DNA of 64,000 nt, taken from Candidatus Borkfalkia faecavium (GTDB taxonomy: Bacteria > Bacillota > Clostridia > Christensenellales > Borkfalkiaceae). Below the pieces are notes generated by a model that was given only the letters and a program-made list of their open reading frames with translations, searched no databases and had not been told where the DNA came from. The stretch is taken from positions 1-64,000 of the forward strand of contig DXEW01000005.1 of NCBI GenBank assembly GCA_019114755.1. The letters are read 5' to 3'. The translations under genes were made by a program, and so were the position numbers. Of this stretch, positions 1-64,000 are shown piece by piece (the first letter of the stretch is position 1; every line of letters starts with the position of its first letter).

Positions 1-36
1 ACAAAGAGCTAATTCTTTTTTAATCAGATTAACCAT
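1..36 (-). CDS. start of an ABC-2 type permease (partial)
   Basis: On the minus strand an ATG at 36-34 opens a frame reading MVNLIKKELALC before the window ends. It overlaps the stop codon of the ATPase gene (29-31) in the ATGGTTAA arrangement typical of coupled translation. A short basic N-terminus of this kind is usual for the permease that follows such an ATPase, but only 12 residues are visible, so the function is inferred from position. Confidence 0.55.
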   Translation of the reverse strand, partial: MVNLIKKELALC

Positions 37-880
37 ATCTTTCCTCCATGTTTGCCTTTTCCAGATGCACTATGATATTGTCGATTGTCGCATCTGAAAG
101 AATAACACCGTTCAATCTTTGCGTATCGCACAAGAGCAACCCCTCGTATCCATCTTTTACTGACTTGACGCCGATGGCATTTGCCACCGTTGCGTCTGCA
201 ATAGATGAAAAATGTGCCACCTTATATTGATCAAGCAATTCTTTAAGAGGACATGCCGCAAGGATCTTACCCTCCGAAATATAAACAATGTCGTCGGCAA
301 TTCGCATCAGGTCGGACGTGATATGTGTGGAAAAAAGTACAGAAACGCCTTCTTCACGCACGAGCTGTAAAATGATGTCGCAAAACTCTTCGCGCGAAAG
401 CGGGTCAAGCCCACTTGTCGGCTCATCCATGATGAGCAATTTTGCTCCGTGCGAAAGGGCGAGAGCAAGCGCAAACTTAACTTTCATCCCTTCGGAAAGT
501 TCCTTTACCTTTTTCCTTTCAGACAGTCCGAATTGCGCAAGGAACTTTTTATACTTGCCCTGATTCCACGTCGGATAGAAAGGCGAGTATGCTTTGCGGA
601 TAGCGGCAAGCGTATTCATAGGATAATATCGAAAGCCACCGCCAACATAACCGATTATCTGTTTGACTTCCATTTCGTCTTTAATAATATCTCTGCCAAA
701 GACGGCGACATCTCCTTCTGCCGCAATGAGCTGTAAGATACCTTTTATAGTCGTGCTTTTTCCTGCGCCGTTTCTTCCGATAAGTCCGGATATATGTCCC
801 TGCGGTACGCAAAAACTGACTTTATCGAGCGCGAATGAAGGATACACTTTCGTCAATTCCTTTACTTCAAGCGCATTCAT
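29..880 (-). CDS. ABC transporter ATP-binding protein
   Basis: 283-residue ATPase of an ABC-2 exporter. Walker A GRNGAGKST is at about residues 35-43, the signature appears as LSEGM instead of LSGGQ, Walker B LLIMDEP and an H-loop STH follow. The C-terminal 60 residues are variable, as in the YtrB/BcrA-like group. It overlaps the AbrB-like gene upstream by 4 bases and the downstream permease start, so the three form one operon read leftwards. Its closest relative in the window is the ATPase at 55032-55877. Substrate is unknown; exporters of this layout often handle peptides or cell-envelope stress compounds. Confidence 0.9.
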   Translation of the reverse strand: MNALEVKELTKVYPSFALDKVSFCVPQGHISGLIGRNGAGKSTTIKGILQLIAAEGDVAVFGRDIIKDEMEVKQIIGYVGGGFRYYPMNTLAAIRKAYSPFYPTWNQGKYKKFLAQFGLSERKKVKELSEGMKVKFALALALSHGAKLLIMDEPTSGLDPLSREEFCDIILQLVREEGVSVLFSTHITSDLMRIADDIVYISEGKILAACPLKELLDQYKVAHFSSIADATVANAIGVKSVKDGYEGLLLCDTQRLNGVILSDATIDNIIVHLEKANMEERYG

Positions 881-1104
881 TTTTGCTCTTCATCTTCCTT
901 TTTAACATGATTGACGGCATTCCAAAACGATTCCACATAGGAAAACGGCTGCAAGGCAATACCCTGTCCTTTGTCCGCCATCAAGACCAACGAATCGCCC
1001 GGTTCCAGCGAAAACATATCCCGCACCTCCTTAGGGATGACGATTTGCCCTTTAGGGCCGATCTTTACCGTAGCCAGAAACTTACCTTCGGGGAAATTTT
1101 CCAT
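877..1104 (-). CDS. AbrB/SpoVT-type DNA-binding protein
   Basis: 75-residue protein whose segment VKIGPKGQIVIPKEVRDMF (about residues 12-30) is a textbook SpoVT-AbrB swapped-hairpin domain, which binds DNA as a dimer. The acidic and lysine-rich tail (EEDEEQK type) is short. It is the first gene of the leftward operon, has an AAGGAG ribosome site at 1111-1116 and a consensus promoter at 1147-1175. A regulator of this kind in front of an ATPase and permease probably controls its own operon. An antitoxin role is less likely because no toxin gene follows. Confidence 0.85.
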   Translation of the reverse strand: MENFPEGKFLATVKIGPKGQIVIPKEVRDMFSLEPGDSLVLMADKGQGIALQPFSYVESFWNAVNHVKKEDEEQK

Positions 1105-1146
1105 CGTTTGCTCCTTGAAGTATTATTTGTGTTACTTTTCTTACTT

Positions 1147-1175
1147 ATTATACATCGTTGCACAAAGGGTGTCAA
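1147..1175 (-). promoter_or_regulatory. sigma-A promoter of the AbrB/ABC operon
   Basis: Reading leftwards: TTGACA at 1175-1170, 17-base spacer, TATAAT at 1152-1147. Both hexamers are perfect, so this is one of the strongest promoters in the window. Confidence 0.85.
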
Positions 1176-1253
1176 ATAAAAGCCGCCCGTTTTTTCTTTT
1201 TTGAAGAAATGTTTTGCTTGTCCGGTGCGAGTAGAGCAGTCCGATCCCGTCGC

Positions 1254-1345
1254 GCACCGCATGGCCCGCTTTTTGGCGTGCACCGCATGGCCCGTTTTTC
1301 GGTGCGCAGAGCTGCCGATTTTTTTGTTTGTATCGCATTGCCCAA
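1254..1345. repeat. tandem T-tract repeat, about 26-base period
   Basis: GCACCGCATGGCCCG occurs at 1254 and again at 1280, each followed by a run of five T; a degenerate GCATTGCCC with T5 lies at 1335 and a further T7 unit lies between. The units fill the gap between the AbrB operon and the glycosyltransferase. No stem-loop is obvious within a unit. Function unknown. Confidence 0.6.
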
Positions 1346-1405
1346 TTTTTGGCGCGCATAGCGCGGGTGTTCCCGCCGCACAATACGAGTACGGGGGAAT
1401 ATATC

Positions 1406-3094
1406 ATGTCCGAATTACGTCACAGGCAAGAAAAACTTCTCAAAAAGAGCCCGGCGCTGTATATCGTCATGCTGGCGGTATGGGCGGTGCTTTGCGTCGC
1501 GCTCTGGTATTACTTTTCGCGCGGGTTCGTGTCGCCGCCCTTTGAAGAGGGCGTATCGCCGAATCTCGCGCTGCGCATCGCGGCGGTGGTGCTGTTGGTG
1601 CTCAACGCCGTATTTATCTCTTATTTTTGGCTGAACGGCGTCAAAGACTTTCTATACGTCATCTGGTTCACGCTGGCGCGGCGCAGGTTGGAGCGCGGCT
1701 ACCGCCGCGTGCTGTCGGCGGACGTCTCCGAGGCGGACGACCTCGTGCTCATGCTGTACTGCACCTGCAACGACTTCGACGGCGACAGCCTCGAGCGCTG
1801 CATGCGCCAGTCTTACCGCAACTGCAGCACCGTCATCTTAGACGACTCCACGCAGGAAGAATATAAGGCGGCGGTGGACGCGTTTGCCGCCCGCCACCAT
1901 CTCCGCGTGGTGCGGCGCGCCGACAGAAAGGGGTTCAAGGCGGGCAATATCAACAACTTTCTCCTCTCCGACGAGGTGAAGGCGAGCGGCTACAGCTACG
2001 CGGTCATCCTCGATTCCGACGAGGTGATCCCGCCCGATTTCATCCGCGAATGCCTGCGCTATTTTGCCGTCTACGACAACGTCGGCATCGTGCAGGCCAA
2101 CCACATCGCCACCCGCAACCGCAACTTCTTCATGAAGCTGTTCCACATCGGCGTCAATTCTCATTGGCCGACCTATCAGATGATGAAGCACCGCTACGGC
2201 TTTTCTTCCATGCTCGGCCACGGCGCCATGATCCGCCGCGACTGCTACGAGGCGGCGGGCGGATTCCCGCACCTGGTGGCGGAGGACTTGTGTTTGAGCA
2301 TCGAGATGCGCAACCTCGGCTATACCGTCGCCTTTGCGCCCAATATCATCTGCGAAGAGGAATATCCCGTCGACTATGTCGCCTTCAAAAAGCGACATTC
2401 CAAGTGGACGCAGGGCAATCTGGAATTCATCAAAAAATACACGGGCAAGATCGCCCGTGCGGATATGCGCTGGTTTGAAAAGCTGGATATCGTCCTGTTC
2501 ACCTATAACCTGCCGTTGACGGCGATCTTCGCCTTATATATCCTCCTGAACATCGTGCTGCTGCCCGTCATGGGGGTAGAGATCGGGCGGGTGTATCCGT
2601 TGTGGATGCTGGTGCCGACCATCGTCTTCTTCTTTTCGCCCATGCTCAACGACGTGTTCACCTGGCTGTTCCGCATCAACATCTTCCGCTTCCTGTTCTA
2701 CCAGCTGTGCGTCATCGTGCTGTACGGCTCGATGTTCTTCACCTCGCTGGTCAGCGCCCTCTTGGGCATGTTGGGCAAAAAGGCGAAGTTCATCGTCACG
2801 CCCAAAAATTCTCACCGCATGACCTTCGTGCACGCCCTGCGCGTGCAGTGGAAAGAGCTGGCGTTTTCCACCGCCTTCATCGCCGTGTCGCTCATCTTCA
2901 TCCGCAGCTTCTGGCCGGTGTTTTTGATCGCCATGACGGGGTATCTCTCCTTCTTCCTGCTCTTTTTCGCCAACTACCGCTACGCGCCCGGCGAGGCGGA
3001 CGATATCGACCGCGAAACGGCGGCCGTCACTCTCGACCAGAACGGCTTGCTCGGCCGCAGGCGGCTAAAAAAGACGGCGCTGCCCGCAAACTGA
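1406..3094 (+). CDS. membrane glycosyltransferase, family 2 (cellulose-synthase-like)
   Basis: 562 residues from the ATG at 1406, chosen because GGGGGAA lies 7-13 bases upstream; the frame is open further upstream but without a ribosome site. Two N-terminal membrane helices (about residues 18-40 and 55-80) precede a cytoplasmic GT2 domain with ILDD, the metal-binding ILDSDE, the catalytic AEDLCLSIEMR and a RHSKWTQGN motif in place of QxxRW. Four or so helices follow. No PilZ domain is present, so c-di-GMP control is not indicated. It probably polymerises and secretes an extracellular polysaccharide; no accessory bcs-like genes lie beside it. Confidence 0.85.
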   Translation: MSELRHRQEKLLKKSPALYIVMLAVWAVLCVALWYYFSRGFVSPPFEEGVSPNLALRIAAVVLLVLNAVFISYFWLNGVKDFLYVIWFTLARRRLERGYRRVLSADVSEADDLVLMLYCTCNDFDGDSLERCMRQSYRNCSTVILDDSTQEEYKAAVDAFAARHHLRVVRRADRKGFKAGNINNFLLSDEVKASGYSYAVILDSDEVIPPDFIRECLRYFAVYDNVGIVQANHIATRNRNFFMKLFHIGVNSHWPTYQMMKHRYGFSSMLGHGAMIRRDCYEAAGGFPHLVAEDLCLSIEMRNLGYTVAFAPNIICEEEYPVDYVAFKKRHSKWTQGNLEFIKKYTGKIARADMRWFEKLDIVLFTYNLPLTAIFALYILLNIVLLPVMGVEIGRVYPLWMLVPTIVFFFSPMLNDVFTWLFRINIFRFLFYQLCVIVLYGSMFFTSLVSALLGMLGKKAKFIVTPKNSHRMTFVHALRVQWKELAFSTAFIAVSLIFIRSFWPVFLIAMTGYLSFFLLFFANYRYAPGEADDIDRETAAVTLDQNGLLGRRRLKKTALPAN

Positions 3095-3176
3095 GGCAGT
3101 TCGCTTGCCGCCGGGCATCGCGGAAGGATATCGGGAAAGGGCTGCGGTTTTTCGCGGGGATGGCTCGGCGCACCCG

Positions 3177-3554
3177 TCAGAACACGTTTTCAAAGGAGAT
3201 GGCGTACGTCTTGGGCAGCTGCCGCGCGAGGGTGATGAGCACCTGCAATTTGGAGCGCGCGGCGGGGTAGTCCTCTTCCTCGATGAGCGATACGGCCTCG
3301 CCCAGCCAGTAGTCGATGCCGATGATGTCGCCGTGGGGGATCATCGCATGCAGCTTTGTCTTTTCGCCCTCCCACAGCGCCTCAACGCTCTCGGCGTCGG
3401 CGCGGGTGGCGCTGCCTTCCTCTGCCTTGATGTCCAGCTGCACGAGCGCCGCCTCAAAGCGCTCGAATTTGGCGCCGATATACAAGTGCTCGAACAGGGC
3501 AGCGCCCGCCAGCAGGGCGAAGCTGACGGCGAGGGAAGCGATCGTCTTTACCAT
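3177..3554 (-). CDS. DUF4363 family protein
   Basis: 125 residues with one N-terminal membrane or signal segment (about residues 4-22) and a helical outer domain containing ALWEGEKTKLHAMIPHGDI. This size, topology and pairing with a DUF421 gene match DUF4363, a family of unknown role in Clostridia and Bacilli. It overlaps the end of the upstream DUF421 gene by 7 bases, so the two are co-translated. Confidence 0.75.
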   Translation of the reverse strand: MVKTIASLAVSFALLAGAALFEHLYIGAKFERFEAALVQLDIKAEEGSATRADAESVEALWEGEKTKLHAMIPHGDIIGIDYWLGEAVSLIEEEDYPAARSKLQVLITLARQLPKTYAISFENVF

Positions 3555-4240
3555 GCGCAGCCCTCCGGCAGCGAGACGCGGAATGTCTCGAACTTTTCGC
3601 CCCGCCGCTGCAGATACACTTTGCCGCTTCCGTCCAAGGTCAGCACGAACACCTGCCGCACGCTCTTGATGCCGCGTCTGCGGAATAATTCCTCAAAAAA
3701 GGCGCGGTCCGTCTTTGTCAGGGAGAGGTTCTTTTCGTCGAACTTTCCGTCGTCTACGATCAACAGCGGCAGTGCCGCTCTCTCGCCGTTCGGCTTTTGC
3801 GCATACGGCAGGGCGGTGAACTGCCCGTTGGCTTCGTACAGGGCGTAGGCGACCTCATCCAGCGAAAAGTACCCCGCCCCGCGCAGCGATTCGATGAGGT
3901 CGGAAAGGTCGAGGTGGTTTCTCTTCAGCTGCGATATGTCTAAGCCGTCCCTGTTGATGACGACGGAAGGCTTCCCGTCGATCATGGTGCGGAAGGGCTT
4001 GCAGCGCAGCTCGATGAGCAGCATCAGCTGGTGCAGGAAAAAGATGGTCAGGATGGAGGCGATGCCGTACAGCAGGGGGATAGAGGTGTCTGCCATGGGG
4101 ATGCAGGCGAGTTCTGCGATCAGGAGGGTGATGACCAGCTCGAAGGGCTGCATTTCCCCGATCTGCCGCTTGCCCATCAGCCGCATCACCGCCAAAAGGG
4201 CGACAAATACGATCGCCGTGCGGATAAAGATGAGTCCCAT
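3548..4240 (-). CDS. DUF421 (YetF-type) membrane protein
   Basis: 230 residues from the ATG at 4240. MRLMGKRQIGEMQPFELVI near the N-terminus is the family hallmark; three membrane helices are followed by the soluble SPOVT-like two-part cytoplasmic domain (KPSVVINRDGLDI, then LDEVAYALYEANG). The family is linked to spore membranes and germination in some Bacilli but its biochemistry is unknown. An upstream TTG at 4309 would add 23 residues lacking family similarity and was rejected. No clear ribosome site precedes 4240. Confidence 0.85.
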   Translation of the reverse strand: MGLIFIRTAIVFVALLAVMRLMGKRQIGEMQPFELVITLLIAELACIPMADTSIPLLYGIASILTIFFLHQLMLLIELRCKPFRTMIDGKPSVVINRDGLDISQLKRNHLDLSDLIESLRGAGYFSLDEVAYALYEANGQFTALPYAQKPNGERAALPLLIVDDGKFDEKNLSLTKTDRAFFEELFRRRGIKSVRQVFVLTLDGSGKVYLQRRGEKFETFRVSLPEGCAW

Positions 4241-4413
4241 GCGCTTAGTATGGGGCAGGCGAGGCAATTTATGCCAAAAGGGAAGGATTTGTTTGCTTCC
4301 GCCCTGCAAACGCTTGCCAAATGCCGAAAAAAGGGGTATACTGTCTGCATGATGAAGTCAAAGGAAAGGTGCCCGCTTTGAAAGGAGCCTTTTGTTTTGC
4401 TTCGGTCAACAAC

Positions 4414-4513
4414 TGCAGAGTAGCCTTCGGCGCGTCAAGTGTTGCGAAACGGGACGTTGTTCGCAAACGAAAGGAGTAAAGCTCCTGCGGTGCCGTGGCG
4501 CGTCCGTTGCAAG
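4414..4513 (+). promoter_or_regulatory. THF riboswitch
   Basis: The segment carries the landmarks of the tetrahydrofolate riboswitch in order: AGAGTAG at 4417-4423, GCGTCAAGTG at about 4432-4441, GGGACGTTG near 4453, ACGAAAGG near 4468 and CGTCCG near 4501, closed by a short P1 stem (TGCAG with TTGCA). It lies directly in front of a FolT-type importer, which is the classic target. Binding of reduced folates should lower expression. Confidence 0.85.
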
Positions 4514-4550
4514 GATAGCCGCACCTTCGTGCGCACTGTTTTTTCTGCGG

Positions 4551-4579
4551 ACCTCTCCAAATTTCGGGAGGTTTTTTTC
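4551..4579 (+). terminator. expression-platform hairpin that also hides the ribosome site
   Basis: ACCTCTCC (4551-4558) pairs with GGGAGGT (4566-4572), followed by seven T. GGGAGG is the only ribosome site for the gene starting at 4581. The hairpin can therefore act both as intrinsic terminator and as a translation block for the upstream THF sensor. Confidence 0.7.
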
Positions 4580-4580
4580 T

Positions 4581-5147
4581 ATGTTTTCCAAAACGTTCCG
4601 CGCCTTTTCCGCGGGCAAACAGATCGCCTGGCTGGCCGTGTTCGTCGCCCTCAGCGTGGCGGCAAATTCCTATATCGGCATCGAACTTTCGGCGACCAAC
4701 AAGATCACCTTTACCTACGCCGTCTGCTTTTTTGCCGGTTGGCTGATGGGGCCGGTGCCCGGCTTTCTCGTCGGCATGCTGGGCGACGCCATCGGCTTTC
4801 TCATCAAGCCCGTCGATATCTACTGGCTGTACGGGCTGACGCTCGGCCTGTACGGCGCCCTCACCGGCTGGGTCATGAACGCCATCCGCGCAGATGGCAA
4901 GGGCTGGCTGTACGGCAAGGCGGCCATCGCCCTGGCGGCGGGGTTCGTGTGCATCACCTGTCTTCTCAATTCGCTGGTGATGTACCTGTACCTGTATCTG
5001 TTCGTGTGGGGCGGCGTGTTCCAGAAGTCCTTCATCGTCTATCTTTTGGGCAGGCTTTCGGTGCAGTCTGTCGTGTATCTGGCGAACGTCGTCCTCTGCG
5101 TCGCCATCCTTCCCTTTGCGGCAAAGTGGAAGGCGGTGCGGCGGTAA
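4581..5147 (+). CDS. folT: folate ECF transporter S component
   Basis: 188 residues, almost entirely membrane-embedded (five to six helices). The N-terminal KQIAWLAVFVALSVAANSYI and the FAGWLMGPVPGFLVGMLGD loop fit the FolT family of substrate-binding subunits, which capture folate and dock on a shared EcfAA'T energising module encoded elsewhere. The THF riboswitch upstream supports folate as substrate. The ATG at 4581 follows GGGAGG by 9 bases; the open frame extends back through the riboswitch and is not translated. Confidence 0.85.
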   Translation: MFSKTFRAFSAGKQIAWLAVFVALSVAANSYIGIELSATNKITFTYAVCFFAGWLMGPVPGFLVGMLGDAIGFLIKPVDIYWLYGLTLGLYGALTGWVMNAIRADGKGWLYGKAAIALAAGFVCITCLLNSLVMYLYLYLFVWGGVFQKSFIVYLLGRLSVQSVVYLANVVLCVAILPFAAKWKAVRR

Positions 5148-5208
5148 GCCGTTTCTCTTTGTGTTTGGAAGAAGATAAGGCATCGCCGGGCGCGGCTCGG
5201 GCCCAAAG

Positions 5209-6708
5209 TCACCTTTTCAGCAGCACCAGTACCCATTGCGGCCGCACGGTGCCTGCCGCCATTAAGAACAGCCCCTGCGCCGCCATGACGGCGCAGCCGC
5301 AGAGGATGGCCGCGGGCAGGGCGGGGAGGAAGGCGAGCAGGGTGCCGCGCAAAAGCGTTCCGAATACGATGGCGGGCAGGATGCTCGCCGCAGAGATCAG
5401 GGTGTGCTTGCAAAAGCGCACCTTTTCCATGCTCTTTTTGGCGATGAGCCGCAGGTTCAAAAAGGTGGTGATGACCGCGCTCGCTGCGCAGCCTATCATC
5501 AGCGCGTACACGCCCGCAAACTGCGGCAGCAGCAAAACGCACAGCAGCGTCGCCGCCGCCCCCGCAAAAAAGTACAGGCAGGTCTGCTTTTCGCAGCCGA
5601 GCGAGTTGAGCACGCTGCAGGTGATCATGTGCAGGCTGGTGGGCAGCAGCATGAAGCAACAGTTGCGGATGATCTCGCCCCCGTGCGCGTTTGAAAACAG
5701 CAAAATGCCGATGTCTTCCCCCAGCACGAACAGGGGCGGGATGAGCATGCAGGCGACGAGTACGGTGATCTTGAGCGCCTTTTCGATGTTTGCCCGCAGG
5801 CGGCTGTGGTTGCCGCGGAAAAAGTTTTCCGCAAGCTCGGGCACCATCACCAAGGCGAGCGAGCCGATCAGGGTGGCGGGGATGGAGAGCACGGGCATGC
5901 TCATGCCCATCGCCACGCCGATCTCGCTCATCGCCGCGCTTTCGGAAAGCCCCGCCGCCATCAGCCTTGCGGGCAGCAGCAGCGAGATGGCGGAATTCAT
6001 CAGCGAGTTCGAAGTGCGCATGCCCGTGATGGGCAGGGCGGAAGAAAGCAGCGGCTTTAACTGCCCGCGCGGGCTTTTCAGCCTTCCTCCCTTGCAGAAA
6101 TAATAGAGGACGGACAGCGTAAAGGAGACGAGGTAAGAGAGGACGACGGCAAACGCCACCCGCTTGGCGCCGTCGAATACGTCCGTCATGCGCGTCACCA
6201 GCAGCACGCCCGCGCCGATCATGCACAGCTCTTCGGCAAGGTCGATGACGCAGTAGGGAATAAATTGTTTGTTGCCCCACATCGCCCCGCGCAGCACCGA
6301 ATAGACCGAGTTGAAGGTAAGGCTTGGCAGCAGCACCATCAGCACCGCCATGCAGCGCTCGTCCGAAAACAAGAACCCGAAGGCGCCGCGCCCTGCCCAC
6401 AGCAGCAAAAACACGGGCACGGAAAAAAAGAGCGCGGACAACAGCGCCGCCGTCAGTACCGACTGCTGCGCGTTCCTGTCCTGTTCCGCCCTGTATTTGG
6501 TGATGAGGCGCGAAACGGTGAGGGGAAGCCCGGAGGCCGCCACGGTCGCCAGCACCGCGAATACCGACAGCGCCACCTGATACATGCCCATCCCTTCCGA
6601 GCCGAGGGTGCGCGAGAGGATGATGCGGTATAAAAAGCCGAAAAATTTTTCGGCGACGGAAAAGGCGGTGACGTATGCCGCCGTCCGGTAGATATTTTCA
6701 CTCTTCAA
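5209..6708 (-). CDS. polysaccharide/lipid-linked sugar flippase (SpoVB/MurJ-like)
   Basis: About 499 residues with roughly 12-14 membrane helices of the MATE-like MVF/PST superfamily; the opening SENIYRTAAYVTAFSVAEKF and LSRTLGSEGMGMYQVALSV are typical of SpoVB-type flippases. These move undecaprenyl-linked precursors across the membrane. The start is probably TTG at 6708, seven bases after GAGG; an in-frame ATG at 6732 has no ribosome site and sits inside a hairpin (6723-6738). Confidence 0.8.
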   Translation of the reverse strand: MKSENIYRTAAYVTAFSVAEKFFGFLYRIILSRTLGSEGMGMYQVALSVFAVLATVAASGLPLTVSRLITKYRAEQDRNAQQSVLTAALLSALFFSVPVFLLLWAGRGAFGFLFSDERCMAVLMVLLPSLTFNSVYSVLRGAMWGNKQFIPYCVIDLAEELCMIGAGVLLVTRMTDVFDGAKRVAFAVVLSYLVSFTLSVLYYFCKGGRLKSPRGQLKPLLSSALPITGMRTSNSLMNSAISLLLPARLMAAGLSESAAMSEIGVAMGMSMPVLSIPATLIGSLALVMVPELAENFFRGNHSRLRANIEKALKITVLVACMLIPPLFVLGEDIGILLFSNAHGGEIIRNCCFMLLPTSLHMITCSVLNSLGCEKQTCLYFFAGAAATLLCVLLLPQFAGVYALMIGCAASAVITTFLNLRLIAKKSMEKVRFCKHTLISAASILPAIVFGTLLRGTLLAFLPALPAAILCGCAVMAAQGLFLMAAGTVRPQWVLVLLKR

Positions 6709-6722
6709 ACTTTCACCTCGCC

Positions 6723-6747
6723 GCGGGCGCATGCCCGCGCCTTTTTT
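6723..6747. other. hairpin with T tract at the flippase 5' end
   Basis: GCGGGC, GCAT loop, GCCCGC, then CC and six T on the plus strand. No plus-strand gene lies upstream, so as a terminator it has no client; in the leftward transcript it forms a stem just ahead of the flippase ribosome site. Confidence 0.45.
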
Positions 6748-6773
6748 ATGTATATCGCCCGTCCGCCCCGATT

Positions 6774-6942
6774 ATGCCGCGGACGGGTGAACATGGCCTT
6801 AACGTCGGCTTTGCCGCTGGCAGTCAATCATGGCCGCATCGTCGGCCTTGCGCCGCCCGTCCCGATCATGCCGCGGACGGGTGAACATGGCCGCATCGTC
6901 GGCCTTACGCCGCCCGCTCCGATCATGCCGCGGGCATCGGCG
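6774..6942. repeat. tandem repeat, 57-base period
   Basis: CATGGCCGCATCGTCGGCC occurs at 6829 and 6886, and ATGCCGCGGACGGGTGAACA at 6774 and 6868 with a divergent form at 6925. Two units are 57 bases apart and an older third copy is offset by 94. The period is a multiple of three and the frame of the following LysM gene is open through it, but no ribosome site or protein similarity supports translation. Confidence 0.65.
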
Positions 6943-6996
6943 CATATTTGCAGGCGAAGCGCATACAGTAAAGTATCACAAAAAACGAGGCGGCGG

Positions 6997-7341
6997 ATGG
7001 AACAGTCGATGCCCCGCACGGCGGGGCTGTATGAGGTGAAGGAAGGCGACACGGCACAGTCCGTTTCGGCGGCATGCCGCGTGCCTGCGGCGGCGCTCAT
7101 CGCCGCAAACGGGCTGACGGAATTTCCGCCGCCGGGCAGCATTCTCGTCATCCCCGCGGCGGAAGGGGAGACGTATATCGTGCGCGCGGGGGATACCCTT
7201 TCTTCCCTCTGCAAACAATTCGGCATGGCGGAAGAGGAGTTCGTCCGCCTCAACGGGCCGCTCGTCTATCCCACGCAGCGGGTATGGGTGCGGCGTCCGC
7301 CGCGGAAGAACGGGGCTTCGCCGTCCGGTACGGGAGAATGA
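6997..7341 (+). CDS. double LysM domain protein
   Basis: 114 residues with two LysM domains: YEVKEGDTAQSVSAACRV (about residues 12-29) to SILVIP, and YIVRAGDTLSSLCKQFG (about 60-76) to TQRVWV. LysM binds peptidoglycan or chitin-like glycans. There is no signal peptide, which is common for LysM proteins deposited on clostridial spores or acting inside the mother cell. The start at 6997 follows GAGGCGG; a longer frame runs back through the tandem repeat and is less likely. Confidence 0.75.
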   Translation: MEQSMPRTAGLYEVKEGDTAQSVSAACRVPAAALIAANGLTEFPPPGSILVIPAAEGETYIVRAGDTLSSLCKQFGMAEEEFVRLNGPLVYPTQRVWVRRPPRKNGASPSGTGE

Positions 7342-7383
7342 CCTTGCGCCGCAGGAGAGGCTGCGCCGCAGGCGGGGCTTCTT

Positions 7384-7563
7384 CCCGTCGGTAACTTCGG
7401 GGCGGCGGCCCCGCTCTGCGCCGCTTCGGCTTCTCGCACCGCACCGAGACACCGGTTTCCCGTCGGTAACTTCGGGACGGCGGCCCCGCTCTGCGCCGCT
7501 TCGGCTTCCCGCCCCGCGCCGAGACACCGGTTTCCCGTCGGTAACTTCGGGACGGCGGCTTTC
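7384..7563. repeat. tandem repeat, exact 75-base period, 2.4 copies
   Basis: CCCGTCGGTAACTTCGGG begins units at 7384, 7459 and 7534. The first two full units differ at only a few positions. It fills the gap between the LysM gene and the next gene, whose -10 (TATAAT, 7565-7570) begins right after the last unit. The period equals 25 codons, but no supported gene uses it. Confidence 0.8.
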
Positions 7564-7640
7564 ATATAATAAAATAAGGAAGCGCGCCGCTTCATGCGTC
7601 TGTCTGCGCTCTCCCGTATTTTGAACGTTCGGAGGTCAAT

Positions 7641-8330
7641 ATGTCCTTTTATTCCAATTTCCAGACGGATAAATGCCCCGGGCCGATCAGCGGCAACCCC
7701 GTCAGCGGCCTGTGCGAAAAGGTGTGCCTGCAGGCGCAGCGGGTGTTCGATGCCTGCATCCGCCAGGGCCAGCGCGACGGCGTCGTCCTCACCATTTCGG
7801 ACCCCGTCCCCGCAAATCCTACATATCCTCTCACCTTTGTCAGCGCCAAAAGCGCCTCGTCCAAGGGGAATGTGGCCGCCTTTCAGGTAGACCGCCTGCC
7901 CGACCGCGCCAACTGTGCCCGCGTTCAGGCGACGGTCGATATCCCTATCGAGGTCATTTATACCGACGCCAACGGCGTCGAGGGCAAGGCGAGCGCGTCC
8001 GTCACCGTCCAGCAAGACGTCATCCTCTTCGTGCCGCAGCCCTCCATCATGCCGTACGAAGTGCAGTGCGTGGTCAGCGCCGTCTCGCCCGAGGGCTCGT
8101 TCAACGCCCAGAACAACACCTTCGTCGTCGATCTGTGCATCACGGTCATCTTGAAGATCGTCATCAACGTCGATCTGCTCGTCCCCTCGTACGGGTACTG
8201 CGTCATCCCGCCCGCGCAGGAGTACACGCAGGAGGTGTGCGCCGGGTTTTTTGAACTGCCGCTCTATCCGCAGGGCAATGCCGGCTGCGGCGGCAGCGGC
8301 GGCTGCGGGGGAAATTGCTGCGGCAAGTGA
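7641..8330 (+). CDS. unrecognised conserved-type protein with Gly/Cys tail
   Basis: 229 residues, not assigned to a family with confidence. The N-terminus has several Cys (CPGPISGNPVSGLCEKVC), the middle is beta-rich with alternating hydrophobic residues (VQATVDIPIEVIYTDANG; VDLCITVILKIVINVDLLV), and the last 20 residues form a GCGGSGGCGGNCCG-like tail. This composition recalls spore-surface or coat proteins of Clostridia, which is inference only. ATG at 7641 follows GGAGG. A terminator follows at 8347-8376. Confidence 0.7.
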   Translation: MSFYSNFQTDKCPGPISGNPVSGLCEKVCLQAQRVFDACIRQGQRDGVVLTISDPVPANPTYPLTFVSAKSASSKGNVAAFQVDRLPDRANCARVQATVDIPIEVIYTDANGVEGKASASVTVQQDVILFVPQPSIMPYEVQCVVSAVSPEGSFNAQNNTFVVDLCITVILKIVINVDLLVPSYGYCVIPPAQEYTQEVCAGFFELPLYPQGNAGCGGSGGCGGNCCGK

Positions 8331-8346
8331 GCGCCTGCGAGCCTGA

Positions 8347-8376
8347 AAAGCCGGTATGTCCGCATATCGGCTTTTT
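8347..8376 (+). terminator. intrinsic terminator
   Basis: AAAGCCGGTATG, four-base loop, CATATCGGCTTT with one G-T pair, then a T run. It ends the transcript of the Gly/Cys-tail gene. Confidence 0.75.
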
Positions 8377-8394
8377 TCTTTTTGGGGGGAATAT

Positions 8395-8580
8395 ATGGAA
8401 AGGAAGGAAAAAGATCGCCGCTGCGCCGTGTGCGGCAGGCGCATCCGGGAGGGCGCGCTGTGCGAGTGCTGTAAAGAAAGTCTGGCGCTGTGCGACGTAG
8501 AGGAGTATGCCGCGCGCAAAATGGCGGCTAAATTTTGCCGGGGCGGCGGGCAAACGCTTTCAAAAGGCGGCAAAATATGA
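8395..8580 (+). CDS. small four-cysteine protein
   Basis: 61 residues from ATG 8395, preceded by GGGGGGAA. Two cysteine pairs, CAVC at residues 10-13 and CECC at about 27-30, suggest a small zinc-ribbon. The rest is basic. It ends 36 bases before the metallophosphoesterase gene and probably shares its transcript. No family recognised. Confidence 0.6.
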   Translation: MERKEKDRRCAVCGRRIREGALCECCKESLALCDVEEYAARKMAAKFCRGGGQTLSKGGKI

Positions 8581-8616
8581 TAAAATAGAGAACAGAGATT
8601 CAGGAACAGGTGGCGC

Positions 8617-9321
8617 ATGAACATTTTTGCCGTAAGCGATCTGCACCTGCCCGGCGGGAAGAACAAGCCGATGGACGTATTCGGCGGCAACTGGGCGGGG
8701 CACTTGCAAAAGATCAGACAAGATTGGAAGGAGAAGGTGGGGGCGGAAGACGCCGTCCTCATCGCCGGCGACATCAGCTGGGCGATGACCTTGCAGGAGG
8801 CGCTCCCCGATCTCGCCGCCCTGCAGGACCTTCCCGGCAAAAAGATATTCATCCGCGGCAACCACGACTACTGGTGGTCGGGCATCACGGCGCTGCGGGC
8901 GGCGGCGCCGGACGAGAGCTATATCTTTTTGCAGAACGACTGCGTGCGGCTGGAGGGTCTGGTCGTCTGCGGTTCGCGCGGCTGGGCGTGCCCCGGCAGC
9001 GCCGATTTTGCCGCCGACGACGAAAAGATCTACCGCCGCGAAGCGGAGCGCTTCCGTCTCGCCTTCGCCTGCGCCAAAAAGCTGCGGCAGGAAGGGGACA
9101 AGCTGTTGTGCATGATCCATTACCCGCCCTTCAACGCCAAGCGCGAAAGCTCGCTGTTTACTGAGCTGTTTGCCGAAAACGCCGTCGATGCGGTGGTGTA
9201 CGGGCACTTGCACCAGTTTGCGGGCGCCTATCCGCCCGTCTGCGAGCGCGAGGGCATCCGCTACTACCTCACCTCGTGCGATTTGGCGGGTTTCCGCCTC
9301 GTTCCCATCCCCGTCTTATAA
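8617..9321 (+). CDS. calcineurin-type metallophosphoesterase
   Basis: 234 residues with the full metal-binding set: SDLHL (residues 7-11), AGDIS, RGNHDYWW, a later IHYPPF and GHLHQF near the C-terminus. These bind two metals and hydrolyse phosphodiester or phosphomonoester bonds. The GNHDYWW variant and length match the cytoplasmic YkuE/YmdB-distinct Clostridial group often named simply metallophosphoesterase. Substrate unknown. Confidence 0.85.
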   Translation: MNIFAVSDLHLPGGKNKPMDVFGGNWAGHLQKIRQDWKEKVGAEDAVLIAGDISWAMTLQEALPDLAALQDLPGKKIFIRGNHDYWWSGITALRAAAPDESYIFLQNDCVRLEGLVVCGSRGWACPGSADFAADDEKIYRREAERFRLAFACAKKLRQEGDKLLCMIHYPPFNAKRESSLFTELFAENAVDAVVYGHLHQFAGAYPPVCEREGIRYYLTSCDLAGFRLVPIPVL

Positions 9322-9408
9322 GTTTTTCGGAACGGAAAATCCTTCGCGCCGCGTCGAGGCGGGGCGCCCGTTATTTTTTGCGGCGGGTAGAAAAAGTGCC
9401 GCAAGCGC

Positions 9409-9437
9409 TTTACATCGCGCCCGCGGTGTGGTACAAT
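9409..9437 (+). promoter_or_regulatory. promoter of the pyr operon
   Basis: TTTACA at 9409-9414, 17-base spacer, TACAAT at 9432-9437. It lies 178 bases ahead of pyrR, leaving room for the attenuator leader. Confidence 0.8.
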
Positions 9438-9451
9438 AGTAAAAACGCGCG

Positions 9452-9463
9452 GGGAACGTTCCC
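9452..9463. promoter_or_regulatory. GGGAACGTTCCC palindrome in the pyr leader
   Basis: Perfect 12-base palindrome starting about eight bases after the expected transcription start. The same 12 bases occur once more at 63225-63236, in front of the reverse rubrerythrin. It may be an operator or the first hairpin of the leader RNA. Confidence 0.4.
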
Positions 9464-9489
9464 GCGGCCAAATAAACGCGACTTTAATT

Positions 9490-9597
9490 GTGCGGTACGG
9501 AGATACCGAAAAGTCGGATGCGATCCGGGCGGCAGTCATGCCGCCGTGCAGCCATACTGTCTTTCTGTCCCCGTACGCGCGTACGGGGCTTTTTTTG
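9490..9597 (+). promoter_or_regulatory. pyr attenuator with terminator
   Basis: The leader ends in a perfect 10-base-pair hairpin, CCCCGTACGC (9569-9578) with GCGTACGGGG (9579-9588), and seven T, only 19 bases before pyrR. Upstream segments around GATCCGGGCGGCAGTC (near 9521) resemble, but do not exactly match, the PyrR-binding loop. PyrR with UMP would promote termination when pyrimidines are plentiful. Confidence 0.75.
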
Positions 9598-9614
9598 GCA
9601 GAAAAGGAGCAGCA

Positions 9615-10157
9615 ATGGCAGAACGCATTTTAATGGACGGCGCTTCGGTGGCGCGCACGCTCACCCGCCTCTCGCATGAGGTGGTGGAAAGGTGCAAGGG
9701 CACGGAAGACGTCTGCATCGTCGGCATCCGCCGCCGCGGCGAGATCGTGGCGCGGCGCATGCGGGCGCTCATCCAAAAGTTTACGGGGGCAGACCTGCCC
9801 TGTGCCGGCATCGACATCGGCATGTACCGCGATGACCTCGTCAGCGGCTTTTTCGTGCCGGAGGCGACCGTCAATTCGCTCGGCTTTTCCGTAGACGGCA
9901 AGCGGGTGGTGCTGTGCGACGACGTGCTGCATACGGGCAGAACGGTGCGCGCCGCGATCGAGGCGCTGTTCGACCTCGGCAGGCCCGCCGAAGTGCTCCT
10001 CCTCGTGCTCGTCGACCGCGGCGGCAGAGAGATGCCCGTCAGCCCCGATTTTGTCGGCAAAAACATTCCAGCGGCGCGCAGCGAAAATATCGACGTGCGC
10101 CTTGCGGAGATCGAAGGGGAAGATTCGATCGGTATCGCCCGCGTCGGGGCGGAATAA
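9615..10157 (+). CDS. pyrR: pyr operon attenuation regulator / uracil phosphoribosyltransferase
   Basis: 180 residues, normal for PyrR. The PRPP-binding motif VVLCDDVLHTGRTVRAA lies at about residues 97-113, and IRRRGEIVARRM in the N-terminal half fits the family. PyrR binds leader RNA in a UMP-dependent way to cause termination and usually has weak uracil phosphoribosyltransferase activity. The ATG at 9615 follows AAGGAG; the frame is open upstream through the attenuator but is not translated. First gene of the operon. Confidence 0.93.
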   Translation: MAERILMDGASVARTLTRLSHEVVERCKGTEDVCIVGIRRRGEIVARRMRALIQKFTGADLPCAGIDIGMYRDDLVSGFFVPEATVNSLGFSVDGKRVVLCDDVLHTGRTVRAAIEALFDLGRPAEVLLLVLVDRGGREMPVSPDFVGKNIPAARSENIDVRLAEIEGEDSIGIARVGAE

Positions 10158-10173
10158 ACAAAGGAAGGACTGT

Positions 10174-11109
10174 ATGTTAAAAAAAGATCTGCTCGGCTTG
10201 TACGACACGTCTGCGGAGGATATCCTCACCATCCTCGATACCGCCGTCGGCATGAAAAAACTGCTGACGCAAAACCTCAAAAAACTCCCGCACCTGCAGG
10301 GGCGCACGGTGACGACGCTGTTTTATGAAAACAGCACCCGCACCCGCTGCTCTTTTGAGCTGGCGGCAAAATATCTGGGCGCGGGCACGGTCAACGTCTC
10401 CGCCTCCTCCAGTTCGGTGCAGAAGGGCGAAACGCTCATCGATACGGGCTACACCCTCGACGCGATGAAAAACGACGTCATCGTCATCCGCCACCCGATG
10501 GGCGGCGCGCCGCACCTGCTGGCAAAGCATGTGCGCGCTTCCGTCGTCAACGGCGGCGACGGCATGAACGAGCATCCCACCCAGGCCCTTCTCGACTTTT
10601 ACACCATGCGCGAAAAGTTCGGCGATTTCCGCGGCCTCAAGGTCGCCATCCTCGGCGACATCAAGCATTCGCGCGTGGCAAAGAGCAATCTCTTCGGGCT
10701 CACCAAACTGGGCGCCGAGGTGACGATGTACGCCCCCGCCACCCTGATGCCGCAGGGCATCGAAAAGATGGGCGCGAAGATCGCAAGCTCGCGCGAAGAG
10801 GCGCTGGCGGGCGCCAACGTGGTCATGGGCCTGCGCATCCAGCTGGAACGCATGCACGGCGGGCTGTTCCCGTCGCTGTCCGAATACAGCAAGTACTACG
10901 GCGTTTCCGAAGACCTGCTGCACTATGCCGACAAAGACTGCATCGTCATGCACCCGGGGCCGGTCAACCGCGGGGTCGAATTTACCTCCGGCGTCATCGA
11001 CGCGGAGAACAGCAAGATCACCGAGCAGGTCCTCAACGGCGTCGCTGTGCGCATGGCGCTGTTGTTCCTGCTGGTCAAAAACAGACAGGGAGGCGAAAAG
11101 AATGAATAA
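10174..11109 (+). CDS. pyrB: aspartate carbamoyltransferase catalytic subunit
   Basis: 311 residues. Joins carbamoyl phosphate and aspartate, the committed pyrimidine step. The carbamoyl-phosphate loop YENSTRTRCSFELAAK (about residues 50-65), the Ser-Lys loop SVQKGET and HPTQALLDFYT are all present. No regulatory pyrI gene follows, as in other PyrR-controlled Bacillota. Starts 16 bases after pyrR and overlaps pyrC by 8 bases. Confidence 0.95.
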   Translation: MLKKDLLGLYDTSAEDILTILDTAVGMKKLLTQNLKKLPHLQGRTVTTLFYENSTRTRCSFELAAKYLGAGTVNVSASSSSVQKGETLIDTGYTLDAMKNDVIVIRHPMGGAPHLLAKHVRASVVNGGDGMNEHPTQALLDFYTMREKFGDFRGLKVAILGDIKHSRVAKSNLFGLTKLGAEVTMYAPATLMPQGIEKMGAKIASSREEALAGANVVMGLRIQLERMHGGLFPSLSEYSKYYGVSEDLLHYADKDCIVMHPGPVNRGVEFTSGVIDAENSKITEQVLNGVAVRMALLFLLVKNRQGGEKNE

Positions 11110-12373
11110 GTACCTGATCAAAGGAGGCACGGCCGTGTTTGCGGACCGCTGCGAGGTCTGCGATATTTTGACGGAAGGGAATAAGATCGTCCGCATCGCC
11201 CCCGAGATCGAAGACGCGGAGGCGGAAACGATCGACGCCGCGGGGCTGCATGTGTTCCCCGGCCTGATCGACATGCACGTTCACCTGCGCGAGCCGGGGT
11301 TCGAGTATAAAGAAGACATCGCCAGCGGCAGCGCGGCGGCGGTGCGCGGCGGGTTCACGCAGATCTGCTGCATGCCCAACACCGCTCCCGTCTGCGACAA
11401 CGCGGCTGTCGTCGGCTATATCGTCGCCCGCGGGAAGGAAGCGGGGATGTGCAAGGTGCATCCCATCGGCTCCATCACCGTCGGAGAAGAGGGCAAGCAG
11501 CTGTCCGAAATGGGCAAGATGAAAGAGGCTGGCGCGGTCGCCGTCAGCGACGACGGCAGGCCGGTGTCGGATGCGCGCATGATGCGCCTCGGCATCGAAT
11601 ACGCCTCCGATTTCGGCCTGCTGTGCCTCTCGCATTGCGAAGACAAGTCGCTCGTAGACGGCGGCGTCGTCAATGAAGGATACAACAGCACGCTGGCGGG
11701 GCTGAAGGGCATCCCCCGCGCCGCCGAAGAGATCATGCTCGCCCGCGAGATCATCCTCGCCGAAACGCTGCATAAGCGCGTGCACATCTGCCACGTCTCC
11801 ACCAAGGGCGGCGTGCAGCTGCTGCGCGAGGCGAAGGCGCGCGGCGTCGCGGTCACGGCGGAGACCTGCCCGCATTACTTTTCTCTGACGGACGACGCCA
11901 TCATGAGTTACGACGCCGACACCAAGGTCAACCCGCCCCTGCGCGAGGCGGAAGACGTCGCCGCCATCAAAGAGGGCCTGCGCGACGGCACGCTCGACTG
12001 CATCGTCACCGACCACGCCCCGCACCACCGCGACGAAAAGCTGGTCGAATACAACCTCGCCGCCTTCGGCATCAGCGGCATCGAAACTTCCTTCTCCCTC
12101 TCATATACCAACCTCGTGCTGGGCGGCGTGCTCACGCTGCCGCAGCTGGCGGAAAAGATGAGCGCCGCGCCCGCCCGTATTTTGGGGCTGGAAGGGGGTG
12201 CGCTCGCGGAAGGGCAGCCTGCCGACATCATGCTGGCAGACCTTTCCGAATCGTATACTATCGACAGCCGCGCCTTCGTTTCCAAGGGGAAAAACACCCC
12301 CTTCGACGGGCAGACGGTCAGCGGCCGCGTCAAGTGCACGATGGTGGACGGCAGTATCAAATTCCGCGAATAA
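11102..12373 (+). CDS. pyrC: dihydroorotase
   Basis: 423 residues, type I dihydroorotase of the amidohydrolase superfamily. It cyclises carbamoyl aspartate to dihydroorotate. The metal-binding DMHVHLREPG (about residues 58-67), KVNPPLR and TDHAPHH motifs are intact. The ATG at 11102 overlaps the pyrB stop in ATGAATAA, so translation is coupled. A copy of the dispersed repeat lies between its end and pyrE. Confidence 0.95.
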   Translation: MNKYLIKGGTAVFADRCEVCDILTEGNKIVRIAPEIEDAEAETIDAAGLHVFPGLIDMHVHLREPGFEYKEDIASGSAAAVRGGFTQICCMPNTAPVCDNAAVVGYIVARGKEAGMCKVHPIGSITVGEEGKQLSEMGKMKEAGAVAVSDDGRPVSDARMMRLGIEYASDFGLLCLSHCEDKSLVDGGVVNEGYNSTLAGLKGIPRAAEEIMLAREIILAETLHKRVHICHVSTKGGVQLLREAKARGVAVTAETCPHYFSLTDDAIMSYDADTKVNPPLREAEDVAAIKEGLRDGTLDCIVTDHAPHHRDEKLVEYNLAAFGISGIETSFSLSYTNLVLGGVLTLPQLAEKMSAAPARILGLEGGALAEGQPADIMLADLSESYTIDSRAFVSKGKNTPFDGQTVSGRVKCTMVDGSIKFRE

Positions 12374-12397
12374 ACCGCGTTTTTCTGCAATATACAG

Positions 12398-12415
12398 AGT
12401 ACTATGCCAGACATA
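12398..12415 (-). repeat. dispersed palindromic repeat, copy 1
   Basis: AGTACTATGCCAGACATA between pyrC and pyrE; the pyrE ribosome site AAGGAG follows directly, so the element pads the gap without breaking the operon. Confidence 0.8.
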
Positions 12416-12428
12416 AAGGAGTGCTAAC

Positions 12429-13088
12429 ATGAACTATAAACAGAAATTCATCCAATTTTTGGCGGAGTGCGGCGTGCTGAAATTTGGCACGTTTACGCTC
12501 AAAAGCGGCAGGGTGGCTCCCTATTTTCTGAATGCGGGAGAGTATAAGACGGGCGCGCAGATCCGCCGCCTGGGCGAATTTTACGCCGCCTGCATCCATG
12601 AAAACAATATCCCCGTGCAGACGCTGTTCGGGCCCGCCTATAAGGGCATCCCGCTGGCGCTGTCCGCCGCCGTGGCGCTGTACGAACAGTACGGGCAAGA
12701 CGTCAACTTCTGCTTTGACCGCAAGGAGGTCAAAGACCACGGCGAGGGCGGCATGTTCGTCGGCAAACAGCTGCAAGACGGCGAGCAGGTAGTCATCGTC
12801 GAAGACGTGATGACCAGCGGCAAGGCGCTCAAAGAGGTGCTTCCCAAGCTGCGCGGCGCGGCGAAGGTGGACATCACCGGCATGGTGATCACCGTCGACC
12901 GCATGGAAAAGGCGCTGGGCAGCGAACAGTCTGCCGTGCAGCAGGCCTTTGCCGAAGAGGGCGTGAAGGTATATTCCATCGTCACCATCGCCGACATCAT
13001 CGAGGCGCTGGAAGAGGGCGTCATCGCCGGCAAAGAGCACGTCCCCGCCATCCGCGCCTATCTGGAACAATACGGCGCGCGCTATTGA
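12429..13088 (+). CDS. pyrE: orotate phosphoribosyltransferase
   Basis: 219 residues. Transfers the ribose phosphate of PRPP to orotate to give OMP. The PRPP loop VVIVEDVMTSGKA is at about residues 120-132 and the flexible loop has RKEVKDHGEGG. The start follows AAGGAG by 8 bases. Middle of the pyr operon, 10 bases ahead of pyrF. Confidence 0.95.
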   Translation: MNYKQKFIQFLAECGVLKFGTFTLKSGRVAPYFLNAGEYKTGAQIRRLGEFYAACIHENNIPVQTLFGPAYKGIPLALSAAVALYEQYGQDVNFCFDRKEVKDHGEGGMFVGKQLQDGEQVVIVEDVMTSGKALKEVLPKLRGAAKVDITGMVITVDRMEKALGSEQSAVQQAFAEEGVKVYSIVTIADIIEALEEGVIAGKEHVPAIRAYLEQYGARY

Positions 13089-13098
13089 GAGGTAGACT

Positions 13099-14007
13099 AT
13101 GATCATCGATACATTGATAGATAAAATAAAGAAATGCGATAACCCGACGGTCGTGGGGTTGGATACCTCCTTCGACTATCTTCCCGAAGGGATGCGCGCG
13201 GACATCGACGATTTTGCCGGCGCCGCGGAGGCGGTGTTCGCCTTCAACCGCGCCCTCATCGATGCCGTCTGCGATATCGTCCCCGCCGTCAAGGTGCAGA
13301 TCGCCTATTACGAGATGTACGGCGTCGAGGGGATGCACGCGTTTGATAAGACCTGCCGCTATGCGGCGTCCAAGGGGCTGATCGTGATGACGGACGCCAA
13401 GCGCAACGACATCGGCGCCACCGCTTCCTGCTACGCCAAGGCGTACCTCGGCCAGACGCAGGTTGGCGGCGAAAAATACAGCGCCTTTGATTCCGATTTT
13501 CTCACCGTCAACGGCTATCTGGGCTCGGACGGCATCAAGCCCTTTTTGGAGCAGGTGAACGGTCGCGGCAAGGGCATCTTCGTGCTGGTCAAGACCTCCA
13601 ATCCCTCCAGCGGCGAGCTGCAGGACCTGCGGCTGGAAAACGGCAAAACGGTGTACGAGTACATGGGTTCTTTGGTGGAAGAGTGGGGCAAAGACAGCAT
13701 CGGCGGCTACGGCTATTCCTCCGTGGGCGCCGTCGTCGGGGCGACGCACCCGGCGCAGGCGGCGATCTTGCGGCGCGAGATGCCGCACACCTTCTTCCTC
13801 ATCCCCGGCTACGGCGCACAGGGGGGCAAAGCGGACGACCTGAAAGTCTGCTTTGACGCTCGCGGCCTTGGCGGCATCGTCAATTCCTCGCGCGGCATCC
13901 TCTGCGCATACCGGCAGGAAAAGTACGCCGGTATGCCCTTCGACGCCGCGGCGCGCAGGGCATGTTTGGATATGAAGGAAGATCTGAACCGCGCTATTCG
14001 CGGCTGA
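13099..14007 (+). CDS. pyrF: orotidine 5'-phosphate decarboxylase
   Basis: 302 residues, which is the longer type-2 form of the enzyme. The catalytic segment MTDAKRNDIGATA (about residues 96-108) contains the Asp-Lys-Asp triad. Makes UMP from OMP. Ribosome site GAGAGG lies just ahead of ATG 13099. The next gene is separated by 60 bases holding a dispersed repeat. Confidence 0.93.
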   Translation: MIIDTLIDKIKKCDNPTVVGLDTSFDYLPEGMRADIDDFAGAAEAVFAFNRALIDAVCDIVPAVKVQIAYYEMYGVEGMHAFDKTCRYAASKGLIVMTDAKRNDIGATASCYAKAYLGQTQVGGEKYSAFDSDFLTVNGYLGSDGIKPFLEQVNGRGKGIFVLVKTSNPSSGELQDLRLENGKTVYEYMGSLVEEWGKDSIGGYGYSSVGAVVGATHPAQAAILRREMPHTFFLIPGYGAQGGKADDLKVCFDARGLGGIVNSSRGILCAYRQEKYAGMPFDAAARRACLDMKEDLNRAIRG

Positions 14008-14032
14008 TCGGGTCAATATCGGCTGTAAGCGA

Positions 14033-14050
14033 AGTACTATGTCTGACATA
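14033..14050 (-). repeat. dispersed palindromic repeat, copy 2
   Basis: AGTACTATGTCTGACATA between pyrF and pyrK, preceded by GCGA as in copy 7. TATGTCTGACATA is a perfect odd-centred palindrome. Confidence 0.85.
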
Positions 14051-14067
14051 AACACGGAGAAACTGCC

Positions 14068-14844
14068 ATGAAAGAATGTAAAGTCAAGGTGCTGGAAAAC
14101 GCACCGTTGGCGGCGGGGATCTACCGCATGCGCTTTTCCATCCCCGATGGGGTGGAGGGGCTGCAGTGCGGCAAGTTCGTCAATATTTCCGTGGGCGACG
14201 GCGCGCATCTGCTGCGCAGGCCCATCGCTCTCTGCGAATACGATGAAAAGTCCGCCACCATCTGCTATCAGCTCAAAGGAGAGGGCACGCGCGCGATGGG
14301 CCGCGCGCAGGCGGGCGACGAACTGACCTGCGTCCTGCCCCTCGGCAACGGTTTTCATATCGAAGAAGGGCAGCGCCGCGTGGCGCTGATCGGCGGCGGC
14401 GTCGGCGTCTTCCCCATGGTGTCGGTGCTGCATGCCTATAAGGGCGCGCACAAAGATTTTTATTCCTATATCGGTTTCCGCAGCAAGAACGCCGTCTGCA
14501 TGGAAAACGCCTTCGCCTCGCAGTCTATCCGCTCCGTCATCGTCACCGACGACGGCAGCTACGGCTATCAGGGCAACGCGGTGCAGGCGTTTTTAGACGA
14601 CTATGCCAACGCCGCGCCCGACGTCATCCTTGCCTGCGGGCCGACGCCCATGCTCCGCGCCCTCAAGGCGGGGCTGGATGAGAATAACATCGCTGTCCCT
14701 TGTTATGTATCGCTGGAAGAGCGCATGGGGTGCGGCATCGGCGCCTGCCTCGTCTGCACCTGTAAAAAATTGGACGGGAGCCGCGCCCGCGTCTGTAAAG
14801 ACGGGCCCGTGTTTCCCATCGGGGAGGTAGACTTGCATGGCTGA
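14068..14844 (+). CDS. pyrK: dihydroorotate dehydrogenase electron transfer subunit
   Basis: 258 residues. An N-terminal FAD domain (RRPIALCEYD type motif near residues 50-60), a nucleotide-binding IGGGVGVFPM and four cysteines around GCGIGACLVCTC that hold a 2Fe-2S cluster. It passes electrons from PyrD to NAD+, the type 1B arrangement of Bacillota. Overlaps pyrD by 8 bases. Confidence 0.93.
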   Translation: MKECKVKVLENAPLAAGIYRMRFSIPDGVEGLQCGKFVNISVGDGAHLLRRPIALCEYDEKSATICYQLKGEGTRAMGRAQAGDELTCVLPLGNGFHIEEGQRRVALIGGGVGVFPMVSVLHAYKGAHKDFYSYIGFRSKNAVCMENAFASQSIRSVIVTDDGSYGYQGNAVQAFLDDYANAAPDVILACGPTPMLRALKAGLDENNIAVPCYVSLEERMGCGIGACLVCTCKKLDGSRARVCKDGPVFPIGEVDLHG

Positions 14845-15751
14845 TCTGCGCGTCAATATCTGCGGAGTCGAGCTTAAAAATCCCGTCATCGCCGCCAGCG
14901 GCACCTTCGGCTTCGGGCGGGAATTCGACGAGATCTATGACATCTCCTGCCTGGGCGGCGTCAGCACCAAGGGCCTGACGCTTGAACCCCGCCCCGGCAA
15001 CCCCACGCCGCGCATCGCCGAAGGGCACGGCGTCATCCTCAATGCCGTAGGGCTGCAAAACCCGGGCGTGGAGGCGTTTATCCGCGACGACCTCGCCTTT
15101 TTGAAGGGGAAGGGGGTCGCCGTCATCGCCAACGTGGCGGGGAAGACGATCGAAGACTACGCCGCCATCTGCGCCCGCCTGGACGGGTTGGTGGATATGA
15201 TCGAGCTGAACATCTCCTGCCCCAACGTCAGGTGCGGCGGCATGGCGTTCGGCATCCGCCCCGAAAACGTGGAAGAGGTCACGCGCGCCGCCAAGGGCGC
15301 GCTCAAACGGACGCCGCTGATGGTCAAACTCTCCCCGAATGTGGAGAATATCGCCGTCAACGCACTCGCCGCCCAGAGCGGCGGGGCAGACTGCGTCTCC
15401 CTCATCAACACGCTGACGGGCATGGTGGTCGACATCGAGCGCCGCCGCCCGCTCATTGCCAACAATACGGGCGGCGTTTCGGGGGCGGGCATCCGCCCGA
15501 TCGCGGTGCGCATGACCTACGAGGTCTGCCGCGCCGTCAGCATCCCCGTCATCGGCATGGGGGGAATCACCCGCGCCGCAGACGCGCTCGAATTCATCAT
15601 CGCGGGAGCTGCGGCGGTGCAGGTCGGCACGGCGAACTTTACCGATACCCTCGCCATGCCCAAGATCGTCGAAGGGCTGAACGAGTGGATGGACGCGCAC
15701 GGCGTCAAGAATATCGAAGAGATCCGCGGCACCCTCGTCCTCAACGGTTAA
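14837..15751 (+). CDS. pyrD: dihydroorotate dehydrogenase, catalytic subunit type 1B
   Basis: 304 residues. FMN-binding barrel with IAASGTFGFGREF near the N-terminus, LNISCPNVRCGGMAFG carrying the catalytic Cys of class 1 enzymes, and IGMGGI near the end. Oxidises dihydroorotate to orotate with PyrK. Last gene of the operon; carAB genes are not in this operon and must lie elsewhere. Confidence 0.95.
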   Translation: MADLRVNICGVELKNPVIAASGTFGFGREFDEIYDISCLGGVSTKGLTLEPRPGNPTPRIAEGHGVILNAVGLQNPGVEAFIRDDLAFLKGKGVAVIANVAGKTIEDYAAICARLDGLVDMIELNISCPNVRCGGMAFGIRPENVEEVTRAAKGALKRTPLMVKLSPNVENIAVNALAAQSGGADCVSLINTLTGMVVDIERRRPLIANNTGGVSGAGIRPIAVRMTYEVCRAVSIPVIGMGGITRAADALEFIIAGAAAVQVGTANFTDTLAMPKIVEGLNEWMDAHGVKNIEEIRGTLVLNG

Positions 15752-15759
15752 AAGCGATC

Positions 15760-15777
15760 TATGCCGCGCATAGTACT
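15760..15777 (+). repeat. dispersed palindromic repeat, copy 3
   Basis: TATGCCGCGCATAGTACT, then TCGCAAACG, eight bases after the pyrD stop. Its left half GCCGCGC differs from the GTCAGAC form but matches copy 5. Confidence 0.85.
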
Positions 15778-15818
15778 TCGCAAACGTTCAAAAATTGCTC
15801 AATACTTTGATTTTAGGG

Positions 15819-15844
15819 GCGGGAATGTCAGTTCCCGCTCTTTT
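15819..15844 (+). terminator. terminator of the pyr operon
   Basis: GCGGGAA (15819-15825) pairs with TTCCCGC (15832-15838), followed by TC and four T. It overlaps the last codons of the convergent deacetylase gene. Confidence 0.7.
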
Positions 15845-16679
15845 GCTGCAATGTTTCAAACCTGTAGCCGCGGGCTTTGTAATGGCGTATGATGCGCGGC
15901 AGACAGGCCACGGTGGCGCGGTAATTCACGCCGTCGTGCAGAAGCAATACGATGCTCTGTTTGTCCGCCCCCGTGCGCACGGCGTTTTCAAACAGCTCGT
16001 CCGCCGTCGCGTGCGGCAGTACGGAATCGTCTGCCGAAGCGTTCCAGGCGCAGACGGTCAGCCCCGCCTCGCGCACGGCGCGCCGCAGCGCTTCCGGCTT
16101 GCCGTATTCTCCGCCGGGGAAGCGGTACAGCTTTCCCTCGTATCCGGGCAGGGCGGCGCGTATCGCCTTGCGGCAGGCGGCAATATCGCGCAGCAGCGCC
16201 TGCGGCGAGGCGTATATCTCTCGATAGACGTGCGAATAGGTGTGGATGCCGACGGCGTGGCCGGCGGCGGCCGTGCGCCGCACGATATCTTCGCGCCCGC
16301 TGATCTGCCTGCCAATCAAAAAGAAGGTGGCGCGGACGCCGAACGTATCGAGGATATCCAGCACCTTCGGTGTGGTGGAGTCGGTAGGGCCGTCGTCAAA
16401 GGTCAGGCAGATGACTTTTTGCTCCGTATCTTCCGCCGCGGTTGTAGGCACTGTGGGAGTAAAACGGGAGGATATGGAAAGGGCGGGCGCTTCCTGCGCC
16501 TCTGCCGCGCCATATGTCGCCTGCGTCTCTGCCGTGGCGGCGGTGAACAGCGCAATTTGCGCCCCGGATGCGGCGACGAACAAAGCAGCCTGCGCCCCGG
16601 ATGCGGCGGCGGGTGTCGGAACGGCGGGCAGGCCGAACAGGCATGCCAGGTACGCCAATAATAAGGCAAATGCTTTCAT
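15828..16679 (-). CDS. polysaccharide deacetylase (NodB domain), secreted
   Basis: 283 residues. A signal peptide occupies about residues 1-24, followed by a low-complexity linker in which AASGAQ plus ALF is repeated twice (about 25-47). The NodB domain shows TFDDGPT, the metal-binding HTYSH, RFPGGEYGK and LLLHDG near the end. Such enzymes remove acetyl groups from peptidoglycan or other amino-sugar polymers outside the membrane. It stands alone and converges on the pyr operon. Confidence 0.88.
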   Translation of the reverse strand: MKAFALLLAYLACLFGLPAVPTPAAASGAQAALFVAASGAQIALFTAATAETQATYGAAEAQEAPALSISSRFTPTVPTTAAEDTEQKVICLTFDDGPTDSTTPKVLDILDTFGVRATFFLIGRQISGREDIVRRTAAAGHAVGIHTYSHVYREIYASPQALLRDIAACRKAIRAALPGYEGKLYRFPGGEYGKPEALRRAVREAGLTVCAWNASADDSVLPHATADELFENAVRTGADKQSIVLLLHDGVNYRATVACLPRIIRHYKARGYRFETLQQKSGN

Positions 16680-16823
16680 GCCCGTAGTTTGCGCCTCTTT
16701 GCCTGTTCAATGCGCGCGCAAAGCCGCGCGTTTTTTTAATGGGGAAGCTGCGATTTTGTCTTTGCCGCGGCGGAGGCGCCGCTATGCTGCAAAAAAATTG
16801 CAAAAATTTTTGTTTCAAAACAG

Positions 16824-16852
16824 TTGACATTTGTTTTTCGGCGTGGTATGCT
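16824..16852 (+). promoter_or_regulatory. promoter of the T-box/trpB unit
   Basis: TTGACA at 16824-16829, 17-base spacer, TATGCT at 16847-16852, just ahead of the T-box leader. Confidence 0.8.
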
Positions 16853-16859
16853 ATAGAAA

Positions 16860-17115
16860 ACCGACGAGGTAAAGTAGTAACCTGCAAGTACAGATCCACA
16901 GAGAGTTCCCGGTGGTGGAAGCGGAACGGTCTTGTCGCAGCGCGAATGGATTACCGAGGGCGAGGGCAAAAGGCGCAAGCCGAGTAGTTTTCGACGTGGC
17001 TTTCACGTTACAGGAAGAGGGTATGGTAGTACCTGTTTGAGGCAGCGCACTTGCGCTGTGAATTTGGGTGGCAACACGGTCAATTCGTCCCAAAACGGAT
17101 GGACCGTGTTTTTTT
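16860..17115 (+). promoter_or_regulatory. T-box leader, tryptophan specifier
   Basis: Long structured leader with the AGAGAG bulge and GGTGGAAG apical segment of Stem I, then GCGAATGGA whose GAA-TGG specifier (TGG at 16947-16949) reads the tryptophan codon. The T-box GGGTGGCAACACGG is at 17066-17079. Uncharged tRNA-Trp should prevent the terminator formed by ACACGGTC and GACCGTGT (17074-17108) plus seven T. Confidence 0.9.
17074..17115 (+). terminator. T-box regulated terminator
   Basis: ACACGGTC (17074-17081) pairs with GACCGTGT (17102-17109) and is followed by T7. Its 5' arm shares bases with the T-box, so antitermination and termination exclude each other. Confidence 0.85.
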
Positions 17116-17157
17116 GTACCATTTTAACATTGATTTCATTTACAGGAGGAAACAACT

Positions 17158-18537
17158 ATGGCAAAACAGATCCCGTACAAGATCTACCTTTCGGAAGACG
17201 AGATCCCGAAGCAGTGGTATAACCTGAACGCCGCGATGAAGCAAAAACATGCGCCGTTCCTGAATCCCGCAACGCTGCAGCCCTGCACCAAAGACGACCT
17301 GCGCCCCGTGTTCTGCGACGAATGCGTGGATCAGGAAATGAATATGACGGACGAATATATCGACATCCCCGAAGAGATCCGCGCTTTTTATAAGATGTAC
17401 CGCCCGTCGCCGCTGGTGCGCGCCTACGTCCTCGAAAAAGAGCTGGGCACGCCCGCCGAGATCTATTATAAGTTTGAAGGAAACAATACCTCCGGCTCGC
17501 ACAAGCTCAATTCCGCCGTGGCGCAGGCGTACTACGCCAAAAAGCAGGGGCTCAAGTCTGTGACGACGGAGACGGGCGCCGGCCAGTGGGGCACCGCCCT
17601 CTCGATGGCGTGCGCTTTCTACGGGCTGGACCTGATCGTGTATATGGTCAAGGTCTCCAGCGAGCAGAAGCCGCACCGCAAAGAGGTGATGCGCACCTAC
17701 GGCGCCACCGTCATCCCGTCCCCTTCGGATACGACGGAAGCGGGCAGAAAGATCCTGGCAGAGTTCCCCGGCACGGGCGGTTCGCTCGGCTGCGCCATCA
17801 GCGAGGCGGTGGAGCGCGCCGTCAAAAGCGATTCCTGCCGCTATGTGCTGGGCAGCGTGCTCGACCACGTCCTGCTGCATCAGTCGGTCATCGGTCTGGA
17901 GAGCAAGGCGGCGCTGGAAAAGTACGGCGTGCAGCCGGACATGATCATCGGCTGCGTCGGCGGCGGCTCCAACTACGGCGGCCTCATCGCTCCCTTCATG
18001 GGGGATAAGATCAAAGGGAAGAACAATATCGACTTCCTCGGCGTCGAGCCTGCCAGCTGCCCTTCGCTCACGCGCGGCAAATTCGTGTATGACTTCTGCG
18101 ACAGCGCCAAGATCACACCGCTGGCGAAGATGTACACGCTCGGCTGCGGATTCATGCCCGCGCCCAACCATGCGGGCGGCCTGCGCTACCACGGCATGAG
18201 CCCCGTCGTTTCCGAATTGTATCACCAGGGACTGATGCGCGCCACCGCGGTAGAACAGACCAAGGTGTTTGAAGCGGCGGAACTGTTCGCGCGCACCGAG
18301 GGCATCCTTCCCGCGCCCGAATCCAGCCACGCCATCCGCGCCGCCATCGACGAGGCGCTCAAATGCAAGCAGACGGGCGAAAAGAAGGTCATCCTCTTCG
18401 GCCTGACCGGCACGGGTTATTTCGACATGACCGCCTACAAGCAGTACAACGACGGCACGATGACCGATTATATCCCCACCGATGCCGACCTGGAGCGCGG
18501 ATTTGCGAGTATTCCCGATATTCCCCAGAATAAATAA
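17158..18537 (+). CDS. trpB: TrpB-like tryptophan synthase beta chain (TrpB2 type)
   Basis: 459 residues, longer than TrpB1 (about 400) and matching the TrpB2 branch. The PLP lysine is in GSHKLNSA (K116), the phosphate-binding loop is GCVGGGSNYGG, and the conserved ETGAGQWG is present. It condenses indole with serine to give tryptophan. No trpA or other trp gene is adjacent, so it may salvage external indole. The Trp T-box upstream supports a role in tryptophan supply. Confidence 0.88.
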   Translation: MAKQIPYKIYLSEDEIPKQWYNLNAAMKQKHAPFLNPATLQPCTKDDLRPVFCDECVDQEMNMTDEYIDIPEEIRAFYKMYRPSPLVRAYVLEKELGTPAEIYYKFEGNNTSGSHKLNSAVAQAYYAKKQGLKSVTTETGAGQWGTALSMACAFYGLDLIVYMVKVSSEQKPHRKEVMRTYGATVIPSPSDTTEAGRKILAEFPGTGGSLGCAISEAVERAVKSDSCRYVLGSVLDHVLLHQSVIGLESKAALEKYGVQPDMIIGCVGGGSNYGGLIAPFMGDKIKGKNNIDFLGVEPASCPSLTRGKFVYDFCDSAKITPLAKMYTLGCGFMPAPNHAGGLRYHGMSPVVSELYHQGLMRATAVEQTKVFEAAELFARTEGILPAPESSHAIRAAIDEALKCKQTGEKKVILFGLTGTGYFDMTAYKQYNDGTMTDYIPTDADLERGFASIPDIPQNK

Positions 18538-18547
18538 AGAAAAAGTA

Positions 18548-18576
18548 TTTACAAACCTGCACAAAAATGATATAAT
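18548..18576 (+). promoter_or_regulatory. promoter of galK-galM
   Basis: TTTACA at 18548-18553, 17-base spacer, TATAAT at 18571-18576. It lies directly ahead of the trpB terminator stem, so galK transcripts would start inside that stem and escape it. Confidence 0.75.
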
Positions 18577-18577
18577 A

Positions 18578-18609
18578 GAGGGAGAAAAAGTTTCTCCCTC
18601 TGTTTTTTT
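18578..18609 (+). terminator. terminator of trpB
   Basis: GAGGGAGAAA (18578-18587), three-base loop, TTTCTCCCTC (18591-18600), then TG and seven T. A perfect 10-base-pair stem. Confidence 0.85.
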
Positions 18610-18640
18610 GGGGAAAACGATCAAAAGGGGCTCTTAAAAA

Positions 18641-19873
18641 ATGCGCTTACAAGATTTGTACGGCAACGACGCGGACGGCAGGGCATTTGCTTCCCGCGTG
18701 CAGTCGCTGGAAAAGTTTTTCTTAAAGCAGACGGGCGAACGGCCGGAAGAATGGTTTTCCTCTTCGGGCAGGGCGGAGATCTGCGGCAATCATACCGACC
18801 ATAACCACGGTAAGGTGCTGGTGGCCGCCATCAGCTGCGACATCCTCGCCGCCGTCAAAAAACGCAACGACGGGTTTGTCCGCATCTGTTCCGCCGGCTT
18901 TCCTTCTTTTGAATTCCACATCGCAGACTTGGAGGCGCGCCCCGGCGAGGCGGGCAAGAGCGTGGCGCTGGCGCGCGGCGTGCTCCGCGCCATCGTCGAC
19001 CGCGGCTATACGGTGGGGGGCTTTACCGCCTGCACCGAGAGCACGGTGTTCCGCGGGGCGGGCGTGTCGTCTTCGGCGGCCTTTGAACTGCTCGTGGCGG
19101 AGATCGTCAACGCGCTGTACCTGAACGGCGCCCTCGACCCCGTTGAAAAGGCGATCATCTCTCAATATGCCGAAAACGTGTATTTCGGCAAGCCGTGCGG
19201 CTTGCTGGATCAGTCGGGCATTTCTCTCGGCGGCATCAACAAGATCGATTTCAAAGATCCCGCCAAGCCCGTCATCGAGCGGCTCACTCCGCCTGCGGGG
19301 TACACGCTCGTCATCACCAATACGGGCGGGTCGCACGCCGCCTTGACCGAGCACTACGCGGCGATCAAGACGGAGATGCGCGAAGTCGCGGCGTTTTTCG
19401 GCAAAGAGGTGCTGCGCGAGGTGGACTACCGCGAATTTTTCGACGCCGTCCCCGCGCTTTTGAAAAAGAAGATCTCGGAGCGCGCCATCCTGCGTGCGTT
19501 CCATTTCTTTGAAGAGAACGACCGCGTAGACGCGGCGGCAGACGCGCTGCGTTCGGGCGATACGGCGGCGTTTTTGCGTGCGGTCGGGGAATCCGGCCTG
19601 AGCAGCCTCAACTGTCTGCAAAACTGTTTTGTTCCCGGCAGCGCGGAGCAGCCGGTCACTCTCGCCATCCACATGTCGGAGCGCCTGATCAAAGACGGCG
19701 CCGTCCGCGTGCACGGTGGCGGCTTTGCGGGGACCATCCTCGCCTATCTCGCCGATGCCGAGGCGGGCGGTTATGCCGCCGCCATGGCAAAGGTGTTCGG
19801 CCGCGAAAACGTTTTCACGGCGCAGGTGCGCCTGCCGGGCGCCGTGCAGCTTCAACTGCACGAACTCATCTGA
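18641..19873 (+). CDS. galK: galactokinase
   Basis: 410 residues, GHMP kinase fold. The galactokinase signature reads GRAEICGNHTDHNHGK instead of the usual GRVNLIGEHTDYNDG, a variant common among Clostridial galactokinases. The phosphate loop RGAGVSSSAAFE is at about residues 137-148 and HGGGFAGTILA near the C-terminus completes the active site. Phosphorylates galactose at C1. It is followed 34 bases later by galM. No galT or galE is present nearby. Confidence 0.85.
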   Translation: MRLQDLYGNDADGRAFASRVQSLEKFFLKQTGERPEEWFSSSGRAEICGNHTDHNHGKVLVAAISCDILAAVKKRNDGFVRICSAGFPSFEFHIADLEARPGEAGKSVALARGVLRAIVDRGYTVGGFTACTESTVFRGAGVSSSAAFELLVAEIVNALYLNGALDPVEKAIISQYAENVYFGKPCGLLDQSGISLGGINKIDFKDPAKPVIERLTPPAGYTLVITNTGGSHAALTEHYAAIKTEMREVAAFFGKEVLREVDYREFFDAVPALLKKKISERAILRAFHFFEENDRVDAAADALRSGDTAAFLRAVGESGLSSLNCLQNCFVPGSAEQPVTLAIHMSERLIKDGAVRVHGGGFAGTILAYLADAEAGGYAAAMAKVFGRENVFTAQVRLPGAVQLQLHELI

Positions 19874-19907
19874 TCAGTCGTAAAGAAATTGCAAGGAGAT
19901 GCGGAAT

Positions 19908-20957
19908 ATGATACAAACGAGCGTATTCGGAAGGACAGCGGACGGCAAAAACGTCCTGGCTTTCAGGATCAAAGACGGCGCCAACGAGGCGGTCATCCTC
20001 AGTATGGGCGGCATCATCCAGTCGCTGCGCATTGCAGACAGGCATGGATACCCGGTCGACGTCGTCTTAGGGTATAACGACGTCGCCAGCTACGAGCAGA
20101 ACGGCGGCTATTTGGGCGCGCTGATCGGCAGATGTGCGAACCGTATCGATAAAGGCCACATGGTCATCGACGGCGTCGATTACGACCTGTACCAGAACGA
20201 CAACGGCAACCATCTGCACGGCGGCAAAGTCGGCTTCGACCGCCGCCTGTGGAATTATGTGTTTGAAGGCAGCGACGGCAACACGCTGGCGCTCACCCTG
20301 CACAGCCCCGACGGCGAAGAGAGTTATCCCGGCAACCTGAACGTACAGGTGCGCTATTCGCTGGTCGGCGGCGAGCTGAAGATCGAATACCAGGCTCTCT
20401 CCGATAAAAAGACGGTCATCAACTTGACCAACCACGCCTACTTCAATCTGGACGGCGAAGACAGCGGCGACGTGCTGGATACGACGCTGCGCATCAACGC
20501 CAACAAGATCACGCCTACCGACGCTTTGCTCATCCCGCACGGCGGCTTCCGCGACGTCACGGGTACTCCTTTTGATTTCCGCACGGGCAGAAAGATCGGG
20601 GAGAGGATCGGCGACACGGAGGATGCCGACATTCGCAACGGCAACGGCTACGACGCCAACTATCTGCTCAACAAGCGCATGGGCGAGTACGCCAAGGTCG
20701 CCGAGGCGGAGAGCGAAAAGTCCGGCATCGCCATGGAAGTGTACACCAACATGCCCGCGCTGCAGCTGTACACCGGCAACGGCCTCGACCAGGACGGCAA
20801 GTCCGGTCACTACGGCCCGCACGCAGGGTTCTGCCTGGAAACGCAGTTCATCCCCAACGCCGTCAATTGCCCGTCGTATGCGCTGCACGGCGATCCGGTG
20901 TACGACAAGAACAGGCTGTACCGCTTTACCACCGCATATAAATTCGTCCGCAAATAA
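19908..20957 (+). CDS. galM: aldose 1-epimerase (mutarotase)
   Basis: 349 residues. Catalytic residues are visible in NLTNHAYFNLDG (His) and near the C-terminus in GFCLETQFIPNAVN (Glu). Interconverts alpha and beta anomers of galactose for GalK. The ATG at 19908 is nine bases after AAGGAG; an ATG at 19899 abuts the ribosome site and is unlikely. A dispersed repeat follows the stop codon. Confidence 0.92.
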   Translation: MIQTSVFGRTADGKNVLAFRIKDGANEAVILSMGGIIQSLRIADRHGYPVDVVLGYNDVASYEQNGGYLGALIGRCANRIDKGHMVIDGVDYDLYQNDNGNHLHGGKVGFDRRLWNYVFEGSDGNTLALTLHSPDGEESYPGNLNVQVRYSLVGGELKIEYQALSDKKTVINLTNHAYFNLDGEDSGDVLDTTLRINANKITPTDALLIPHGGFRDVTGTPFDFRTGRKIGERIGDTEDADIRNGNGYDANYLLNKRMGEYAKVAEAESEKSGIAMEVYTNMPALQLYTGNGLDQDGKSGHYGPHAGFCLETQFIPNAVNCPSYALHGDPVYDKNRLYRFTTAYKFVRK

Positions 20958-20965
20958 TGCGGATG

Positions 20966-20983
20966 TATGTCTGAAAGAGTACT
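20966..20983 (+). repeat. dispersed palindromic repeat, copy 4
   Basis: TATGTCTGAAAGAGTACT, followed by GTGTAAACATG. The right-hand part is nearly identical to copy 9 (GTACTGTGCAAACATGG), extending similarity to about 30 bases. Confidence 0.75.
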
Positions 20984-21062
20984 GTGTAAACATGCAAATA
21001 TACCGCAAAACGGCGCGCTCTTGCGCCGTTTTTGCGAGTTCAACGCCTCACGGAGGATATAT

Positions 21063-21599
21063 ATGAAAATTCTGATCGCATCGGATATCCACGGCTCCCG
21101 ATACTACGCGCAAAAGCTGGCGGAGCGCTTTGCCGCGGAAGGGGCGGAGCAGCTGATCCTGCTTGGCGATATCTACAACCACGGCCCGCGCAACCCGCTG
21201 CCCAAAGACTACGACCCGATGGGCGTCGCCTCTGTCCTCAACGCGCTGGTCTCCAAACTGACCGTCGTCAAGGGCAACTGCGACAGCGACGTCGATACCC
21301 TCATCTCCGATTTCGAATTTGTTTCGGAAGCGGTCATCTTTACGGAAGGGAAGAAGGTGTTCCTGCAGCACGGCGACAGGTTCAGCATCGACAAGCTGCC
21401 CAAAAACTGCGGCGACGCCTTCATCTACGGCCATTACCATACGGGCTTTATCCGCAGGGCGGGCGGCGTGCTCGTCGCCAACTGCGGCTCTACGTCGCTG
21501 CCCAAAGAGGGTACCGCGCACAGCTATATGGTGTTGGAAGGCAGGAGGCTGACCCTCAAAGATATGGACGGCAACGCGCTTGCAAGCGATGAAATGTAG
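21063..21599 (+). CDS. yfcE: YfcE/MJ0936-type phosphodiesterase
   Basis: 178 residues with the compact metallophosphoesterase set: SDIHG (residues 7-11), LLGDIYNHGP, KGNCDSD, LQHGD, and GHYHTG. The E. coli YfcE family hydrolyses phosphodiesters in vitro; its natural substrate is unclear. Flanked on both sides by dispersed repeats (copies 4 and 5). ATG 21063 follows GGAGG. Confidence 0.88.
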   Translation: MKILIASDIHGSRYYAQKLAERFAAEGAEQLILLGDIYNHGPRNPLPKDYDPMGVASVLNALVSKLTVVKGNCDSDVDTLISDFEFVSEAVIFTEGKKVFLQHGDRFSIDKLPKNCGDAFIYGHYHTGFIRRAGGVLVANCGSTSLPKEGTAHSYMVLEGRRLTLKDMDGNALASDEM

Positions 21600-21604
21600 C
21601 AAAC

Positions 21605-21622
21605 TATGCCGCGCATAGTACT
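21605..21622 (+). repeat. dispersed palindromic repeat, copy 5
   Basis: TATGCCGCGCATAGTACT, then ATGCAAAAC, six bases after the yfcE stop codon. CATAGTACTATG inside it is a perfect 12-base palindrome. Confidence 0.85.
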
Positions 21623-21680
21623 ATGCAAAACGGCTGAAAACTATTTAAATCAGATAAAATCGACGAGTAAGGAGACAATT

Positions 21681-22661
21681 ATGGATAAAATCAGGATCGG
21701 CATTGTCGGTTACGGCAATTTGGGCCGCGGCGTACAGTACGCTGCGTCGCAAAACAAAGATATGGAGGTCGTGGCGGTATTCACCCGCAGAGACCCCGCC
21801 GCCGTGCAGACGGTTTTGCCCGTCAAGGTGAAACGGTATGACGCCATGCGCGAATACGTCGGCAAGATCGACGTGATGATCCTCTGCGGCGGCAGCGCGA
21901 CAGACCTGCCCGCGCAGTCTGCGGAGGTCGTGCAGCTGTTCAACACGGTAGACAGCTTCGATACCCACGCCCGCATCCCCGAATATTTTGAGGCGCTGGA
22001 CGCTGCCGCCAAAAAGGCAGGCCACCTCGGCGCCATGAGCATCGGCTGGGATCCGGGCCTGTTCTCGCTGGCGCGCATCTATTTCGGCTCGGTCATGCCG
22101 GACGGCGGCACCTACACCTTTTGGGGCAAGGGCGTCAGCCAGGGGCACAGCGACGCCATCCGCCGCGTCAAGGGGGTCAAGGACGCCCGCCAGTACACCG
22201 TTCCCGTCGAAAGCGCGCTCGAGCGCGTCCGCAGCGGCGAGAATCCCGTTCTGACCACGCGAGAAAAGCACACGCGCGAGTGCTACGTCGTCGCCGAAGA
22301 GGGGGCGGACCTCGCCCGCATCGAGCGCGAGATCAAAGAGATGCCCAACTATTTCGCCGATTACGACACCACAGTTCACTTCATCTCCGAAGAGGAGCTG
22401 CGCGAAAAGCATGCGGGCATCCCGCACGGCGGCTTCGTGCTCCGTTCGGGCAAGTCGGCGGCGGACAACCGCTTCCTGCTCGAATTTTCGCTGAAGCTGG
22501 ACAGCAACCCCGAGTTCACCTCTTCCGTGCTGGTCGCCTATGCGCGCGCCGTGTACCGCCTGCACGCGGAGGGGAAGACGGGCGCGGTCACGGCGTTCGA
22601 CGTCGCCCCGAAATATCTTTCCCCCCTGACCGAGGCGGAGCAGCGCAAGGAACTGCTGTAA
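21681..22661 (+). CDS. ddh: meso-diaminopimelate dehydrogenase
   Basis: 326 residues. N-terminal NADP fold GIVGYGNLGRGV, then the DapDH-specific segments SFDTHARIPEYF and SIGWDPGLFSL. It makes meso-diaminopimelate from tetrahydrodipicolinate in one step, a short-cut in lysine and peptidoglycan synthesis. Start 21681 follows AAGGAG. The 14 bases encoding its end (GCAAGGAACTGCTG) recur 38 bases downstream, suggesting a small local duplication. Confidence 0.92.
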   Translation: MDKIRIGIVGYGNLGRGVQYAASQNKDMEVVAVFTRRDPAAVQTVLPVKVKRYDAMREYVGKIDVMILCGGSATDLPAQSAEVVQLFNTVDSFDTHARIPEYFEALDAAAKKAGHLGAMSIGWDPGLFSLARIYFGSVMPDGGTYTFWGKGVSQGHSDAIRRVKGVKDARQYTVPVESALERVRSGENPVLTTREKHTRECYVVAEEGADLARIEREIKEMPNYFADYDTTVHFISEEELREKHAGIPHGGFVLRSGKSAADNRFLLEFSLKLDSNPEFTSSVLVAYARAVYRLHAEGKTGAVTAFDVAPKYLSPLTEAEQRKELL

Positions 22662-22742
22662 AAGCAGCCGAGGAACAAGAGCCGCAAGGAACTGCTGAAA
22701 AATTCCGCAGCGGAGCGGCGCAAAGAGACAGCGCTAAGAGCG

Positions 22743-22807
22743 GCCGCGGGCGTCCTGTTCGGAACGCCCGCGGCATGAAAAAAGCCCGCGCATCGGCGGG
22801 CTTTGGC
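22743..22807 (+). terminator. double hairpin terminator after ddh
   Basis: First a stem of CCGCGGGCGT with ACGCCCGCGG (about 22744-22773), then AAAGCCCGC with GCGGGCTTT (22781-22804). The second can act in both directions and separates ddh from convergent lexA. Confidence 0.75.
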
Positions 22808-22892
22808 TTATAAAACAGTTCGTCTTATAAAATGATTTATAGGGCAGTCAGAAGCTGCGCGCCCGGGATTCGGAAACAGCGCGCCGCTGCGA

Positions 22893-23483
22893 TCAGAAGC
22901 TGCGCACCAATCCGATCACTTTGCCGAGGATGACGACGGAATCGACGATGATGTCGGAGAGCGCCTCGTTTTCGGGGTGCAGCACAAAGTGATCCTGCCG
23001 TTTGAAAAAGCGCTTGACGGTGGCGCTGTCGTCGAGGAGGGCCACCACGATGTCGCCGTTGTCGGCGGTCTCCTGCCTGCGCACGACGATCTTGTCGCCG
23101 TCAAAGATGCCCGCGTCGATCATGCTCGAGCCCTGTACGTTGAGCATGAACAGGTCGCTGCCGTTGAAGCTGCCCGCGGGGAAGGAGTAATAGTCCTCGT
23201 AATTTTCGTAGGCGAAGATGGGCTGGCCCGCCGTGACCGTACCGATGAGCGGCACGTTGATAGAGGAGCTCTTTTTGAAGTTGACGGCGCGGTTCTTGTT
23301 GGGAGATTTGGAAAGGTATCCTTCCTCCGTCAGCTTTTCGATGTAGTAGTAGGCGGAAGCCGTCGACTTGATGTTCAGCCGGGCGCAGATCTCGCGCACA
23401 GTCGGAGAGTACCCGTATTCGGCGTTGTATTCGTTGATAAAGCGAAGCACCGCCTGCTTTTTGTTCCTGCTGCTTTCCGACAT
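22893..23483 (-). CDS. lexA: LexA repressor
   Basis: 196 residues. N-terminal winged helix (YSPTVREICARL), then the self-cleavage site Ala-Gly in GTVTAGQP (about residues 83-90), the catalytic Ser in GSSMIDAG and Lys in ATVKRFF. Represses SOS genes until RecA filaments trigger cleavage. Two SOS-like boxes lie at 23537-23580 between it and the divergent small gene, consistent with self-control. ATG 23483 follows AGGAGG. Confidence 0.93.
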   Translation of the reverse strand: MSESSRNKKQAVLRFINEYNAEYGYSPTVREICARLNIKSTASAYYYIEKLTEEGYLSKSPNKNRAVNFKKSSSINVPLIGTVTAGQPIFAYENYEDYYSFPAGSFNGSDLFMLNVQGSSMIDAGIFDGDKIVVRRQETADNGDIVVALLDDSATVKRFFKRQDHFVLHPENEALSDIIVDSVVILGKVIGLVRSF

Positions 23484-23536
23484 GGCACCGGCCTCCTATG
23501 GTTTTTTCCATTATATCATATATTTTTGAAAAACGC

Positions 23537-23580
23537 AAACAAATGTTTATAAGTATTTGATATTTTTTGAACGTTTGTTT
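23537..23580. promoter_or_regulatory. pair of SOS (LexA) box candidates
   Basis: AAACAAATGTTT (23537-23548) and GAACGTTTGTTT (23569-23580) match or nearly match the Gram-positive pattern GAAC-N4-GTTY. They are 32 bases apart, three turns of DNA, between lexA and the divergent Cys-rich gene. Confidence 0.6.
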
Positions 23581-23620
23581 TTGAAGAGCGTGAACTTTCT
23601 TTTACGGAGGGAATGCGAGA

Positions 23621-23830
23621 ATGGAAACGCAGAAATGTGTATTGTACGACCGCGACTGCATCGGCTGCCTGGAATGCGAAATGTGCGACCTCGACCCGAA
23701 CAAGGTCTGCGACAATTGCGGCAAATGCCTCGACATCCGCGACTACGCCGTCATCAAGATAGACGGCATCGTCGGCGCGCCGCAGGCGGGCAAGAAGAAC
23801 AAGGCGGGCAAGAAGAACAAGAAAAGATGA
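23621..23830 (+). CDS. small cysteine-rich protein
   Basis: 69 residues, eight cysteines arranged CIGCLECEMC and CDNCGKC in the first 40 positions, then a lysine-rich tail with GKKNK twice. It could bind a metal or iron-sulfur cluster. Position opposite lexA, next to SOS-like boxes, suggests it may be induced by DNA damage. GGAGG precedes the ATG. Family not recognised beyond being common in Clostridia. Confidence 0.65.
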   Translation: METQKCVLYDRDCIGCLECEMCDLDPNKVCDNCGKCLDIRDYAVIKIDGIVGAPQAGKKNKAGKKNKKR

Positions 23831-23876
23831 CCAAGCCAAAGCAAAAGGGTTTATTTTGACTTGGTTAGGTAATTTC

Positions 23877-23905
23877 TTTACATTTTGCCGCGCGTATGGT
23901 ATAAT
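23877..23905 (+). promoter_or_regulatory. promoter of the YdbC-like gene
   Basis: TTTACA at 23877-23882, 17-base spacer, TATAAT at 23900-23905. Confidence 0.8.
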
Positions 23906-23935
23906 AGCTAAAAAATGTTTTGGAGGACGGCAGCA

Positions 23936-24157
23936 ATGGCTGAATTGAAATACGAAGTCGTCGAAAAACTCGGCGTTTTGGGCGAAACGGGCACGGGCTG
24001 GACGAAGGAACTCAACCTCGTCAGCTGGAACGAGCGCGAGCCCGTGTACGACATCCGCACCTGGAACAGCGGGCACGACCGCATGGGCAAGGGCATCACC
24101 CTCTCGCCCGACGAAGTCAAGTGCCTGAAAGACCTGCTCAACGGCATGGACATCTGA
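23936..24157 (+). CDS. YdbC-like PC4-type DNA-binding protein
   Basis: 73 residues matching the YdbC family in full: GWTKELNLVSWNEREPVYDI then MGKGITLSPDEV. Family members share the fold of the transcription cofactor PC4 and bind single-stranded DNA as dimers. Starts at 23936 after GGAGG with its own consensus promoter, 59 bases ahead of purB. Confidence 0.85.
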   Translation: MAELKYEVVEKLGVLGETGTGWTKELNLVSWNEREPVYDIRTWNSGHDRMGKGITLSPDEVKCLKDLLNGMDI

Positions 24158-24216
24158 CAGGGCGGCGCGGCTCGCCGCGCCGTGCCGATACACGTTTGAA
24201 CGGCAAGGGAGACATT

Positions 24217-25653
24217 ATGCAGGATACATCCGTTTACGAAAACCCGCTGCTCAGCCGCTACGCGAGCCGCGCCATGGCGGAAAATTTTTCAGACGATAAA
24301 AAATTCCGCCTGTGGAGAAAGCTGTGGATCGCTCTCGCGGAGGCGGAAAAAGAACTCGGGCTGCCCATCACCGAAGGGCAGATCGCCGAGATGAAGCAGT
24401 ACGCGAACGACATCAATTATGAAGACGCCAACGCCTTCGAGCGCGAAGTGCGGCACGACGTGATGGCGCACGTCAAGGCGTTCGGCAAGCAGGCAAAGTC
24501 TGCCGAACCCATCATCCATTTGGGGGCGACCTCGTGCTATGTGACTGACAACGCCGAAGTCATGATCATCGACGACGCCTTGGATATGGTCACGGCAAAG
24601 CTCGTCAACGTGATGGACAAACTGAGAGCGTTCGCGCTGCGCTATAAAGACCTGCCCACGCTGGGCTTTACCCATCTGCAGCCGGCGCAGCTGACCACGG
24701 TCGGCAAGCGCGCCGCGCTCTGGCTTTCCGATCTCAAACTCGACTACGAAGACCTCGTCCACCTCAAATCGACGGTGCGGCTGCGCGGCGTCAAGGGGAC
24801 GACGGGCACACAGGCGAGTTTTTTGGACCTGTTCAACGGCGACGGCGAAAAGGTCAAAGAGCTGGAAAAGCGCGTCGTCGCCAAGCTCGGCTATACCGCC
24901 GTGTACGGCGTGACGGGGCAGACGTATCCGCGCAAATTCGACTATAACGTGTTGTGCGTTCTCTCGCAGATCGCCCAGAGCGCCTACCGCTTCTCCAACG
25001 ATATCCGCCTGCTGCAGCACATGAAGGAGATCGAAGAGCCCATCGAAAAGAATCAGATCGGCTCCTCGGCGATGGCGTATAAGCGAAACCCCATGCGCAG
25101 CGAACGCATGGGCTCGCTGGCGCGCTATGTGCTCAGCCTGCCCGTCAACGCCGCCGTCACGGCGTCTACGCAGTGGTTCGAGCGCACCCTCGACGACAGC
25201 GCCAACAAGCGCATCGTCATCGCGCAGGCGTTTTTGGCGGTGGACGCCATCCTCAACCTGTATTTGAACATTTCCGAAAACCTCGTCGTCTACGACAAGG
25301 TGATCGCCAAGCACATCGCGGCGGAACTGCCGTTCATGGCCACGGAAAATATCATGATGGAGTGCGTCAAGGCGGGCGGCAACCGGCAGGAACTGCACGA
25401 GCGCATCCGCGTCCTCTCGCGGCAGGCGGCGGCGCACGTCAAGCAGGAGGGGAAGGACAACGACCTCATCGACCTCATCAAGCAAGACGAAATGTTCCGC
25501 CCCGTGTGGAGCAGCCTGGACGGCATTTTAGACGCCAAAAACTTCATCGGCCGCAGCAGCGAACAGGTCAGCGAGTTCATCGCCGCCGAGATAGACCCCA
25601 TCCTGCAGGCGCATGCGGACGAGCTCGGCGTCAGCGGCGAAGTGCGCGTGTAG
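24217..25653 (+). CDS. purB: adenylosuccinate lyase
   Basis: 478 residues, fumarase/aspartase superfamily. LGFTHLQPAQ holds the catalytic His and the signature GSSAMAYKRNPMRSE holds the catalytic Ser loop. Acts twice in purine synthesis, releasing fumarate from SAICAR and from adenylosuccinate. Start ATG 24217 after AAGGGAG. It ends in a terminator that also contains the promoter of the next operon. Confidence 0.95.
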   Translation: MQDTSVYENPLLSRYASRAMAENFSDDKKFRLWRKLWIALAEAEKELGLPITEGQIAEMKQYANDINYEDANAFEREVRHDVMAHVKAFGKQAKSAEPIIHLGATSCYVTDNAEVMIIDDALDMVTAKLVNVMDKLRAFALRYKDLPTLGFTHLQPAQLTTVGKRAALWLSDLKLDYEDLVHLKSTVRLRGVKGTTGTQASFLDLFNGDGEKVKELEKRVVAKLGYTAVYGVTGQTYPRKFDYNVLCVLSQIAQSAYRFSNDIRLLQHMKEIEEPIEKNQIGSSAMAYKRNPMRSERMGSLARYVLSLPVNAAVTASTQWFERTLDDSANKRIVIAQAFLAVDAILNLYLNISENLVVYDKVIAKHIAAELPFMATENIMMECVKAGGNRQELHERIRVLSRQAAAHVKQEGKDNDLIDLIKQDEMFRPVWSSLDGILDAKNFIGRSSEQVSEFIAAEIDPILQAHADELGVSGEVRV

Positions 25654-25695
25654 CAAAAGTCACAAAAACGGAGCGGTTTTTGACCGTAAAAACGC

Positions 25696-25741
25696 CGGCG
25701 GGCCGCCTGCAAAGATTTGACAGCGGCCTGCCGTTTGTTTT
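25696..25741 (+). terminator. purB terminator overlapping the suf promoter
   Basis: CGGCGGGCCGC (25696-25706) pairs with GCGGCCTGCCG (25723-25733), 10 of 11 positions, followed by TTTGTTTT. The 16-base loop ends with the TTGACA of the next promoter and the T tract runs into its TATAAT. Confidence 0.7.
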
Positions 25742-25746
25742 ATAAT
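25717..25746 (+). promoter_or_regulatory. promoter of the sufC/sufB-like operon
   Basis: TTGACA at 25717-25722, 18-base spacer, TATAAT at 25741-25746. The -35 is within the hairpin loop of the purB terminator. Confidence 0.75.
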
Positions 25747-25804
25747 TTCCCTCGGCATCACAGCATACGGGTCGGGCATGGGCCGCGGCCGCATTGAGGT
25801 AACT

Positions 25805-26536
25805 ATGTTAGAATTGAAAAATATCTGCTATTCCGTCAAAGACGAAGGGAGCGGAAAGGTGCAGGATATCTTAAAGGGCGTCGATCTGACCTTTGAAGGG
25901 AGCGCCATCAGCGTCATCACCGGCCCCAACGGCAGCGGGAAATCGACGCTCATCAAGCTGCTGATGGGCTTTGCCAAGCCCACGGCGGGGCGCATCCTGT
26001 TGGACGGAGAAGACATCACCGACCTTTCCGTCACCGAGCGCGCCAAAAAGGGATTCACCATCGCCTTCCAGCAGCCGGTGCGCTTCAAGGGCATCACCGT
26101 CAAAAAGCTGCTGGAGATCGCCGGCGGCAAAAAGCTGAACATGGACGGCATGTGCGACTGCCTCTCCGCCGTGGGGCTGTGCGCGCGCAACTATATCGAC
26201 CGCTTTGTAGACGGCACCCTTTCGGGCGGCGAGCTCAAGCGCATCGAGTTGGCGTGCGCCATCGCCAAGGGCGGCGAGGTGTTCTTGCTGGACGAGCCGG
26301 AGGCGGGCATCGACCTATGGAGCTTTGAAGACCTGGTCAAGGTGTTCAAAAAGCTGCACGACAAGACGGTCATCATCGTCAGCCATCAGCAGCGCATTTT
26401 GGAGACGGCGGATAAGATCGTGTTGCTTGAAAACGACAAGCTGATCAGCGCCGGCAGGAAGGAAGAGATGTTCGCAAAGCTCACCAGGCGCCCCAATCTT
26501 TGCTGGCGCAACGTGGAGGAGGCGCAGAATGGATAA
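25805..26536 (+). CDS. sufC: SufC-like ATPase of a minimal Fe-S assembly system
   Basis: 243 residues. ABC ATPase with Walker A GPNGSGKST (about residues 42-50), signature LSGGELKRIELA and Walker B FLLDEPEAGID, the SufC form of the signature. It has no membrane partner; instead it overlaps by 8 bases a SufB/D-like gene. Together they form the two-gene SmsCB-type scaffold that builds Fe-S clusters in anaerobes. No sufS, sufU or sufD is adjacent. Confidence 0.88.
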   Translation: MLELKNICYSVKDEGSGKVQDILKGVDLTFEGSAISVITGPNGSGKSTLIKLLMGFAKPTAGRILLDGEDITDLSVTERAKKGFTIAFQQPVRFKGITVKKLLEIAGGKKLNMDGMCDCLSAVGLCARNYIDRFVDGTLSGGELKRIELACAIAKGGEVFLLDEPEAGIDLWSFEDLVKVFKKLHDKTVIIVSHQQRILETADKIVLLENDKLISAGRKEEMFAKLTRRPNLCWRNVEEAQNG

Positions 26537-27467
26537 CAAAACGCAGCAGATGAGCAGCACGGACGCGCAGCTTTTGGAGACCATCGCCGATCTGCACGGC
26601 ATCCCCGAAGGCAGCTTCAATATCCGTAAAAACGGGCAGCTATTGGCGCGCAATTCGGATACGGATATCGAGATCGTCTCCAAAAAGGACAAAGACGGCA
26701 TCGACATCATCGTAAAGCAGGGCGTCAAAAATAAATCGGTGCACATCCCCGTACTGCTGACGGTGGGCAACTTTCACGAAACCGTGTACAACGATTTTTA
26801 TATCGGCGCAGGGGCGGAAGTCACCATCATCGCCGGGTGCGGCATCCACAACTCCACCTGCGACGCCGCGGAGCACGACGGCGTCCACACCTTTTATGTA
26901 TCTAAAAACGCCAAGGTGCGCTATGTGGAGCGCCATTATGCCTCCGGCGACGGCACGGGCAAAAAGGTCTTCGACCCCGTCACCAAAATTTATCTCAAAG
27001 AGGGAGCGCAGTTCATCTTGGAATCGACGCAGCTGGGCGGCGTGACCTATTCCGACCGCAAGACGTATGCGGCGGTCGGCAAGCGCGCGCAGCTCATCGT
27101 CAAGGAAAAGATCTTGACGGACAACGAAGAAAAGGCGATCACCGACTTCAAGGTGCGCCTGACGGGCGCGGGCAGCCGTGCCGACATCGTCAGCCGCAGC
27201 GTGGCGCGCGGCAAGTCGTACCAGTGCTTCCGCTCCGACCTCGTCGGCAAAAACGAATGCTTCGGGCATGTGGAATGCGACGGCATCCTGCTGGAAGGGG
27301 CGCGCATCGTCTCCGTTCCCAAGATCGACGCCGTCAGCCCCGAAGCCAGCCTCGTGCACGAGGCGGCCGTGGGCAAGATCGCGGGCGAGCAGCTTTTGAA
27401 GCTGATGAGCCTCGGTCTTACCGAGCAGGAGGCGGAAGACGCCATCATCCGCGGCTATCTCAATTAA
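26529..27467 (+). CDS. sufB: SufB/SufD-like scaffold protein (SmsB type)
   Basis: 312 residues, far shorter than canonical SufB (about 470). It keeps the beta-helix core and the family C-terminus HEAAVGKIAGEQLLKLMSLG followed by EQEAEDAIIRGYLN. Cysteines in STCDAAEHDG, YQCF, NECF and VECDG are candidate cluster ligands. The pairing with SufC alone and the short length agree with the ancestral minimal SUF-like system. Confidence 0.85.
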   Translation: MDNKTQQMSSTDAQLLETIADLHGIPEGSFNIRKNGQLLARNSDTDIEIVSKKDKDGIDIIVKQGVKNKSVHIPVLLTVGNFHETVYNDFYIGAGAEVTIIAGCGIHNSTCDAAEHDGVHTFYVSKNAKVRYVERHYASGDGTGKKVFDPVTKIYLKEGAQFILESTQLGGVTYSDRKTYAAVGKRAQLIVKEKILTDNEEKAITDFKVRLTGAGSRADIVSRSVARGKSYQCFRSDLVGKNECFGHVECDGILLEGARIVSVPKIDAVSPEASLVHEAAVGKIAGEQLLKLMSLGLTEQEAEDAIIRGYLN

Positions 27468-27481
27468 AATAGCAAATAGAA

Positions 27482-27518
27482 AACGAGAGCGGGCAATGTT
27501 GCCGACGCTCTCGTTTTT
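27482..27518 (+). terminator. terminator of the suf operon
   Basis: AACGAGAGCG (27482-27491) pairs with CGCTCTCGTT (27506-27515), ending in T5. Confidence 0.8.
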
Positions 27519-27552
27519 GTGTGTTTTGGAAGTTTTTGATCGTGAAGGGGGC

Positions 27553-27939
27553 TTAGACGCCGGCATCGTCGGGGAGAAACGTATCGTGCGGTTCTTCCGC
27601 TTTGGCAATGGCGAGCAGGTCGTCGCGCCCGATCAGGCCCTGTTCATATGCCTGCGGTAAAAGCAGATAGTCGTCTTCTGAGGTATATGCCAAATATTTA
27701 TAAGAGGGGTTTCCGAGGGTAGCGATGTACACGTCGCCGACGGTATACTCTACGACGACGTCGGGAACGGCTGTACCTTCCGTCTCCATGCGGACGAGGT
27801 CTACGCGGCAGCCGGAAAATGTGCCGACGGTGCGGATGGTCGCGATCGTCGTCTTGCCGCTGTCTGTACAGGCAGCCAAGGGCAGGGTACAGAGCAGCAG
27901 GAACGCCGCCGCGATGCATACAAATAGTTTTTTCTTCAT
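27553..27939 (-). CDS. small lipoprotein
   Basis: 128 residues with a lipoprotein signal peptide (about residues 1-24) ending in the lipobox LAAC. The mature part has no recognised domain. It lies 22 bases after the DUF1349 gene and probably shares its transcript. Likely anchored to the outer face of the membrane. Confidence 0.7.
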   Translation of the reverse strand: MKKKLFVCIAAAFLLLCTLPLAACTDSGKTTIATIRTVGTFSGCRVDLVRMETEGTAVPDVVVEYTVGDVYIATLGNPSYKYLAYTSEDDYLLLPQAYEQGLIGRDDLLAIAKAEEPHDTFLPDDAGV

Positions 27940-27961
27940 CGTTTTTTCCTCCCCGTCTTAT

Positions 27962-28567
27962 TTATGCTCGATCCGGCTGCTGGCCGTCGTGCGCCTTCCA
28001 CAGGCATTCGCCGAATGTAAGGTCGGAAAAAACCGCTTTGAAGGAAGACTCTTCCGGCGAGCAGGCGTAAATGCCGAAGCGGATGCGGCCGCCGCCGCGG
28101 ATCAGGTGGCACACGCGCATCTGCGAAAAGCGTTTGCCGTCCGCCGAACATTCGATGCAGTAATCGTCGCCCCGACGGCTGAGGCGGTACCACATCGCCT
28201 TGACGGAAGCGGGGATCTCCGTAGTCGCCCAGTCGGAATAGCCCTCGTTGGTGACCACGCTGCCGAGGTGCTGAAAGGCGTCGTTTTCGTATTCGATGGA
28301 ACCTTTCAGCCAGTTTTCGCCGTCCAAGTAGAGGACGACGCCGCATTGGTCGAAGCGGTGGTGGCTGTCGCCAAACTGCGTTTTAACGGTAAAGCTGAAG
28401 TACTGTTCTTCCGTCTCTGTCAGGAACACGGGGGCGTTGTCGTTGCGGAAGTGATAGTATGTCCGCTGCCACAAATCTGTATGCGGTTTGGTGACGACTT
28501 CGATGCGGCCGTTTTTGATCTTGCAGCTTTGCGGCTCGCGGATCCATTTGAATGTTGAAAGGTCCAT
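27962..28567 (-). CDS. DUF1349 family protein
   Basis: 201 residues with the concanavalin-like fold typical of DUF1349: KTQFGDSHHRFDQCGVVLYL, then WLKGSIEYEND and AMWYRLSRRGDDYCIECSADG, then the closing IRFGIYACSPEES. No signal peptide. Members are often linked to carbohydrate metabolism but have no defined activity. ATG 28567 follows GGAGG. Confidence 0.85.
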   Translation of the reverse strand: MDLSTFKWIREPQSCKIKNGRIEVVTKPHTDLWQRTYYHFRNDNAPVFLTETEEQYFSFTVKTQFGDSHHRFDQCGVVLYLDGENWLKGSIEYENDAFQHLGSVVTNEGYSDWATTEIPASVKAMWYRLSRRGDDYCIECSADGKRFSQMRVCHLIRGGGRIRFGIYACSPEESSFKAVFSDLTFGECLWKAHDGQQPDRA

Positions 28568-28668
28568 GATCTTCCTCCTTCTATCGCCAATATACGCTTT
28601 TCACTATTATAACCGCCGCTGGCGCCGTTTTGTCCGCGGTTTGGCGGAGATTTTTGCAATGCCGCCGT

Positions 28669-29463
28669 TCACCACTCGTTGGGGAAGGGGGCGCGCTCGC
28701 GCATCCACCAATCTTCATAATATTTGACGTATTGCGAGCAGTTTTCGCTCACGTCTTCGCTCAGGGGCAGAGACGTCTGCTTCCAAAACGCCTGCACGAA
28801 CGCCTCGCAGTTTTCCGCCGTGATCTCGCGCAGGAACTTTGCCCCCAAACGTAATATATCAAGCGGGCGGCGGCTGCACTTTTCCACCGTCTCTTCCAGC
28901 CTGCGGTTGCAGGGGAAGAGCATGTGGTTTTCGATGAGGATGAGGCGGTACACGCTGTACACGATCTCATCCGCCAGGTGTGCGCGCATATAGGCGTTGC
29001 TCTCGGGTACGCACTGCAAAAAGTAGCCGCGGTTGAGCTGTAAATTGGCGTTGAAGCAGGCGATTTTGTCGGCTGCCTCGTGCTCGGGGTAGGCGGAGAT
29101 GCGGGGCACGATCTGTTCGATCTCCGCGTCCGTCGTATAGATCACCTGCGCCTTTACGTAGGCATTGCGGGTCGGCTCGCTGGCGTGCAGGGCAGACTGC
29201 TGCAAGATGGCTTTGGTCTTGTACTTGATGTCAAAATAGCCGCCCTCGTAGGTGCAGTGCCCGGGGATGACTTCCGCCAAGCGGTTTTGCGCCGCAAGTT
29301 GGGCCAATTTTTCTTCCGTCACCACGATGACGGCGTCGATGTCTGAATCGGGGCGGGCGTTTCCTTTGACGACGGAGCCGTCCAGCACGATGGCGACAAG
29401 GCCTTCCATGCCGATGAAATAGTCTTTGAGTTTTTGAATGGAATCGATGTGGTGCTGCAGCAT
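28669..29463 (-). CDS. nucleotidyltransferase-domain protein
   Basis: 264 residues. The N-terminal DNA-polymerase-beta-like fold has LDGSVVKGN followed by the metal-binding DSDID (about residues 28-44). The rest is helical and resembles the C-terminal part of aminoglycoside-type adenylyltransferases, but no substrate can be named. Own promoter at 29493-29521. Confidence 0.75.
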   Translation of the reverse strand: MLQHHIDSIQKLKDYFIGMEGLVAIVLDGSVVKGNARPDSDIDAVIVVTEEKLAQLAAQNRLAEVIPGHCTYEGGYFDIKYKTKAILQQSALHASEPTRNAYVKAQVIYTTDAEIEQIVPRISAYPEHEAADKIACFNANLQLNRGYFLQCVPESNAYMRAHLADEIVYSVYRLILIENHMLFPCNRRLEETVEKCSRRPLDILRLGAKFLREITAENCEAFVQAFWKQTSLPLSEDVSENCSQYVKYYEDWWMRERAPFPNEW

Positions 29464-29492
29464 GATCTGTTCTCCCTATAATTTTCCTTATA

Positions 29493-29521
29493 ACTATAAC
29501 ACACCTCTTCGGCAAGGTCAA
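29493..29521 (-). promoter_or_regulatory. promoter of the nucleotidyltransferase gene
   Basis: Reading leftwards TTGACC (29521-29516), 17-base spacer, TATAGT (29498-29493). Confidence 0.7.
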
Positions 29522-29556
29522 CCGTATAGCCGCCTAAATTGAAGGTAATTATATGA

Positions 29557-29607
29557 TTGACAAATGCGCATTCTCCCTTTATAATAAAAGGCAACTTAAA
29601 AGGTTGC
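29557..29607 (+). promoter_or_regulatory. promoter and inverted repeat ahead of copA
   Basis: TTGACA at 29557-29562, 17-base spacer, TATAAT at 29580-29585. An inverted repeat GCAAC (29591-29595) and GTTGC (29603-29607) sits at the transcription start and could bind a copper-responsive repressor, but it does not match CopY or CsoR operators. Confidence 0.65.
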
Positions 29608-29625
29608 ATTTATCGGAGCGGCTAT

Positions 29626-32157
29626 ATGGAACAAAAATTCAAGGTGAGCGGCATGACCTGTGCCGCCTGTTCGGCGGGCATCCAAAAGACGGTCGGCAAG
29701 ATGAGCGGCGTGCACAGGGCGGAAGTCAGCCTCATGGGCGAGTGCATGACCGTCGATTACGACGAGTCGATGACCGATGCCGAAAAGATAATCGGGACGG
29801 TCGTATCGCTGGGTTACGGCGCCGAAGCAGACGACGGCAAAGCGACCGCTAAGGCGGCGGAAGGGGGAAAGCAGGCCCTGTCCGGGCACGCGGCGGAGGC
29901 GCGCAAACTGCGCACCCGCTTCATCGCCTCCCTCTGTTTTTTGCTGCCGCTGATGTATTTTACCATGGGGCACATGTTCGGGGCGCCGCTGCCGTGGTTT
30001 TTTGAGATCGCTTCCAATTTCGGGCTCGTCCAGCTGCTGTTGACGACGCCCGTGCTGTTCATCAACTTCGCCTTCTTCAAGAGCGGCTTCAAGGCGGCGA
30101 TCAAGCGGGTGCCCAACATGGACACGCTGGTCAGCCTGGGCGCGGGCGTCTCTTACCTGTTCAGCGCCGTCGTCCTGTTCATCGTCCCTACGCGGGAAGA
30201 CGGCATGCTCTTTGCCATGAACAATTTGTTCTTCGAGTCCGCGGCGATGGTGCTGACCCTCGTCACCCTCGGCAAGTGGCTGGAGGCGCGTTCAAAAAAG
30301 AAGACGGGCGAAGAGGTGGAAAAGCTGCTGCGGCTCGCCCCCGAAACGGCGACGGTGGAGCGGGACGGCAAGCAGATGACCGTCCGCCTGCAGGAGCTGC
30401 GCATCGGCGACATCGTCGTCGTCAAACAGGGAGACAGCATCCCAGCCGACGGCAGGGTGGTCGCCGGCAATTCCTTCGTCGATACCTCTGCCATCACGGG
30501 CGAGAGCCTGCCGGTGGAAATAGGCCCGGGCGACGCCGTCACCAGCGCCGCCATCAACCGCGGCAACGTCATCCGCGTCCGCGCCGAAAAGGTGGGGGAA
30601 GATACCGTCTTATCCAAGATCGTGCGCCTGGTACAGAATGCGGGCACGTCGAAAGCGCCTATCGAAAAGGCGGTAGACAAGATCGCCGCCGTCTTCGTCC
30701 CCGCCGTGCTGGGCATCGCCCTTCTCACCTTCCTCGTGTGGATGATCTTGTGGGGGACGCACGCCGTCGATATCGCCTTCTTTGAAGTGCTGAGCATGGC
30801 GATCAGCGTGCTCGTCATCTCCTGCCCGTGCGCGCTCGGCCTGGCGACGCCCGTCGCCGTGATGGCGGCAACGGGCAGGGGCGCGTCCCTCGGCATCCTG
30901 TTCAAAGACGCCGAGGCGCTGCAGAAGGCGCGCGGCATCCAAAACGTGCTGTTAGATAAGACGGCGACCATCACCGAGGGGAAGCCGCGGGTGACGGATA
31001 TCTGCCTGTATGGCGGAAGTATGCGTGGCGAAGTACTCTCTATATTCGGCGGAATTGAGCTGAATTCCAATCATCCGCTGGCGGAATGCATTCTTTTGCA
31101 GGCGAAGGAAGAGGGCGCCGTGCCCGCGCAGGCAGCCGATTTTTCCTATACGAGCGGCAAGGGCGCGCAGGCGCGGGTGAACGGAAAACTGTGCGGCATC
31201 GGCAACAGCGGCCTCATGCATATGCTCGGCGCCGACCTGTCCGCCTGCCGGCAGGACGCGGAGCGGCTCTCCGCCGAAGGGAAAACGGTGCTGTACTGCG
31301 CCGAGGATGGCGCCGTATCGGCACTCATCGCCGTGGCGGATACGCTGAAGGAGGGCAGCCGCGAGGCCGTCGCCGAACTCAAGGCGCGCGGCATCCGCCC
31401 CGCCATGCTGACGGGCGACGGGCAGGGCGCGGCGAGGGCGATCGCGGCGCAGGTCGGCATCCAAGAGGTGTACGCCGACGTACTGCCCGAAGACAAGCTG
31501 AACATCGTCATCGAAAATAAAAAGAAGGGCATGACCGCCATGGTCGGCGACGGCATCAACGATTCGCCCGCCCTCAAAGAGGCGGACGTCGGCGTCGCCA
31601 TGGGCAACGGCACGGATATCGCCATCGACTCGGCAGACGTCGTGCTGGTGGGCGGCGATCTGCGCGCGCTGGAAAACGCCATCGACCTCAGCCGCGCGGC
31701 GGTCCGCAATATCCATCAGAACTTGTTCTGGGCGTTTATCTACAACCTGCTCTGCATCCCCATCGCTGCGGGCGCGCTGTTCGCCGTGGGGGTGGTGCTC
31801 GACCCCATGTACGGCGCGGCGGCGATGAGTTTGAGTTCGCTGTTCGTCGTCACCAACGCCCTGCGCCTGATGCGTTTCCGACCCAAAAAGAAGTCGGCGG
31901 AGGTAAAGGCAGAAACAAAACATCAAAACAGTCAAGATATGAACGGAGGTATATGTATGGAAAAGATCCTGACCATCGAAGGGATGAGCTGCAGCCATTG
32001 CAGCGCCCGCGTCGAAAAGGCGCTGAACGCGCTGGAAGGTACGCAGGCGACGGTGGAACTGAAAAAGAAGCGCGCCGTCGTGCAGACGCAGCAGCCGGAC
32101 GAAGTCCTCGTCAAGGCGGTGGAAGACGCCGGCTACGAGGTGAAAAAGATCAAATGA
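29626..32157 (+). CDS. copA: copper-exporting P-type ATPase with C-terminal CopZ domain
   Basis: 843 residues. N-terminal metal-binding GMTCAAC, eight membrane helices, TGES, the transport motif CPCALGLATP, then the phosphorylation site, TGDG and GDGINDSPAL. The phosphorylation motif reads DKTAT (D444), not the near-invariant DKTGT. The frame continues past the last helices into a second metal-binding domain, GMSCSHC, identical in layout to free CopZ. A weak dispersed-repeat copy lies at codons 465-471. Exports Cu(I). Confidence 0.9.
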   Translation: MEQKFKVSGMTCAACSAGIQKTVGKMSGVHRAEVSLMGECMTVDYDESMTDAEKIIGTVVSLGYGAEADDGKATAKAAEGGKQALSGHAAEARKLRTRFIASLCFLLPLMYFTMGHMFGAPLPWFFEIASNFGLVQLLLTTPVLFINFAFFKSGFKAAIKRVPNMDTLVSLGAGVSYLFSAVVLFIVPTREDGMLFAMNNLFFESAAMVLTLVTLGKWLEARSKKKTGEEVEKLLRLAPETATVERDGKQMTVRLQELRIGDIVVVKQGDSIPADGRVVAGNSFVDTSAITGESLPVEIGPGDAVTSAAINRGNVIRVRAEKVGEDTVLSKIVRLVQNAGTSKAPIEKAVDKIAAVFVPAVLGIALLTFLVWMILWGTHAVDIAFFEVLSMAISVLVISCPCALGLATPVAVMAATGRGASLGILFKDAEALQKARGIQNVLLDKTATITEGKPRVTDICLYGGSMRGEVLSIFGGIELNSNHPLAECILLQAKEEGAVPAQAADFSYTSGKGAQARVNGKLCGIGNSGLMHMLGADLSACRQDAERLSAEGKTVLYCAEDGAVSALIAVADTLKEGSREAVAELKARGIRPAMLTGDGQGAARAIAAQVGIQEVYADVLPEDKLNIVIENKKKGMTAMVGDGINDSPALKEADVGVAMGNGTDIAIDSADVVLVGGDLRALENAIDLSRAAVRNIHQNLFWAFIYNLLCIPIAAGALFAVGVVLDPMYGAAAMSLSSLFVVTNALRLMRFRPKKKSAEVKAETKHQNSQDMNGGICMEKILTIEGMSCSHCSARVEKALNALEGTQATVELKKKRAVVQTQQPDEVLVKAVEDAGYEVKKIK
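31020..31037 (+). repeat. dispersed repeat, weak intragenic copy
   Basis: TATGCGTGGCGAAGTACT inside copA, encoding roughly MRGEVL. Twelve bases (TGGCGAAGTACT) match copy 9 exactly. The protein length here is normal, so this may be coincidence. Confidence 0.4.
31957..32157 (+). CDS. copZ: copper chaperone CopZ, nested in frame in copA
   Basis: 66 residues beginning at an in-frame ATG inside copA. GGAGG at 31945-31949 lies seven bases upstream, a ribosome site that has no other use. The product has GMSCSHC for Cu(I) binding and the usual ferredoxin-like chaperone length. It can thus be made both as a fused domain of CopA and as a free chaperone. Inference; independent initiation needs proof. 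Confidence 0.65.
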   Translation: MEKILTIEGMSCSHCSARVEKALNALEGTQATVELKKKRAVVQTQQPDEVLVKAVEDAGYEVKKIK

Positions 32158-32296
32158 CGCTGCGGCAGCAGGGGCGCAACCTCGCGGATGCGCCCCCGCA
32201 CCCTTTTTTGCGGCGCGGCGGGTAAAATTTATAAAATAGCGGGCAGATTTGCTTGCAAAAACGAGCGTTTTATATTATAATCTATCCGTTACATTT

Positions 32297-32383
32297 GCCG
32301 CTGTGGTGAAATTGGCAGACGCGCTGGACTCAAAATCCAGTGGTAGCGATACCGTGTCGGTTCGAGTCCGACCAGCGGCACCA
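32297..32383 (+). tRNA. tRNA-Leu (CAA)
   Basis: 87 bases including the encoded CCA. Acceptor GCCGCTG pairs with CAGCGGC, anticodon loop CTCAAAA gives CAA, the long variable arm and TTCGAGT loop are typical of leucine tRNA. Confidence 0.95.
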
Positions 32384-32430
32384 CAAAAGGGCGCAGGCTT
32401 TTATGCCTGCGCCCTTTTGTGGTGCCGCTG
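32373..32430. repeat. 26-base inverted repeat containing the tRNA-Leu 3' end
   Basis: The segment 32373-32398, which starts in the tRNA acceptor stem and runs through CCA, is repeated perfectly in inverse orientation at 32405-32430 with a six-base loop. The inner 18 bases act as a terminator-like hairpin, but the extension copies the tRNA end itself. Confidence 0.85.
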
Positions 32431-32665
32431 CAAGGCTCAAACCGTAAGCCCGCACGTAAAGCAGGCATATGGGCGAGTTCGTGCGGGCGGGGTTCGGGCT
32501 CGCAGAGCCTTGCGCGGTAGCGCAAAATCCGACCGGCGGCAAAAGGGCAGCGCGAAGCGCGCCCTTTTGTGGTGCCGTTGTAAGGAGCGACCGTAAGCCC
32601 GCAAGGGAAGTAGGGATAAATGTACGCTCGTGCGGGCGGGGTTCGGGCTCGCAGAGCCTTGTGTG
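32412..32665. repeat. direct repeat pair of about 105 bases downstream of tRNA-Leu
   Basis: The unit beginning CCCTTTTGTGGTGCCG occurs at about 32412 and 32562; both continue with GACCGTAAGCCCGCA-like and GTGCGGGCGGGGTTCGGGCT segments and end in CGCAGAGCCTTG. A short palindrome (GGGCAGCGCGAAGCGC) lies between. Copies both carry an inverted tRNA-end fragment. Confidence 0.75.
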
Positions 32666-32711
32666 AATTTAGTCATGTGTAAAAAATATTTAGTTATCCA
32701 TGGTTAATTAT

Positions 32712-32740
32712 TTGACAAGTTTAAGTCCATTGTGTATAAT
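32712..32740 (+). promoter_or_regulatory. perfect sigma-A promoter in the AT-rich island
   Basis: TTGACA at 32712-32717, 17-base spacer, TATAAT at 32735-32740. Confidence 0.8.
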
Positions 32741-32778
32741 TGAAGTATAATAACTATTTACAGTTATTTAAATAATCA

Positions 32779-32958
32779 ATGGATGTATCATATGAGTTTT
32801 TTATAATGTTTTGGGAGGAGTTATTGTATCTACATTATTTAGGAATGAGTGCTATATCATATCCAATAGTAAAGTTGGTATATCAGACGACATGGTATAT
32901 CGATGTCCCCTCATACGAACAGTCGCTATATAATTCGATCAATATAAAATTTGATTAG
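32779..32958 (+). CDS. 59-residue hypothetical protein
   Basis: Frame from ATG 32779 to TAG 32956-32958, starting MDVSYEFFIMFWEELLYLHY and ending IKFD. It is rich in aromatic residues and uses AT-rich codons unlike the neighbours. No good ribosome site precedes 32779; GGGAGGAG at about 32812 lies inside the frame, three bases before an in-frame TTG. Expression is plausible because of the promoter at 32712, but the product is unrecognised. Confidence 0.4.
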   Translation: MDVSYEFFIMFWEELLYLHYLGMSAISYPIVKLVYQTTWYIDVPSYEQSLYNSINIKFD

Positions 32959-32966
32959 GGTGTTAT

Positions 32967-33425
32967 ATGAAGGGAAAATATCTCGTAGAGCTATGTGTTG
33001 CAATCATCATAGCGCTGTTGCAGATCGCGCTGTTTATCTACGGGCAGGTGGCGTATTCGTCGGCTTTGGCGGCGGGGGTGCAGTTCGATGCAAATAAATG
33101 GCTGACATTGGTATTTATGGCGTTTTCGTCTGTCTGGCTGCTGTTCATCTCTCTGCTGCTCGTTTTGAATGCGCCGCAGAGAAAAAACGGCGGCGAACGG
33201 GCGCGGTATATAGCCGCCTGTATAGCAGCTGCCTTGATCTTGGCGGCAGAAACGGCGGCTATCATCTTCGGTTTGACCCATTATGTGTGTACGGCGCAGC
33301 CTGTCACGATGGACCCCGAACAGTGGTTCATTTCGATGTTTTCCACCTTTGCCTGTATTTGGGGACTGTATATCGCCTTACTTCTCATTTCGAGAGGGGC
33401 TCAAAACAAACAAGACAGCCATTGA
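32967..33425 (+). CDS. four-helix membrane protein with internal duplication
   Basis: 152 residues, four predicted membrane helices. The two halves resemble each other: helix, loop ending in a Q-F-D-A-N-K-W or D-P-E-Q-W element, then a helix with a W-L/G-L core (about residues 8-62 and 80-140). It starts eight bases after the 59-residue frame. Composition is back to GC-rich. Family not recognised. Confidence 0.65.
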   Translation: MKGKYLVELCVAIIIALLQIALFIYGQVAYSSALAAGVQFDANKWLTLVFMAFSSVWLLFISLLLVLNAPQRKNGGERARYIAACIAAALILAAETAAIIFGLTHYVCTAQPVTMDPEQWFISMFSTFACIWGLYIALLLISRGAQNKQDSH

Positions 33426-33430
33426 CGGCA

Positions 33431-33460
33431 AAACAGCAGAGCTTTCGGCTCTGCTGTTTG
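33431..33460. terminator. bidirectional terminator
   Basis: AAACAGCAGAGC (33431-33442), five-base loop, GCTCTGCTGTTT (33448-33459). It separates the four-helix protein from convergent mgtE. Confidence 0.75.
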
Positions 33461-33477
33461 TGTGTATAGTATGTTTT

Positions 33478-35175
33478 TTAAGCCATGATGTGGAACAGCC
33501 CCAGCGAAACGGCGCAGAACAGGAGCAGCGACAAGACGTCCGTGATGGTGGTGATAAAGGGATTGGCGAACACGGCGGGGTCGATATGGATGGTCTTGGC
33601 AAAGATGGGCACGCAGCAGCCGACGATCTTGGCGACGATGACTGCCAAAGCGATGGCCACGGAGACGGCCGCAGAGTAGTACAGCGTGTAGTCAAACCCG
33701 AAGATCAGCCTGTCGATCAGCTGGAGCTTGGCGAAGCAGGCGACGCCGACGGTGGCGGCGATGAGCACGGAGACGCGCAGTTCCTTCCAGATGACCTGTA
33801 CTATGTCGCGCGGGCGTATCTCGTCCAGCGCCATGCCGCGGATGACGGTGACGGAGGCCTGGCTGCCGGCGTTGCCGCCCGTGCCCATGATCATCGGCAC
33901 GCAGGCGACCAGCACCGTGGGGAGCATGTCTTCGTAGGTGTTGAGGATGAGCCCCGTAAAGGTGGCGCCGACCATGAGGATGAGCAGCCAGGGGATGCGG
34001 TTGAGGTAAATTTTCAGGGCGCTCGTCTCTAAATACGGCTTGTCGGACGGGGTGACCGAGTTGATGAAGGAGATATCTTCCGTCGCCTCTTCGGTGATGA
34101 CGTCTAAGGCGTCGTCGACGGTGACGATACCGACCAACCTGTTTTCCTGGTCGACTACGGGCACGGACAAGAGGTCGTATTTGGAGAGGAGGTTTGCCAC
34201 CTCTTCTTTGTCTTGCAGGGTATTGACGAAGATCATGTTCTTTTCCATAAAGTTCACGATCTTTTCGTCGTAATCGTGCAGCAGCAGGTCTTTGACGGTG
34301 ACGATGCCGAGTAGCCGCTTGTGCGCGTTGGTCACATAGCAGGTGTAGATGGTCTCCTTGTCGATGGCCTCTTTGCGGATCTTTTCAAAGCTCTGGCGCA
34401 CGGTCATGTCTTCATGCAGAGAGATGCACTCCGTGGTCATCAGACTGCCGGCGCTGTCTTTGGGGTATTTCAAGATCTCGTTGATCTCTTTGCGGGTCTC
34501 GCTGTCCGCCTGCAGCAGGATGCGCTTGACGACGTTTGCCGGCATCTCTTCGATGAGGTCTACCGTATCGTCGACGAACAGCTCGTCCAGCATCAGCTTG
34601 AGTTCTTTATCGGAAAAGGAAGAGATCAGAAGCTCCTGCTGGGTGCTGCCCATCTCCACGAACGTCTCCGCCGCCAGTTCTTTGGGGAGAAGGCGGAAGA
34701 CGATGGGAACGTCTTTGTCGTCCAGTTCCGAAAAGATCTCCGCAAGGTCGGCAGGCTCCAGTTCGGCGAGCAGGGGCTTGAGCTGCGAAAATTTCTTCTC
34801 TTCGAGATAATCGACGATCTCGACGATCTTGTCGTTTCGGTTTTCTGGCGTCGCCTTTAAGAGGACTTCGTGCACGACGTCTGTCGGCATGCTGTCTAAA
34901 AGCTCTTCTACGTCGTCGTCGATGATCTCGTCGGTGACCGACTGCAGCTTGACGTCGCTGAAATCTTTGAGCACGCGCTTCTGCGTGTCGCGGTTCAAAA
35001 GCACGAACACGTCGGCGGCGACGTCGTTGTCGAGGCAGCCGAACAGCTTTGTCAGGCGGTCTACGTCGATCGAGTTGAGTATATCCGCAAGCTCTTGCAG
35101 CTCGACGCTGTCCAGCAGCGAGCGTAAGTCTTCGAGGCGGTCTTCGTCTAACAGCTGAATGATCTTCTCTTTCAC
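33478..35175 (-). CDS. mgtE: magnesium transporter MgtE
   Basis: 565 residues from GTG 35175, chosen because AGGAGG lies eight bases upstream; the longer frame to 35292 lacks a ribosome site. An N-terminal helical domain, two CBS domains (SAGSLMTTECISL and the IVNFMEKNMIFV region) that sense cytosolic Mg, and five membrane helices with the family segment MGTGGNAGSQA. Imports Mg2+. Own promoter at 35264-35292; no M-box is visible in the short leader. Confidence 0.93.
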   Translation of the reverse strand: MKEKIIQLLDEDRLEDLRSLLDSVELQELADILNSIDVDRLTKLFGCLDNDVAADVFVLLNRDTQKRVLKDFSDVKLQSVTDEIIDDDVEELLDSMPTDVVHEVLLKATPENRNDKIVEIVDYLEEKKFSQLKPLLAELEPADLAEIFSELDDKDVPIVFRLLPKELAAETFVEMGSTQQELLISSFSDKELKLMLDELFVDDTVDLIEEMPANVVKRILLQADSETRKEINEILKYPKDSAGSLMTTECISLHEDMTVRQSFEKIRKEAIDKETIYTCYVTNAHKRLLGIVTVKDLLLHDYDEKIVNFMEKNMIFVNTLQDKEEVANLLSKYDLLSVPVVDQENRLVGIVTVDDALDVITEEATEDISFINSVTPSDKPYLETSALKIYLNRIPWLLILMVGATFTGLILNTYEDMLPTVLVACVPMIMGTGGNAGSQASVTVIRGMALDEIRPRDIVQVIWKELRVSVLIAATVGVACFAKLQLIDRLIFGFDYTLYYSAAVSVAIALAVIVAKIVGCCVPIFAKTIHIDPAVFANPFITTITDVLSLLLFCAVSLGLFHIMA

Positions 35176-35263
35176 GGGCAGTACCTCCTGTGCGTATGGT
35201 TTGGGCAAAGCGCTCCGCGCTTCCGAACGGTTCAGAGGATCGGAGCGGCTTTCACCACAAACA

Positions 35264-35292
35264 AGTATAATTTTTTTTGCCGCCTTTGTCAA
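35264..35292 (-). promoter_or_regulatory. promoter of mgtE
   Basis: Reading leftwards TTGACA (35292-35287), 17-base spacer, TATACT (35269-35264). Confidence 0.8.
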
Positions 35293-35351
35293 GCAATGCG
35301 GGTAAAAACGTCCGGGGAGAATTCTTGCGCCGCGCGCCTGCCCTTATTCGG

Positions 35352-35380
35352 TTGAAAGCGCCGCCGATTTGTGCTATAAT
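35352..35380 (+). promoter_or_regulatory. promoter of the aminotransferase gene
   Basis: TTGAAA at 35352-35357, 17-base spacer, TATAAT at 35375-35380. Confidence 0.75.
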
Positions 35381-35408
35381 AAAAAGAAAAAACAAGGAAG
35401 CTACGTTT

Positions 35409-36593
35409 ATGAATCAGAGAATGTATGCCCTCGGCAGCCGCCGTTCCGTCATCCGCGAGATCTTTGAATTCGGCAAACAGCGCGCGCAGGAAGTGGGCAA
35501 GGAAAACGTATTCGATTTCAGCTTGGGCAACCCCAGCGTCAACCCGCCCTGCATCGTCGCGGATACGCTGGCGGAACTGGTGCGCGAAGAGGATCAGACG
35601 GCGCTGCACGGCTATACCTCGGCGCAGGGCGACCTGTCCGTCCGCAGGGCGATCGCAGACTATATCCGCACGGCGCACGGCGCCGAGGCGGACCCCGACT
35701 TTATCTATATGACCTGCGGGGCGGCGGCGTCGCTGACCATCACTCTCTCCGCCCTGTGCAACGAAGGGGACGAAGTCATCACCTTCGCCCCGTATTTTAC
35801 CGAATATAAAGTGTTTACCGAAACGGCGGGGGCATCCCTCGTCGCCCTCGACTCCGACCCCGATACCTTCCAGATCGATTTTGATCTGTTGGAAAAGGCG
35901 GTCTGTGAAAAGACGGCGGCGGTGCTGGTCAATTCGCCCAATAACCCCAGCGGCGTCGTCTACGGCGAAGAGACGGTCAAACGCCTGGCAAAACTGCTGG
36001 AAGAAAAGTCTGTACAGTTCGGCAAGACCATCTACCTCATCACCGACGAGCCGTACCGCGAACTGGTGTACGGCGGCGTCAAAGTGCCGTACCTCACCAA
36101 CTATTATCCGCACACGATCGTCTGCTATTCCTATTCCAAGTCTCTCTCTCTCCCCGGCGAGCGCATCGGCTATATCTTCGTCAACCCTGCGGCGAAAGAC
36201 GCCAAGTCGCTGTATCTCGCCGTCTGCGGCGCGGGCAGGGCGCTCGGCTATGTATGCGCGCCCTCGCTGTTCCAAAAGCTGATCGCCCGCTGCCAGGGCG
36301 TCACCTCCGACGTGTCCGTCTACGAACGTAACCGCGATACGCTGGCGGGCGCGCTGCGCGGGTATGGGTTCCGCTGCGTGCAGCCGGACGGCGCCTTCTA
36401 TCTCTTCGTCAAATCGCCCGAGCCGGACGCCTACGCCTTCTGCGAGCGGGCGAAGAAGTACAACTTGCTGCTCGTCCCCGGCGACGATTTCGGCTGCAAG
36501 GGATATGTGCGCATTGCCTACTGCGTCTCGCACGAGATGATCGAGCGCTCGCTGCCCGCCTTTGAAAAATTGGCGAAAGAATATTCCCTCTGA
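35409..36593 (+). CDS. class I/II PLP-dependent aminotransferase
   Basis: 394 residues, fold type I. The PLP-binding set is visible: NSPNNPSG (about residues 177-184), ITDEPYRE with the pyridine-contacting Asp, and SYSKSLSLPGERIGY with the Schiff-base Lys. Sequence style fits the aspartate/aromatic aminotransferase group but the amino acid used cannot be decided. A phosphatase gene follows nine bases later. Confidence 0.88.
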   Translation: MNQRMYALGSRRSVIREIFEFGKQRAQEVGKENVFDFSLGNPSVNPPCIVADTLAELVREEDQTALHGYTSAQGDLSVRRAIADYIRTAHGAEADPDFIYMTCGAAASLTITLSALCNEGDEVITFAPYFTEYKVFTETAGASLVALDSDPDTFQIDFDLLEKAVCEKTAAVLVNSPNNPSGVVYGEETVKRLAKLLEEKSVQFGKTIYLITDEPYRELVYGGVKVPYLTNYYPHTIVCYSYSKSLSLPGERIGYIFVNPAAKDAKSLYLAVCGAGRALGYVCAPSLFQKLIARCQGVTSDVSVYERNRDTLAGALRGYGFRCVQPDGAFYLFVKSPEPDAYAFCERAKKYNLLLVPGDDFGCKGYVRIAYCVSHEMIERSLPAFEKLAKEYSL

Positions 36594-36602
36594 GGCATCT
36601 GT

Positions 36603-37328
36603 ATGCGCCTTTTGTTTATCCGCCACGGCGATCCCGACTACGAGCACGACTCTCTCACCCCCAAGGGGAAGAGGGAAGCGGAACTGCTCGCCGATAAGAT
36701 GGAAGGGGAACAGCTCACGCACATCTATATCTCCCCCCTCGGCAGGGCGCAGCGCACCGCCGCGGCGACGCTCAAACGCCTCCGCCGCGAGGGGACCACG
36801 CTCGATTGGCTGCGCGAATTTACCTATCCCATCCGCCTGCCGGATACGGGCGAAGAGCACCTCATCTGGGATTTCATGCCCGCGTTCATGCGCAGCTACC
36901 CGCAGCTGTATTCCGCCGAAGGCTGGCAGGCGCCGGAATTTATCCGAAACAGCGGCGTGCCGCGCGCCTATGCCGCCGCCTGCGCGGGGCTGGACTCCCT
37001 GCTTGCCGAACACGGCTATGTGCGGGAGGGGAATTGTTACCGCGCCGAGCGTCCGAACCGCGATACGCTCGCCTTCTTCTGCCATTTCGGCGCAACGGGA
37101 ATCTTGCTCTCGCACCTTTTCAACATGTCGCCGGTGGCGCTCCTGCAGCACTATGCCGCCGCGCCCACGTCGGTGACGACGGTATATACCGAAGAGCGGG
37201 AAGAGGGCATCGCTTCCTTCCGCTGCGCGTCCTACGGCGATATTTCGCACCTGTACGCCGCGCACGAGCCGCCTTCCTTTTCCGCCCGCTTTTGCGAGAC
37301 GTTTGCAAACCAAGACGAAAGGCATTAA
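36603..37328 (+). CDS. histidine phosphatase family protein
   Basis: 241 residues opening LLFIRHGDPDY, the catalytic RHG motif, with LSP-like IYISPLGRAQRTA after it and CHFGATGILL carrying the second His. Family members are phosphoglycerate mutases or phosphatases; length and divergence point to a phosphatase of unknown substrate. Nine bases after the aminotransferase gene, likely same transcript. Confidence 0.85.
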   Translation: MRLLFIRHGDPDYEHDSLTPKGKREAELLADKMEGEQLTHIYISPLGRAQRTAAATLKRLRREGTTLDWLREFTYPIRLPDTGEEHLIWDFMPAFMRSYPQLYSAEGWQAPEFIRNSGVPRAYAAACAGLDSLLAEHGYVREGNCYRAERPNRDTLAFFCHFGATGILLSHLFNMSPVALLQHYAAAPTSVTTVYTEEREEGIASFRCASYGDISHLYAAHEPPSFSARFCETFANQDERH

Positions 37329-37437
37329 AAACATTGCGCGGCGCCCAGTTCGGGCGCCGCATTCGTTTATATAATAGGCTAGGAAATGTTTTTCGGGAAA
37401 AAGAAAAAACACGGAAGATATTCCGTGCCTTTCAAAA

Positions 37438-37512
37438 TGGTAGCCCCATGGGGAATCGAACCCCAGTTTTCGCCGTGAGAGGGCGACGTCTTAACCGCTT
37501 GACCATGAGGCC
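37438..37512 (-). tRNA. tRNA-Glu (CTC)
   Basis: 75 bases with encoded CCA. Acceptor GGCCTCA pairs with TGGGGCT including one wobble; anticodon loop CTCTCAC gives CTC; TTCGATT in the T loop. Confidence 0.93.
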
Positions 37513-37597
37513 ATAACCAAAATTGCTAAATTATTATAGCATATAAAAAACGATTTGGCAAGCCGATGACGGCTGTTTTTTGCAATTTTTTTAATAA

Positions 37598-37800
37598 AAA
37601 AAGATCCGCCTGTGCCGCAGAACGAAAAAGTGTTAACCCGCTTCTCGCAGGTGGGTGCGCCGCTATGCCGCATCAGACTTTCCGTTCATAAACAGACCTT
37701 GCCTATCGGCACAGACCATTTACACGGGCGCTCCCGTATTTACAATGTGGATTAAGATAATTCGAACTCCGAACACCGCAGATCGTTTATTCAGTTTTCA
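37598..37800 (-). ncRNA. ssrS: 6S RNA (ssrS)
   Basis: Leftward RNA of about 185-200 bases. Its ends pair: GATCTGC near 37784 with GCGGATC near 37603, followed by T7 as terminator. The 3' half holds CACCCACCTGC then AGCGGGTT, the conserved 6S hairpin, and CTGCGGCAC; a large central bubble is expected between. 6S RNA mimics an open promoter and binds sigma-A RNA polymerase. Preceded by a near-consensus promoter at 37856-37884. Exact mature ends uncertain. Confidence 0.72.
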
Positions 37801-37850
37801 AGGCGGGAAAGGCGCTGCCTTTTATGCGGCCGCCTTCCCGTCAGCTTCTA
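37800..37850 (-). other. 5' leader hairpin between the promoter and 6S RNA
   Basis: In the leftward transcript CGGGAAGGCG pairs with CGCCTTTCCCG (one bulged T) at about 37840-37802. No T tract follows in that direction. It could be trimmed off during 6S maturation. Confidence 0.5.
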
Positions 37851-37855
37851 TCTTT

Positions 37856-37884
37856 ATTATACTCGCATTGCTCGCGTTTATCAA
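37856..37884 (-). promoter_or_regulatory. promoter of the 6S RNA
   Basis: Reading leftwards TTGATA (37884-37879), 17-base spacer, TATAAT (37861-37856). Confidence 0.8.
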
Positions 37885-37928
37885 GCATATCGGGCATATT
37901 TTTCGATAGTAAATTTTACAAAATGTGC

Positions 37929-38792
37929 TCAGTTTTGCTTGACAGCCGAGTCCAAAGCTTTCAGATAGGGGAGCATCTGGCTTTCCGAATTCAGCCCGAA
38001 GCGGGGCTGCGTCTTGTCGATGGCCGTCTGGCGGATGGAATTTTTAGTAAATTCTGCGGCGATGCGCACGGCGGAGTGCATCTGCAGTCCGCGCGCGAGG
38101 CAGCCGACCAGCGCGCTCGCGTACACGTCGCCCGCGCCGTGGAACGCTCCTTCGATCTTTTCCGTGGTGCAGCGGCGGAAGCTCCCGTCGCTGTCGGTGT
38201 AAAACACGGTGCTGACGCGCTCCGTTTTGCCGTCGGCGCCCGCGGCCGTCTCGTCGCAGCCGGTGATGGAGGGGCGGGGGCAGAGCTTTGTCAGCTTTTG
38301 CAGGATGGCCTCGTAGTCGCCCTCGCGAACAGTCGCATAGTCGGTATCCGTCAGGCAGCACGCCTCCGTCAGGTTGGGTACGATGATGTCGGCGATGCGG
38401 CACAGGCCCTTCATCGCCTCCACGAATTTGCCGTCGAAGTGCGCATACAGCTTGCCGTTGTCGCCCATCACGGGGTCGACGATCATCAGCCCGCCCTCGC
38501 GCAGGAGCGCTTCTTTGGCGGATTTGACCATCTCGATCTGGTCGATGCTGCCGAGGTAGCCGCTGATGATGATGTCGTATTGCAGCCCCAGCGTCTTCCA
38601 GTGGGCGATGATGGCGGGGATGTCGCTGCTGAGGTCGCGGAAGGTATAGCCTTCAAAGCCGCCCGTATGGGTGGAGAGGATGGCTGTGGGCAAGATGTCA
38701 CAGGTCACGCCCGAGGCGGAGATGATGGGAAGCGCGACGGTCAAAGAGCACTTGCCGACGCAGGAAATATCGTTGATGGCGAGAACGCGCAT
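37929..38792 (-). CDS. pdxY: pyridoxal/pyridoxamine kinase
   Basis: 287 residues of the ribokinase superfamily. Opens VLAINDISCVGKCSLTVALP, with TGGFEGYTFRDL, VDPVMGDNGKLY and the catalytic GAFHGAGDVYASAL near residues 220-233. This is the PdxY/PdxK pattern; it makes PLP or PMP from the salvaged vitamers. ATG 38792 follows GGAGG. Confidence 0.88.
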   Translation of the reverse strand: MRVLAINDISCVGKCSLTVALPIISASGVTCDILPTAILSTHTGGFEGYTFRDLSSDIPAIIAHWKTLGLQYDIIISGYLGSIDQIEMVKSAKEALLREGGLMIVDPVMGDNGKLYAHFDGKFVEAMKGLCRIADIIVPNLTEACCLTDTDYATVREGDYEAILQKLTKLCPRPSITGCDETAAGADGKTERVSTVFYTDSDGSFRRCTTEKIEGAFHGAGDVYASALVGCLARGLQMHSAVRIAAEFTKNSIRQTAIDKTQPRFGLNSESQMLPYLKALDSAVKQN

Positions 38793-38870
38793 AGAAGCCT
38801 CCGTTTTGGAAATATTCTACGATTATACCGCCGCGGCGATAAAAAGTCAAGCATTTCCTCGGAAGGCGAT

Positions 38871-38910
38871 GGGCGCAATCTTGACAGTGCGCCCGCGTTT
38901 ATGGTAAAAT
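38871..38910 (+). promoter_or_regulatory. promoter with the -35 inside an inverted repeat
   Basis: TTGACA at 38881-38886, 18-base spacer, TAAAAT at 38905-38910. GGGCGCA (38871-38877) and TGCGCCC (38888-38894) flank the -35, giving seven-base arms and a 10-base loop. No upstream plus-strand gene needs a terminator here, so an operator is likelier. Confidence 0.65.
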
Positions 38911-38937
38911 TTTAGTAGGACTTTCGGAGGGGAAGCG

Positions 38938-40137
38938 ATGACCATCCATCACGACAAACTCGCCTACGGAAAGCTCGCCTCGCTGGAAGAGGAGTATTCG
39001 AGAAGCCGCCTGGCGGAGCTGACGGACGCCTGCGGCGGGGCGTGGCCGGACTATGAAAACTGCATCGCAGGGCTGGGCTGTTCGCTGCTGCGCTTTTTCG
39101 GCGCAGAGCTGCCCGCGGGCGGAAAGACGCTGCCCTTGGCGGACGGTATTTTGGAAGGGGAAGGGCGCAGCGCCGTGCTGCTCTTATTGGACGGCATGGG
39201 GATGAACGTGATGCGCGCCCACCTTGCGGAGGGCGGCTTCTTCCGTTCGTCGCTTGCGGGGGAGTATTCCTCCGTGTTCCCGCCCACGACGGTAGCGGCG
39301 ACGACATCGCTTTTGAGCGGCCTGACGCCCAACGCGCACGCGCGGCTTGGCTGGACGGGGTACTTTCCTTCCCTCGATCAAAATATCGAGATCTTTTCGG
39401 GCAAAATTGCGGACGGCGGAGAGGGGCCGGGGTACAACGCCGCCGACAGGTTTTTGCCCTATGTCTCCATCTTGGAGCGGATGCGGGCGGCGGGGGTGCG
39501 CACACACTGCGTCTCTCCCTATTTGCCGCCGTATCCGCAGACTTTTGCCGACCTGTGCGATGCCGTGCGCGGCATGGTCCGCGGCGAAGGGGGCAAATGC
39601 TTCGTGTACGCCTATTGGCCGCAGCCGGACGGCGTCATGCACACCTATGGCACCTATTCGGAAGAGGCGGCGGCAGCCCTGCGGGAGATCGAGCGCGAAG
39701 CGGAAAAGCTGTGCGGCGATCTGCAAGACGCGCTCGTTTTGGCGACGGCGGATCACGGCATGATCGACGCGGAAGAGCGCCTCTGCATCGCCGACTATGC
39801 CGATATCGTGCGCCTGCTGCGGCGCATGCCCTCCGTCGAGCCGCGGGCGCTGAATTTGTTCGCCCAAGAGGGCGCAGCCCAAGAGCTGCGCGCCGCCTTT
39901 GCCGGGCATTTTCCCGATTTCACCCTCTATTCTAAAGAGGAATTATTGCAAAGCGGCTTGCTCGGGGATATGCGCGATCACCCGCTCCTCGGCGAGGTGT
40001 TGGGAGACCTGTTCGCCGTGGCGGCGGGCGAGCGCGCTCTCTTCAACACGCGCGAAAGCGCGCAGAAATTTGTCGGCGTGCATGCGGGCCTGACGGAAGA
40101 AGAGCTGCGCATCCCGCTGCTGCGCCTGCGGGGATGA
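38938..40137 (+). CDS. alkaline phosphatase superfamily phosphodiesterase
   Basis: 399 residues. The metal-binding set of the nucleotide pyrophosphatase/phosphodiesterase group is visible: LLLDGMG, TTVAATTSLLSG with the nucleophile Thr, YWPQPDGVMHTYG, TADHGMID and VHAGLTEEE. No signal peptide, so probably cytoplasmic. Substrate unknown. Head of a run with the SDR gene (3-base gap). Confidence 0.85.
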   Translation: MTIHHDKLAYGKLASLEEEYSRSRLAELTDACGGAWPDYENCIAGLGCSLLRFFGAELPAGGKTLPLADGILEGEGRSAVLLLLDGMGMNVMRAHLAEGGFFRSSLAGEYSSVFPPTTVAATTSLLSGLTPNAHARLGWTGYFPSLDQNIEIFSGKIADGGEGPGYNAADRFLPYVSILERMRAAGVRTHCVSPYLPPYPQTFADLCDAVRGMVRGEGGKCFVYAYWPQPDGVMHTYGTYSEEAAAALREIEREAEKLCGDLQDALVLATADHGMIDAEERLCIADYADIVRLLRRMPSVEPRALNLFAQEGAAQELRAAFAGHFPDFTLYSKEELLQSGLLGDMRDHPLLGEVLGDLFAVAAGERALFNTRESAQKFVGVHAGLTEEELRIPLLRLRG

Positions 40138-40140
40138 GAT

Positions 40141-40947
40141 ATGGAAATGAATGCATCCAAACGATATACGCTGATCAGCGGGGCGACGGGCGGCATCGGC
40201 AGCGCGTTTGCGGCGGCCTGCGCGGCGCGCGGCGAAAACTTGCTGCTGACGGCGCGCAGTCAAGAGCGCCTTTCGGCGCTGCGGCAAAAACTTCTGGCAA
40301 TGTATCCGTCGGTGTGCGTCGAGATCTGCGCCTGCGACCTTGCGGACGAAAGTTCGCGCGCGGCGCTGTTCGCGTTTGCGAGGGGAAAGGGGATGCGCTT
40401 TTCCCGCCTCTGCAATGTGGCGGGGGTGGATATCCAGAAGGCGTTTGAAAAATTCACGCAGGAAAAGATCGCCCTGCAATGCCGCGTCAATTTGGAAGCG
40501 GCGGTATCGCTGACGCATTTTGTGCTCGGCAATTGGGCGGAGCGGCTGGAGATCGTCACCATCGGCAGCATCTCCGCCGTCTATCCCATGCCCTACTTTG
40601 CCCTGTACAGCGCCACAAAGAAGGCGGAGGAGAGCTTCTTTTCGGCGCTGCGGGTGGAGATGCGCGGCAAGGGGGTGCGCGTCACCGTCGTCGAGCCTGG
40701 CGGCGTCTATACGCGGCCGGATATCTGTAAAGACATCGAAGGCCAGGGCCTGTGGGGCAGGCTCTCCGCCAAACAGCCCGCCTATATCGCCGAAAAGAGC
40801 CTTGCCGCCGTGCATAAGAACAAGCGCGTATACAGGCCGGGGTTCTGGAATAAATGCGTCGCCGTCGTCCCGCGTATCCTGCCCCTGTCCTGGCGCATGC
40901 GCTTCATCGCGCGGCGGTGGAGCCGGCAGGAAAAGGACGCTTTTTGA
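40141..40947 (+). CDS. short-chain dehydrogenase/reductase
   Basis: 268 residues. Rossmann motif SGATGGIGSAF near the N-terminus, NVAG core and the catalytic YSATKK (about residues 157-162). The C-terminus is basic and hydrophobic, as in the DltE/YqjQ-like group acting on lipids or ketones. Start could be 40141 or 40147. Three bases after the phosphodiesterase and 18 before glpK. Confidence 0.85.
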   Translation: MEMNASKRYTLISGATGGIGSAFAAACAARGENLLLTARSQERLSALRQKLLAMYPSVCVEICACDLADESSRAALFAFARGKGMRFSRLCNVAGVDIQKAFEKFTQEKIALQCRVNLEAAVSLTHFVLGNWAERLEIVTIGSISAVYPMPYFALYSATKKAEESFFSALRVEMRGKGVRVTVVEPGGVYTRPDICKDIEGQGLWGRLSAKQPAYIAEKSLAAVHKNKRVYRPGFWNKCVAVVPRILPLSWRMRFIARRWSRQEKDAF

Positions 40948-40965
40948 CCGATCCGGAGGAGGAAG

Positions 40966-42453
40966 ATGAAACAGTACATAGCAGCGTTCGACCAGGGAAC
41001 GACCAGTTCCCGCACCATCATTTTCGATCAAAAGGGGAATATCGTCGCCAAGTCGATGAAGGAATTCCGCCAGATCTATCCTAAGCCCGGCTGGGTCGAG
41101 CACGACCCGCGCGACATCGTCGCCTCGCAGCTGAGCTCGTACCGCGAAGCGCTCGCGCTTGCGGGCATCACCGCGGACGAGATCGCCGCCGTCGGCATCG
41201 CCAACCAGCGCGAGACCGCCATCGTGTGGGACAGGTTCACGGGCAAACCCGTCTACAACGCCATTGTATGGCAGTGCAGGCGCACGTCGGAAATGTGCGA
41301 AAAGCTCAAGCCGCGCTATGCAAAATATGTGTACGAGCGCACGGGGCTGAACATCGACGCCTATTTTTCCGCCTCCAAGATCCGCTGGATCTTAGACAAC
41401 GTTCCCTTTGCGCGCAGGCGGGCTGAAAAGGGCGACCTCTTATTCGGTACCGTCGATACCTATCTCATCTGGTACCTGACGGGCGGAAAGGTGCACGCCA
41501 CCGACTATACCAACGCCTCGCGCACCATGCTGTACAATATCCATACCCTGGAATGGGATGCGGGGCTGTGCAGGCTGTTCAACATCCCGCCCTTCATGCT
41601 GCCCAAGGTGTTGCCTTCGGGTGCGGACTTCGGCGAGACGGATGCATCCGTCTTGGGGGCGGCGCTTCCCATCCGCGCCGCCGTCGGCGACCAGCAGGCG
41701 GCGCTGTTCGGGCAGCTGTGCGTGCGGGCAGGGGAAGCCAAAAACACCTACGGCACCGGCTGCTTTTTATTGATGAATACGGGGAAGCAGGCGGTCGCGT
41801 CGCAAAACGGGCTCATCACCACCCTGACGGCGTCGCTCGGCGCGCCCGATTACGCCTTGGAAGGCAGCGTCTTTGTGGGCGGGGCGGTGGTGCAGTGGCT
41901 GCGCGACGGCTTAGGCCTCATCGATACGGCGGCGGAAACGGAGGCTGCGGCCCTCTCCGTCGAGGATACGGGCGGCGTCACCGTGGTGCCGGCGTTCGTG
42001 GGGCTGGGGGCGCCGCATTGGGATCCCGAATGCCGCGGCGTCATCTGCGGCATCACGCGGGGGACGACGGCGGCGCATATCATCCGCGCCTCGCTCGAGG
42101 CCATCGCCCTGCAGACGTTCGACATCGTGCACGCCATGGAGCAGGATCTCCGCATCAACCTGTCGCGCCTGTGCGTGGACGGCGGCGCGAGCGCCAACAA
42201 CTTTTTGATGCAGTTCCAGGCGGACATTTTGGGCGCCGACGTGGTGCGCCCGGCGGTGATGGAATCGACGGCGCTGGGCGCCGCTTACCTTGCGGGGCTT
42301 TCCTGCGGGTATTTCAAAGATATCGACAGCCTGCGGGCAGAGAAAGGCTCGGCGGCGGTGTTCATGCCGCACATGAGCGGCGCGGCGCGGGCGGAAAAAT
42401 TGCGGACGTGGGAGCAGGCGCTCAGCCGCACCATGTACCGCGTAAAAGTATAA
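40966..42453 (+). CDS. glpK: glycerol kinase
   Basis: 495 residues, normal length. FGGY kinase with AAFDQGTTSSRTIIFD at the start, GWVEHDP, the glycerol-contacting ANQRETA and WQCRRT, TYGTGCFLL, and ASANNFLMQFQADI near the end. Makes glycerol 3-phosphate. No glpF or glpD adjoins. GGAGG precedes the ATG; thyA follows 17 bases after the stop. Confidence 0.95.
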   Translation: MKQYIAAFDQGTTSSRTIIFDQKGNIVAKSMKEFRQIYPKPGWVEHDPRDIVASQLSSYREALALAGITADEIAAVGIANQRETAIVWDRFTGKPVYNAIVWQCRRTSEMCEKLKPRYAKYVYERTGLNIDAYFSASKIRWILDNVPFARRRAEKGDLLFGTVDTYLIWYLTGGKVHATDYTNASRTMLYNIHTLEWDAGLCRLFNIPPFMLPKVLPSGADFGETDASVLGAALPIRAAVGDQQAALFGQLCVRAGEAKNTYGTGCFLLMNTGKQAVASQNGLITTLTASLGAPDYALEGSVFVGGAVVQWLRDGLGLIDTAAETEAAALSVEDTGGVTVVPAFVGLGAPHWDPECRGVICGITRGTTAAHIIRASLEAIALQTFDIVHAMEQDLRINLSRLCVDGGASANNFLMQFQADILGADVVRPAVMESTALGAAYLAGLSCGYFKDIDSLRAEKGSAAVFMPHMSGAARAEKLRTWEQALSRTMYRVKV

Positions 42454-42470
42454 ACGGGAGGAAGAAGCTC

Positions 42471-43298
42471 ATGAGCATGGCAGACGAAATTTTTATCCGC
42501 AATTGCAGGGATATTTTGGAAAACGGCGTTTGGGATACCGATAAAGAGGTGCGCCCGCGCTGGGAAGACGGCACGCCCGCGCACACCATCAAAAAGTTCG
42601 GGCAGGTCTCCCGCTATGACCTGCGCGAAGAATTCCCCATCCTCACCGTCCGCCGCACCTATCTCAAATCGGCGATCGACGAAATTTTATGGATCTGGCA
42701 GAAGAAGAGCAACAACATCCGCGATCTCTCTTCTCATATCTGGGACAGCTGGGCGGACGAAAGCGGCAGCATCGGCAAGGCGTACGGCTATCAGCTGGGC
42801 ATCAAGTACGATTTCTCGGAAGGGAAGTTCGACCAGGTGGATAAAGTGCTGTACGACTTGAAGCATGCCCCCGCCAGCCGCCGCATCATCGCGCACATGT
42901 ACAACGTGGCGGACCTCAAAGACATGCACCTGTACCCGTGCGCCTATTCCATGACCTTCAACGTCACGGGGAACACCCTCAACGGCATTTTGAACCAGCG
43001 CAGCCAGGATATGCTGGCGGCGAGCAACTGGAACGTGGTGCAGTACAGCATCCTCTTGATGATGTTCGCGCGGGCGGCAGGGCTGGAGGCGGGTGAATTG
43101 GTGCACGTCGTCGCCGACGCCCATATCTACGACCGCCATGTTCCCATCGTCGAGCGCATCCTCGAAAACCCGCGCTATCCCGCCCCCGTCTTAGAAGTGG
43201 AGAATATTTCCGATTTTTACGCCTTCACCAAAGACAGCTTCCGCCTCATCGATTACAAATACACCGATCTGCAAGAAAAAATTCCGATTGCGGTATGA
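42471..43298 (+). CDS. thyA: thymidylate synthase
   Basis: 275 residues. The active-site Cys is in HLYPCAYSMTFNV (about residue 153), preceded by PASRRIIAHMYN, and NQRSQDMLAASNW with ADAHIYDRH follow. Makes dTMP using methylene-tetrahydrofolate, which becomes dihydrofolate for the folA product downstream. Start 42471 after CGGGAGG. A dispersed repeat fills part of the thyA-folA gap. Confidence 0.94.
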   Translation: MSMADEIFIRNCRDILENGVWDTDKEVRPRWEDGTPAHTIKKFGQVSRYDLREEFPILTVRRTYLKSAIDEILWIWQKKSNNIRDLSSHIWDSWADESGSIGKAYGYQLGIKYDFSEGKFDQVDKVLYDLKHAPASRRIIAHMYNVADLKDMHLYPCAYSMTFNVTGNTLNGILNQRSQDMLAASNWNVVQYSILLMMFARAAGLEAGELVHVVADAHIYDRHVPIVERILENPRYPAPVLEVENISDFYAFTKDSFRLIDYKYTDLQEKIPIAV

Positions 43299-43314
43299 TT
43301 TTGCAGTTTTGCGA

Positions 43315-43332
43315 AGTACTATGTCAGACATA
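43315..43332 (-). repeat. dispersed palindromic repeat, copy 7
   Basis: AGTACTATGTCAGACATA between thyA and folA, preceded by TTTTGCGA, matching copies 2 and 3 outside the core. Confidence 0.87.
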
Positions 43333-43357
43333 AATCGAAGAAAAGCGAGGTAACAGC

Positions 43358-43861
43358 ATGCGAGCCATCGTAGTGGTCGATACATTTTGGGGCATCGGAA
43401 AGGGCAACGATCTGCTCTTTTCTCTCCCTGCGGACATGAAGCATTTCCGCGAGACGACGGCGGGCAAAGTCGTCGTCATGGGCAGCAATACGCTGCTCTC
43501 GTTCCCCGGCGGCAAGCCGCTGAAAAACCGCACCAATATCGTGCTCTGGCCGGGCGGCGCGCGGGAAGACTGCACCGTCGTGCAGTCGCTGCCCGACCTG
43601 TTGGAAGAAGTGGCAAAGTACCCGCCCGAGGAGGTGTTCGTGGTGGGCGGGGCGATGATGTACCGCACGCTGCTGCCCTATTGCAGCGGCGCCATCGTCA
43701 CCAAGGCGGACGCCGACGGCGGCGCCGAGGTGTTCTTTGAAAATTTAGACGAGCTGCCGGCGTGGCGGCTGCGGCAGGAGAGCGAGCCCGTAGAGACGAA
43801 CGGCATAACTATCCGCTTCTGCGAGTATGAAAACACGGCGCCCCTTCCGCTGCAAAAATGA
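43358..43861 (+). CDS. folA: dihydrofolate reductase
   Basis: 167 residues. VVVDTFWGIGKGNDLLFSLP carries the Met20-like loop, followed by DMKHFRETTAGKVVVMGSNT and VVGGAMMYRTLLPY. The catalytic acid is Asp in PADMKHF. Regenerates tetrahydrofolate after ThyA. Same operon as thyA. The THF riboswitch-controlled importer at 4581 serves the same pool. Confidence 0.92.
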   Translation: MRAIVVVDTFWGIGKGNDLLFSLPADMKHFRETTAGKVVVMGSNTLLSFPGGKPLKNRTNIVLWPGGAREDCTVVQSLPDLLEEVAKYPPEEVFVVGGAMMYRTLLPYCSGAIVTKADADGGAEVFFENLDELPAWRLRQESEPVETNGITIRFCEYENTAPLPLQK

Positions 43862-43967
43862 TTTGGCAAAAATAATTGAAAAAAGGTCGGTCCGGCGGCA
43901 GGATCTTTATAAAATATTTATGATTTTGTGGTAAAATACGGGCAGATAAAGATTTTTGCGAGGAGAT

Positions 43968-44636
43968 ATGAACACGATCGCGGTCATTGAAGACGATTTA
44001 TATATCGGCAGCATGCTGCAAGAACTGCTGCAAGAGAACGGCTACCGGGTGCTGCGGGCGTATTCGGGCAAAGAGGCGCTGGCGCTGCTTTCCAAAGAAG
44101 AGCCCGACCTCGTCATCTTAGATCTGATGCTGCCGGATATGAGCGGTGAAGAGGTGCTGCCCGCCGCTGCAGCGCGCTGCCCGGTGATGATCGTCTCCGC
44201 CAAGGCGGATGTGGGCGGCAAGGTCAAAAACCTCAACGCGGGCGCCGTCGATTACATCACCAAGCCCTTCGATAACGGCGAGCTGCTGGCGCGCATCGCC
44301 GTACAGCTGCGCCGCGGAGACCGCGCCGGCATGCGCATCGCCGCGGGCGATCTGGTGATGGATAAAAAGCGCCACGAGCTGACGGCGGCGGGCAAGCCCG
44401 TTCATCTGACGAAGACGGAATTCGCCATCCTGCGCGCCTTTTTAGAAAATCCTACGCGCGTCTTTTCCCGCTCTTCTTTATTGGAATATATCGAGGCGTA
44501 TGTGCCCGACGGCGAAGAGTCGTCCGTCGGCGTGCACGTGAGCAATATTCGCAAAAAGCTGGAAGAGGTGGCGGGCCGCGGCTATATCGAAACGGTCTGG
44601 GGGATCGGTTTTCGCCTGGATCCGAAAATTTTGTAA
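43968..44636 (+). CDS. OmpR/PhoB-family response regulator
   Basis: 222 residues. Receiver domain with the phosphorylated Asp in VILDLMLPDMSG and Lys in YITKPFDNGEL; winged helix at the C-terminus with LTKTEFAILRAFLENP and VGVHVSNIRKKLEEV. It probably works with the kinase at 48245-49129 and switches on the ABC genes between them; three phased TTTCTTAA repeats sit at their promoter. ATG 43968 follows GAGGAG. Confidence 0.92.
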   Translation: MNTIAVIEDDLYIGSMLQELLQENGYRVLRAYSGKEALALLSKEEPDLVILDLMLPDMSGEEVLPAAAARCPVMIVSAKADVGGKVKNLNAGAVDYITKPFDNGELLARIAVQLRRGDRAGMRIAAGDLVMDKKRHELTAAGKPVHLTKTEFAILRAFLENPTRVFSRSSLLEYIEAYVPDGEESSVGVHVSNIRKKLEEVAGRGYIETVWGIGFRLDPKIL

Positions 44637-44644
44637 AGAGAAGC

Positions 44645-44669
44645 GCCGGGCAGCCCGCCCGGCTTTTTC
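44645..44669 (+). terminator. terminator of the response-regulator gene
   Basis: GCCGGGC (44645-44651), five-base loop, GCCCGGC (44657-44663), then five T. Confidence 0.75.
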
Positions 44670-44768
44670 TGCGCCCGGCGGGGTGGGGCTCTTTTTGTCA
44701 GGCTTTTTCTGCACCCGAAAGAAAGGGTCTTTTTCTGCGCCCGAAGGAATGGGCTCTTTTTGCCCGGC
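44662..44768. repeat. imperfect tandem repeat with T tracts
   Basis: GGCTTTTTCTGCGCCCGGCG, a copy with CTTTTTCTGCACCCGAAAG and a third with CTTTTTCTGCGCCCGAAGG, each followed by GGG and TCTTTTT-like runs. The first unit overlaps the terminator T tract, so they may be degenerate terminator copies. Confidence 0.6.
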
Positions 44769-44842
44769 GGCGGGGTTGCCCGGTTGGCGGGGCGGTGCCT
44801 CCCGTTTGTTGCCCTTTGCGGTCGTTTTGCAGATCTTTACGA

Positions 44843-44900
44843 TTTCTTAAGAAGTTTGGGCGGCTTTCTTAAAACTTTCTTAATATTTTTTCTGTATAAT
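44843..44900 (+). promoter_or_regulatory. activated promoter with three phased direct repeats
   Basis: TTTCTTAA at 44843, 44865 and 44876, spaced 22 and 11 bases (whole helical turns). The -10 TATAAT is at 44895-44900 and no good -35 exists; the last repeat takes its place. This is the usual layout for activation by an OmpR-family regulator. Confidence 0.7.
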
Positions 44901-44922
44901 GAGAGAAAAAAGGAGCGGTAGT

Positions 44923-45837
44923 ATGGAATACGTTCTCAGAACATTTTCACTGGTGAAAACTTATAAAGACGTCAACGTCGTCGACAATGTGTCCATGAAC
45001 ATCCCCCGCGGGCAGATATACGGCTTTGTGGGCAGGAACGGCGCCGGCAAGACTACGCTGATGCGCCTCGTCTGCGGCCTGATCAACAAGTCGGGCGGCA
45101 GCTTTACCCTGTTCGGAAAGGAGGATGAAGACCGAGGCATCGGCCGCGCCCGCCGCCGCGTAGGGGCGATGGTCGAATCGCCCGCCCTCTTCGGCGAGAT
45201 GACGGCGGCGGAAAATCTGACCGAGCACTGTTTGGCGCTCGGCGTTGCCGACAGGTCGCATATCCCTTCCGTGCTCGAATACGTCGGTTTGGAAGGGGTA
45301 GGAAAAAAGAAGGTGCGCAACTTTTCGCTCGGCATGCGCCAGCGCCTCGGCATCGCCCTGGCGCTGGTGGGCAGCCCCGACTTTTTGGTACTCGACGAGC
45401 CCGTCAACGGCCTCGACCCGCAGGGCATCGTCGAGATCCGCGAACTTCTCCTGCGGCTCAACCGCGAAAAGAATATCACCATCCTCATTTCCAGCCATAT
45501 CTTGGGCGAACTTTCGCGCCTTGCTACCTGCTACGGCTTCATCGAAAAGGGCAGGCTGCTGCGCGAGATCACGGCGGAAGAGCTGGAAAAATCCTGCCGC
45601 AAGAGCGTGCATCTTCGCCTGAGCGGCACCGAAAATCTGCCCCTCGTCCTCGAGCGCGGCATGGGTATCGGCGATTATAAGATCTTGTCCGCAAACGAGG
45701 CGGAAATTTACGGCGATGTGAACATCGGCGCCCTCGCGAGCGCCCTGCAGGCGGAGGGCATCGAATTGCTGCACGTCAACGAAAAAGACGAAGACTTGGA
45801 GGCGTACTTTTTGAACCTCGTCGGGGGAGGGAAGTGA
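44923..45837 (+). CDS. ABC transporter ATPase, lantibiotic/bacitracin-export type
   Basis: 304 residues. Walker A GRNGAGKTT (about residues 35-43), signature FSLGMRQRLGIALAL and Walker B LVLDEPVNGLDP, the pattern of the BcrA/LanF group. Followed by three related permeases and a kinase, with the response regulator upstream. Such loci give immunity to or sense cell-wall-active peptides. AAAGGAG precedes ATG 44923. Stop abuts the first permease (TGAGATG). Confidence 0.9.
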   Translation: MEYVLRTFSLVKTYKDVNVVDNVSMNIPRGQIYGFVGRNGAGKTTLMRLVCGLINKSGGSFTLFGKEDEDRGIGRARRRVGAMVESPALFGEMTAAENLTEHCLALGVADRSHIPSVLEYVGLEGVGKKKVRNFSLGMRQRLGIALALVGSPDFLVLDEPVNGLDPQGIVEIRELLLRLNREKNITILISSHILGELSRLATCYGFIEKGRLLREITAEELEKSCRKSVHLRLSGTENLPLVLERGMGIGDYKILSANEAEIYGDVNIGALASALQAEGIELLHVNEKDEDLEAYFLNLVGGGK

Positions 45838-45838
45838 G

Positions 45839-46660
45839 ATGCTGTATGCTTTGCGGGCGGATCTTTACCGCGCCCTGCGCTTCAAGTTGTTCTATGTGCT
45901 GCTGGCGGCGAACGTCTGTGCCGCCCTGTACGGGATATTCAATATCTATAATTTCCATGTCAATATAGATAGTGGATACGGCGCTTACAATGTGTTTTTG
46001 CAGGGTTTTGGCGCCAATATCGCTTTTGTCGGCATTTTGTGTGCGATCGCCGTCAGCCTGTTTGTGGGGCACGATTTTGGCAGCGGCGGCGTCCGCAGGC
46101 GTACCATGGCGGGCTGTACGAGGGTAAGTTCTTATATATCCAAGCTGATCGTCAACGGCTGTATGTGCCTTTTGATCTATCTTTCTTACCATCTCGTCAA
46201 CACGGCGGTCGGCGGGCTGCTGATGGGATGGGGGAACGCCGATCTCTCCGATATTCTATTGCGGTTCGCGGCGGGGATATGTATGACGCTCGCCTACGCG
46301 GCGATCTTCACGGCTGTTTCCGTGTTTACAAAAAATTCCGTAGCAGCGCTGCTCACCTGTCTCGGGCTCGTGGCCGCCGCGTATGTCGCGACGTATCTGT
46401 TATATATAGAATTGATCGGGATATACGTTGCCGATCCGTCCGATCTTTCCAATGTCGTATTTGTGCCCAGCGAGTGGCCGGAATGGATGCAGCGCTTTGG
46501 GTGGCTGGTGATCGACGGGACGCCGACGGGGCAGGCGCTGGTATTGCAGCAAGACGCGGGGAGTTATTGCCGCTTCGACCACATGCTCTACGCGCTCGGC
46601 TGGGTCGCCCTCTCCGCCGTCGGCGGGCCATTCATATTCCGCAGGGAGGAGCTGAAGTGA
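45839..46660 (+). CDS. ABC-2 type permease 1
   Basis: 273 residues, six predicted membrane helices. Begins MLYALRADLYRALRFK, a motif shared by the next two genes (R-A-D-L-Y-R), so the three are paralogues from local duplication. One base after the ATPase stop. It lacks the very large extracellular domain of BceB, which speaks for a LanE/G-like role. Confidence 0.83.
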   Translation: MLYALRADLYRALRFKLFYVLLAANVCAALYGIFNIYNFHVNIDSGYGAYNVFLQGFGANIAFVGILCAIAVSLFVGHDFGSGGVRRRTMAGCTRVSSYISKLIVNGCMCLLIYLSYHLVNTAVGGLLMGWGNADLSDILLRFAAGICMTLAYAAIFTAVSVFTKNSVAALLTCLGLVAAAYVATYLLYIELIGIYVADPSDLSNVVFVPSEWPEWMQRFGWLVIDGTPTGQALVLQQDAGSYCRFDHMLYALGWVALSAVGGPFIFRREELK

Positions 46661-46661
46661 T

Positions 46662-47438
46662 ATGAGTAAACTTCTGCGCGCCGACTTGTACCGCCTGCTC
46701 CGCGGCGGCTTGATGAAGGCGCTCCTCATCGTCAACGGCCTGTTTGCGGCGGTGGTGGCGGTGATCCTGCGGACGGAGGCGTATTTTGACAGCTGGCTGC
46801 ACGGGACAGACGTTGCCGACTTTCACAACGCCGTGCTGCTGATGCTCCTGCTCAACGCCTTGTTGTTCTGCCCGCTGTTTGTGCGCTCCTGCGTGTCCGG
46901 CGGCGGCACGGCGCGCCGCCTCGCCGCGGGGTATTCTGCCAGGAAGATCGCCCTGTCAGCCGCGCTGACGGCATTCATCTTTGTCGCCGCGCTGTATGCG
47001 CTGGAATGCGCCGTCTGCTATCCGTGCGCCCTGTCGCCGTGGTGCGGCTACGGCGCCGCGGGTACGGTATCCGCCCATGCTCAGCGCATTTGGGGCGGGT
47101 TTGCTTTGGCGCTTGCGTATTGTTCCTGCTTTGTCTTCCTGTCCTTCTGCTTCCGGCACGGGGCGACGGCGCTCATCGCCTGTGCGCTGGCTCTCCTTTT
47201 TGCCTGGGGGTGGTATGACTGGTTCGGAAGGGTTTTGGAATATTTTATCGGCAGCGGCATCGGCGTGCCCGTCACCGTGTTCGTCACCATCGCCGTGCAG
47301 GGCCTGTCGCCGCACGCCATACTGATGACGGCGTTCGGCGGGTATGGCGGCTGGGCGCTGTATATCGCCTGCGGAGTCGTGTTCGCCGCCTTGTGCCATT
47401 GCCTGTGTACCGTCGTCCTGCGTCGCAAAAGTTTTTAA
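46662..47438 (+). CDS. ABC-2 type permease 2
   Basis: 258 residues, six predicted helices, opening KLLRADLYRLLRGGLMKALL. One base after permease 1. A short loop rich in small residues between helices 3 and 4 (ALSPWCGYGAAGTVSAHAQR) is its main outer segment. Same family as its neighbours. Confidence 0.83.
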   Translation: MSKLLRADLYRLLRGGLMKALLIVNGLFAAVVAVILRTEAYFDSWLHGTDVADFHNAVLLMLLLNALLFCPLFVRSCVSGGGTARRLAAGYSARKIALSAALTAFIFVAALYALECAVCYPCALSPWCGYGAAGTVSAHAQRIWGGFALALAYCSCFVFLSFCFRHGATALIACALALLFAWGWYDWFGRVLEYFIGSGIGVPVTVFVTIAVQGLSPHAILMTAFGGYGGWALYIACGVVFAALCHCLCTVVLRRKSF

Positions 47439-47454
47439 GGAATAGGGAAAAATT

Positions 47455-48174
47455 ATGACGTATCTGTTTCGTGCTGATCTATACCGCCTGCAAAAAAATT
47501 TCTGGGTCAAGATCTTGTTCGCCGCTAACGCCGCCTTTGCGTCCTTTTTGGCGGCCTTCGTATGGGGCAACGGCAGTGCGGTGGATTCCGGGTTTGTGGC
47601 GGCGTATGCCGCGGTGATGGTCAACGCGCTGCTCTTTTGCGCCCTGTTTTACGGGGCTGCCTTTGCGGGCGGCGGGGTATCCCGCCGTATCGCCGCAGGG
47701 GGCGACCGCCGCGCGGCGGGCTTTTCGGCATTTTTGTTTTCGCTCGCCTTCGTGCTCTTCTGCTATCTCGCGCACAGCGTCGTGATCTTGGTCTTTTCTG
47801 TCGATGCCTGGGCGGCGGTCGATTTTGCCGACTTTGCCGGGCTGTTTGTGGCGGGGATCGCCATAGCGGCGGCGTTCACCGCCTGCTTTGTGTTGATCGT
47901 GTTTTGGACGAAGAAGGGGCTGATCGCGCTCGCTGCCGGCATCTTGTTCGTGCTCGCGAGCTGGCTGTGGGCGGAATTTTGGGGCTTTGCGGCGGAACAG
48001 GGTTCTGCGCTCGCCTGGCTGAGTTGCTTTTTGCAATATTTTTCACCCTTCGCGCTCTTGCAGGTGTTGGTGAGCGATTGGCACATCGCCTTGCCCGCCT
48101 CCTGCGACCTGCTGCTGTTTATCGCCGTCTGCCTCGCCCTTTTGTACAGGGTGATGCGCCGCATCGAATTATAA
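47455..48174 (+). CDS. ABC-2 type permease 3
   Basis: 239 residues, six predicted helices, opening TYLFRADLYRLQKNFWVKIL. The third copy of the R-A-D-L-Y-R permease type. A third permease is unusual, because most LanFEG-type systems have two. It could form an alternative complex with the same ATPase. Confidence 0.83.
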   Translation: MTYLFRADLYRLQKNFWVKILFAANAAFASFLAAFVWGNGSAVDSGFVAAYAAVMVNALLFCALFYGAAFAGGGVSRRIAAGGDRRAAGFSAFLFSLAFVLFCYLAHSVVILVFSVDAWAAVDFADFAGLFVAGIAIAAAFTACFVLIVFWTKKGLIALAAGILFVLASWLWAEFWGFAAEQGSALAWLSCFLQYFSPFALLQVLVSDWHIALPASCDLLLFIAVCLALLYRVMRRIEL

Positions 48175-48244
48175 CCGTTTCAAATGATGCCGTATCCAAT
48201 GCTGCCGCATCGGCCGCCGCATTCAATAAAAAGGAGAAAAGGGA

Positions 48245-49129
48245 ATGGAATTTTTGATCGTCTTGCTCGTCCTCGCGCTCGCCGCCGTCAGTATCGCCTT
48301 TACCGTGCGGGTGAAGGTGCTCAAGCGCTCCTTCCGCGAGATCGCTTTCGGTATGGAAGAAAAGATGCGCGAAGAGTCCAACACGCCGCTGCGCGCGCCC
48401 TCCGCCGACAAAGACGTGGCCAAGCTCGTCTCTTACCTCAACGCGCAGGTAGACGGGGCGATCGCCGCCAAGCGGCAGTATGAAGATGCCGACAGCGAGC
48501 TCAAGCGCGCCGTGACCAACGTATCGCACGACCTGCGCACGCCGCTCACTTCGGCGGCAGGGTATCTGAACCTGCTGCAGGGCAGCGGTTTGAACGAAAA
48601 GCAGGCCGCCTATGCGCGCATCGTCGCCGGGCGCATCGAGGCGATGAAAAAGCTGACCGAAGAGTTGTTCGCTTATTCCGTCGTCGTCGCCGACGAAGAG
48701 GTCTTCGAGCTGCGCCCGCTGTGTCTCAATGACTGCCTGGAAGATTCGCTGGTGCAGTTTTTCGTCGCCTTTGCCGAGCGCGGCATCGAGCCGAAGATCG
48801 ATATCTGCGCCGAGCGCGTGGAGCGCAAAAGCAACCGCGACGCCTTGGCGCGCATCTTCGGCAACATCGTCGGCAATGCCGTCCGCTATTCGGGCGGCGA
48901 TTTTGCCGTGACCTTGACCCCGGACGGGAAGATCGTGTTTGAAAACGCCGCCCCGCAGCTGGACGAGGTGAGCACGATGAAGCTGTTCGACCGATTCTTC
49001 ACCGTCGAAAACGCGCGCGGCTCTACGGGGCTGGGGCTTTCCATCGCCAAGGTGCTCACCGAACGCCTGGGCGGCAGCATCTGCGCTTCCTGGCGGGAGG
49101 GTAGGCTGTATATCGAGCTTCGGCTTTAA
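48245..49129 (+). CDS. sensor histidine kinase with minimal input domain
   Basis: 294 residues. A single membrane helix (about residues 3-23) with no outer domain, then the phospho-acceptor NVSHDLRTPLTS (about 92-103), GNIVGNAVRYS, and the ATP lid GSTGLGLSIAKVL. Kinases without an outer sensor usually take their signal from the transporter they serve, as in Bce- or LanFEG-linked systems. AAAGGAG precedes the ATG. Confidence 0.9.
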   Translation: MEFLIVLLVLALAAVSIAFTVRVKVLKRSFREIAFGMEEKMREESNTPLRAPSADKDVAKLVSYLNAQVDGAIAAKRQYEDADSELKRAVTNVSHDLRTPLTSAAGYLNLLQGSGLNEKQAAYARIVAGRIEAMKKLTEELFAYSVVVADEEVFELRPLCLNDCLEDSLVQFFVAFAERGIEPKIDICAERVERKSNRDALARIFGNIVGNAVRYSGGDFAVTLTPDGKIVFENAAPQLDEVSTMKLFDRFFTVENARGSTGLGLSIAKVLTERLGGSICASWREGRLYIELRL

Positions 49130-49233
49130 CAACTTTTGCGGCGTTTTTTCAAATAATTGTCCGATTTTGTTGATAAATCGAGCATGTTGTGGTATAATAT
49201 CCGAAGGATAAATAAAAACAGGAGGCTTTTTTT

Positions 49234-50385
49234 ATGGCAAGAATGATTTTGAATGAGACGAGCTACTTCGGTGCCGGCTGCCGGCGCGAAGTGGTGGGAG
49301 AGATGAACCGCCGCAACATGAAAAAGGCGTTCATCGTCTCCGACAAAGACCTCGTCCGCTTCGGAGTTGCAAAGAAGGTGACGGACGTCCTCGACGAGGC
49401 GGGCATCGCCTACGAGATGTTTGACGACGTCAAGGCAAACCCGACCATCGCCAACGTAAAAAACGGTTTGGCGGCGTTTGAAAAGGCGAATGCGGACGTC
49501 ATCATCGCCATCGGCGGCGGCTCCGTCATGGACACGGCGAAGGCGATCGGCATCATCACCGAAAACCCCGAATTTGCAGACGTCAAGTCGCTGGAAGGCA
49601 CGGCGGATACCAAGCACAAGAGTTTCCCCATCATCGCCTTTGCCACCACGTCGGGCACGGCTGCGGAGGTGACCATCAACTATGTCATCACCGACGAAGA
49701 GGCGGGCAGGAAGCTGGTCTGCGTCGATCCCAACGACATTCCCATGATCGCTTTCAATGACGCCGAAATGCTGATGAGCATGCCCAAGGGCTTGACCGCC
49801 GCCACCGGTATGGATGCGCTGACGCATGCCATCGAGGCATACATCACCCCCGGCGCCACGCCGCTTTCCGACCTGTTGACCTGGAACAGCATCAAGTTCA
49901 TCGCCGACAATCTGGAAGCCGCCGTCAAAGACGGGTCGAACGCCGCCGCCCGCGAGGGGATGGCTTACGGCTCTTACGTCGCCGGCATGGCCTTCTCCAA
50001 CGTGGGGCTCGGCATCGTCCACTCGATGGCACACCCGCTCGGCGCTCGTTACGACATCGCCCACGGCGTCGCCAATGCGCTGCTGCTGCCGTATGTGATG
50101 GAGTACAATAAGCCTGCGGCCTGCAAAAAATTCGGAGATATCGCCCGCGCGATGGGCGTCGACATCAAGGGCATGACCGAAGAGGAGGCTGCCGACGCCG
50201 CCATCGAGGCCGTGCGCAAGCTCTCCAAGGCCATCGGCATCCCGCAGAAGCTGCACGAGCTGGGCATCAAAGAAGAGCAGCTCAAACAGCTCTCCGAAGA
50301 CGCCTTCATCGATCCCTGCACGGGCGGCAACCCCCGCAAGACTTCTCCTGCGGAGATTCTCGAGATCTATAAAAAAGCGCTCTGA
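49234..50385 (+). CDS. fucO: iron-dependent alcohol dehydrogenase, FucO type
   Basis: 383 residues. Opens MARMILNETSYFGAG as in FucO; NAD loop IGGGSVMDTAKAIG, Fe ligands in GMDALTHAIE, IVHSMAHPLGARYDIAHG. FucO reduces lactaldehyde to 1,2-propanediol, and close relatives act as 1,3-propanediol dehydrogenases. No fucose genes lie nearby, so the substrate is open. AGGAGG precedes the start. Confidence 0.87.
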   Translation: MARMILNETSYFGAGCRREVVGEMNRRNMKKAFIVSDKDLVRFGVAKKVTDVLDEAGIAYEMFDDVKANPTIANVKNGLAAFEKANADVIIAIGGGSVMDTAKAIGIITENPEFADVKSLEGTADTKHKSFPIIAFATTSGTAAEVTINYVITDEEAGRKLVCVDPNDIPMIAFNDAEMLMSMPKGLTAATGMDALTHAIEAYITPGATPLSDLLTWNSIKFIADNLEAAVKDGSNAAAREGMAYGSYVAGMAFSNVGLGIVHSMAHPLGARYDIAHGVANALLLPYVMEYNKPAACKKFGDIARAMGVDIKGMTEEEAADAAIEAVRKLSKAIGIPQKLHELGIKEEQLKQLSEDAFIDPCTGGNPRKTSPAEILEIYKKAL

Positions 50386-50439
50386 TCTCGTTGTCCCAAA
50401 AAGCGCTGTAAAAAAAGCACATTGACCATAGTAAGCCTC

Positions 50440-50467
50440 AAAAGGCCCGCGTCAAGCGGGCCTTTTC
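50440..50467 (+). terminator. terminator of fucO
   Basis: AAAAGGCCCGC (50440-50450), five-base loop, GCGGGCCTTTT (50456-50466). Confidence 0.85.
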
Positions 50468-50506
50468 TCGTGTCCTACGGGTATTTTCCGGTGTTTAAGG
50501 GCGAAT

Positions 50507-50524
50507 TATGTCAGACATAGTACT
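50507..50524 (+). repeat. dispersed palindromic repeat, copy 8
   Basis: TATGTCAGACATAGTACT, the best match to the consensus, followed by ATACATCC. It lies between the fucO terminator and the aspS gene. Confidence 0.87.
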
Positions 50525-50674
50525 ATACATCCGCTGCATTGCAGGGGTATGGCTTGCCGCATTGCGGTGGGCGGCGGCATTTTTCGGGCGCGGCGGCGTT
50601 TGCAGCCCGATTTTGCTTGCAATTTTTTGCCGAAAAGTTTACAATGGATAAAAGTAATTTCTGAGAGGTTTGTT

Positions 50675-52006
50675 ATGGATAAGATCAGCGGCGCCGTCGA
50701 AAACGGCAGCATCGAATATAAAGATTTTCCCGCACATGTAGACGAAGTCGTCTGCCTGAAAGGGATGGTGCACCGCATCCGCGAGATGACGGGTTTTGCC
50801 TTCATCATCATCCGCACCGCGCGCGACGTGGTGCAGTGCGTCTATTCGCCCGATTTTTCCGATTACCGTTTAGACGATTCCGTGGCGGAAGAGTGCGCCG
50901 TCAAAGTGACGGGCAAGGTGGTCAAAGACGCCACCCGCGAAGGCCGCTACGAGATGCAGATCCACAACATCGAGGTACTCTCGCACCCTGCGGAGCTTTC
51001 GCCCATCGTCATCAACAAAAAGCAGCTGGACAATATCCCGCTCGACCTCGATCTGAACATGCGTCCGGTGACGCTGCGCAACCCCAAAGAGCGCGCCGTG
51101 TTCAAGATCCAGGAGGGCATCGCCAGGGGCTTCCGCGACTTTTTGCTGTCGCAGAGCTTCACCGAGATCCGCACCCCCAAGATCAACGCCCAGGGCGCGG
51201 AGGGCGGCGCCAACATCTTCAAGCTCGACTATTTCGGTAAGCAGGTGTTTTTGGCGCAGAGCCCGCAGTTCTATAAGCAGATGCTCGTGCCCATCTACGG
51301 CCGCGTGTTCGAAGTGGGGCCGGTGTTCCGCGCCGAGCATCACGATACTTCCCGCCATCTCAACGAGTATGTCAGCATGGACTTCGAGATGGGCTTTATC
51401 GACAGCTTTTACGACATCATGAATATGGAGACGGGTGCGCTGCGCTATATCATGGAGCTTTTGCAGCGCGAATACGCGCCAGAGATCGCGCTTTTGAACG
51501 TGCAGCTGCCCGTCATCGAAAATATCCCCGTGGTCAAATTTATGGACGCGAAGGAGATCATCACCAAAAAGTACAAGAAGAAGATCACCGACTACCGCGA
51601 CTTCGAGCCGGAAGAGGAGCAGATCCTCGGCAAGTGGGCGAAGCAAGAGTTCGGCAGCGATTTCCTCTTCGTCACCCATTATCCTTCCGAAAAGCGCCCG
51701 TTCTACGCCATGGACGACCCCGCCGACCCGGCGTATACGCTCAGCTTCGACCTTCTGTTCCGCGGCATCGAGATCACCACGGGCGGCCAACGCATCCACG
51801 ACTACAACGAACAGGTCGCCAAGATGCGCGCGCGCGGCATGGATCCCGCCGATTTTGAAAGCTATCTGATGGCGCACAAGTACGGCATGCCGCCGCACGG
51901 CGGCCTCGGCCTGGGGCTGGAGCGCATCACCATGCACCTGCTCGGCTTCAAGAACGTGCGCTACGCCTCCATGTTCCCGCGCGACATCAACCGCGTCACG
52001 CCGTAA
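50675..52006 (+). CDS. aspS: aspartyl-tRNA synthetase, archaeal/eukaryotic (AspS2) type
   Basis: 443 residues, class II. The N-terminal OB domain (CLKGMVHRIREM) is followed by FRAEHHDTSRHLNEYVSMD, GGQRIHDYNEQ and the motif 3 stretch GLGLGLERITMHLLG ending FPRDINRVTP. Lack of the bacterial GAD insertion and this motif set place it with archaeal-type, often non-discriminating enzymes. It may also charge tRNA-Asn with Asp for later amidation. An asparaginyl synthetase was considered; the RHLNEY and GGQRIH motifs favour Asp. Confidence 0.85.
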   Translation: MDKISGAVENGSIEYKDFPAHVDEVVCLKGMVHRIREMTGFAFIIIRTARDVVQCVYSPDFSDYRLDDSVAEECAVKVTGKVVKDATREGRYEMQIHNIEVLSHPAELSPIVINKKQLDNIPLDLDLNMRPVTLRNPKERAVFKIQEGIARGFRDFLLSQSFTEIRTPKINAQGAEGGANIFKLDYFGKQVFLAQSPQFYKQMLVPIYGRVFEVGPVFRAEHHDTSRHLNEYVSMDFEMGFIDSFYDIMNMETGALRYIMELLQREYAPEIALLNVQLPVIENIPVVKFMDAKEIITKKYKKKITDYRDFEPEEEQILGKWAKQEFGSDFLFVTHYPSEKRPFYAMDDPADPAYTLSFDLLFRGIEITTGGQRIHDYNEQVAKMRARGMDPADFESYLMAHKYGMPPHGGLGLGLERITMHLLGFKNVRYASMFPRDINRVTP

Positions 52007-52140
52007 ACGGAAGATTTTTTGCATGCGCTGCTTCAGGCGCCGTGCGTGAGAGGTGCTGCTTCGATGCGCCGTAAACGGACAGCCGTTTTTGGGCGTTTGG
52101 CGGCGAAAATGGCATAATTTTGCTTCAAATTTTATAAATT

Positions 52141-52172
52141 TGCCCGCCGGTATTGACAGGCGGGCATTTTTG
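52141..52172 (+). terminator. aspS terminator that encloses a -35 hexamer
   Basis: TGCCCGCC (52141-52148) pairs with GGCGGGCA (52159-52166), followed by TTTTTGTT. The 10-base loop ends with TTGACA, the -35 of the next promoter. Confidence 0.75.
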
Positions 52173-52181
52173 TTATACACT
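52153..52181 (+). promoter_or_regulatory. promoter of the second alcohol dehydrogenase
   Basis: TTGACA at 52153-52158, 17-base spacer, TACACT at 52176-52181. The spacer holds the 3' arm and T tract of the aspS terminator. Confidence 0.65.
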
Positions 52182-52211
52182 GGTACTATCAGATACCGGC
52201 AAGGAGGAACT

Positions 52212-53303
52212 ATGGAACAGTTTTATATGCCCGTGCGCATCGTCAGCGGGCAAGATTGCCTCAAAAAGAACTGCGGGCTGTTCGCTTCGTTTGGCAGGCG
52301 CGCGCTGGTCGTGACGGGGAAAAGCTCCGCCCGCAACGGCGCGCTGGAAGATATCGAATATGCCTTCAATATGAACGGGCAGGCGTATGACCTGTACGAC
52401 GCCGTTCCGCCCAACCCGACCGTGCAGTGCGTGGAAGAGGGGGCGCGGCTGGCGCGCGAGCGCGGGGCGGAATTCATAGTGGCGGTCGGCGGCGGCTCGC
52501 CGATGGATGCGGCAAAGGCGATCGCCATGGCGGCGCGGCAGCAGGTGGAGGGGAGCATCTTTTCGCACGCCATCGGAGAAGACGTTCTGCCGATGGTACA
52601 TATCCCCACGACGGCGGGTACGGGCAGTGAGGTGACGCCGTACGCCATCATCACCAACGACGAAAAGCAGACCAAGACGAGCATTTCCGCCCCGTCCCTT
52701 TTCCCCAAGCTCGCCTTTTTGGACGGGAAATATATGGCGAACCTGCCGCAGTCCGTCACCGTCAACACGGCGCTCGACGCGGTATCGCATGCGGTGGAGG
52801 GGATGCTCTCCGTGCGCGCGGGCGTCATTTCCGATGCGCTGGCGCGCGAGAGCCTGCGCCTGCTGCTGGGGCAGTACGAGGCGCTGCGCACGGGAAAATA
52901 TACCATCGAAGCGCGGCAGGCTCTGCTGCACGGTTCGGCGCTCGCGGGCATGGTGATCGCGAATACGGGCACGAGCCCCGTGCACGGCATGGGCTATTCG
53001 CTCACCTATTACCACGGCGTGCCGCACGGCAGGGCGAACGGGCTGCTGCTCCCCGCCTTTTTGAAAAAGTGCGAGCAGAAGATCCCCGCGCGCATGGAAG
53101 AGATCTATGCCGCCCTGGGCATGGACGGCGCCGAGTTTTCTTACAAGGTCGCGCTCCTTCTCGGGGCGCGCGAGGCATATACCGATAAGCTGCTCCGCGC
53201 CTATGCGCAGAAGGCTTCGCTGAATAAAAACATCAAAAACTGCCGCGCCTTCTTCGATGAAGAAGACCTGTATGAGGTGCTGAAGGGTTCCGTCGGCGGC
53301 TGA
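52212..53303 (+). CDS. iron-dependent alcohol dehydrogenase
   Basis: 363 residues. NAD loop VAVGGGSPMDAAKAIA, TTAGTGSEVT, and Fe ligands in ALDAVSHAVE and GTSPVHGMGYSLTYYHGVPHG. More divergent than the FucO-type gene at 49234 and closer to the short 1-butanol/lactaldehyde-type group; substrate not predictable. AAGGAGG precedes ATG 52212. Confidence 0.85.
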   Translation: MEQFYMPVRIVSGQDCLKKNCGLFASFGRRALVVTGKSSARNGALEDIEYAFNMNGQAYDLYDAVPPNPTVQCVEEGARLARERGAEFIVAVGGGSPMDAAKAIAMAARQQVEGSIFSHAIGEDVLPMVHIPTTAGTGSEVTPYAIITNDEKQTKTSISAPSLFPKLAFLDGKYMANLPQSVTVNTALDAVSHAVEGMLSVRAGVISDALARESLRLLLGQYEALRTGKYTIEARQALLHGSALAGMVIANTGTSPVHGMGYSLTYYHGVPHGRANGLLLPAFLKKCEQKIPARMEEIYAALGMDGAEFSYKVALLLGAREAYTDKLLRAYAQKASLNKNIKNCRAFFDEEDLYEVLKGSVGG

Positions 53304-53406
53304 TGCGGAAAACGAGAAGTTTTAGCTCAATATGGGCGGCGGCGCGGAAAGCTGCCGCCTTTTGTCGCCCCGTGCCGATAGCCAAAAATTCCTGCGGCGC
53401 AACGCC

Positions 53407-53435
53407 TTGCCGAACTTCTTCCGCAGTGCTATAAT
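53407..53435 (+). promoter_or_regulatory. promoter ahead of the repeat-domain membrane protein
   Basis: TTGCCG at 53407-53412, 17-base spacer, TATAAT at 53430-53435. Confidence 0.6.
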
Positions 53436-53465
53436 GGCAAAAAGAGCGGAAGGAGGGTATGAGTT

Positions 53466-54518
53466 TTGCTGTATTGCCTGCAAATTTTGGCGTCGGCGCT
53501 GTTTTCGTCGCCGGCGATGGTCGCCTTGTTGCTGATCGCGGCGGGCGCCGCGTTCGTCATGGCGGGGGCTGCCGCCATGCATTGCTGTTTTTATCGGCTG
53601 ACGCTGCACATGGGGGATGAAGTCGTGTCCGAACGCCACCCCGGCAGCCGCGCGGTGGAGGTGGAGGCGCCGCCCCCGCGCGCGGGGATGCGCTTTACGG
53701 GCTGGTATACAGACCGCGCCTGTACGCGGGCGGCTGAAAACCCGTTCCGCGTGCCCGTGCGCGGCGCGCATCTGTATGCGGGCTGGGAGGCGTGCGGCGA
53801 ACAAGAGGACGATTACGCGCAAACTGTGTCTGGCGAAGTACTGTGCAAACATGGAAAATATGCCGCCGTGTCGACCGGAGAAGGTGAGCAAGAGCAAAAA
53901 ACCGATACAGACGATGCGGACGTGTATGTGCGCTTCAAGTGCAGTTTCCGCGCTAAACTCATCCAGGCGGATGCGCGCGTTAAACAGATGTACAACGGCC
54001 TGCGCAGCGAACTTCTCTCGTATATCGGCGTGCGCGAGCGCGTCAGTTGGGAGGCGGACAGTTATTTTATCGGTAAGGAGTTGTTCGCGCGGGTCAAGGT
54101 ATATGCCAAGAGTATCACCGTGCACTTTGCCTTGGATGCTTCCGATCCCGAATTGTTCGGCTGCCTGTACCGCGACGACGGCGGCAGGGCACGCTTTGCC
54201 GCCGTGCCCGTGCGCTGCCGCGTCACCGATGCGCGCAGCTATAAAAATATGCTGGCGGTGCTTCGTCTGGCGGCGGAGCGCAAGGAACTCAGCTACAGCC
54301 GCGTGGAAGAGTACGGCGACATCCCGTATGAAAGCCGCGACGAGCTGATCGAGCAGGGGCTCATCAAGTTGTGCGCCAAAAGCGGCGGCAAGAGCGTTTC
54401 AGCCGAAAAACTGCGGCAGATGATCGCTGCGGGTGTTCGCGTGCAGACGGCCACGTCGTACTTCGCCCGTCAGCGGCAAACTGCGGGGCGGGCGGATGAC
54501 GAGAGCGCGGCGCAGTGA
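53466..54518 (+). CDS. membrane protein with a Listeria-Bacteroides (InlB B) repeat
   Basis: 350 residues from TTG 53466, nine bases after GGAGG; the nearby ATG at 53459 is in another frame and stops early. One membrane segment (about residues 15-40), then a single repeat-type domain with GMRFTGWYTD and HLYAGWE (about 74-108). Dispersed repeat copy 9 falls in the linker and encodes SGEVLCKHGK. The C-terminal half (YVRFKCSFRAKLIQAD onward) is unrecognised. It precedes a GntR-ABC operon but has its own terminator. Confidence 0.7.
   Translation: MLYCLQILASALFSSPAMVALLLIAAGAAFVMAGAAAMHCCFYRLTLHMGDEVVSERHPGSRAVEVEAPPPRAGMRFTGWYTDRACTRAAENPFRVPVRGAHLYAGWEACGEQEDDYAQTVSGEVLCKHGKYAAVSTGEGEQEQKTDTDDADVYVRFKCSFRAKLIQADARVKQMYNGLRSELLSYIGVRERVSWEADSYFIGKELFARVKVYAKSITVHFALDASDPELFGCLYRDDGGRARFAAVPVRCRVTDARSYKNMLAVLRLAAERKELSYSRVEEYGDIPYESRDELIEQGLIKLCAKSGGKSVSAEKLRQMIAAGVRVQTATSYFARQRQTAGRADDESAAQ
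53825..53842 (+). repeat. dispersed repeat, copy 9, inside a coding region
   Basis: TGTGTCTGGCGAAGTACT followed by GTGCAAACATGG. It is in frame within a linker of the 350-residue membrane protein. Right-hand part matches copy 4 for about 30 bases with few differences. Confidence 0.7.
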
Positions 54519-54552
54519 GCCGCGGGCAATAGCCAACTAAATTGATACTCTG

Positions 54553-54581
54553 AAAAAACCTGCCTTGAGGCGGGTTTTTTT
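54553..54581 (+). terminator. intrinsic terminator
   Basis: AACCTGCC pairs with GGCGGGTT (one G-T pair) around 54557-54576, followed by seven T. Confidence 0.75.
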
Positions 54582-54593
54582 GTGCTGAAATCG

Positions 54594-54622
54594 TTGACAG
54601 ATCCGTGTATACTGTATATAAT
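54594..54622 (+). promoter_or_regulatory. promoter of the gntR-ABC operon
   Basis: TTGACA at 54594-54599, 17-base spacer, TATAAT at 54617-54622; the -10 is covered by the operator palindrome. Confidence 0.85.
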
Positions 54623-54635
54623 GTATATATACAGT
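54611..54635. promoter_or_regulatory. GntR operator palindrome
   Basis: ACTGTATATA, five-base centre, TATATACAGT: perfect 10-base arms overlapping the -10. This fits a YtrA-type repressor of its own operon. Confidence 0.8.
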
Positions 54636-54655
54636 TAAAACGCAAGGAGGCGGCG

Positions 54656-55030
54656 ATGAATGTAATAGTCAGCAACGCGAGCGACAAGCCGATCTACGAA
54701 CAGATCTACGCGCAGATCAAGGGCGCGATCCTCCGCGGCGAGTGCAGAGAGGGGGAGTTGCTTCCTTCCATCCGCGCCCTGGCAAAGGAGCTGCGCATCA
54801 GCGTCATCACCACAAAGCGTGCCTTTGACGATCTGGAGCGCGACGGCTTTATCTATACCGTGCAGGGAAAGGGTTCATTCGTCGCCACAAAAAACAAAGA
54901 GATGGTGCGCGAAGAGCATTTGCGGCGGATCGAGCAATGCCTGAGCGAAGCGATGAAAATTGCCCGCGAAGGTGGCATTTCCGCCGAAGAATTGGCGCAG
55001 ATGTTTGAAATTTTGCTGAAAGGAGAGTAG
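54656..55030 (+). CDS. GntR-family repressor, YtrA type
   Basis: 124 residues. Winged helix with PIYEQIYAQIKGAILRGE, LPSIRALAKELRISVITTKRAF and GFIYTVQGKGSFVA, then a short helical dimerisation tail. The short tail without ligand domain marks the YtrA subgroup, which controls ABC exporters next door and responds to cell-wall antibiotics. It probably binds the palindrome at 54611-54635. Confidence 0.9.
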   Translation: MNVIVSNASDKPIYEQIYAQIKGAILRGECREGELLPSIRALAKELRISVITTKRAFDDLERDGFIYTVQGKGSFVATKNKEMVREEHLRRIEQCLSEAMKIAREGGISAEELAQMFEILLKGE

Positions 55031-55043
55031 TATGTCAGACATA
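55026..55043 (-). repeat. dispersed repeat, copy 10, supplying a start codon
   Basis: AGTAGTATGTCAGACATA spans the gntR stop codon and the ATG (55032) of the ABC gene. Its right half encodes Met-Ser-Asp-Ile, the first residues of the ATPase. One mismatch (AGTAGT for AGTACT). Confidence 0.8.
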
Positions 55044-55877
55044 ATTCGGGTAAAAGGGCTGGTAAAGCGGTATGCCGGCTTTACTTTGGAAGGGATCGAC
55101 TTTGCGCTTCCCCGCGGCGCGGTGGTCGGCTGTATCGGTGAAAACGGCGCGGGCAAGAGCACGACCATCAAGAGCATGTTGGGGTTGATAACGCCGTCGG
55201 CGGGCTCTGTTGAGATATTCGGGAAAGCGGCAAAGGCTCTGTCGCGCGAAGAGCGCGGCAAGGTCGGTACCGTACTCGGCGAAGGCTGTCTGCCTTCCGG
55301 CCTGCGCCTGAAAGAGCTGCAGTCGGTGCTGCGCGGGATGTTCCTGCATTGGGACGATGCGCGCTTTTGCGCGTATTGTCAAAAATTTGCGCTGCCTTTG
55401 GATAAAAAGATCAAAGACCTTTCCGCAGGTATGCGGCAGAAGGCCGCCGTCGCCGCAGCCCTCTCGCACGGGGCGGAACTTTTGGTGTTAGACGAGCCCG
55501 CGGCGGGCCTCGACCCCGTCGCCCGCGACGAGATGCTGGATATCCTCTACGATTTCATGCAGGACGAGGGGCACGGCGTGTTCATTTCTTCGCATATCCT
55601 CTCGGACTTAGAAAAACTATGCGATTATATCCTCTTCATTCATGCGGGAAAACAGGTGTTTTTTGAAGAAAAGGATGCCTTATATGAAAAATACGGCATC
55701 CTCCGCTGCGGGCAGGAGCGGCTGCGTGAATTGCCGCAGGGCTCGGTAGTCTCCGTCTGCCGCGGAGAATACGGGGCGGGCGCCCTCGTGCGGCGCGATC
55801 TGCTCGGCAAAGGGATGTGTGAGCGCGCATCGATCGAAGATATCATGCTGTATCTGGTCAAAGGAGAACGTCTATGA
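55032..55877 (+). CDS. ABC transporter ATP-binding protein
   Basis: 281 residues. Walker A GENGAGKST (about residues 36-44), signature LSAGMRQKAAVAAAL, Walker B LLVLDEPAAGLDP, H-loop SSH. Same group as the ATPase at 29-880. First residues MSDI come from a dispersed repeat. The stop overlaps the permease start by 4 bases. With the GntR gene this is a YtrAB-like exporter operon. Confidence 0.9.
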   Translation: MSDIIRVKGLVKRYAGFTLEGIDFALPRGAVVGCIGENGAGKSTTIKSMLGLITPSAGSVEIFGKAAKALSREERGKVGTVLGEGCLPSGLRLKELQSVLRGMFLHWDDARFCAYCQKFALPLDKKIKDLSAGMRQKAAVAAALSHGAELLVLDEPAAGLDPVARDEMLDILYDFMQDEGHGVFISSHILSDLEKLCDYILFIHAGKQVFFEEKDALYEKYGILRCGQERLRELPQGSVVSVCRGEYGAGALVRRDLLGKGMCERASIEDIMLYLVKGERL

Positions 55878-56485
55878 AAGGGCTTCTGTATAAAAATTGT
55901 AAAAATGTCGCTTCCGTCATTTGGTATTATGTGGCATTCGCGGCCGTGTTTTTCGCCGTCGGCTGCATCGGCGGCAATCTGATCTATTTGGGCAGCGTCG
56001 GCATCATGATGTGCGTCATTGTGCCGCTGGCTTCCTTTGCCTGCGACGAACGGGAAAACTGGGACGCCTTCGCGGTATCTTCCGGCATCTCCCGCAGGCA
56101 GCTGGTCATGAGCAGGTATCTGTTTTCCGCCCTGCCGATCATCGCCTGCGCATTGCTTTCCGCCCTCACCCTTTTCTTTGCGGAAGATATGGCGGCGAGC
56201 GCGGCGCAGCTGCTGTTTTTTGCCGGCATGTGGCTGATCGCGGTGTCCGTCTTGCTGCCGCTCGTACACGCATACGGGGCGGAAAAGGCGCGCATCCAGC
56301 TGACGCTGATCATGGTCGTCATCTTTGCCGCGGGGCTCACGGCGGGTATCTTTCTCTTCGGGGAAGACGCCGCCTTCGAACTTCCCGCCTTTGTGTTACC
56401 TTCCGCCATATTTGCCGTCGGCGTCGCCTTTGCCGCCGTTTCGCCTTTCCTGTCTGTTTCTATCATGAACAAGAAAGACCTGTAA
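55874..56485 (+). CDS. ABC-2 type permease
   Basis: 203 residues, six predicted helices (VIWYYVAFAAVFFAVGCIGG onward). SGISRRQLVMSRYLFSALPI is a loop typical of the YtrC/ABC2-type membrane subunits. Overlaps the ATPase gene by 4 bases. Last gene of the gntR operon, followed by a terminator. Confidence 0.83.
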   Translation: MKGLLYKNCKNVASVIWYYVAFAAVFFAVGCIGGNLIYLGSVGIMMCVIVPLASFACDERENWDAFAVSSGISRRQLVMSRYLFSALPIIACALLSALTLFFAEDMAASAAQLLFFAGMWLIAVSVLLPLVHAYGAEKARIQLTLIMVVIFAAGLTAGIFLFGEDAAFELPAFVLPSAIFAVGVAFAAVSPFLSVSIMNKKDL

Positions 56486-56536
56486 AATTTGCGCATCACG
56501 GGGGATGCAATGGGCATCGCTCCGTCTATGTCCTTG

Positions 56537-56562
56537 CCGCGCCGAATTTTCGGCGCGGTTTT
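56537..56562 (+). terminator. terminator of the gntR-ABC operon
   Basis: CCGCGCCGAA (56537-56546), two-base loop, TTCGGCGCGG (56549-56558), then four T. Confidence 0.8.
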
Positions 56563-56573
56563 CGCGTTTTGCC

Positions 56574-56602
56574 TTTACATTTTCATCATTCCGTGTTACA
56601 AT
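56574..56602 (+). promoter_or_regulatory. promoter of the flavodoxin/ferredoxin gene
   Basis: TTTACA at 56574-56579, 17-base spacer, TACAAT at 56597-56602. Confidence 0.75.
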
Positions 56603-56622
56603 GATACAAAAGGAGAAGGGCT

Positions 56623-57402
56623 TTGAAACTGTATTTGGTCTATTTCAGCCCCACGCACACGACAAAAAAGATCGTGGCTACCGTGGGCAAAGTATTTTTT
56701 GAACGGCTGCTCTGCAGGGCCCAGCTCGTCGACCTGACAAACATCGCCGCGCGTTCCCGCTCGTATGCGTTTGCGGAAGACGACGTCGTCGTGTTCGGCG
56801 CGCCCGTCTACGGCGGCAGGCTGCCGCAGCTGCTTGTGCCCGTTTTGCAGAACATGCAGGGCGGCGGTGCGCGGGCGGTCGTGCTGTCGGTATACGGGAA
56901 CCGCGACTATGACGACGCCCTCTTAGAGACCGCCGACCTGTTCACGGAGCGGGGATTTTGCGTGTGCGCGGCTGCCGCCTTTATCGGCGAGCATTCCTAT
57001 TCTTCCGCCGTGGCCAAAAACAGGCCGGACGCGGAAGACCTCATCGCGGCGACCACCTTTGGCGTCGCCGCCTTTGCAAACGTAGAACAGGGCGTCGCCT
57101 GCCGCAAGCCCATCCGCGGCGCGCGCCCGTATAAACAGCTGAGCGGGTTTATGCTCGCCCCCAAGGCGGCGCCCGCCGTCGATGCGGAAAAATGTGTCCG
57201 CTGCGGGGCGTGTATCGCCGCCTGCCCCGCGGCAAATATCGGCGCGGACCTGTCCGATCAGGGCAGGTGCATTTCCTGCGCGGCGTGCGTCAAATTTTGC
57301 AGGCAGGGGGCGCGCAGCTTTACCGATCCCGCCGTTTTGGCGGCGAAAGGGCGCCTGGAAGGCAGCTGTACGGCCCGCCGCCAGCCGGAATTTTTTATTT
57401 GA
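56623..57402 (+). CDS. EFR1-type flavodoxin-ferredoxin fusion
   Basis: 259 residues. N-terminal flavodoxin-like FMN domain (YFSPTHTTKKIV, VFGAPVYGGRLP) and a C-terminal pair of 4Fe-4S clusters (CVRCGACIAACP and CISCAACVKFCRQGA). Fits the EFR1 family of electron carriers in anaerobes. The start is TTG 56623, seven bases after AGGAG; no suitable ATG exists. Partner enzyme unknown. Confidence 0.83.
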   Translation: MKLYLVYFSPTHTTKKIVATVGKVFFERLLCRAQLVDLTNIAARSRSYAFAEDDVVVFGAPVYGGRLPQLLVPVLQNMQGGGARAVVLSVYGNRDYDDALLETADLFTERGFCVCAAAAFIGEHSYSSAVAKNRPDAEDLIAATTFGVAAFANVEQGVACRKPIRGARPYKQLSGFMLAPKAAPAVDAEKCVRCGACIAACPAANIGADLSDQGRCISCAACVKFCRQGARSFTDPAVLAAKGRLEGSCTARRQPEFFI

Positions 57403-57482
57403 AGCGCGAAAAGGCATTCCACGGTAAATTTCAAAAATGCCTTTCACATATGATTTTCAAAAACGGGAGATAAGCGATACAG

Positions 57483-58235
57483 ATGAACAGCCTCGTTACG
57501 GCGGACGACATTCAAAAGCTGGCGGATGAAAATGTAGACAATATCCGCAAATTTTTGAAGGAAGCGGGCGACGGCGCTTCCGGGTTCGACCTTTTGGAAC
57601 AATTTATGGAGCTGATGATGCGCTACAGCGCCGCCATCCGCGAAGTGCGCACTAAATTTGAGGTGCTCAACGACGAGTTTTCTCTCCGCAACAGCCGCAA
57701 CCCCATCGAGAGCATCACTTCGCGGGTGAAAAAGCCGATGAGCATTTTTGAAAAGCTCCGCCGCATGGGGGAGCCCGTCACGCTGCAAAAGATCGAAGAA
57801 TGCCTCAACGACGTGGCGGGCATCCGCGTCATCTGCCCGTTCATCGACGACATCTACAGCGTCGCCGAAATGCTCGCCCGGCAGGACGACATCACCGTGC
57901 TGCGGGTGAAGGACTATATCCGCAAACCAAAGCCCAACGGCTATCGCAGCTATCACATGATCGTGCAGGTGCCCGTGTTCTTTTCGGACGGGAAGCGCCC
58001 GATGCGGGTGGAGATACAGATCCGCACGGTGGCGATGGATTTTTGGGCGAGTTTGGAACATCAGATGAAATATAAAAAGGATAGCGCTGACCGCCCCGAG
58101 ATCTCGGCGGAATTAAAGAGCTGTGCCGAAACGATCGCCGCCACGGATGCGCGCATGCTCGCCATCCGCAAGCGCATCGAGGCGCTGGAGCGGCGCAAAA
58201 AAGACGGAGACGACGAGGCGTTTTCGCTCAAGTAA
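57483..58235 (+). CDS. relQ: small alarmone synthetase (RelQ type)
   Basis: 250 residues. Synthetase-only RelA/SpoT domain with DVAGIRVICPFIDDIY, KPKPNGYRSYHMI and VEIQIRTVAMDFWASLEHQ; no hydrolase or TGS domain. Makes (p)ppGpp from GTP/GDP and ATP under stress. The C-terminal helix RKRIEALERRK is typical of the tetrameric RelQ group. Confidence 0.88.
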   Translation: MNSLVTADDIQKLADENVDNIRKFLKEAGDGASGFDLLEQFMELMMRYSAAIREVRTKFEVLNDEFSLRNSRNPIESITSRVKKPMSIFEKLRRMGEPVTLQKIEECLNDVAGIRVICPFIDDIYSVAEMLARQDDITVLRVKDYIRKPKPNGYRSYHMIVQVPVFFSDGKRPMRVEIQIRTVAMDFWASLEHQMKYKKDSADRPEISAELKSCAETIAATDARMLAIRKRIEALERRKKDGDDEAFSLK

Positions 58236-58256
58236 AGTACATCCAAAACAGGGATG

Positions 58257-58283
58257 AGCGGCGTGCCATGCGCCGCTTATTTT
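58257..58283 (+). terminator. terminator of relQ
   Basis: AGCGGCG (58257-58263), seven-base loop, CGCCGCT (58271-58277), then TATTTTAT. Confidence 0.65.
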
Positions 58284-58342
58284 ATACTGTTATTTTGGTA
58301 TACATTCGGCAGCCGCCGCATTCGCGACGGCTGTGTGTATGA

Positions 58343-59761
<1,419 letters not shown>

Positions 59762-59843
59762 AATTATATCATCGTGAAAATAGAAAAAAGGCGCGGGCCG
59801 TAAAATGCGGTCCGTGCCTTTGGTCTGTTGTCTATACTGCGTT

Positions 59844-60092
59844 TCAGGCGCGCTTTGAAAAAGCGGTCGTGGAGCTGACGCCTTCCAGCTTGCCGATCTT
59901 GCCGGACATGGCGCTGATCTCGTCCTGCGGGGCGTCGATGGCGATGCTGATGACGTTGATGCCCTTGTTGCGGTAGGGCACGCCCATGCGGCCGATGATG
60001 TAGTGGCCGTATTCGTGCAGGATGGCGTTGAGCGACGCCACCGACTCTTCGTTTTCGACGATGATGCTGACAACGGCTACGCGTGTTTCCAT
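59844..60092 (-). CDS. TM1266-like (iron-only hydrogenase system) regulator
   Basis: 82 residues of ACT-like fold: VAVVSIIVENEESVASLN, LHEYGHYIIGRMGVPYR and SIAIDAPQDEISAMSGKIG. This is the TM1266 family, often beside [FeFe]-hydrogenase maturation genes; none lie nearby here, so its target is unknown. Ribosome site GGAGG precedes ATG 60092. Confidence 0.85.
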   Translation of the reverse strand: METRVAVVSIIVENEESVASLNAILHEYGHYIIGRMGVPYRNKGINVISIAIDAPQDEISAMSGKIGKLEGVSSTTAFSKRA

Positions 60093-60217
60093 ATACGATC
60101 CTCCGATGGTTTTTCAAATCGATCACACACAGTATAGCACCTTTTTGCCTTGCGGGCAACAAAATTAAATTATATTTTTTGTTTTTATAATATGGAAGGG
60201 TAAAATTTGCCAAAGGC

Positions 60218-60246
60218 TTGTCTTGTACGCGCGGGTATGGTATAAT
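60218..60246 (+). promoter_or_regulatory. promoter of the Cdd1/DUF3795 gene
   Basis: TTGTCT at 60218-60223, 17-base spacer, TATAAT at 60241-60246. Confidence 0.7.
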
Positions 60247-60265
60247 GGAAAAAAAGGACGAGCCT

Positions 60266-60793
60266 ATGAGTGAACTGCGGAAGATCCCCAATGTGGGCAG
60301 ACAGACGGAAAAAGACCTGATCGCCATGGGGTATACCACGATCGATTCGCTGCGCGGAAAGAGCGCGGAAGAGCTGTATCTGGAAGAATGCGCGCTGCGC
60401 GGCTTTACCTTGGATAGGTGCCAGCTGTATCTGTACCGCGCCGTCGAATACTTCCTCAATACAAAAAACCCCGACCGTGCAAAGTGCGCGTGGTGGCATT
60501 GGAAAGACGAATTCGTGCAGCCCTCGCCCTGCGGCGCCGTCTGCGCCTCCTGCACGCGTTTCCCCGCGGACTGCCGCGGCTGCAGAGTCATCGAGGGAAA
60601 AGTGTATTGGCTGCAATATACGGGCGATGATGTCTGCCCGGTCTACGGCTGCTGCGTCGGCGGAAATGGGATGAAGGACTGCGGGACCTGTAAAAACCTG
60701 CCCTGCGAAAAATTCACCAAAGACCCGACCGTCTCCGATGAAGAAAACGCCGCGCATCTGCAAGAGATGGTGGACAGGCTGCGGCGGGGATGA
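60266..60793 (+). CDS. Cdd1-like helix-hairpin-helix plus DUF3795 cysteine domain
   Basis: 175 residues. The N-terminal 75 residues match the pathogenicity-locus (Cdd1) helix-hairpin-helix fold (IPNVGRQTEKDLIAMGY, then ALRGFTLDRCQLYLYRA). The C-terminal part has paired cysteines (CGAVCASC, CRGC, CPVYGCC, CGTCKNLPC) typical of DUF3795. A DNA- or metal-related role is possible; no function is established. Confidence 0.78.
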   Translation: MSELRKIPNVGRQTEKDLIAMGYTTIDSLRGKSAEELYLEECALRGFTLDRCQLYLYRAVEYFLNTKNPDRAKCAWWHWKDEFVQPSPCGAVCASCTRFPADCRGCRVIEGKVYWLQYTGDDVCPVYGCCVGGNGMKDCGTCKNLPCEKFTKDPTVSDEENAAHLQEMVDRLRRG

Positions 60794-60842
60794 ATTTGCC
60801 GCAGGCTATGTTTTTTCCGCCGGTTTAATTTGTCACGGCATG

Positions 60843-60875
60843 AAAAAGGAACACCAAATTACATTTGGTGTTCCG
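60843..60875 (-). terminator. terminator after tRNA-Thr
   Basis: GGAACACCAAAT and ATTTGGTGTTCC form a 12-base-pair hairpin (60849-60874) followed in the leftward direction by five T. Confidence 0.85.
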
Positions 60876-60880
60876 TAAAT

Positions 60881-60956
60881 TGGAGCTGATAGCGGGATTT
60901 GAACCCGCGACCTCGTCCTTACCAAGGACGTGCTCTACCTACTGAGCCATATCAGC
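60881..60956 (-). tRNA. tRNA-Thr (GGT)
   Basis: 76 bases with encoded CCA. Acceptor GCTGATA pairs with TATCAGC; anticodon loop TTGGTAA gives GGT; TTCAAAT in the T loop. Confidence 0.95.
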
Positions 60957-61156
60957 AAAGCTCTTTCGCTCACAAGCTTTATTATTTTACCTGAAAACAG
61001 AAAAAAAGTCAAATGAAAAGTTTGCCGAAAAGAGAATAATTTGAAAAATTTATTTGTTATGATTGCAGATTGCGGCAAAGAGGCTGCGAGGGCGGCTTTT
61101 TGCGGGCGGGCCCGTGCGGCAAAGTTTTACTTTACAGAGGAAAGCGGAGGATAAGA

Positions 61157-61741
61157 ATGGATAAACGAGAAGAATTTTTGCGCATCTTCGATGAAAAGAT
61201 CACGCGGGAAGGCGCGGCGGAGCTGCGTGCCTATCTGACAGAGAGCGACTTTTTTCAGGCGCCCGCGAGCATGCGTTATCACTGCGCCTATGCGGGCGGG
61301 CTATGCGAGCACAGCGTCAACGTGTACCGCCGCCTGCTCCGCCATGTGGAGGATGAATACGGCAGCGACTATCAAAAAATCGTTCCCGACGAGTCGATAG
61401 CCATCTGCGGGCTGCTGCACGATGTGTGCAAGGTCAATTTCTACCGCGCAGATTTCCGCAACGTGAAGGAAAACGGCGAATGGGTGCGCAAGCCCTGTTT
61501 CGTGCGCGAGGAATTGTTTCCCTTCGGGCACGGCGAAAAGTCGGTGTTTATCGTCAACCGCTTTCTGCACCTGACCGGCGCGGAGGCGATGGCCATCAAC
61601 TGGCACATGGGCGGGTTCGACAGCCGCGCGAAAGGGGGAGACTATTCCGTCAGCGACGCCTACTGCAAATATCCCTTAGCCGTGCTGCTGCACGTCTCCG
61701 ATTTAGAGGCGACGTATATCGACGAAAAGCGCGGTTCTTAA
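61157..61741 (+). CDS. HD-domain hydrolase
   Basis: 194 residues from ATG 61157 after GGAGG. HD-domain residues are in YHCAYAGGLCEHSVNVY and CGLLHDVCKVNFY, with HGEKS and INWHMGGFD later, resembling the YhaM-type/phage HD hydrolases. Likely acts on a nucleotide or nucleic acid phosphoester; exact substrate unknown. Confidence 0.8.
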   Translation: MDKREEFLRIFDEKITREGAAELRAYLTESDFFQAPASMRYHCAYAGGLCEHSVNVYRRLLRHVEDEYGSDYQKIVPDESIAICGLLHDVCKVNFYRADFRNVKENGEWVRKPCFVREELFPFGHGEKSVFIVNRFLHLTGAEAMAINWHMGGFDSRAKGGDYSVSDAYCKYPLAVLLHVSDLEATYIDEKRGS

Positions 61742-61778
61742 GTGCGGCATGGCTAAGTGTGCATTGCAAAGAAAAAGC

Positions 61779-61814
61779 AAAAACACGGCATAGCTTCTGC
61801 TATGCCGTGTTTTT
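61779..61814. terminator. bidirectional terminator
   Basis: AAAAACACGGCATAGC (61779-61794), TTCT loop, GCTATGCCGTGTTTTT (61799-61814). Perfect 16-base arms with A and T tracts, serving both the HD gene and tRNA-Pro. Confidence 0.9.
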
Positions 61815-61890
61815 GGTCGAGGTGACGGGACTTGAACCCACGACCTCTTGGTCCCGAACCAAGCGCGCTACCAAACTGCGCTACACCTCG
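61814..61890 (-). tRNA. tRNA-Pro (CGG)
   Basis: 77 bases with encoded CCA. Acceptor CGAGGTG pairs with CACCTCG; anticodon loop TTCGGGA gives CGG; TTCAAGT in the T loop. Confidence 0.95.
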
Positions 61891-61993
61891 CCATTGCCGT
61901 GTCTGTGATACAGCCTATATAGTATAGCAAAAAGTTTTTTGTTTGTCAAACAAAGTGCGGAAAATTTTTGCAAATCTTATCCGCAATCAAATC

Positions 61994-62011
61994 TATGTCA
62001 GGCATAGTACT
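61994..62011 (+). repeat. dispersed palindromic repeat, copy 11
   Basis: TATGTCAGGCATAGTACT followed by ATGTAAACG, between tRNA-Pro and the GH43 gene. Confidence 0.85.
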
Positions 62012-62100
62012 ATGTAAACGAAGTGTTTTCAGAAAGAAAAGAATAGAATGCACAAAAGAGAAACAGTCCACAAGGGACTGTTTCTCCGTGTATATTTGCC

Positions 62101-63069
62101 TTATAACCTGAATACGGGTTCGCCGTTTTCAAACTGTACTTCCAAAACATGCGCGTGGCGATCCGGGTTGTTGAGCGGGTCGCCGGAGATGTACTTGTCG
62201 GAGTAGTCGCGGTAGTGGAGGATGCACAGCACTTCGCCGTCGTCGCCGGTGGTAAAGCAGTTGTGGCCGGGGCCGAACACCTTCTTTTCGGGATCCGTCT
62301 TGAGGACGGGGTAGCGCTTTTTGGTCCACGATTTCGGATCCAAGAGGTCTGCGTTTTCGTCCGCGCTCAGCATGCCCATGCAGTACATCTGCCCCGTGGC
62401 GGAAGCGGAATAGGTGACGAAGATCTTGCCGTCGTGTTTGAGCACGGCGGGGCCTTCGCAGACCCAAAAGTCGATGCGCTCCCAGTCGTAGTCGGGCGTG
62501 CAGAGGAGCACCTGCACCGTCTTCAGCTTGTTGGGCGTCTCCATTTCGGCGATATACAGGTTGGATATGCCGAAGCGGCGGTGCACTTTTTCCGCCCAAA
62601 TCATATAGCGTTTGCCCTTGTGCTCGAACGTGGTCGCATCCAGCGAAAATTCCGTGAACGAATAGCTGTCGTACCCGGTCTTCCGCCGCCCCGTGGGGCT
62701 GCGGTGCGCCTGCATCATGCCCAGTTCGATCCATTCGTCGGTCATGGGGTCCGGTCCCGTGCATTGCAGAACGTAGGGGCGGATCTCCCAGATGCGCTTG
62801 CTTTCGCCTGCGGCGAAATAGATGTACCAGTTGCCGTCGATGTAGTGGATCTCGGGCGCCCACACGTGCGAGGCCATGATGCCTTCTTCATGCTTGCGCC
62901 AGATCACTTTTTCTTCTGCGTCTGTGATGCCGTTGATCGTCGCCGCTTTGCGGATACATATCCTGTCGTAGGCAGGGTAGGTCGCCGTAAAGTAATAGTT
63001 CCCGTCCGTATGTTTATAGACGTACGGATCGGCGCGGCCACGGACGAGGGGATCATTGTACTTAGCCAT
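62101..63069 (-). CDS. glycoside hydrolase family 43
   Basis: 322 residues, a full five-blade domain without signal peptide. Candidate catalytic residues: Asp in RGRADPYVY (base), Asp in FSLDATTF (pKa modulator) and Glu in VCEGPAVL (acid). Family members release arabinose or xylose from plant-wall oligosaccharides; no signal peptide means intracellular oligosaccharides. Promoter at 63108-63136. Confidence 0.87.
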   Translation of the reverse strand: MAKYNDPLVRGRADPYVYKHTDGNYYFTATYPAYDRICIRKAATINGITDAEEKVIWRKHEEGIMASHVWAPEIHYIDGNWYIYFAAGESKRIWEIRPYVLQCTGPDPMTDEWIELGMMQAHRSPTGRRKTGYDSYSFTEFSLDATTFEHKGKRYMIWAEKVHRRFGISNLYIAEMETPNKLKTVQVLLCTPDYDWERIDFWVCEGPAVLKHDGKIFVTYSASATGQMYCMGMLSADENADLLDPKSWTKKRYPVLKTDPEKKVFGPGHNCFTTGDDGEVLCILHYRDYSDKYISGDPLNNPDRHAHVLEVQFENGEPVFRL

Positions 63070-63107
63070 AGTAAACCGCCTTTTTTTGTTTTACTTTTTT
63101 CACCTAC

Positions 63108-63136
63108 ATTGTAACACCAACAAGGTGCTCTGTCAA
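63108..63136 (-). promoter_or_regulatory. promoter of the GH43 gene
   Basis: Reading leftwards TTGACA (63136-63131), 17-base spacer, TACAAT (63113-63108). An imperfect inverted repeat ACAAGTG / CACCTTGT encloses the -35. Confidence 0.75.
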
Positions 63137-63224
63137 CACTTGTACTAAAAATTTCTGTGATAAAAACGAAAAAAATTCCCTCTCCCAGGCGCGGCGCTCG
63201 TTTGCCCGCGGGCGAACGTTTTGC

Positions 63225-63236
63225 GGGAACGTTCCC
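63225..63236. promoter_or_regulatory. GGGAACGTTCCC palindrome
   Basis: Same 12-base palindrome as in the pyr leader (9452). Here it is followed by CCGC and five T, so in the rightward direction it also forms a terminator-like stem (GCGGG with CCCGC). Confidence 0.45.
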
Positions 63237-63284
63237 CGCTTTTTGGCCTGTTTTATGGTAAAATTTTTTGTGGAAAGGGCTATT

Positions 63285-63338
63285 TTGTTGCATAAGCAAC
63301 AGTAATTATCGCGCAACAATGATACAATAGAGGCAACA
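63285..63338 (+). promoter_or_regulatory. control region of the reverse rubrerythrin
   Basis: TTGTTGC (63285) forms an inverted repeat with GCAACA (63296), and GCAACA recurs at 63313 and 63333. The -10 TACAAT is at 63323-63328 with no good -35, as expected for a regulated promoter. It does not match the PerR box. Confidence 0.5.
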
Positions 63339-63379
63339 AACGGAGCGATGCTCCGAAAAAACGAAGAGAGGTTATTATC

Positions 63380-63913
63380 ATGAAGAGATGTGCTGTTTGC
63401 GGCGAGATCGTCGAAGATTCCGTTACCGTTTGCCCTGTCTGCAAGGCTACCAAATTTGTTCCCATCGATGACGCGGCGGAGCTCAAATTCGCCTGCGTGC
63501 ACGAAGTAGGCGTGGCCAAGGGCCTGGACGAAGAAGTGGTTGCAGGTCTTCGCGCCAACTTTGAAGGCGAGTGCACCGAGGTCGGCATGTACCTTGCCAT
63601 GGCGCGCGTTGCCGAGCGCGAGGGCTATCCCGAAGTCGCCGAGGCGTATAAGCGCTATGCCTTCGAAGAGGCGGAGCACGCTTCCAAGTTCGCGGAACTG
63701 CTGGGCGAGGTCATCACCGATTCCACCAAAAAGAATCTGGAGCTGCGCGTCGCCGCCGAGACGGGCGCCTGCGCGGGCAAGCTCGAGATCGCCAAGCGCG
63801 CCAAAGAACTGGGCTATGACGCCATCCACGACACCGTGCACGAAATGGCGAAAGACGAAGCCCGCCACGGCGCAGGCTTTGCAGGCCTTTTGAAGAGATA
63901 CTTCAAAAACTGA
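63380..63913 (+). CDS. reverse rubrerythrin
   Basis: 177 residues. The rubredoxin domain comes first (CAVCG at residues 4-8 and CPVCK), then the diiron four-helix domain with [20 protein letters not shown] and KDEARHG. This inverted order marks the reverse rubrerythrins that reduce peroxide and oxygen in Clostridia. A palindrome GGGGTGCCGCAT/ATGCGGCACCCC at 63937-63960 follows as terminator. Confidence 0.92.
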
Positions 63914-63936
63914 TCGTTCAAAGTAAAAAAGAAGAG

Positions 63937-63968
63937 GGGGTGCCGCATATGCGGCACCCCATTTGCTC
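63937..63968 (+). terminator. hairpin after the rubrerythrin gene
   Basis: GGGGTGCCGCAT (63937-63948) abuts ATGCGGCACCCC (63949-63960), a perfect 24-base palindrome, but only a weak ATTTGC tract follows. Confidence 0.65.
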
Positions 63969-64000
63969 GGTAGGTGAATTATACTATTCGTTCAAGAGGT

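Follow-up and report, generated by a model that had tools for sequence, protein, structure and literature searches.

Conserved palindromic sites with phased A/T flanks in Christensenellales and a large PadR protein as their candidate binder

Introduction

What purpose is served by a short palindrome that recurs in the gaps between genes? The question arises from a stretch of 64,000 nucleotides (hereafter the window) in the genome of a Candidatus Borkfalkia-like MAG (G000). A sequence-only reading of the window proposed a dispersed family of 18-bp elements with nine good and two weak copies, and offered a small mobile repeat, a site for a DNA-binding protein or an mRNA signal as explanations. 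We examined the family in the window, in the whole genome and in related genomes. We consider it about evenly balanced whether the conserved palindromic sites are bound by a predicted membrane-anchored PadR protein that moors the chromosome to the membrane, in some genera chiefly near the likely terminus.

Results and Discussion

A family of palindromic sites

All nine good copies are present where they had been reported, with scores of 26.1 to 46.2 against a 32-column weight matrix. The two weak copies match poorly (19.3 and 24.2) and both lie within called genes. The matches in the window are as follows.

12398..12415, minus strand: site in the pyrC-pyrE gap, no mismatches, matrix score 38.0
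14033..14050, minus strand: site in the pyrF-pyrK gap, no mismatches, matrix score 36.4
15760..15777, plus strand: site 8 bp after pyrD, ahead of a convergent gene, matrix score 38.6
20966..20983, plus strand: site between a galM-like gene and a YfcE-type phosphodiesterase gene, matrix score 26.1
21605..21622, plus strand: site between the YfcE-type phosphodiesterase and diaminopimelate dehydrogenase genes, matrix score 34.7
31020..31037, plus strand: weak match within a heavy-metal ATPase gene, membership doubtful, matrix score 19.3
43315..43332, minus strand: site between the thymidylate synthase and dihydrofolate reductase genes, matrix score 46.2, the best in the window
50507..50524, plus strand: site between the lactaldehyde reductase and aspartate/asparagine tRNA ligase genes, matrix score 41.3
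53825..53842, plus strand: weak match within a called gene, matrix score 24.2
55026..55043, minus strand: site that overlaps two genes, a GntR-type gene at its end and an ABC ATPase gene at its start codon, matrix score 31.8
61994..62011, plus strand: site in a convergent gap, matrix score 38.5

The window contains 12 matches to TATGTCWGRCATAGTACT with at most three mismatches, compared to a mean of 0.01 in 100 dinucleotide shuffles, none of which gives 12. Five mononucleotide shuffles of the window yield no match with a matrix score of at least 10. A search of the whole genome, as the sequence-only reading had recommended, finds 71 sites with at most one mismatch versus none for the reversed pattern, and 145 versus nine with at most three mismatches, so the counts are not at chance level. 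The repeat family is real. Three exact patterns match eight, one and zero viral contigs, respectively.

Parts of the original description hold loosely. The trailing NTGYAAAC is present but ill-defined, and of the supposedly correlated halves, positions 4 and 8 are associated (Fisher p=0.0015) while positions 5 and 7 are not (p=0.29). Four features had gone unremarked: A/T phasing over about 60 bp per side, conservation of positions across species, agreement of orientation with the strand of the surrounding genes, and a fuller palindrome in other families, TACTATG-YSNSR-CATAGTA (30 sites).

Genomic placement and orientation

The sites had been described as lying mostly in short gaps between co-directional genes, and this placement holds in parts of seven genomes: intergenic DNA makes up 17.1% of the sequence there but contains 125 of the 160 sites that were classified, 91 of them in co-directional gaps. 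The remaining gaps are used unequally: 26 of 170 convergent gaps hold a site versus 8 of 160 divergent ones. Some copies are intragenic. Both orientations are seen in the window, as had been noted, and orientation matches the regional gene strand at 128 of the 160 sites. The regional strand is also followed at 28 of 34 sites in convergent or divergent gaps.

Phased A/T tracts flanking the palindrome

A/T tracts flank the sites for about 60 bp per side with a period of 10.40 bp (right-arm 95% confidence interval 10.32–10.48). Phasing at 10.4 bp points to protein-bent or wrapped DNA, and judging from this pattern the DNA would be bent or wrapped in the protein complex. In other families the arms are mirrored about the center of the palindrome with r=0.76 (53 sites), although other axes score almost equally in this test (5.0: 0.73; 15.5: 0.72). 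In the window's genus the center of the arms is instead offset from the palindrome by 10 bp (axis 16.16).

The phased profile at first made strong sites for DNA gyrase, or for a different DNA-wrapping nucleoid protein, an attractive reading; the arms would wrap around the protein and fix supercoiling domains. In span, conserved center and phased A/T arms the sites are similar to the E. coli gyrase motif, which covers 130 bp arranged as 47+36+47 bp (PMC6379681), and the preference for convergent over divergent gaps agrees with such a role. However, the E. coli motif has a period of 10.75, which lies outside the interval given above, and the odd-length palindromic center in other families does not fit easily with a 4-base staggered cut. 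Nor is the annotated gyrase site of phage Mu among the top matches to the profile: it ranks 509th of 59734 with the full profile and 209th of 59834 with the core and right arm. Moreover, almost no residue separates motif-bearing from other genomes in GyrA (7 versus 12, compared without G057 and G166) or GyrB (9 versus 9). As for another wrapping protein, Lrp/AsnC was rejected because it is absent from motif-bearing G058. These observations have weakened the gyrase or wrapping-protein reading, which we now regard as quite unlikely.

Conserved positions and the origin of the repeat

Orthologous gaps were proposed as a check on the family, and relatives do keep sites in the same places. Of 35 relatives, 33 have a site in the pyrF-pyrK gap and 26 in the pyrC-pyrE gap. 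After pyrD a site is present in several relatives, mostly in the opposite orientation, and the site between the thymidylate synthase and dihydrofolate reductase genes (43315) is kept in G011 and G015. A few gaps keep a site even across families.

Conserved positions disfavor a small non-autonomous mobile repeat spread through these genomes. Such an element could account for a copy number that ranges from 2 to 85 among genomes of the genus (at most one mismatch), and for pyrC-pyrE gaps with a median length of 12 bp without a site versus 58.5 bp with one. However, this length difference is not significant (p=0.14), the copies have only the core and the A/T phase in common with no clean ends, and orientation tracks the regional gene strand. 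The same A/T phase is also retained in coding sequence around intragenic copies. We consider a mobile origin highly improbable.

The suggestion of an mRNA signal fares poorly as well. An RNA element or hairpin was rejected since the sites occur in both orientations, pairing of the inner positions 5/7 is possible in just 54% of 205 sites, and Rfam families give no match there. In the plus orientation the core reads M-S/P-x-I-V-L-C-K. A coding role was set aside because the YfcE-type and diaminopimelate dehydrogenase models begin at residues 33 and 26 of their frames, which places the sites ahead of these genes. Inspection by eye also led us to reject the core as a promoter: ribosome sites directly follow it, for example at pyrE, and the metallophosphoesterase gene of other families has a promoter-like sequence beyond the element.

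A large PadR protein as candidate binder

The remaining suggestion, a site for a DNA-binding protein, finds support in a large PadR protein, defined here by an open frame of at least 350 amino acids. The protein consists of a winged helix (PadR domain, E=1.4e-18; the nearest solved chain is also a PadR, E=1.3e-29), an acidic linker and predicted C-terminal transmembrane helices. Among genomes of the order, 25 of the 27 that bear the motif encode it, compared with 42 of the remaining 124 (p=1.2e-8), and G081, a member of the window's family, has neither the motif nor the protein. A large PadR was not found in motif-bearing G058 and G151, and 42 genomes have one without an excess of the motif. 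At E≤1e-10 the protein has 1732 relatives.

Of 15 motif-bearing genomes, 14 have the palindrome in the 450 bp upstream of large padR, whereas none of five motif-free genomes does; by the same measure the baseline in three genomes is 5.6–11% of genes. Because padR keeps an inherited position, these 14 cases cannot be counted as independent. The palindromes upstream of padR in G012 and G015 are weak (four mismatches), and the padR of G059 has none upstream. Hydropathy predicts at least two hydrophobic C-terminal segments in 14 of the 15 PadR proteins from these motif-bearing genomes, the 15th being cut by a contig end, and the helices formed by such segments would sit in the membrane. On these sequence comparisons the large PadR is the best candidate, and a likely one, for the binder of the palindrome. 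A limited, title-level literature search found, among the titles listed, no paper describing the motif or a PadR protein in the membrane.

A membrane-bound PadR, or some other regulator, might simply use the sites as operators of adjoining genes in a large ordinary regulon. Among the genes flanking sites in G000 are many with nucleotide or DNA functions (pyrC/E/F/K/D, thymidylate synthase, dihydrofolate reductase, purH-purD, purL-nrdR, cytidylate kinases, Ham1, NUDIX, RNase H, uracil-DNA glycosylase, DNA polymerase IV, RecX, RecN). In G057 and G108 the palindrome is 7 and 10 bp upstream of a padR promoter-like sequence, TTGACA-N17-TATTAT/TACAAT, recognized by eye. However, the flanks also include ClpP-ClpX, fumarase, HflX, 2-isopropylmalate synthase, transketolase, prephenate dehydratase and HemN. 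Sites also occur between operon genes without a promoter and within genes, and convergent gaps are used more than divergent ones. We judge a regulon unlikely, though it deserves more weight than gyrase.

Clustering near the likely terminus

In three of four low-copy genomes, at least half of the distinct sites lie on a single contig that makes up 8–11% of the genome (13 of 23 in G157, 8 of 11 in G056 and 11 of 21 in G141), in a clustering test devised after the site lists were seen. Each of these contigs also carries padR and has a single inward flip of site polarity. In G157 the GC skew turns from plus to minus inside the flip interval; in G141 the small GC skew samples are flat. The fourth genome with a complete site list, G184, has no single flip. 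The terminus contig of the window's genome shows only mild enrichment, with 13 of 71 sites (p=0.014), and the sites are otherwise spread. The terminus contigs of both G157 and G000 carry sites. A search for dif gave nothing convincing.

We infer that the purpose of the sites is mooring and chromosome organization, and not the ordinary control of transcription. With its long flexible linker, a PadR dimer would clamp onto the palindrome, and the curved flanks would help to hold about 120–130 bp. Repeated at many places, such contacts would fasten the nucleoid to the membrane, in the ancestral state perhaps by its terminus region, and the site ahead of padR would allow the protein to monitor its own abundance. 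Among the points against mooring, a PadR dimer alone does not account for 60-bp phased arms, and segregation in B. subtilis was disturbed when Noc was made into a transmembrane protein (PMC4331003). Tentatively, and with less confidence than in mooring itself, we suggest a previously undescribed Christensenellales-type system in which a transmembrane PadR on tens of polar sites, ancestrally around and pointing at the terminus, may do in one protein the work of Noc, MatP and partners.

The sites may form a chromosome-organizing code, readable from sequence and with a candidate protein, for a large and mostly uncultured group of gut bacteria. Together, site and protein make chromosome-membrane coupling in these cells directly testable. 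If the proposal is correct, a small transcription-factor fold has become an architectural protein anchored in the membrane, and the curvature of the DNA is encoded in 60-bp flanks.

Comparison with known systems

Haemophilus DNA uptake sequences also combine a core with helically phased A/T tracts. In contrast, the sites described here have far fewer copies, a palindromic core, arms on both sides and conserved positions. Strong gyrase sites and BIME/REP elements (E. coli, phage Mu) share with our sites an extragenic position and phased A/T arms flanking a conserved center (PMC6379681, PMC11626157). They differ from our sites in their period, whereas ours also have an odd dyad in other families and a conserved, specific core.

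Noc of B. subtilis binds approximately 70 dispersed palindromic sites in a sequence-specific manner and recruits DNA to the membrane (PMC4331003), and dispersed palindromic chromosomal sites are present here too. However, Noc belongs to the ParB type and has an amphipathic helix at its N terminus, whereas the candidate binder has a PadR fold with predicted C-terminal transmembrane helices. Noc sites avoid the terminus, while in three low-copy genomes the present sites gather on the likely terminus contig. Noc itself was rejected as the binder because none of 27 genomes has a match to its model, TIGR04285, above the cut-off; sub-threshold matches occur in all 27 and are presumably ParB.

The matS sites bound by MatP in E. 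coli are dispersed palindromes confined to the terminus region and linked to the division site. Site and protein belong to other families there, and in the present system the sites have polarity and the candidate binder itself has predicted membrane helices. The sites described here are not confined to one region, with half or more on one contig in three of four low-copy genomes and a spread distribution in the window's genome. A limited literature search found nothing on MatP in Firmicutes.

PadR-family regulators such as LmrR have an N-terminal winged-helix domain like that of the candidate binder. The solved PadR chains that match the candidate are mostly 100–150 amino acids and lack the linker and membrane part, both of which are predicted in the candidate binder. 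Known PadR operators number few per genome. The likeness to such operators lies in the large PadR encoded by nearly all motif-bearing genomes and in the site that stands beside padR in all but one of the 15 examined.

Occurrence of the site family

The sequence-only reading had described a dispersed palindromic repeat in gaps between genes, and we found every copy that it named in the window. The pattern lies far above chance there, with 12 matches against 0.01 expected. The genome of the window (G000) is a draft MAG of 1.73 Mb in 38 contigs, with completeness of 89.9% and contamination of 3.2%; Candidatus Borkfalkia and other uncultured Clostridia are its closest named relatives. Across it, matches also exceed those of the reversed pattern used as a control, with 71 versus 0 at no more than one mismatch and 145 versus 9 at no more than three. 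Each of the 40 genus genomes searched has matches at up to three mismatches; in most the count clearly exceeds that of the reversed control, and in some it barely does. At up to two mismatches there is an excess in other genera of the same family and in families f18, f19, f20, f30, and f32; of the order's 151 genomes, most show none. All genomes used are drafts, including the motif-bearing ones. Within the genus, copy number at up to one mismatch is 85 in G015, 71 in G000 and 59 in G018, and falls to 2 among G006, G020, and G021.

A second pyrK, pyrF, pyrE, and pyrC set is present in G000 (C37:40000-44000, L173), and sites accompany it at C37:40931 and 42542. This set may be a true duplication or may come from a co-binned relative (contamination of the MAG is 3.2%); because of this operon, some G000 sites may belong to such a relative.

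Structure of the site

The core in the genus of the window consists of TATGYCNGRCATAGTACT followed by NYGYAAA. In 30 sites of other families a fuller palindrome is found, TACTATG-YSNSR-CATAGTA, whose center is position 6 (counting from 0) of the originally described pattern. Outside the core there is no common sequence, yet A/T content oscillates with the helix, peaking near -42, -31, -21, -10, 1, 11, 23, 33, 43, 53, 64, and 74 (205 sites). For 256 distinct sites, orthologous ones included, we obtain a period of 10.40 and a mirror axis at 16.16. In other families (53 sites) the best mirror axis is the palindrome center (r=0.76), with rival axes at least half a turn away reaching 0.73. In the genus of the window the midpoint of the arms is displaced rightward from the palindrome center by approximately 10 bp, or one turn; in other families the two coincide.

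Sites were mostly detected with 32 columns outside the phased arms. Phasing differs from cyclic shifts (p<=0.001 in each case) for intragenic sites (n=16), G015 sites (n=18), G000 intergenic sites (n=60), Borkfalkia pyr loci (n=65), and sites of other families (n=18). We take the phased arms as a mark of DNA bent or wrapped by a protein. A weaker A/T periodicity of another phase, from +105 to +150 beyond the right arm, may reflect related sequences. The gyrase site of phage Mu (17866-17874, L199) carries TCAGGCATA, part of the core, five bases ahead of the annotated cut. This is the single copy in the 30 kb of Mu scanned, and the Mu site does not rank high by the whole profile, so the match is perhaps coincidental.

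Conserved positions

In Borkfalkia, a site is present in the pyrF-pyrK gap in 33 of 35 loci and in the pyrC-pyrE gap in 26 of 35, and in none of the pyrE-pyrF (0/35) or pyrK-pyrD (0/32) gaps. Among 30 loci of other families, three positions are kept across families. G000 and G108 share a site that separates a methyltransferase gene from trhP, G000 and G160 share one at the 3' end of a HemN-like gene, and G011 and G057 share one in the gap from which a large padR gene and an acyl-ACP thioesterase gene diverge. An intragenic match in a large gene common to several genomes (L029, L031, L042, L046, and L048) was left uncounted, since conserved protein sequence can explain it.

Near the pyr operon of other families, a site precedes a metallophosphoesterase gene in 19 of 45 non-Borkfalkia loci (within L093-L134, e.g. 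L118:2786), where by eye it has a terminator-like hairpin on one side and a promoter-like sequence on the other. The window also carries a tetrahydrofolate riboswitch (4414-4511, 74.3 bits).

A candidate binding protein

The large padR product of G011 has 631 residues: a PadR domain (residues 26-98) is followed by a long linker that is acidic and of low complexity, and the C-terminal part contains four hydrophobic segments. We scored a genome as motif-bearing if it had four or more matches with up to two mismatches and this count was no less than double the control (27 of 151 genomes of the order), and as having a large PadR where a PadR match fell in an open frame of 350 aa or more. The two coincide: 25 of 27 motif-bearing genomes have a large PadR, versus 42 of 124 others (p=1.2e-8). 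No large PadR was found in motif-bearing G058 and G151; the five genus mates of G058 in this set have the gene. G081, of the window's family, has neither motif nor PadR match.

A palindrome (up to 4/19 mismatches, within 450 bp upstream of the start) precedes large padR in 14 of 15 motif-bearing genomes, weakly in G012 and G015 and not in G059, and in 0 of 5 motif-free genomes with a large PadR (closest G131, 5 mismatches). By comparison, 9.2%, 11.1%, and 5.6% of genes have such a site in G000, G015, and G011. The 14 cases are not independent because the position of padR is inherited. Among the positions compared, this is the sole one found with a site in f1, f18, f19, f30, and f32. Wrapped arms would also suit gyrase or another DNA-wrapping protein as the binder, an unlikely alternative in our estimate; gyrase and Lrp both fit more poorly than large PadR.

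Placement on the chromosome

Placement was assessed in parts of seven genomes with a custom gene caller, counting gaps of at least 25 bp; 160 sites were classified and two more at piece ends excluded. Intergenic sites number 125 of 160 versus 17.1% of bases (p=4e-64), with 26 sites per 170 convergent gaps, 8 per 160 divergent gaps, and 91 per 841 co-directional gaps. Convergent gaps are preferred over divergent ones (p=0.002). Orientation follows the regional gene majority in 128 of 160 sites, and in 28 of 34 in convergent and divergent gaps alone (p=0.0002).

Complete site lists were compiled for four low-copy genomes of the window's family. In three, a single contig is site-rich (p values post hoc, the richest contig having been picked): 13 of 23 distinct sites on 9.3% of the genome in G157 (p=2e-8), 8 of 11 on 11.4% in G056 (p=4e-6), and 11 of 21 on 8.0% in G141 (p=1e-7). 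Each of these contigs carries the large padR gene and has one orientation switch with both flanks facing inward (G157 ----------+++, G056 ---+++++, G141 ----+++++++). The fourth genome, G184, lacks this one-contig, single-switch pattern. In G157 the GC skew changes sign from plus to minus, marking a terminus, at approximately 135-140 kb, within the switch interval (134.6-153.1 kb). The orientation switch suggests a terminus on the rich contigs of G056 and G141 as well; in G141 the 4-kb skew samples are flat on both sides, and in G056 the left one is flat and the right one is -0.104. Near the G157 switch (C2 ~146370, L286:1370) is a 28-mer with 19 matches to E. coli dif, with equally good ones elsewhere.

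The likely terminus contig of G000, with its cumulative skew maximum at approximately 130-140 kb, carries 13 of 71 sites (p=0.014), a mild enrichment that we read as sites having spread in this high-copy genus. Contigs with a ParB-like match carry 0 of 71 sites in G000 (chance 0.04), 0 of the 26 listed sites (total 31) in G123 (chance 0.01), and 0 of 11 in G056 (chance 0.32).

Comparison with known systems

Judging from sequence, the most likely role of the sites and the candidate PadR would be to moor the chromosome to the cell membrane. The main rival is a global membrane-bound regulator using the same sites. In a tally of flanking genes many concern nucleotides and DNA, as a regulon would predict. 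Mooring is favored by the occurrence of sites within operons, by their preference for convergent gaps relative to divergent ones, and by an orientation that follows the replichore.

The terminus is the last region to segregate, and for this reason a permanent membrane anchor should be better tolerated there. Mooring at the terminus accords with the low-copy genomes, and less well with the genus of the window. The proposed system resembles Noc of Bacillus, which binds DNA at tens of scattered palindromic sites and is itself attached to the membrane, such attachment being predicted in the present case. Noc sites are reported to be missing from the terminus, and giving Noc a transmembrane anchor disturbed segregation (PMC4331003).
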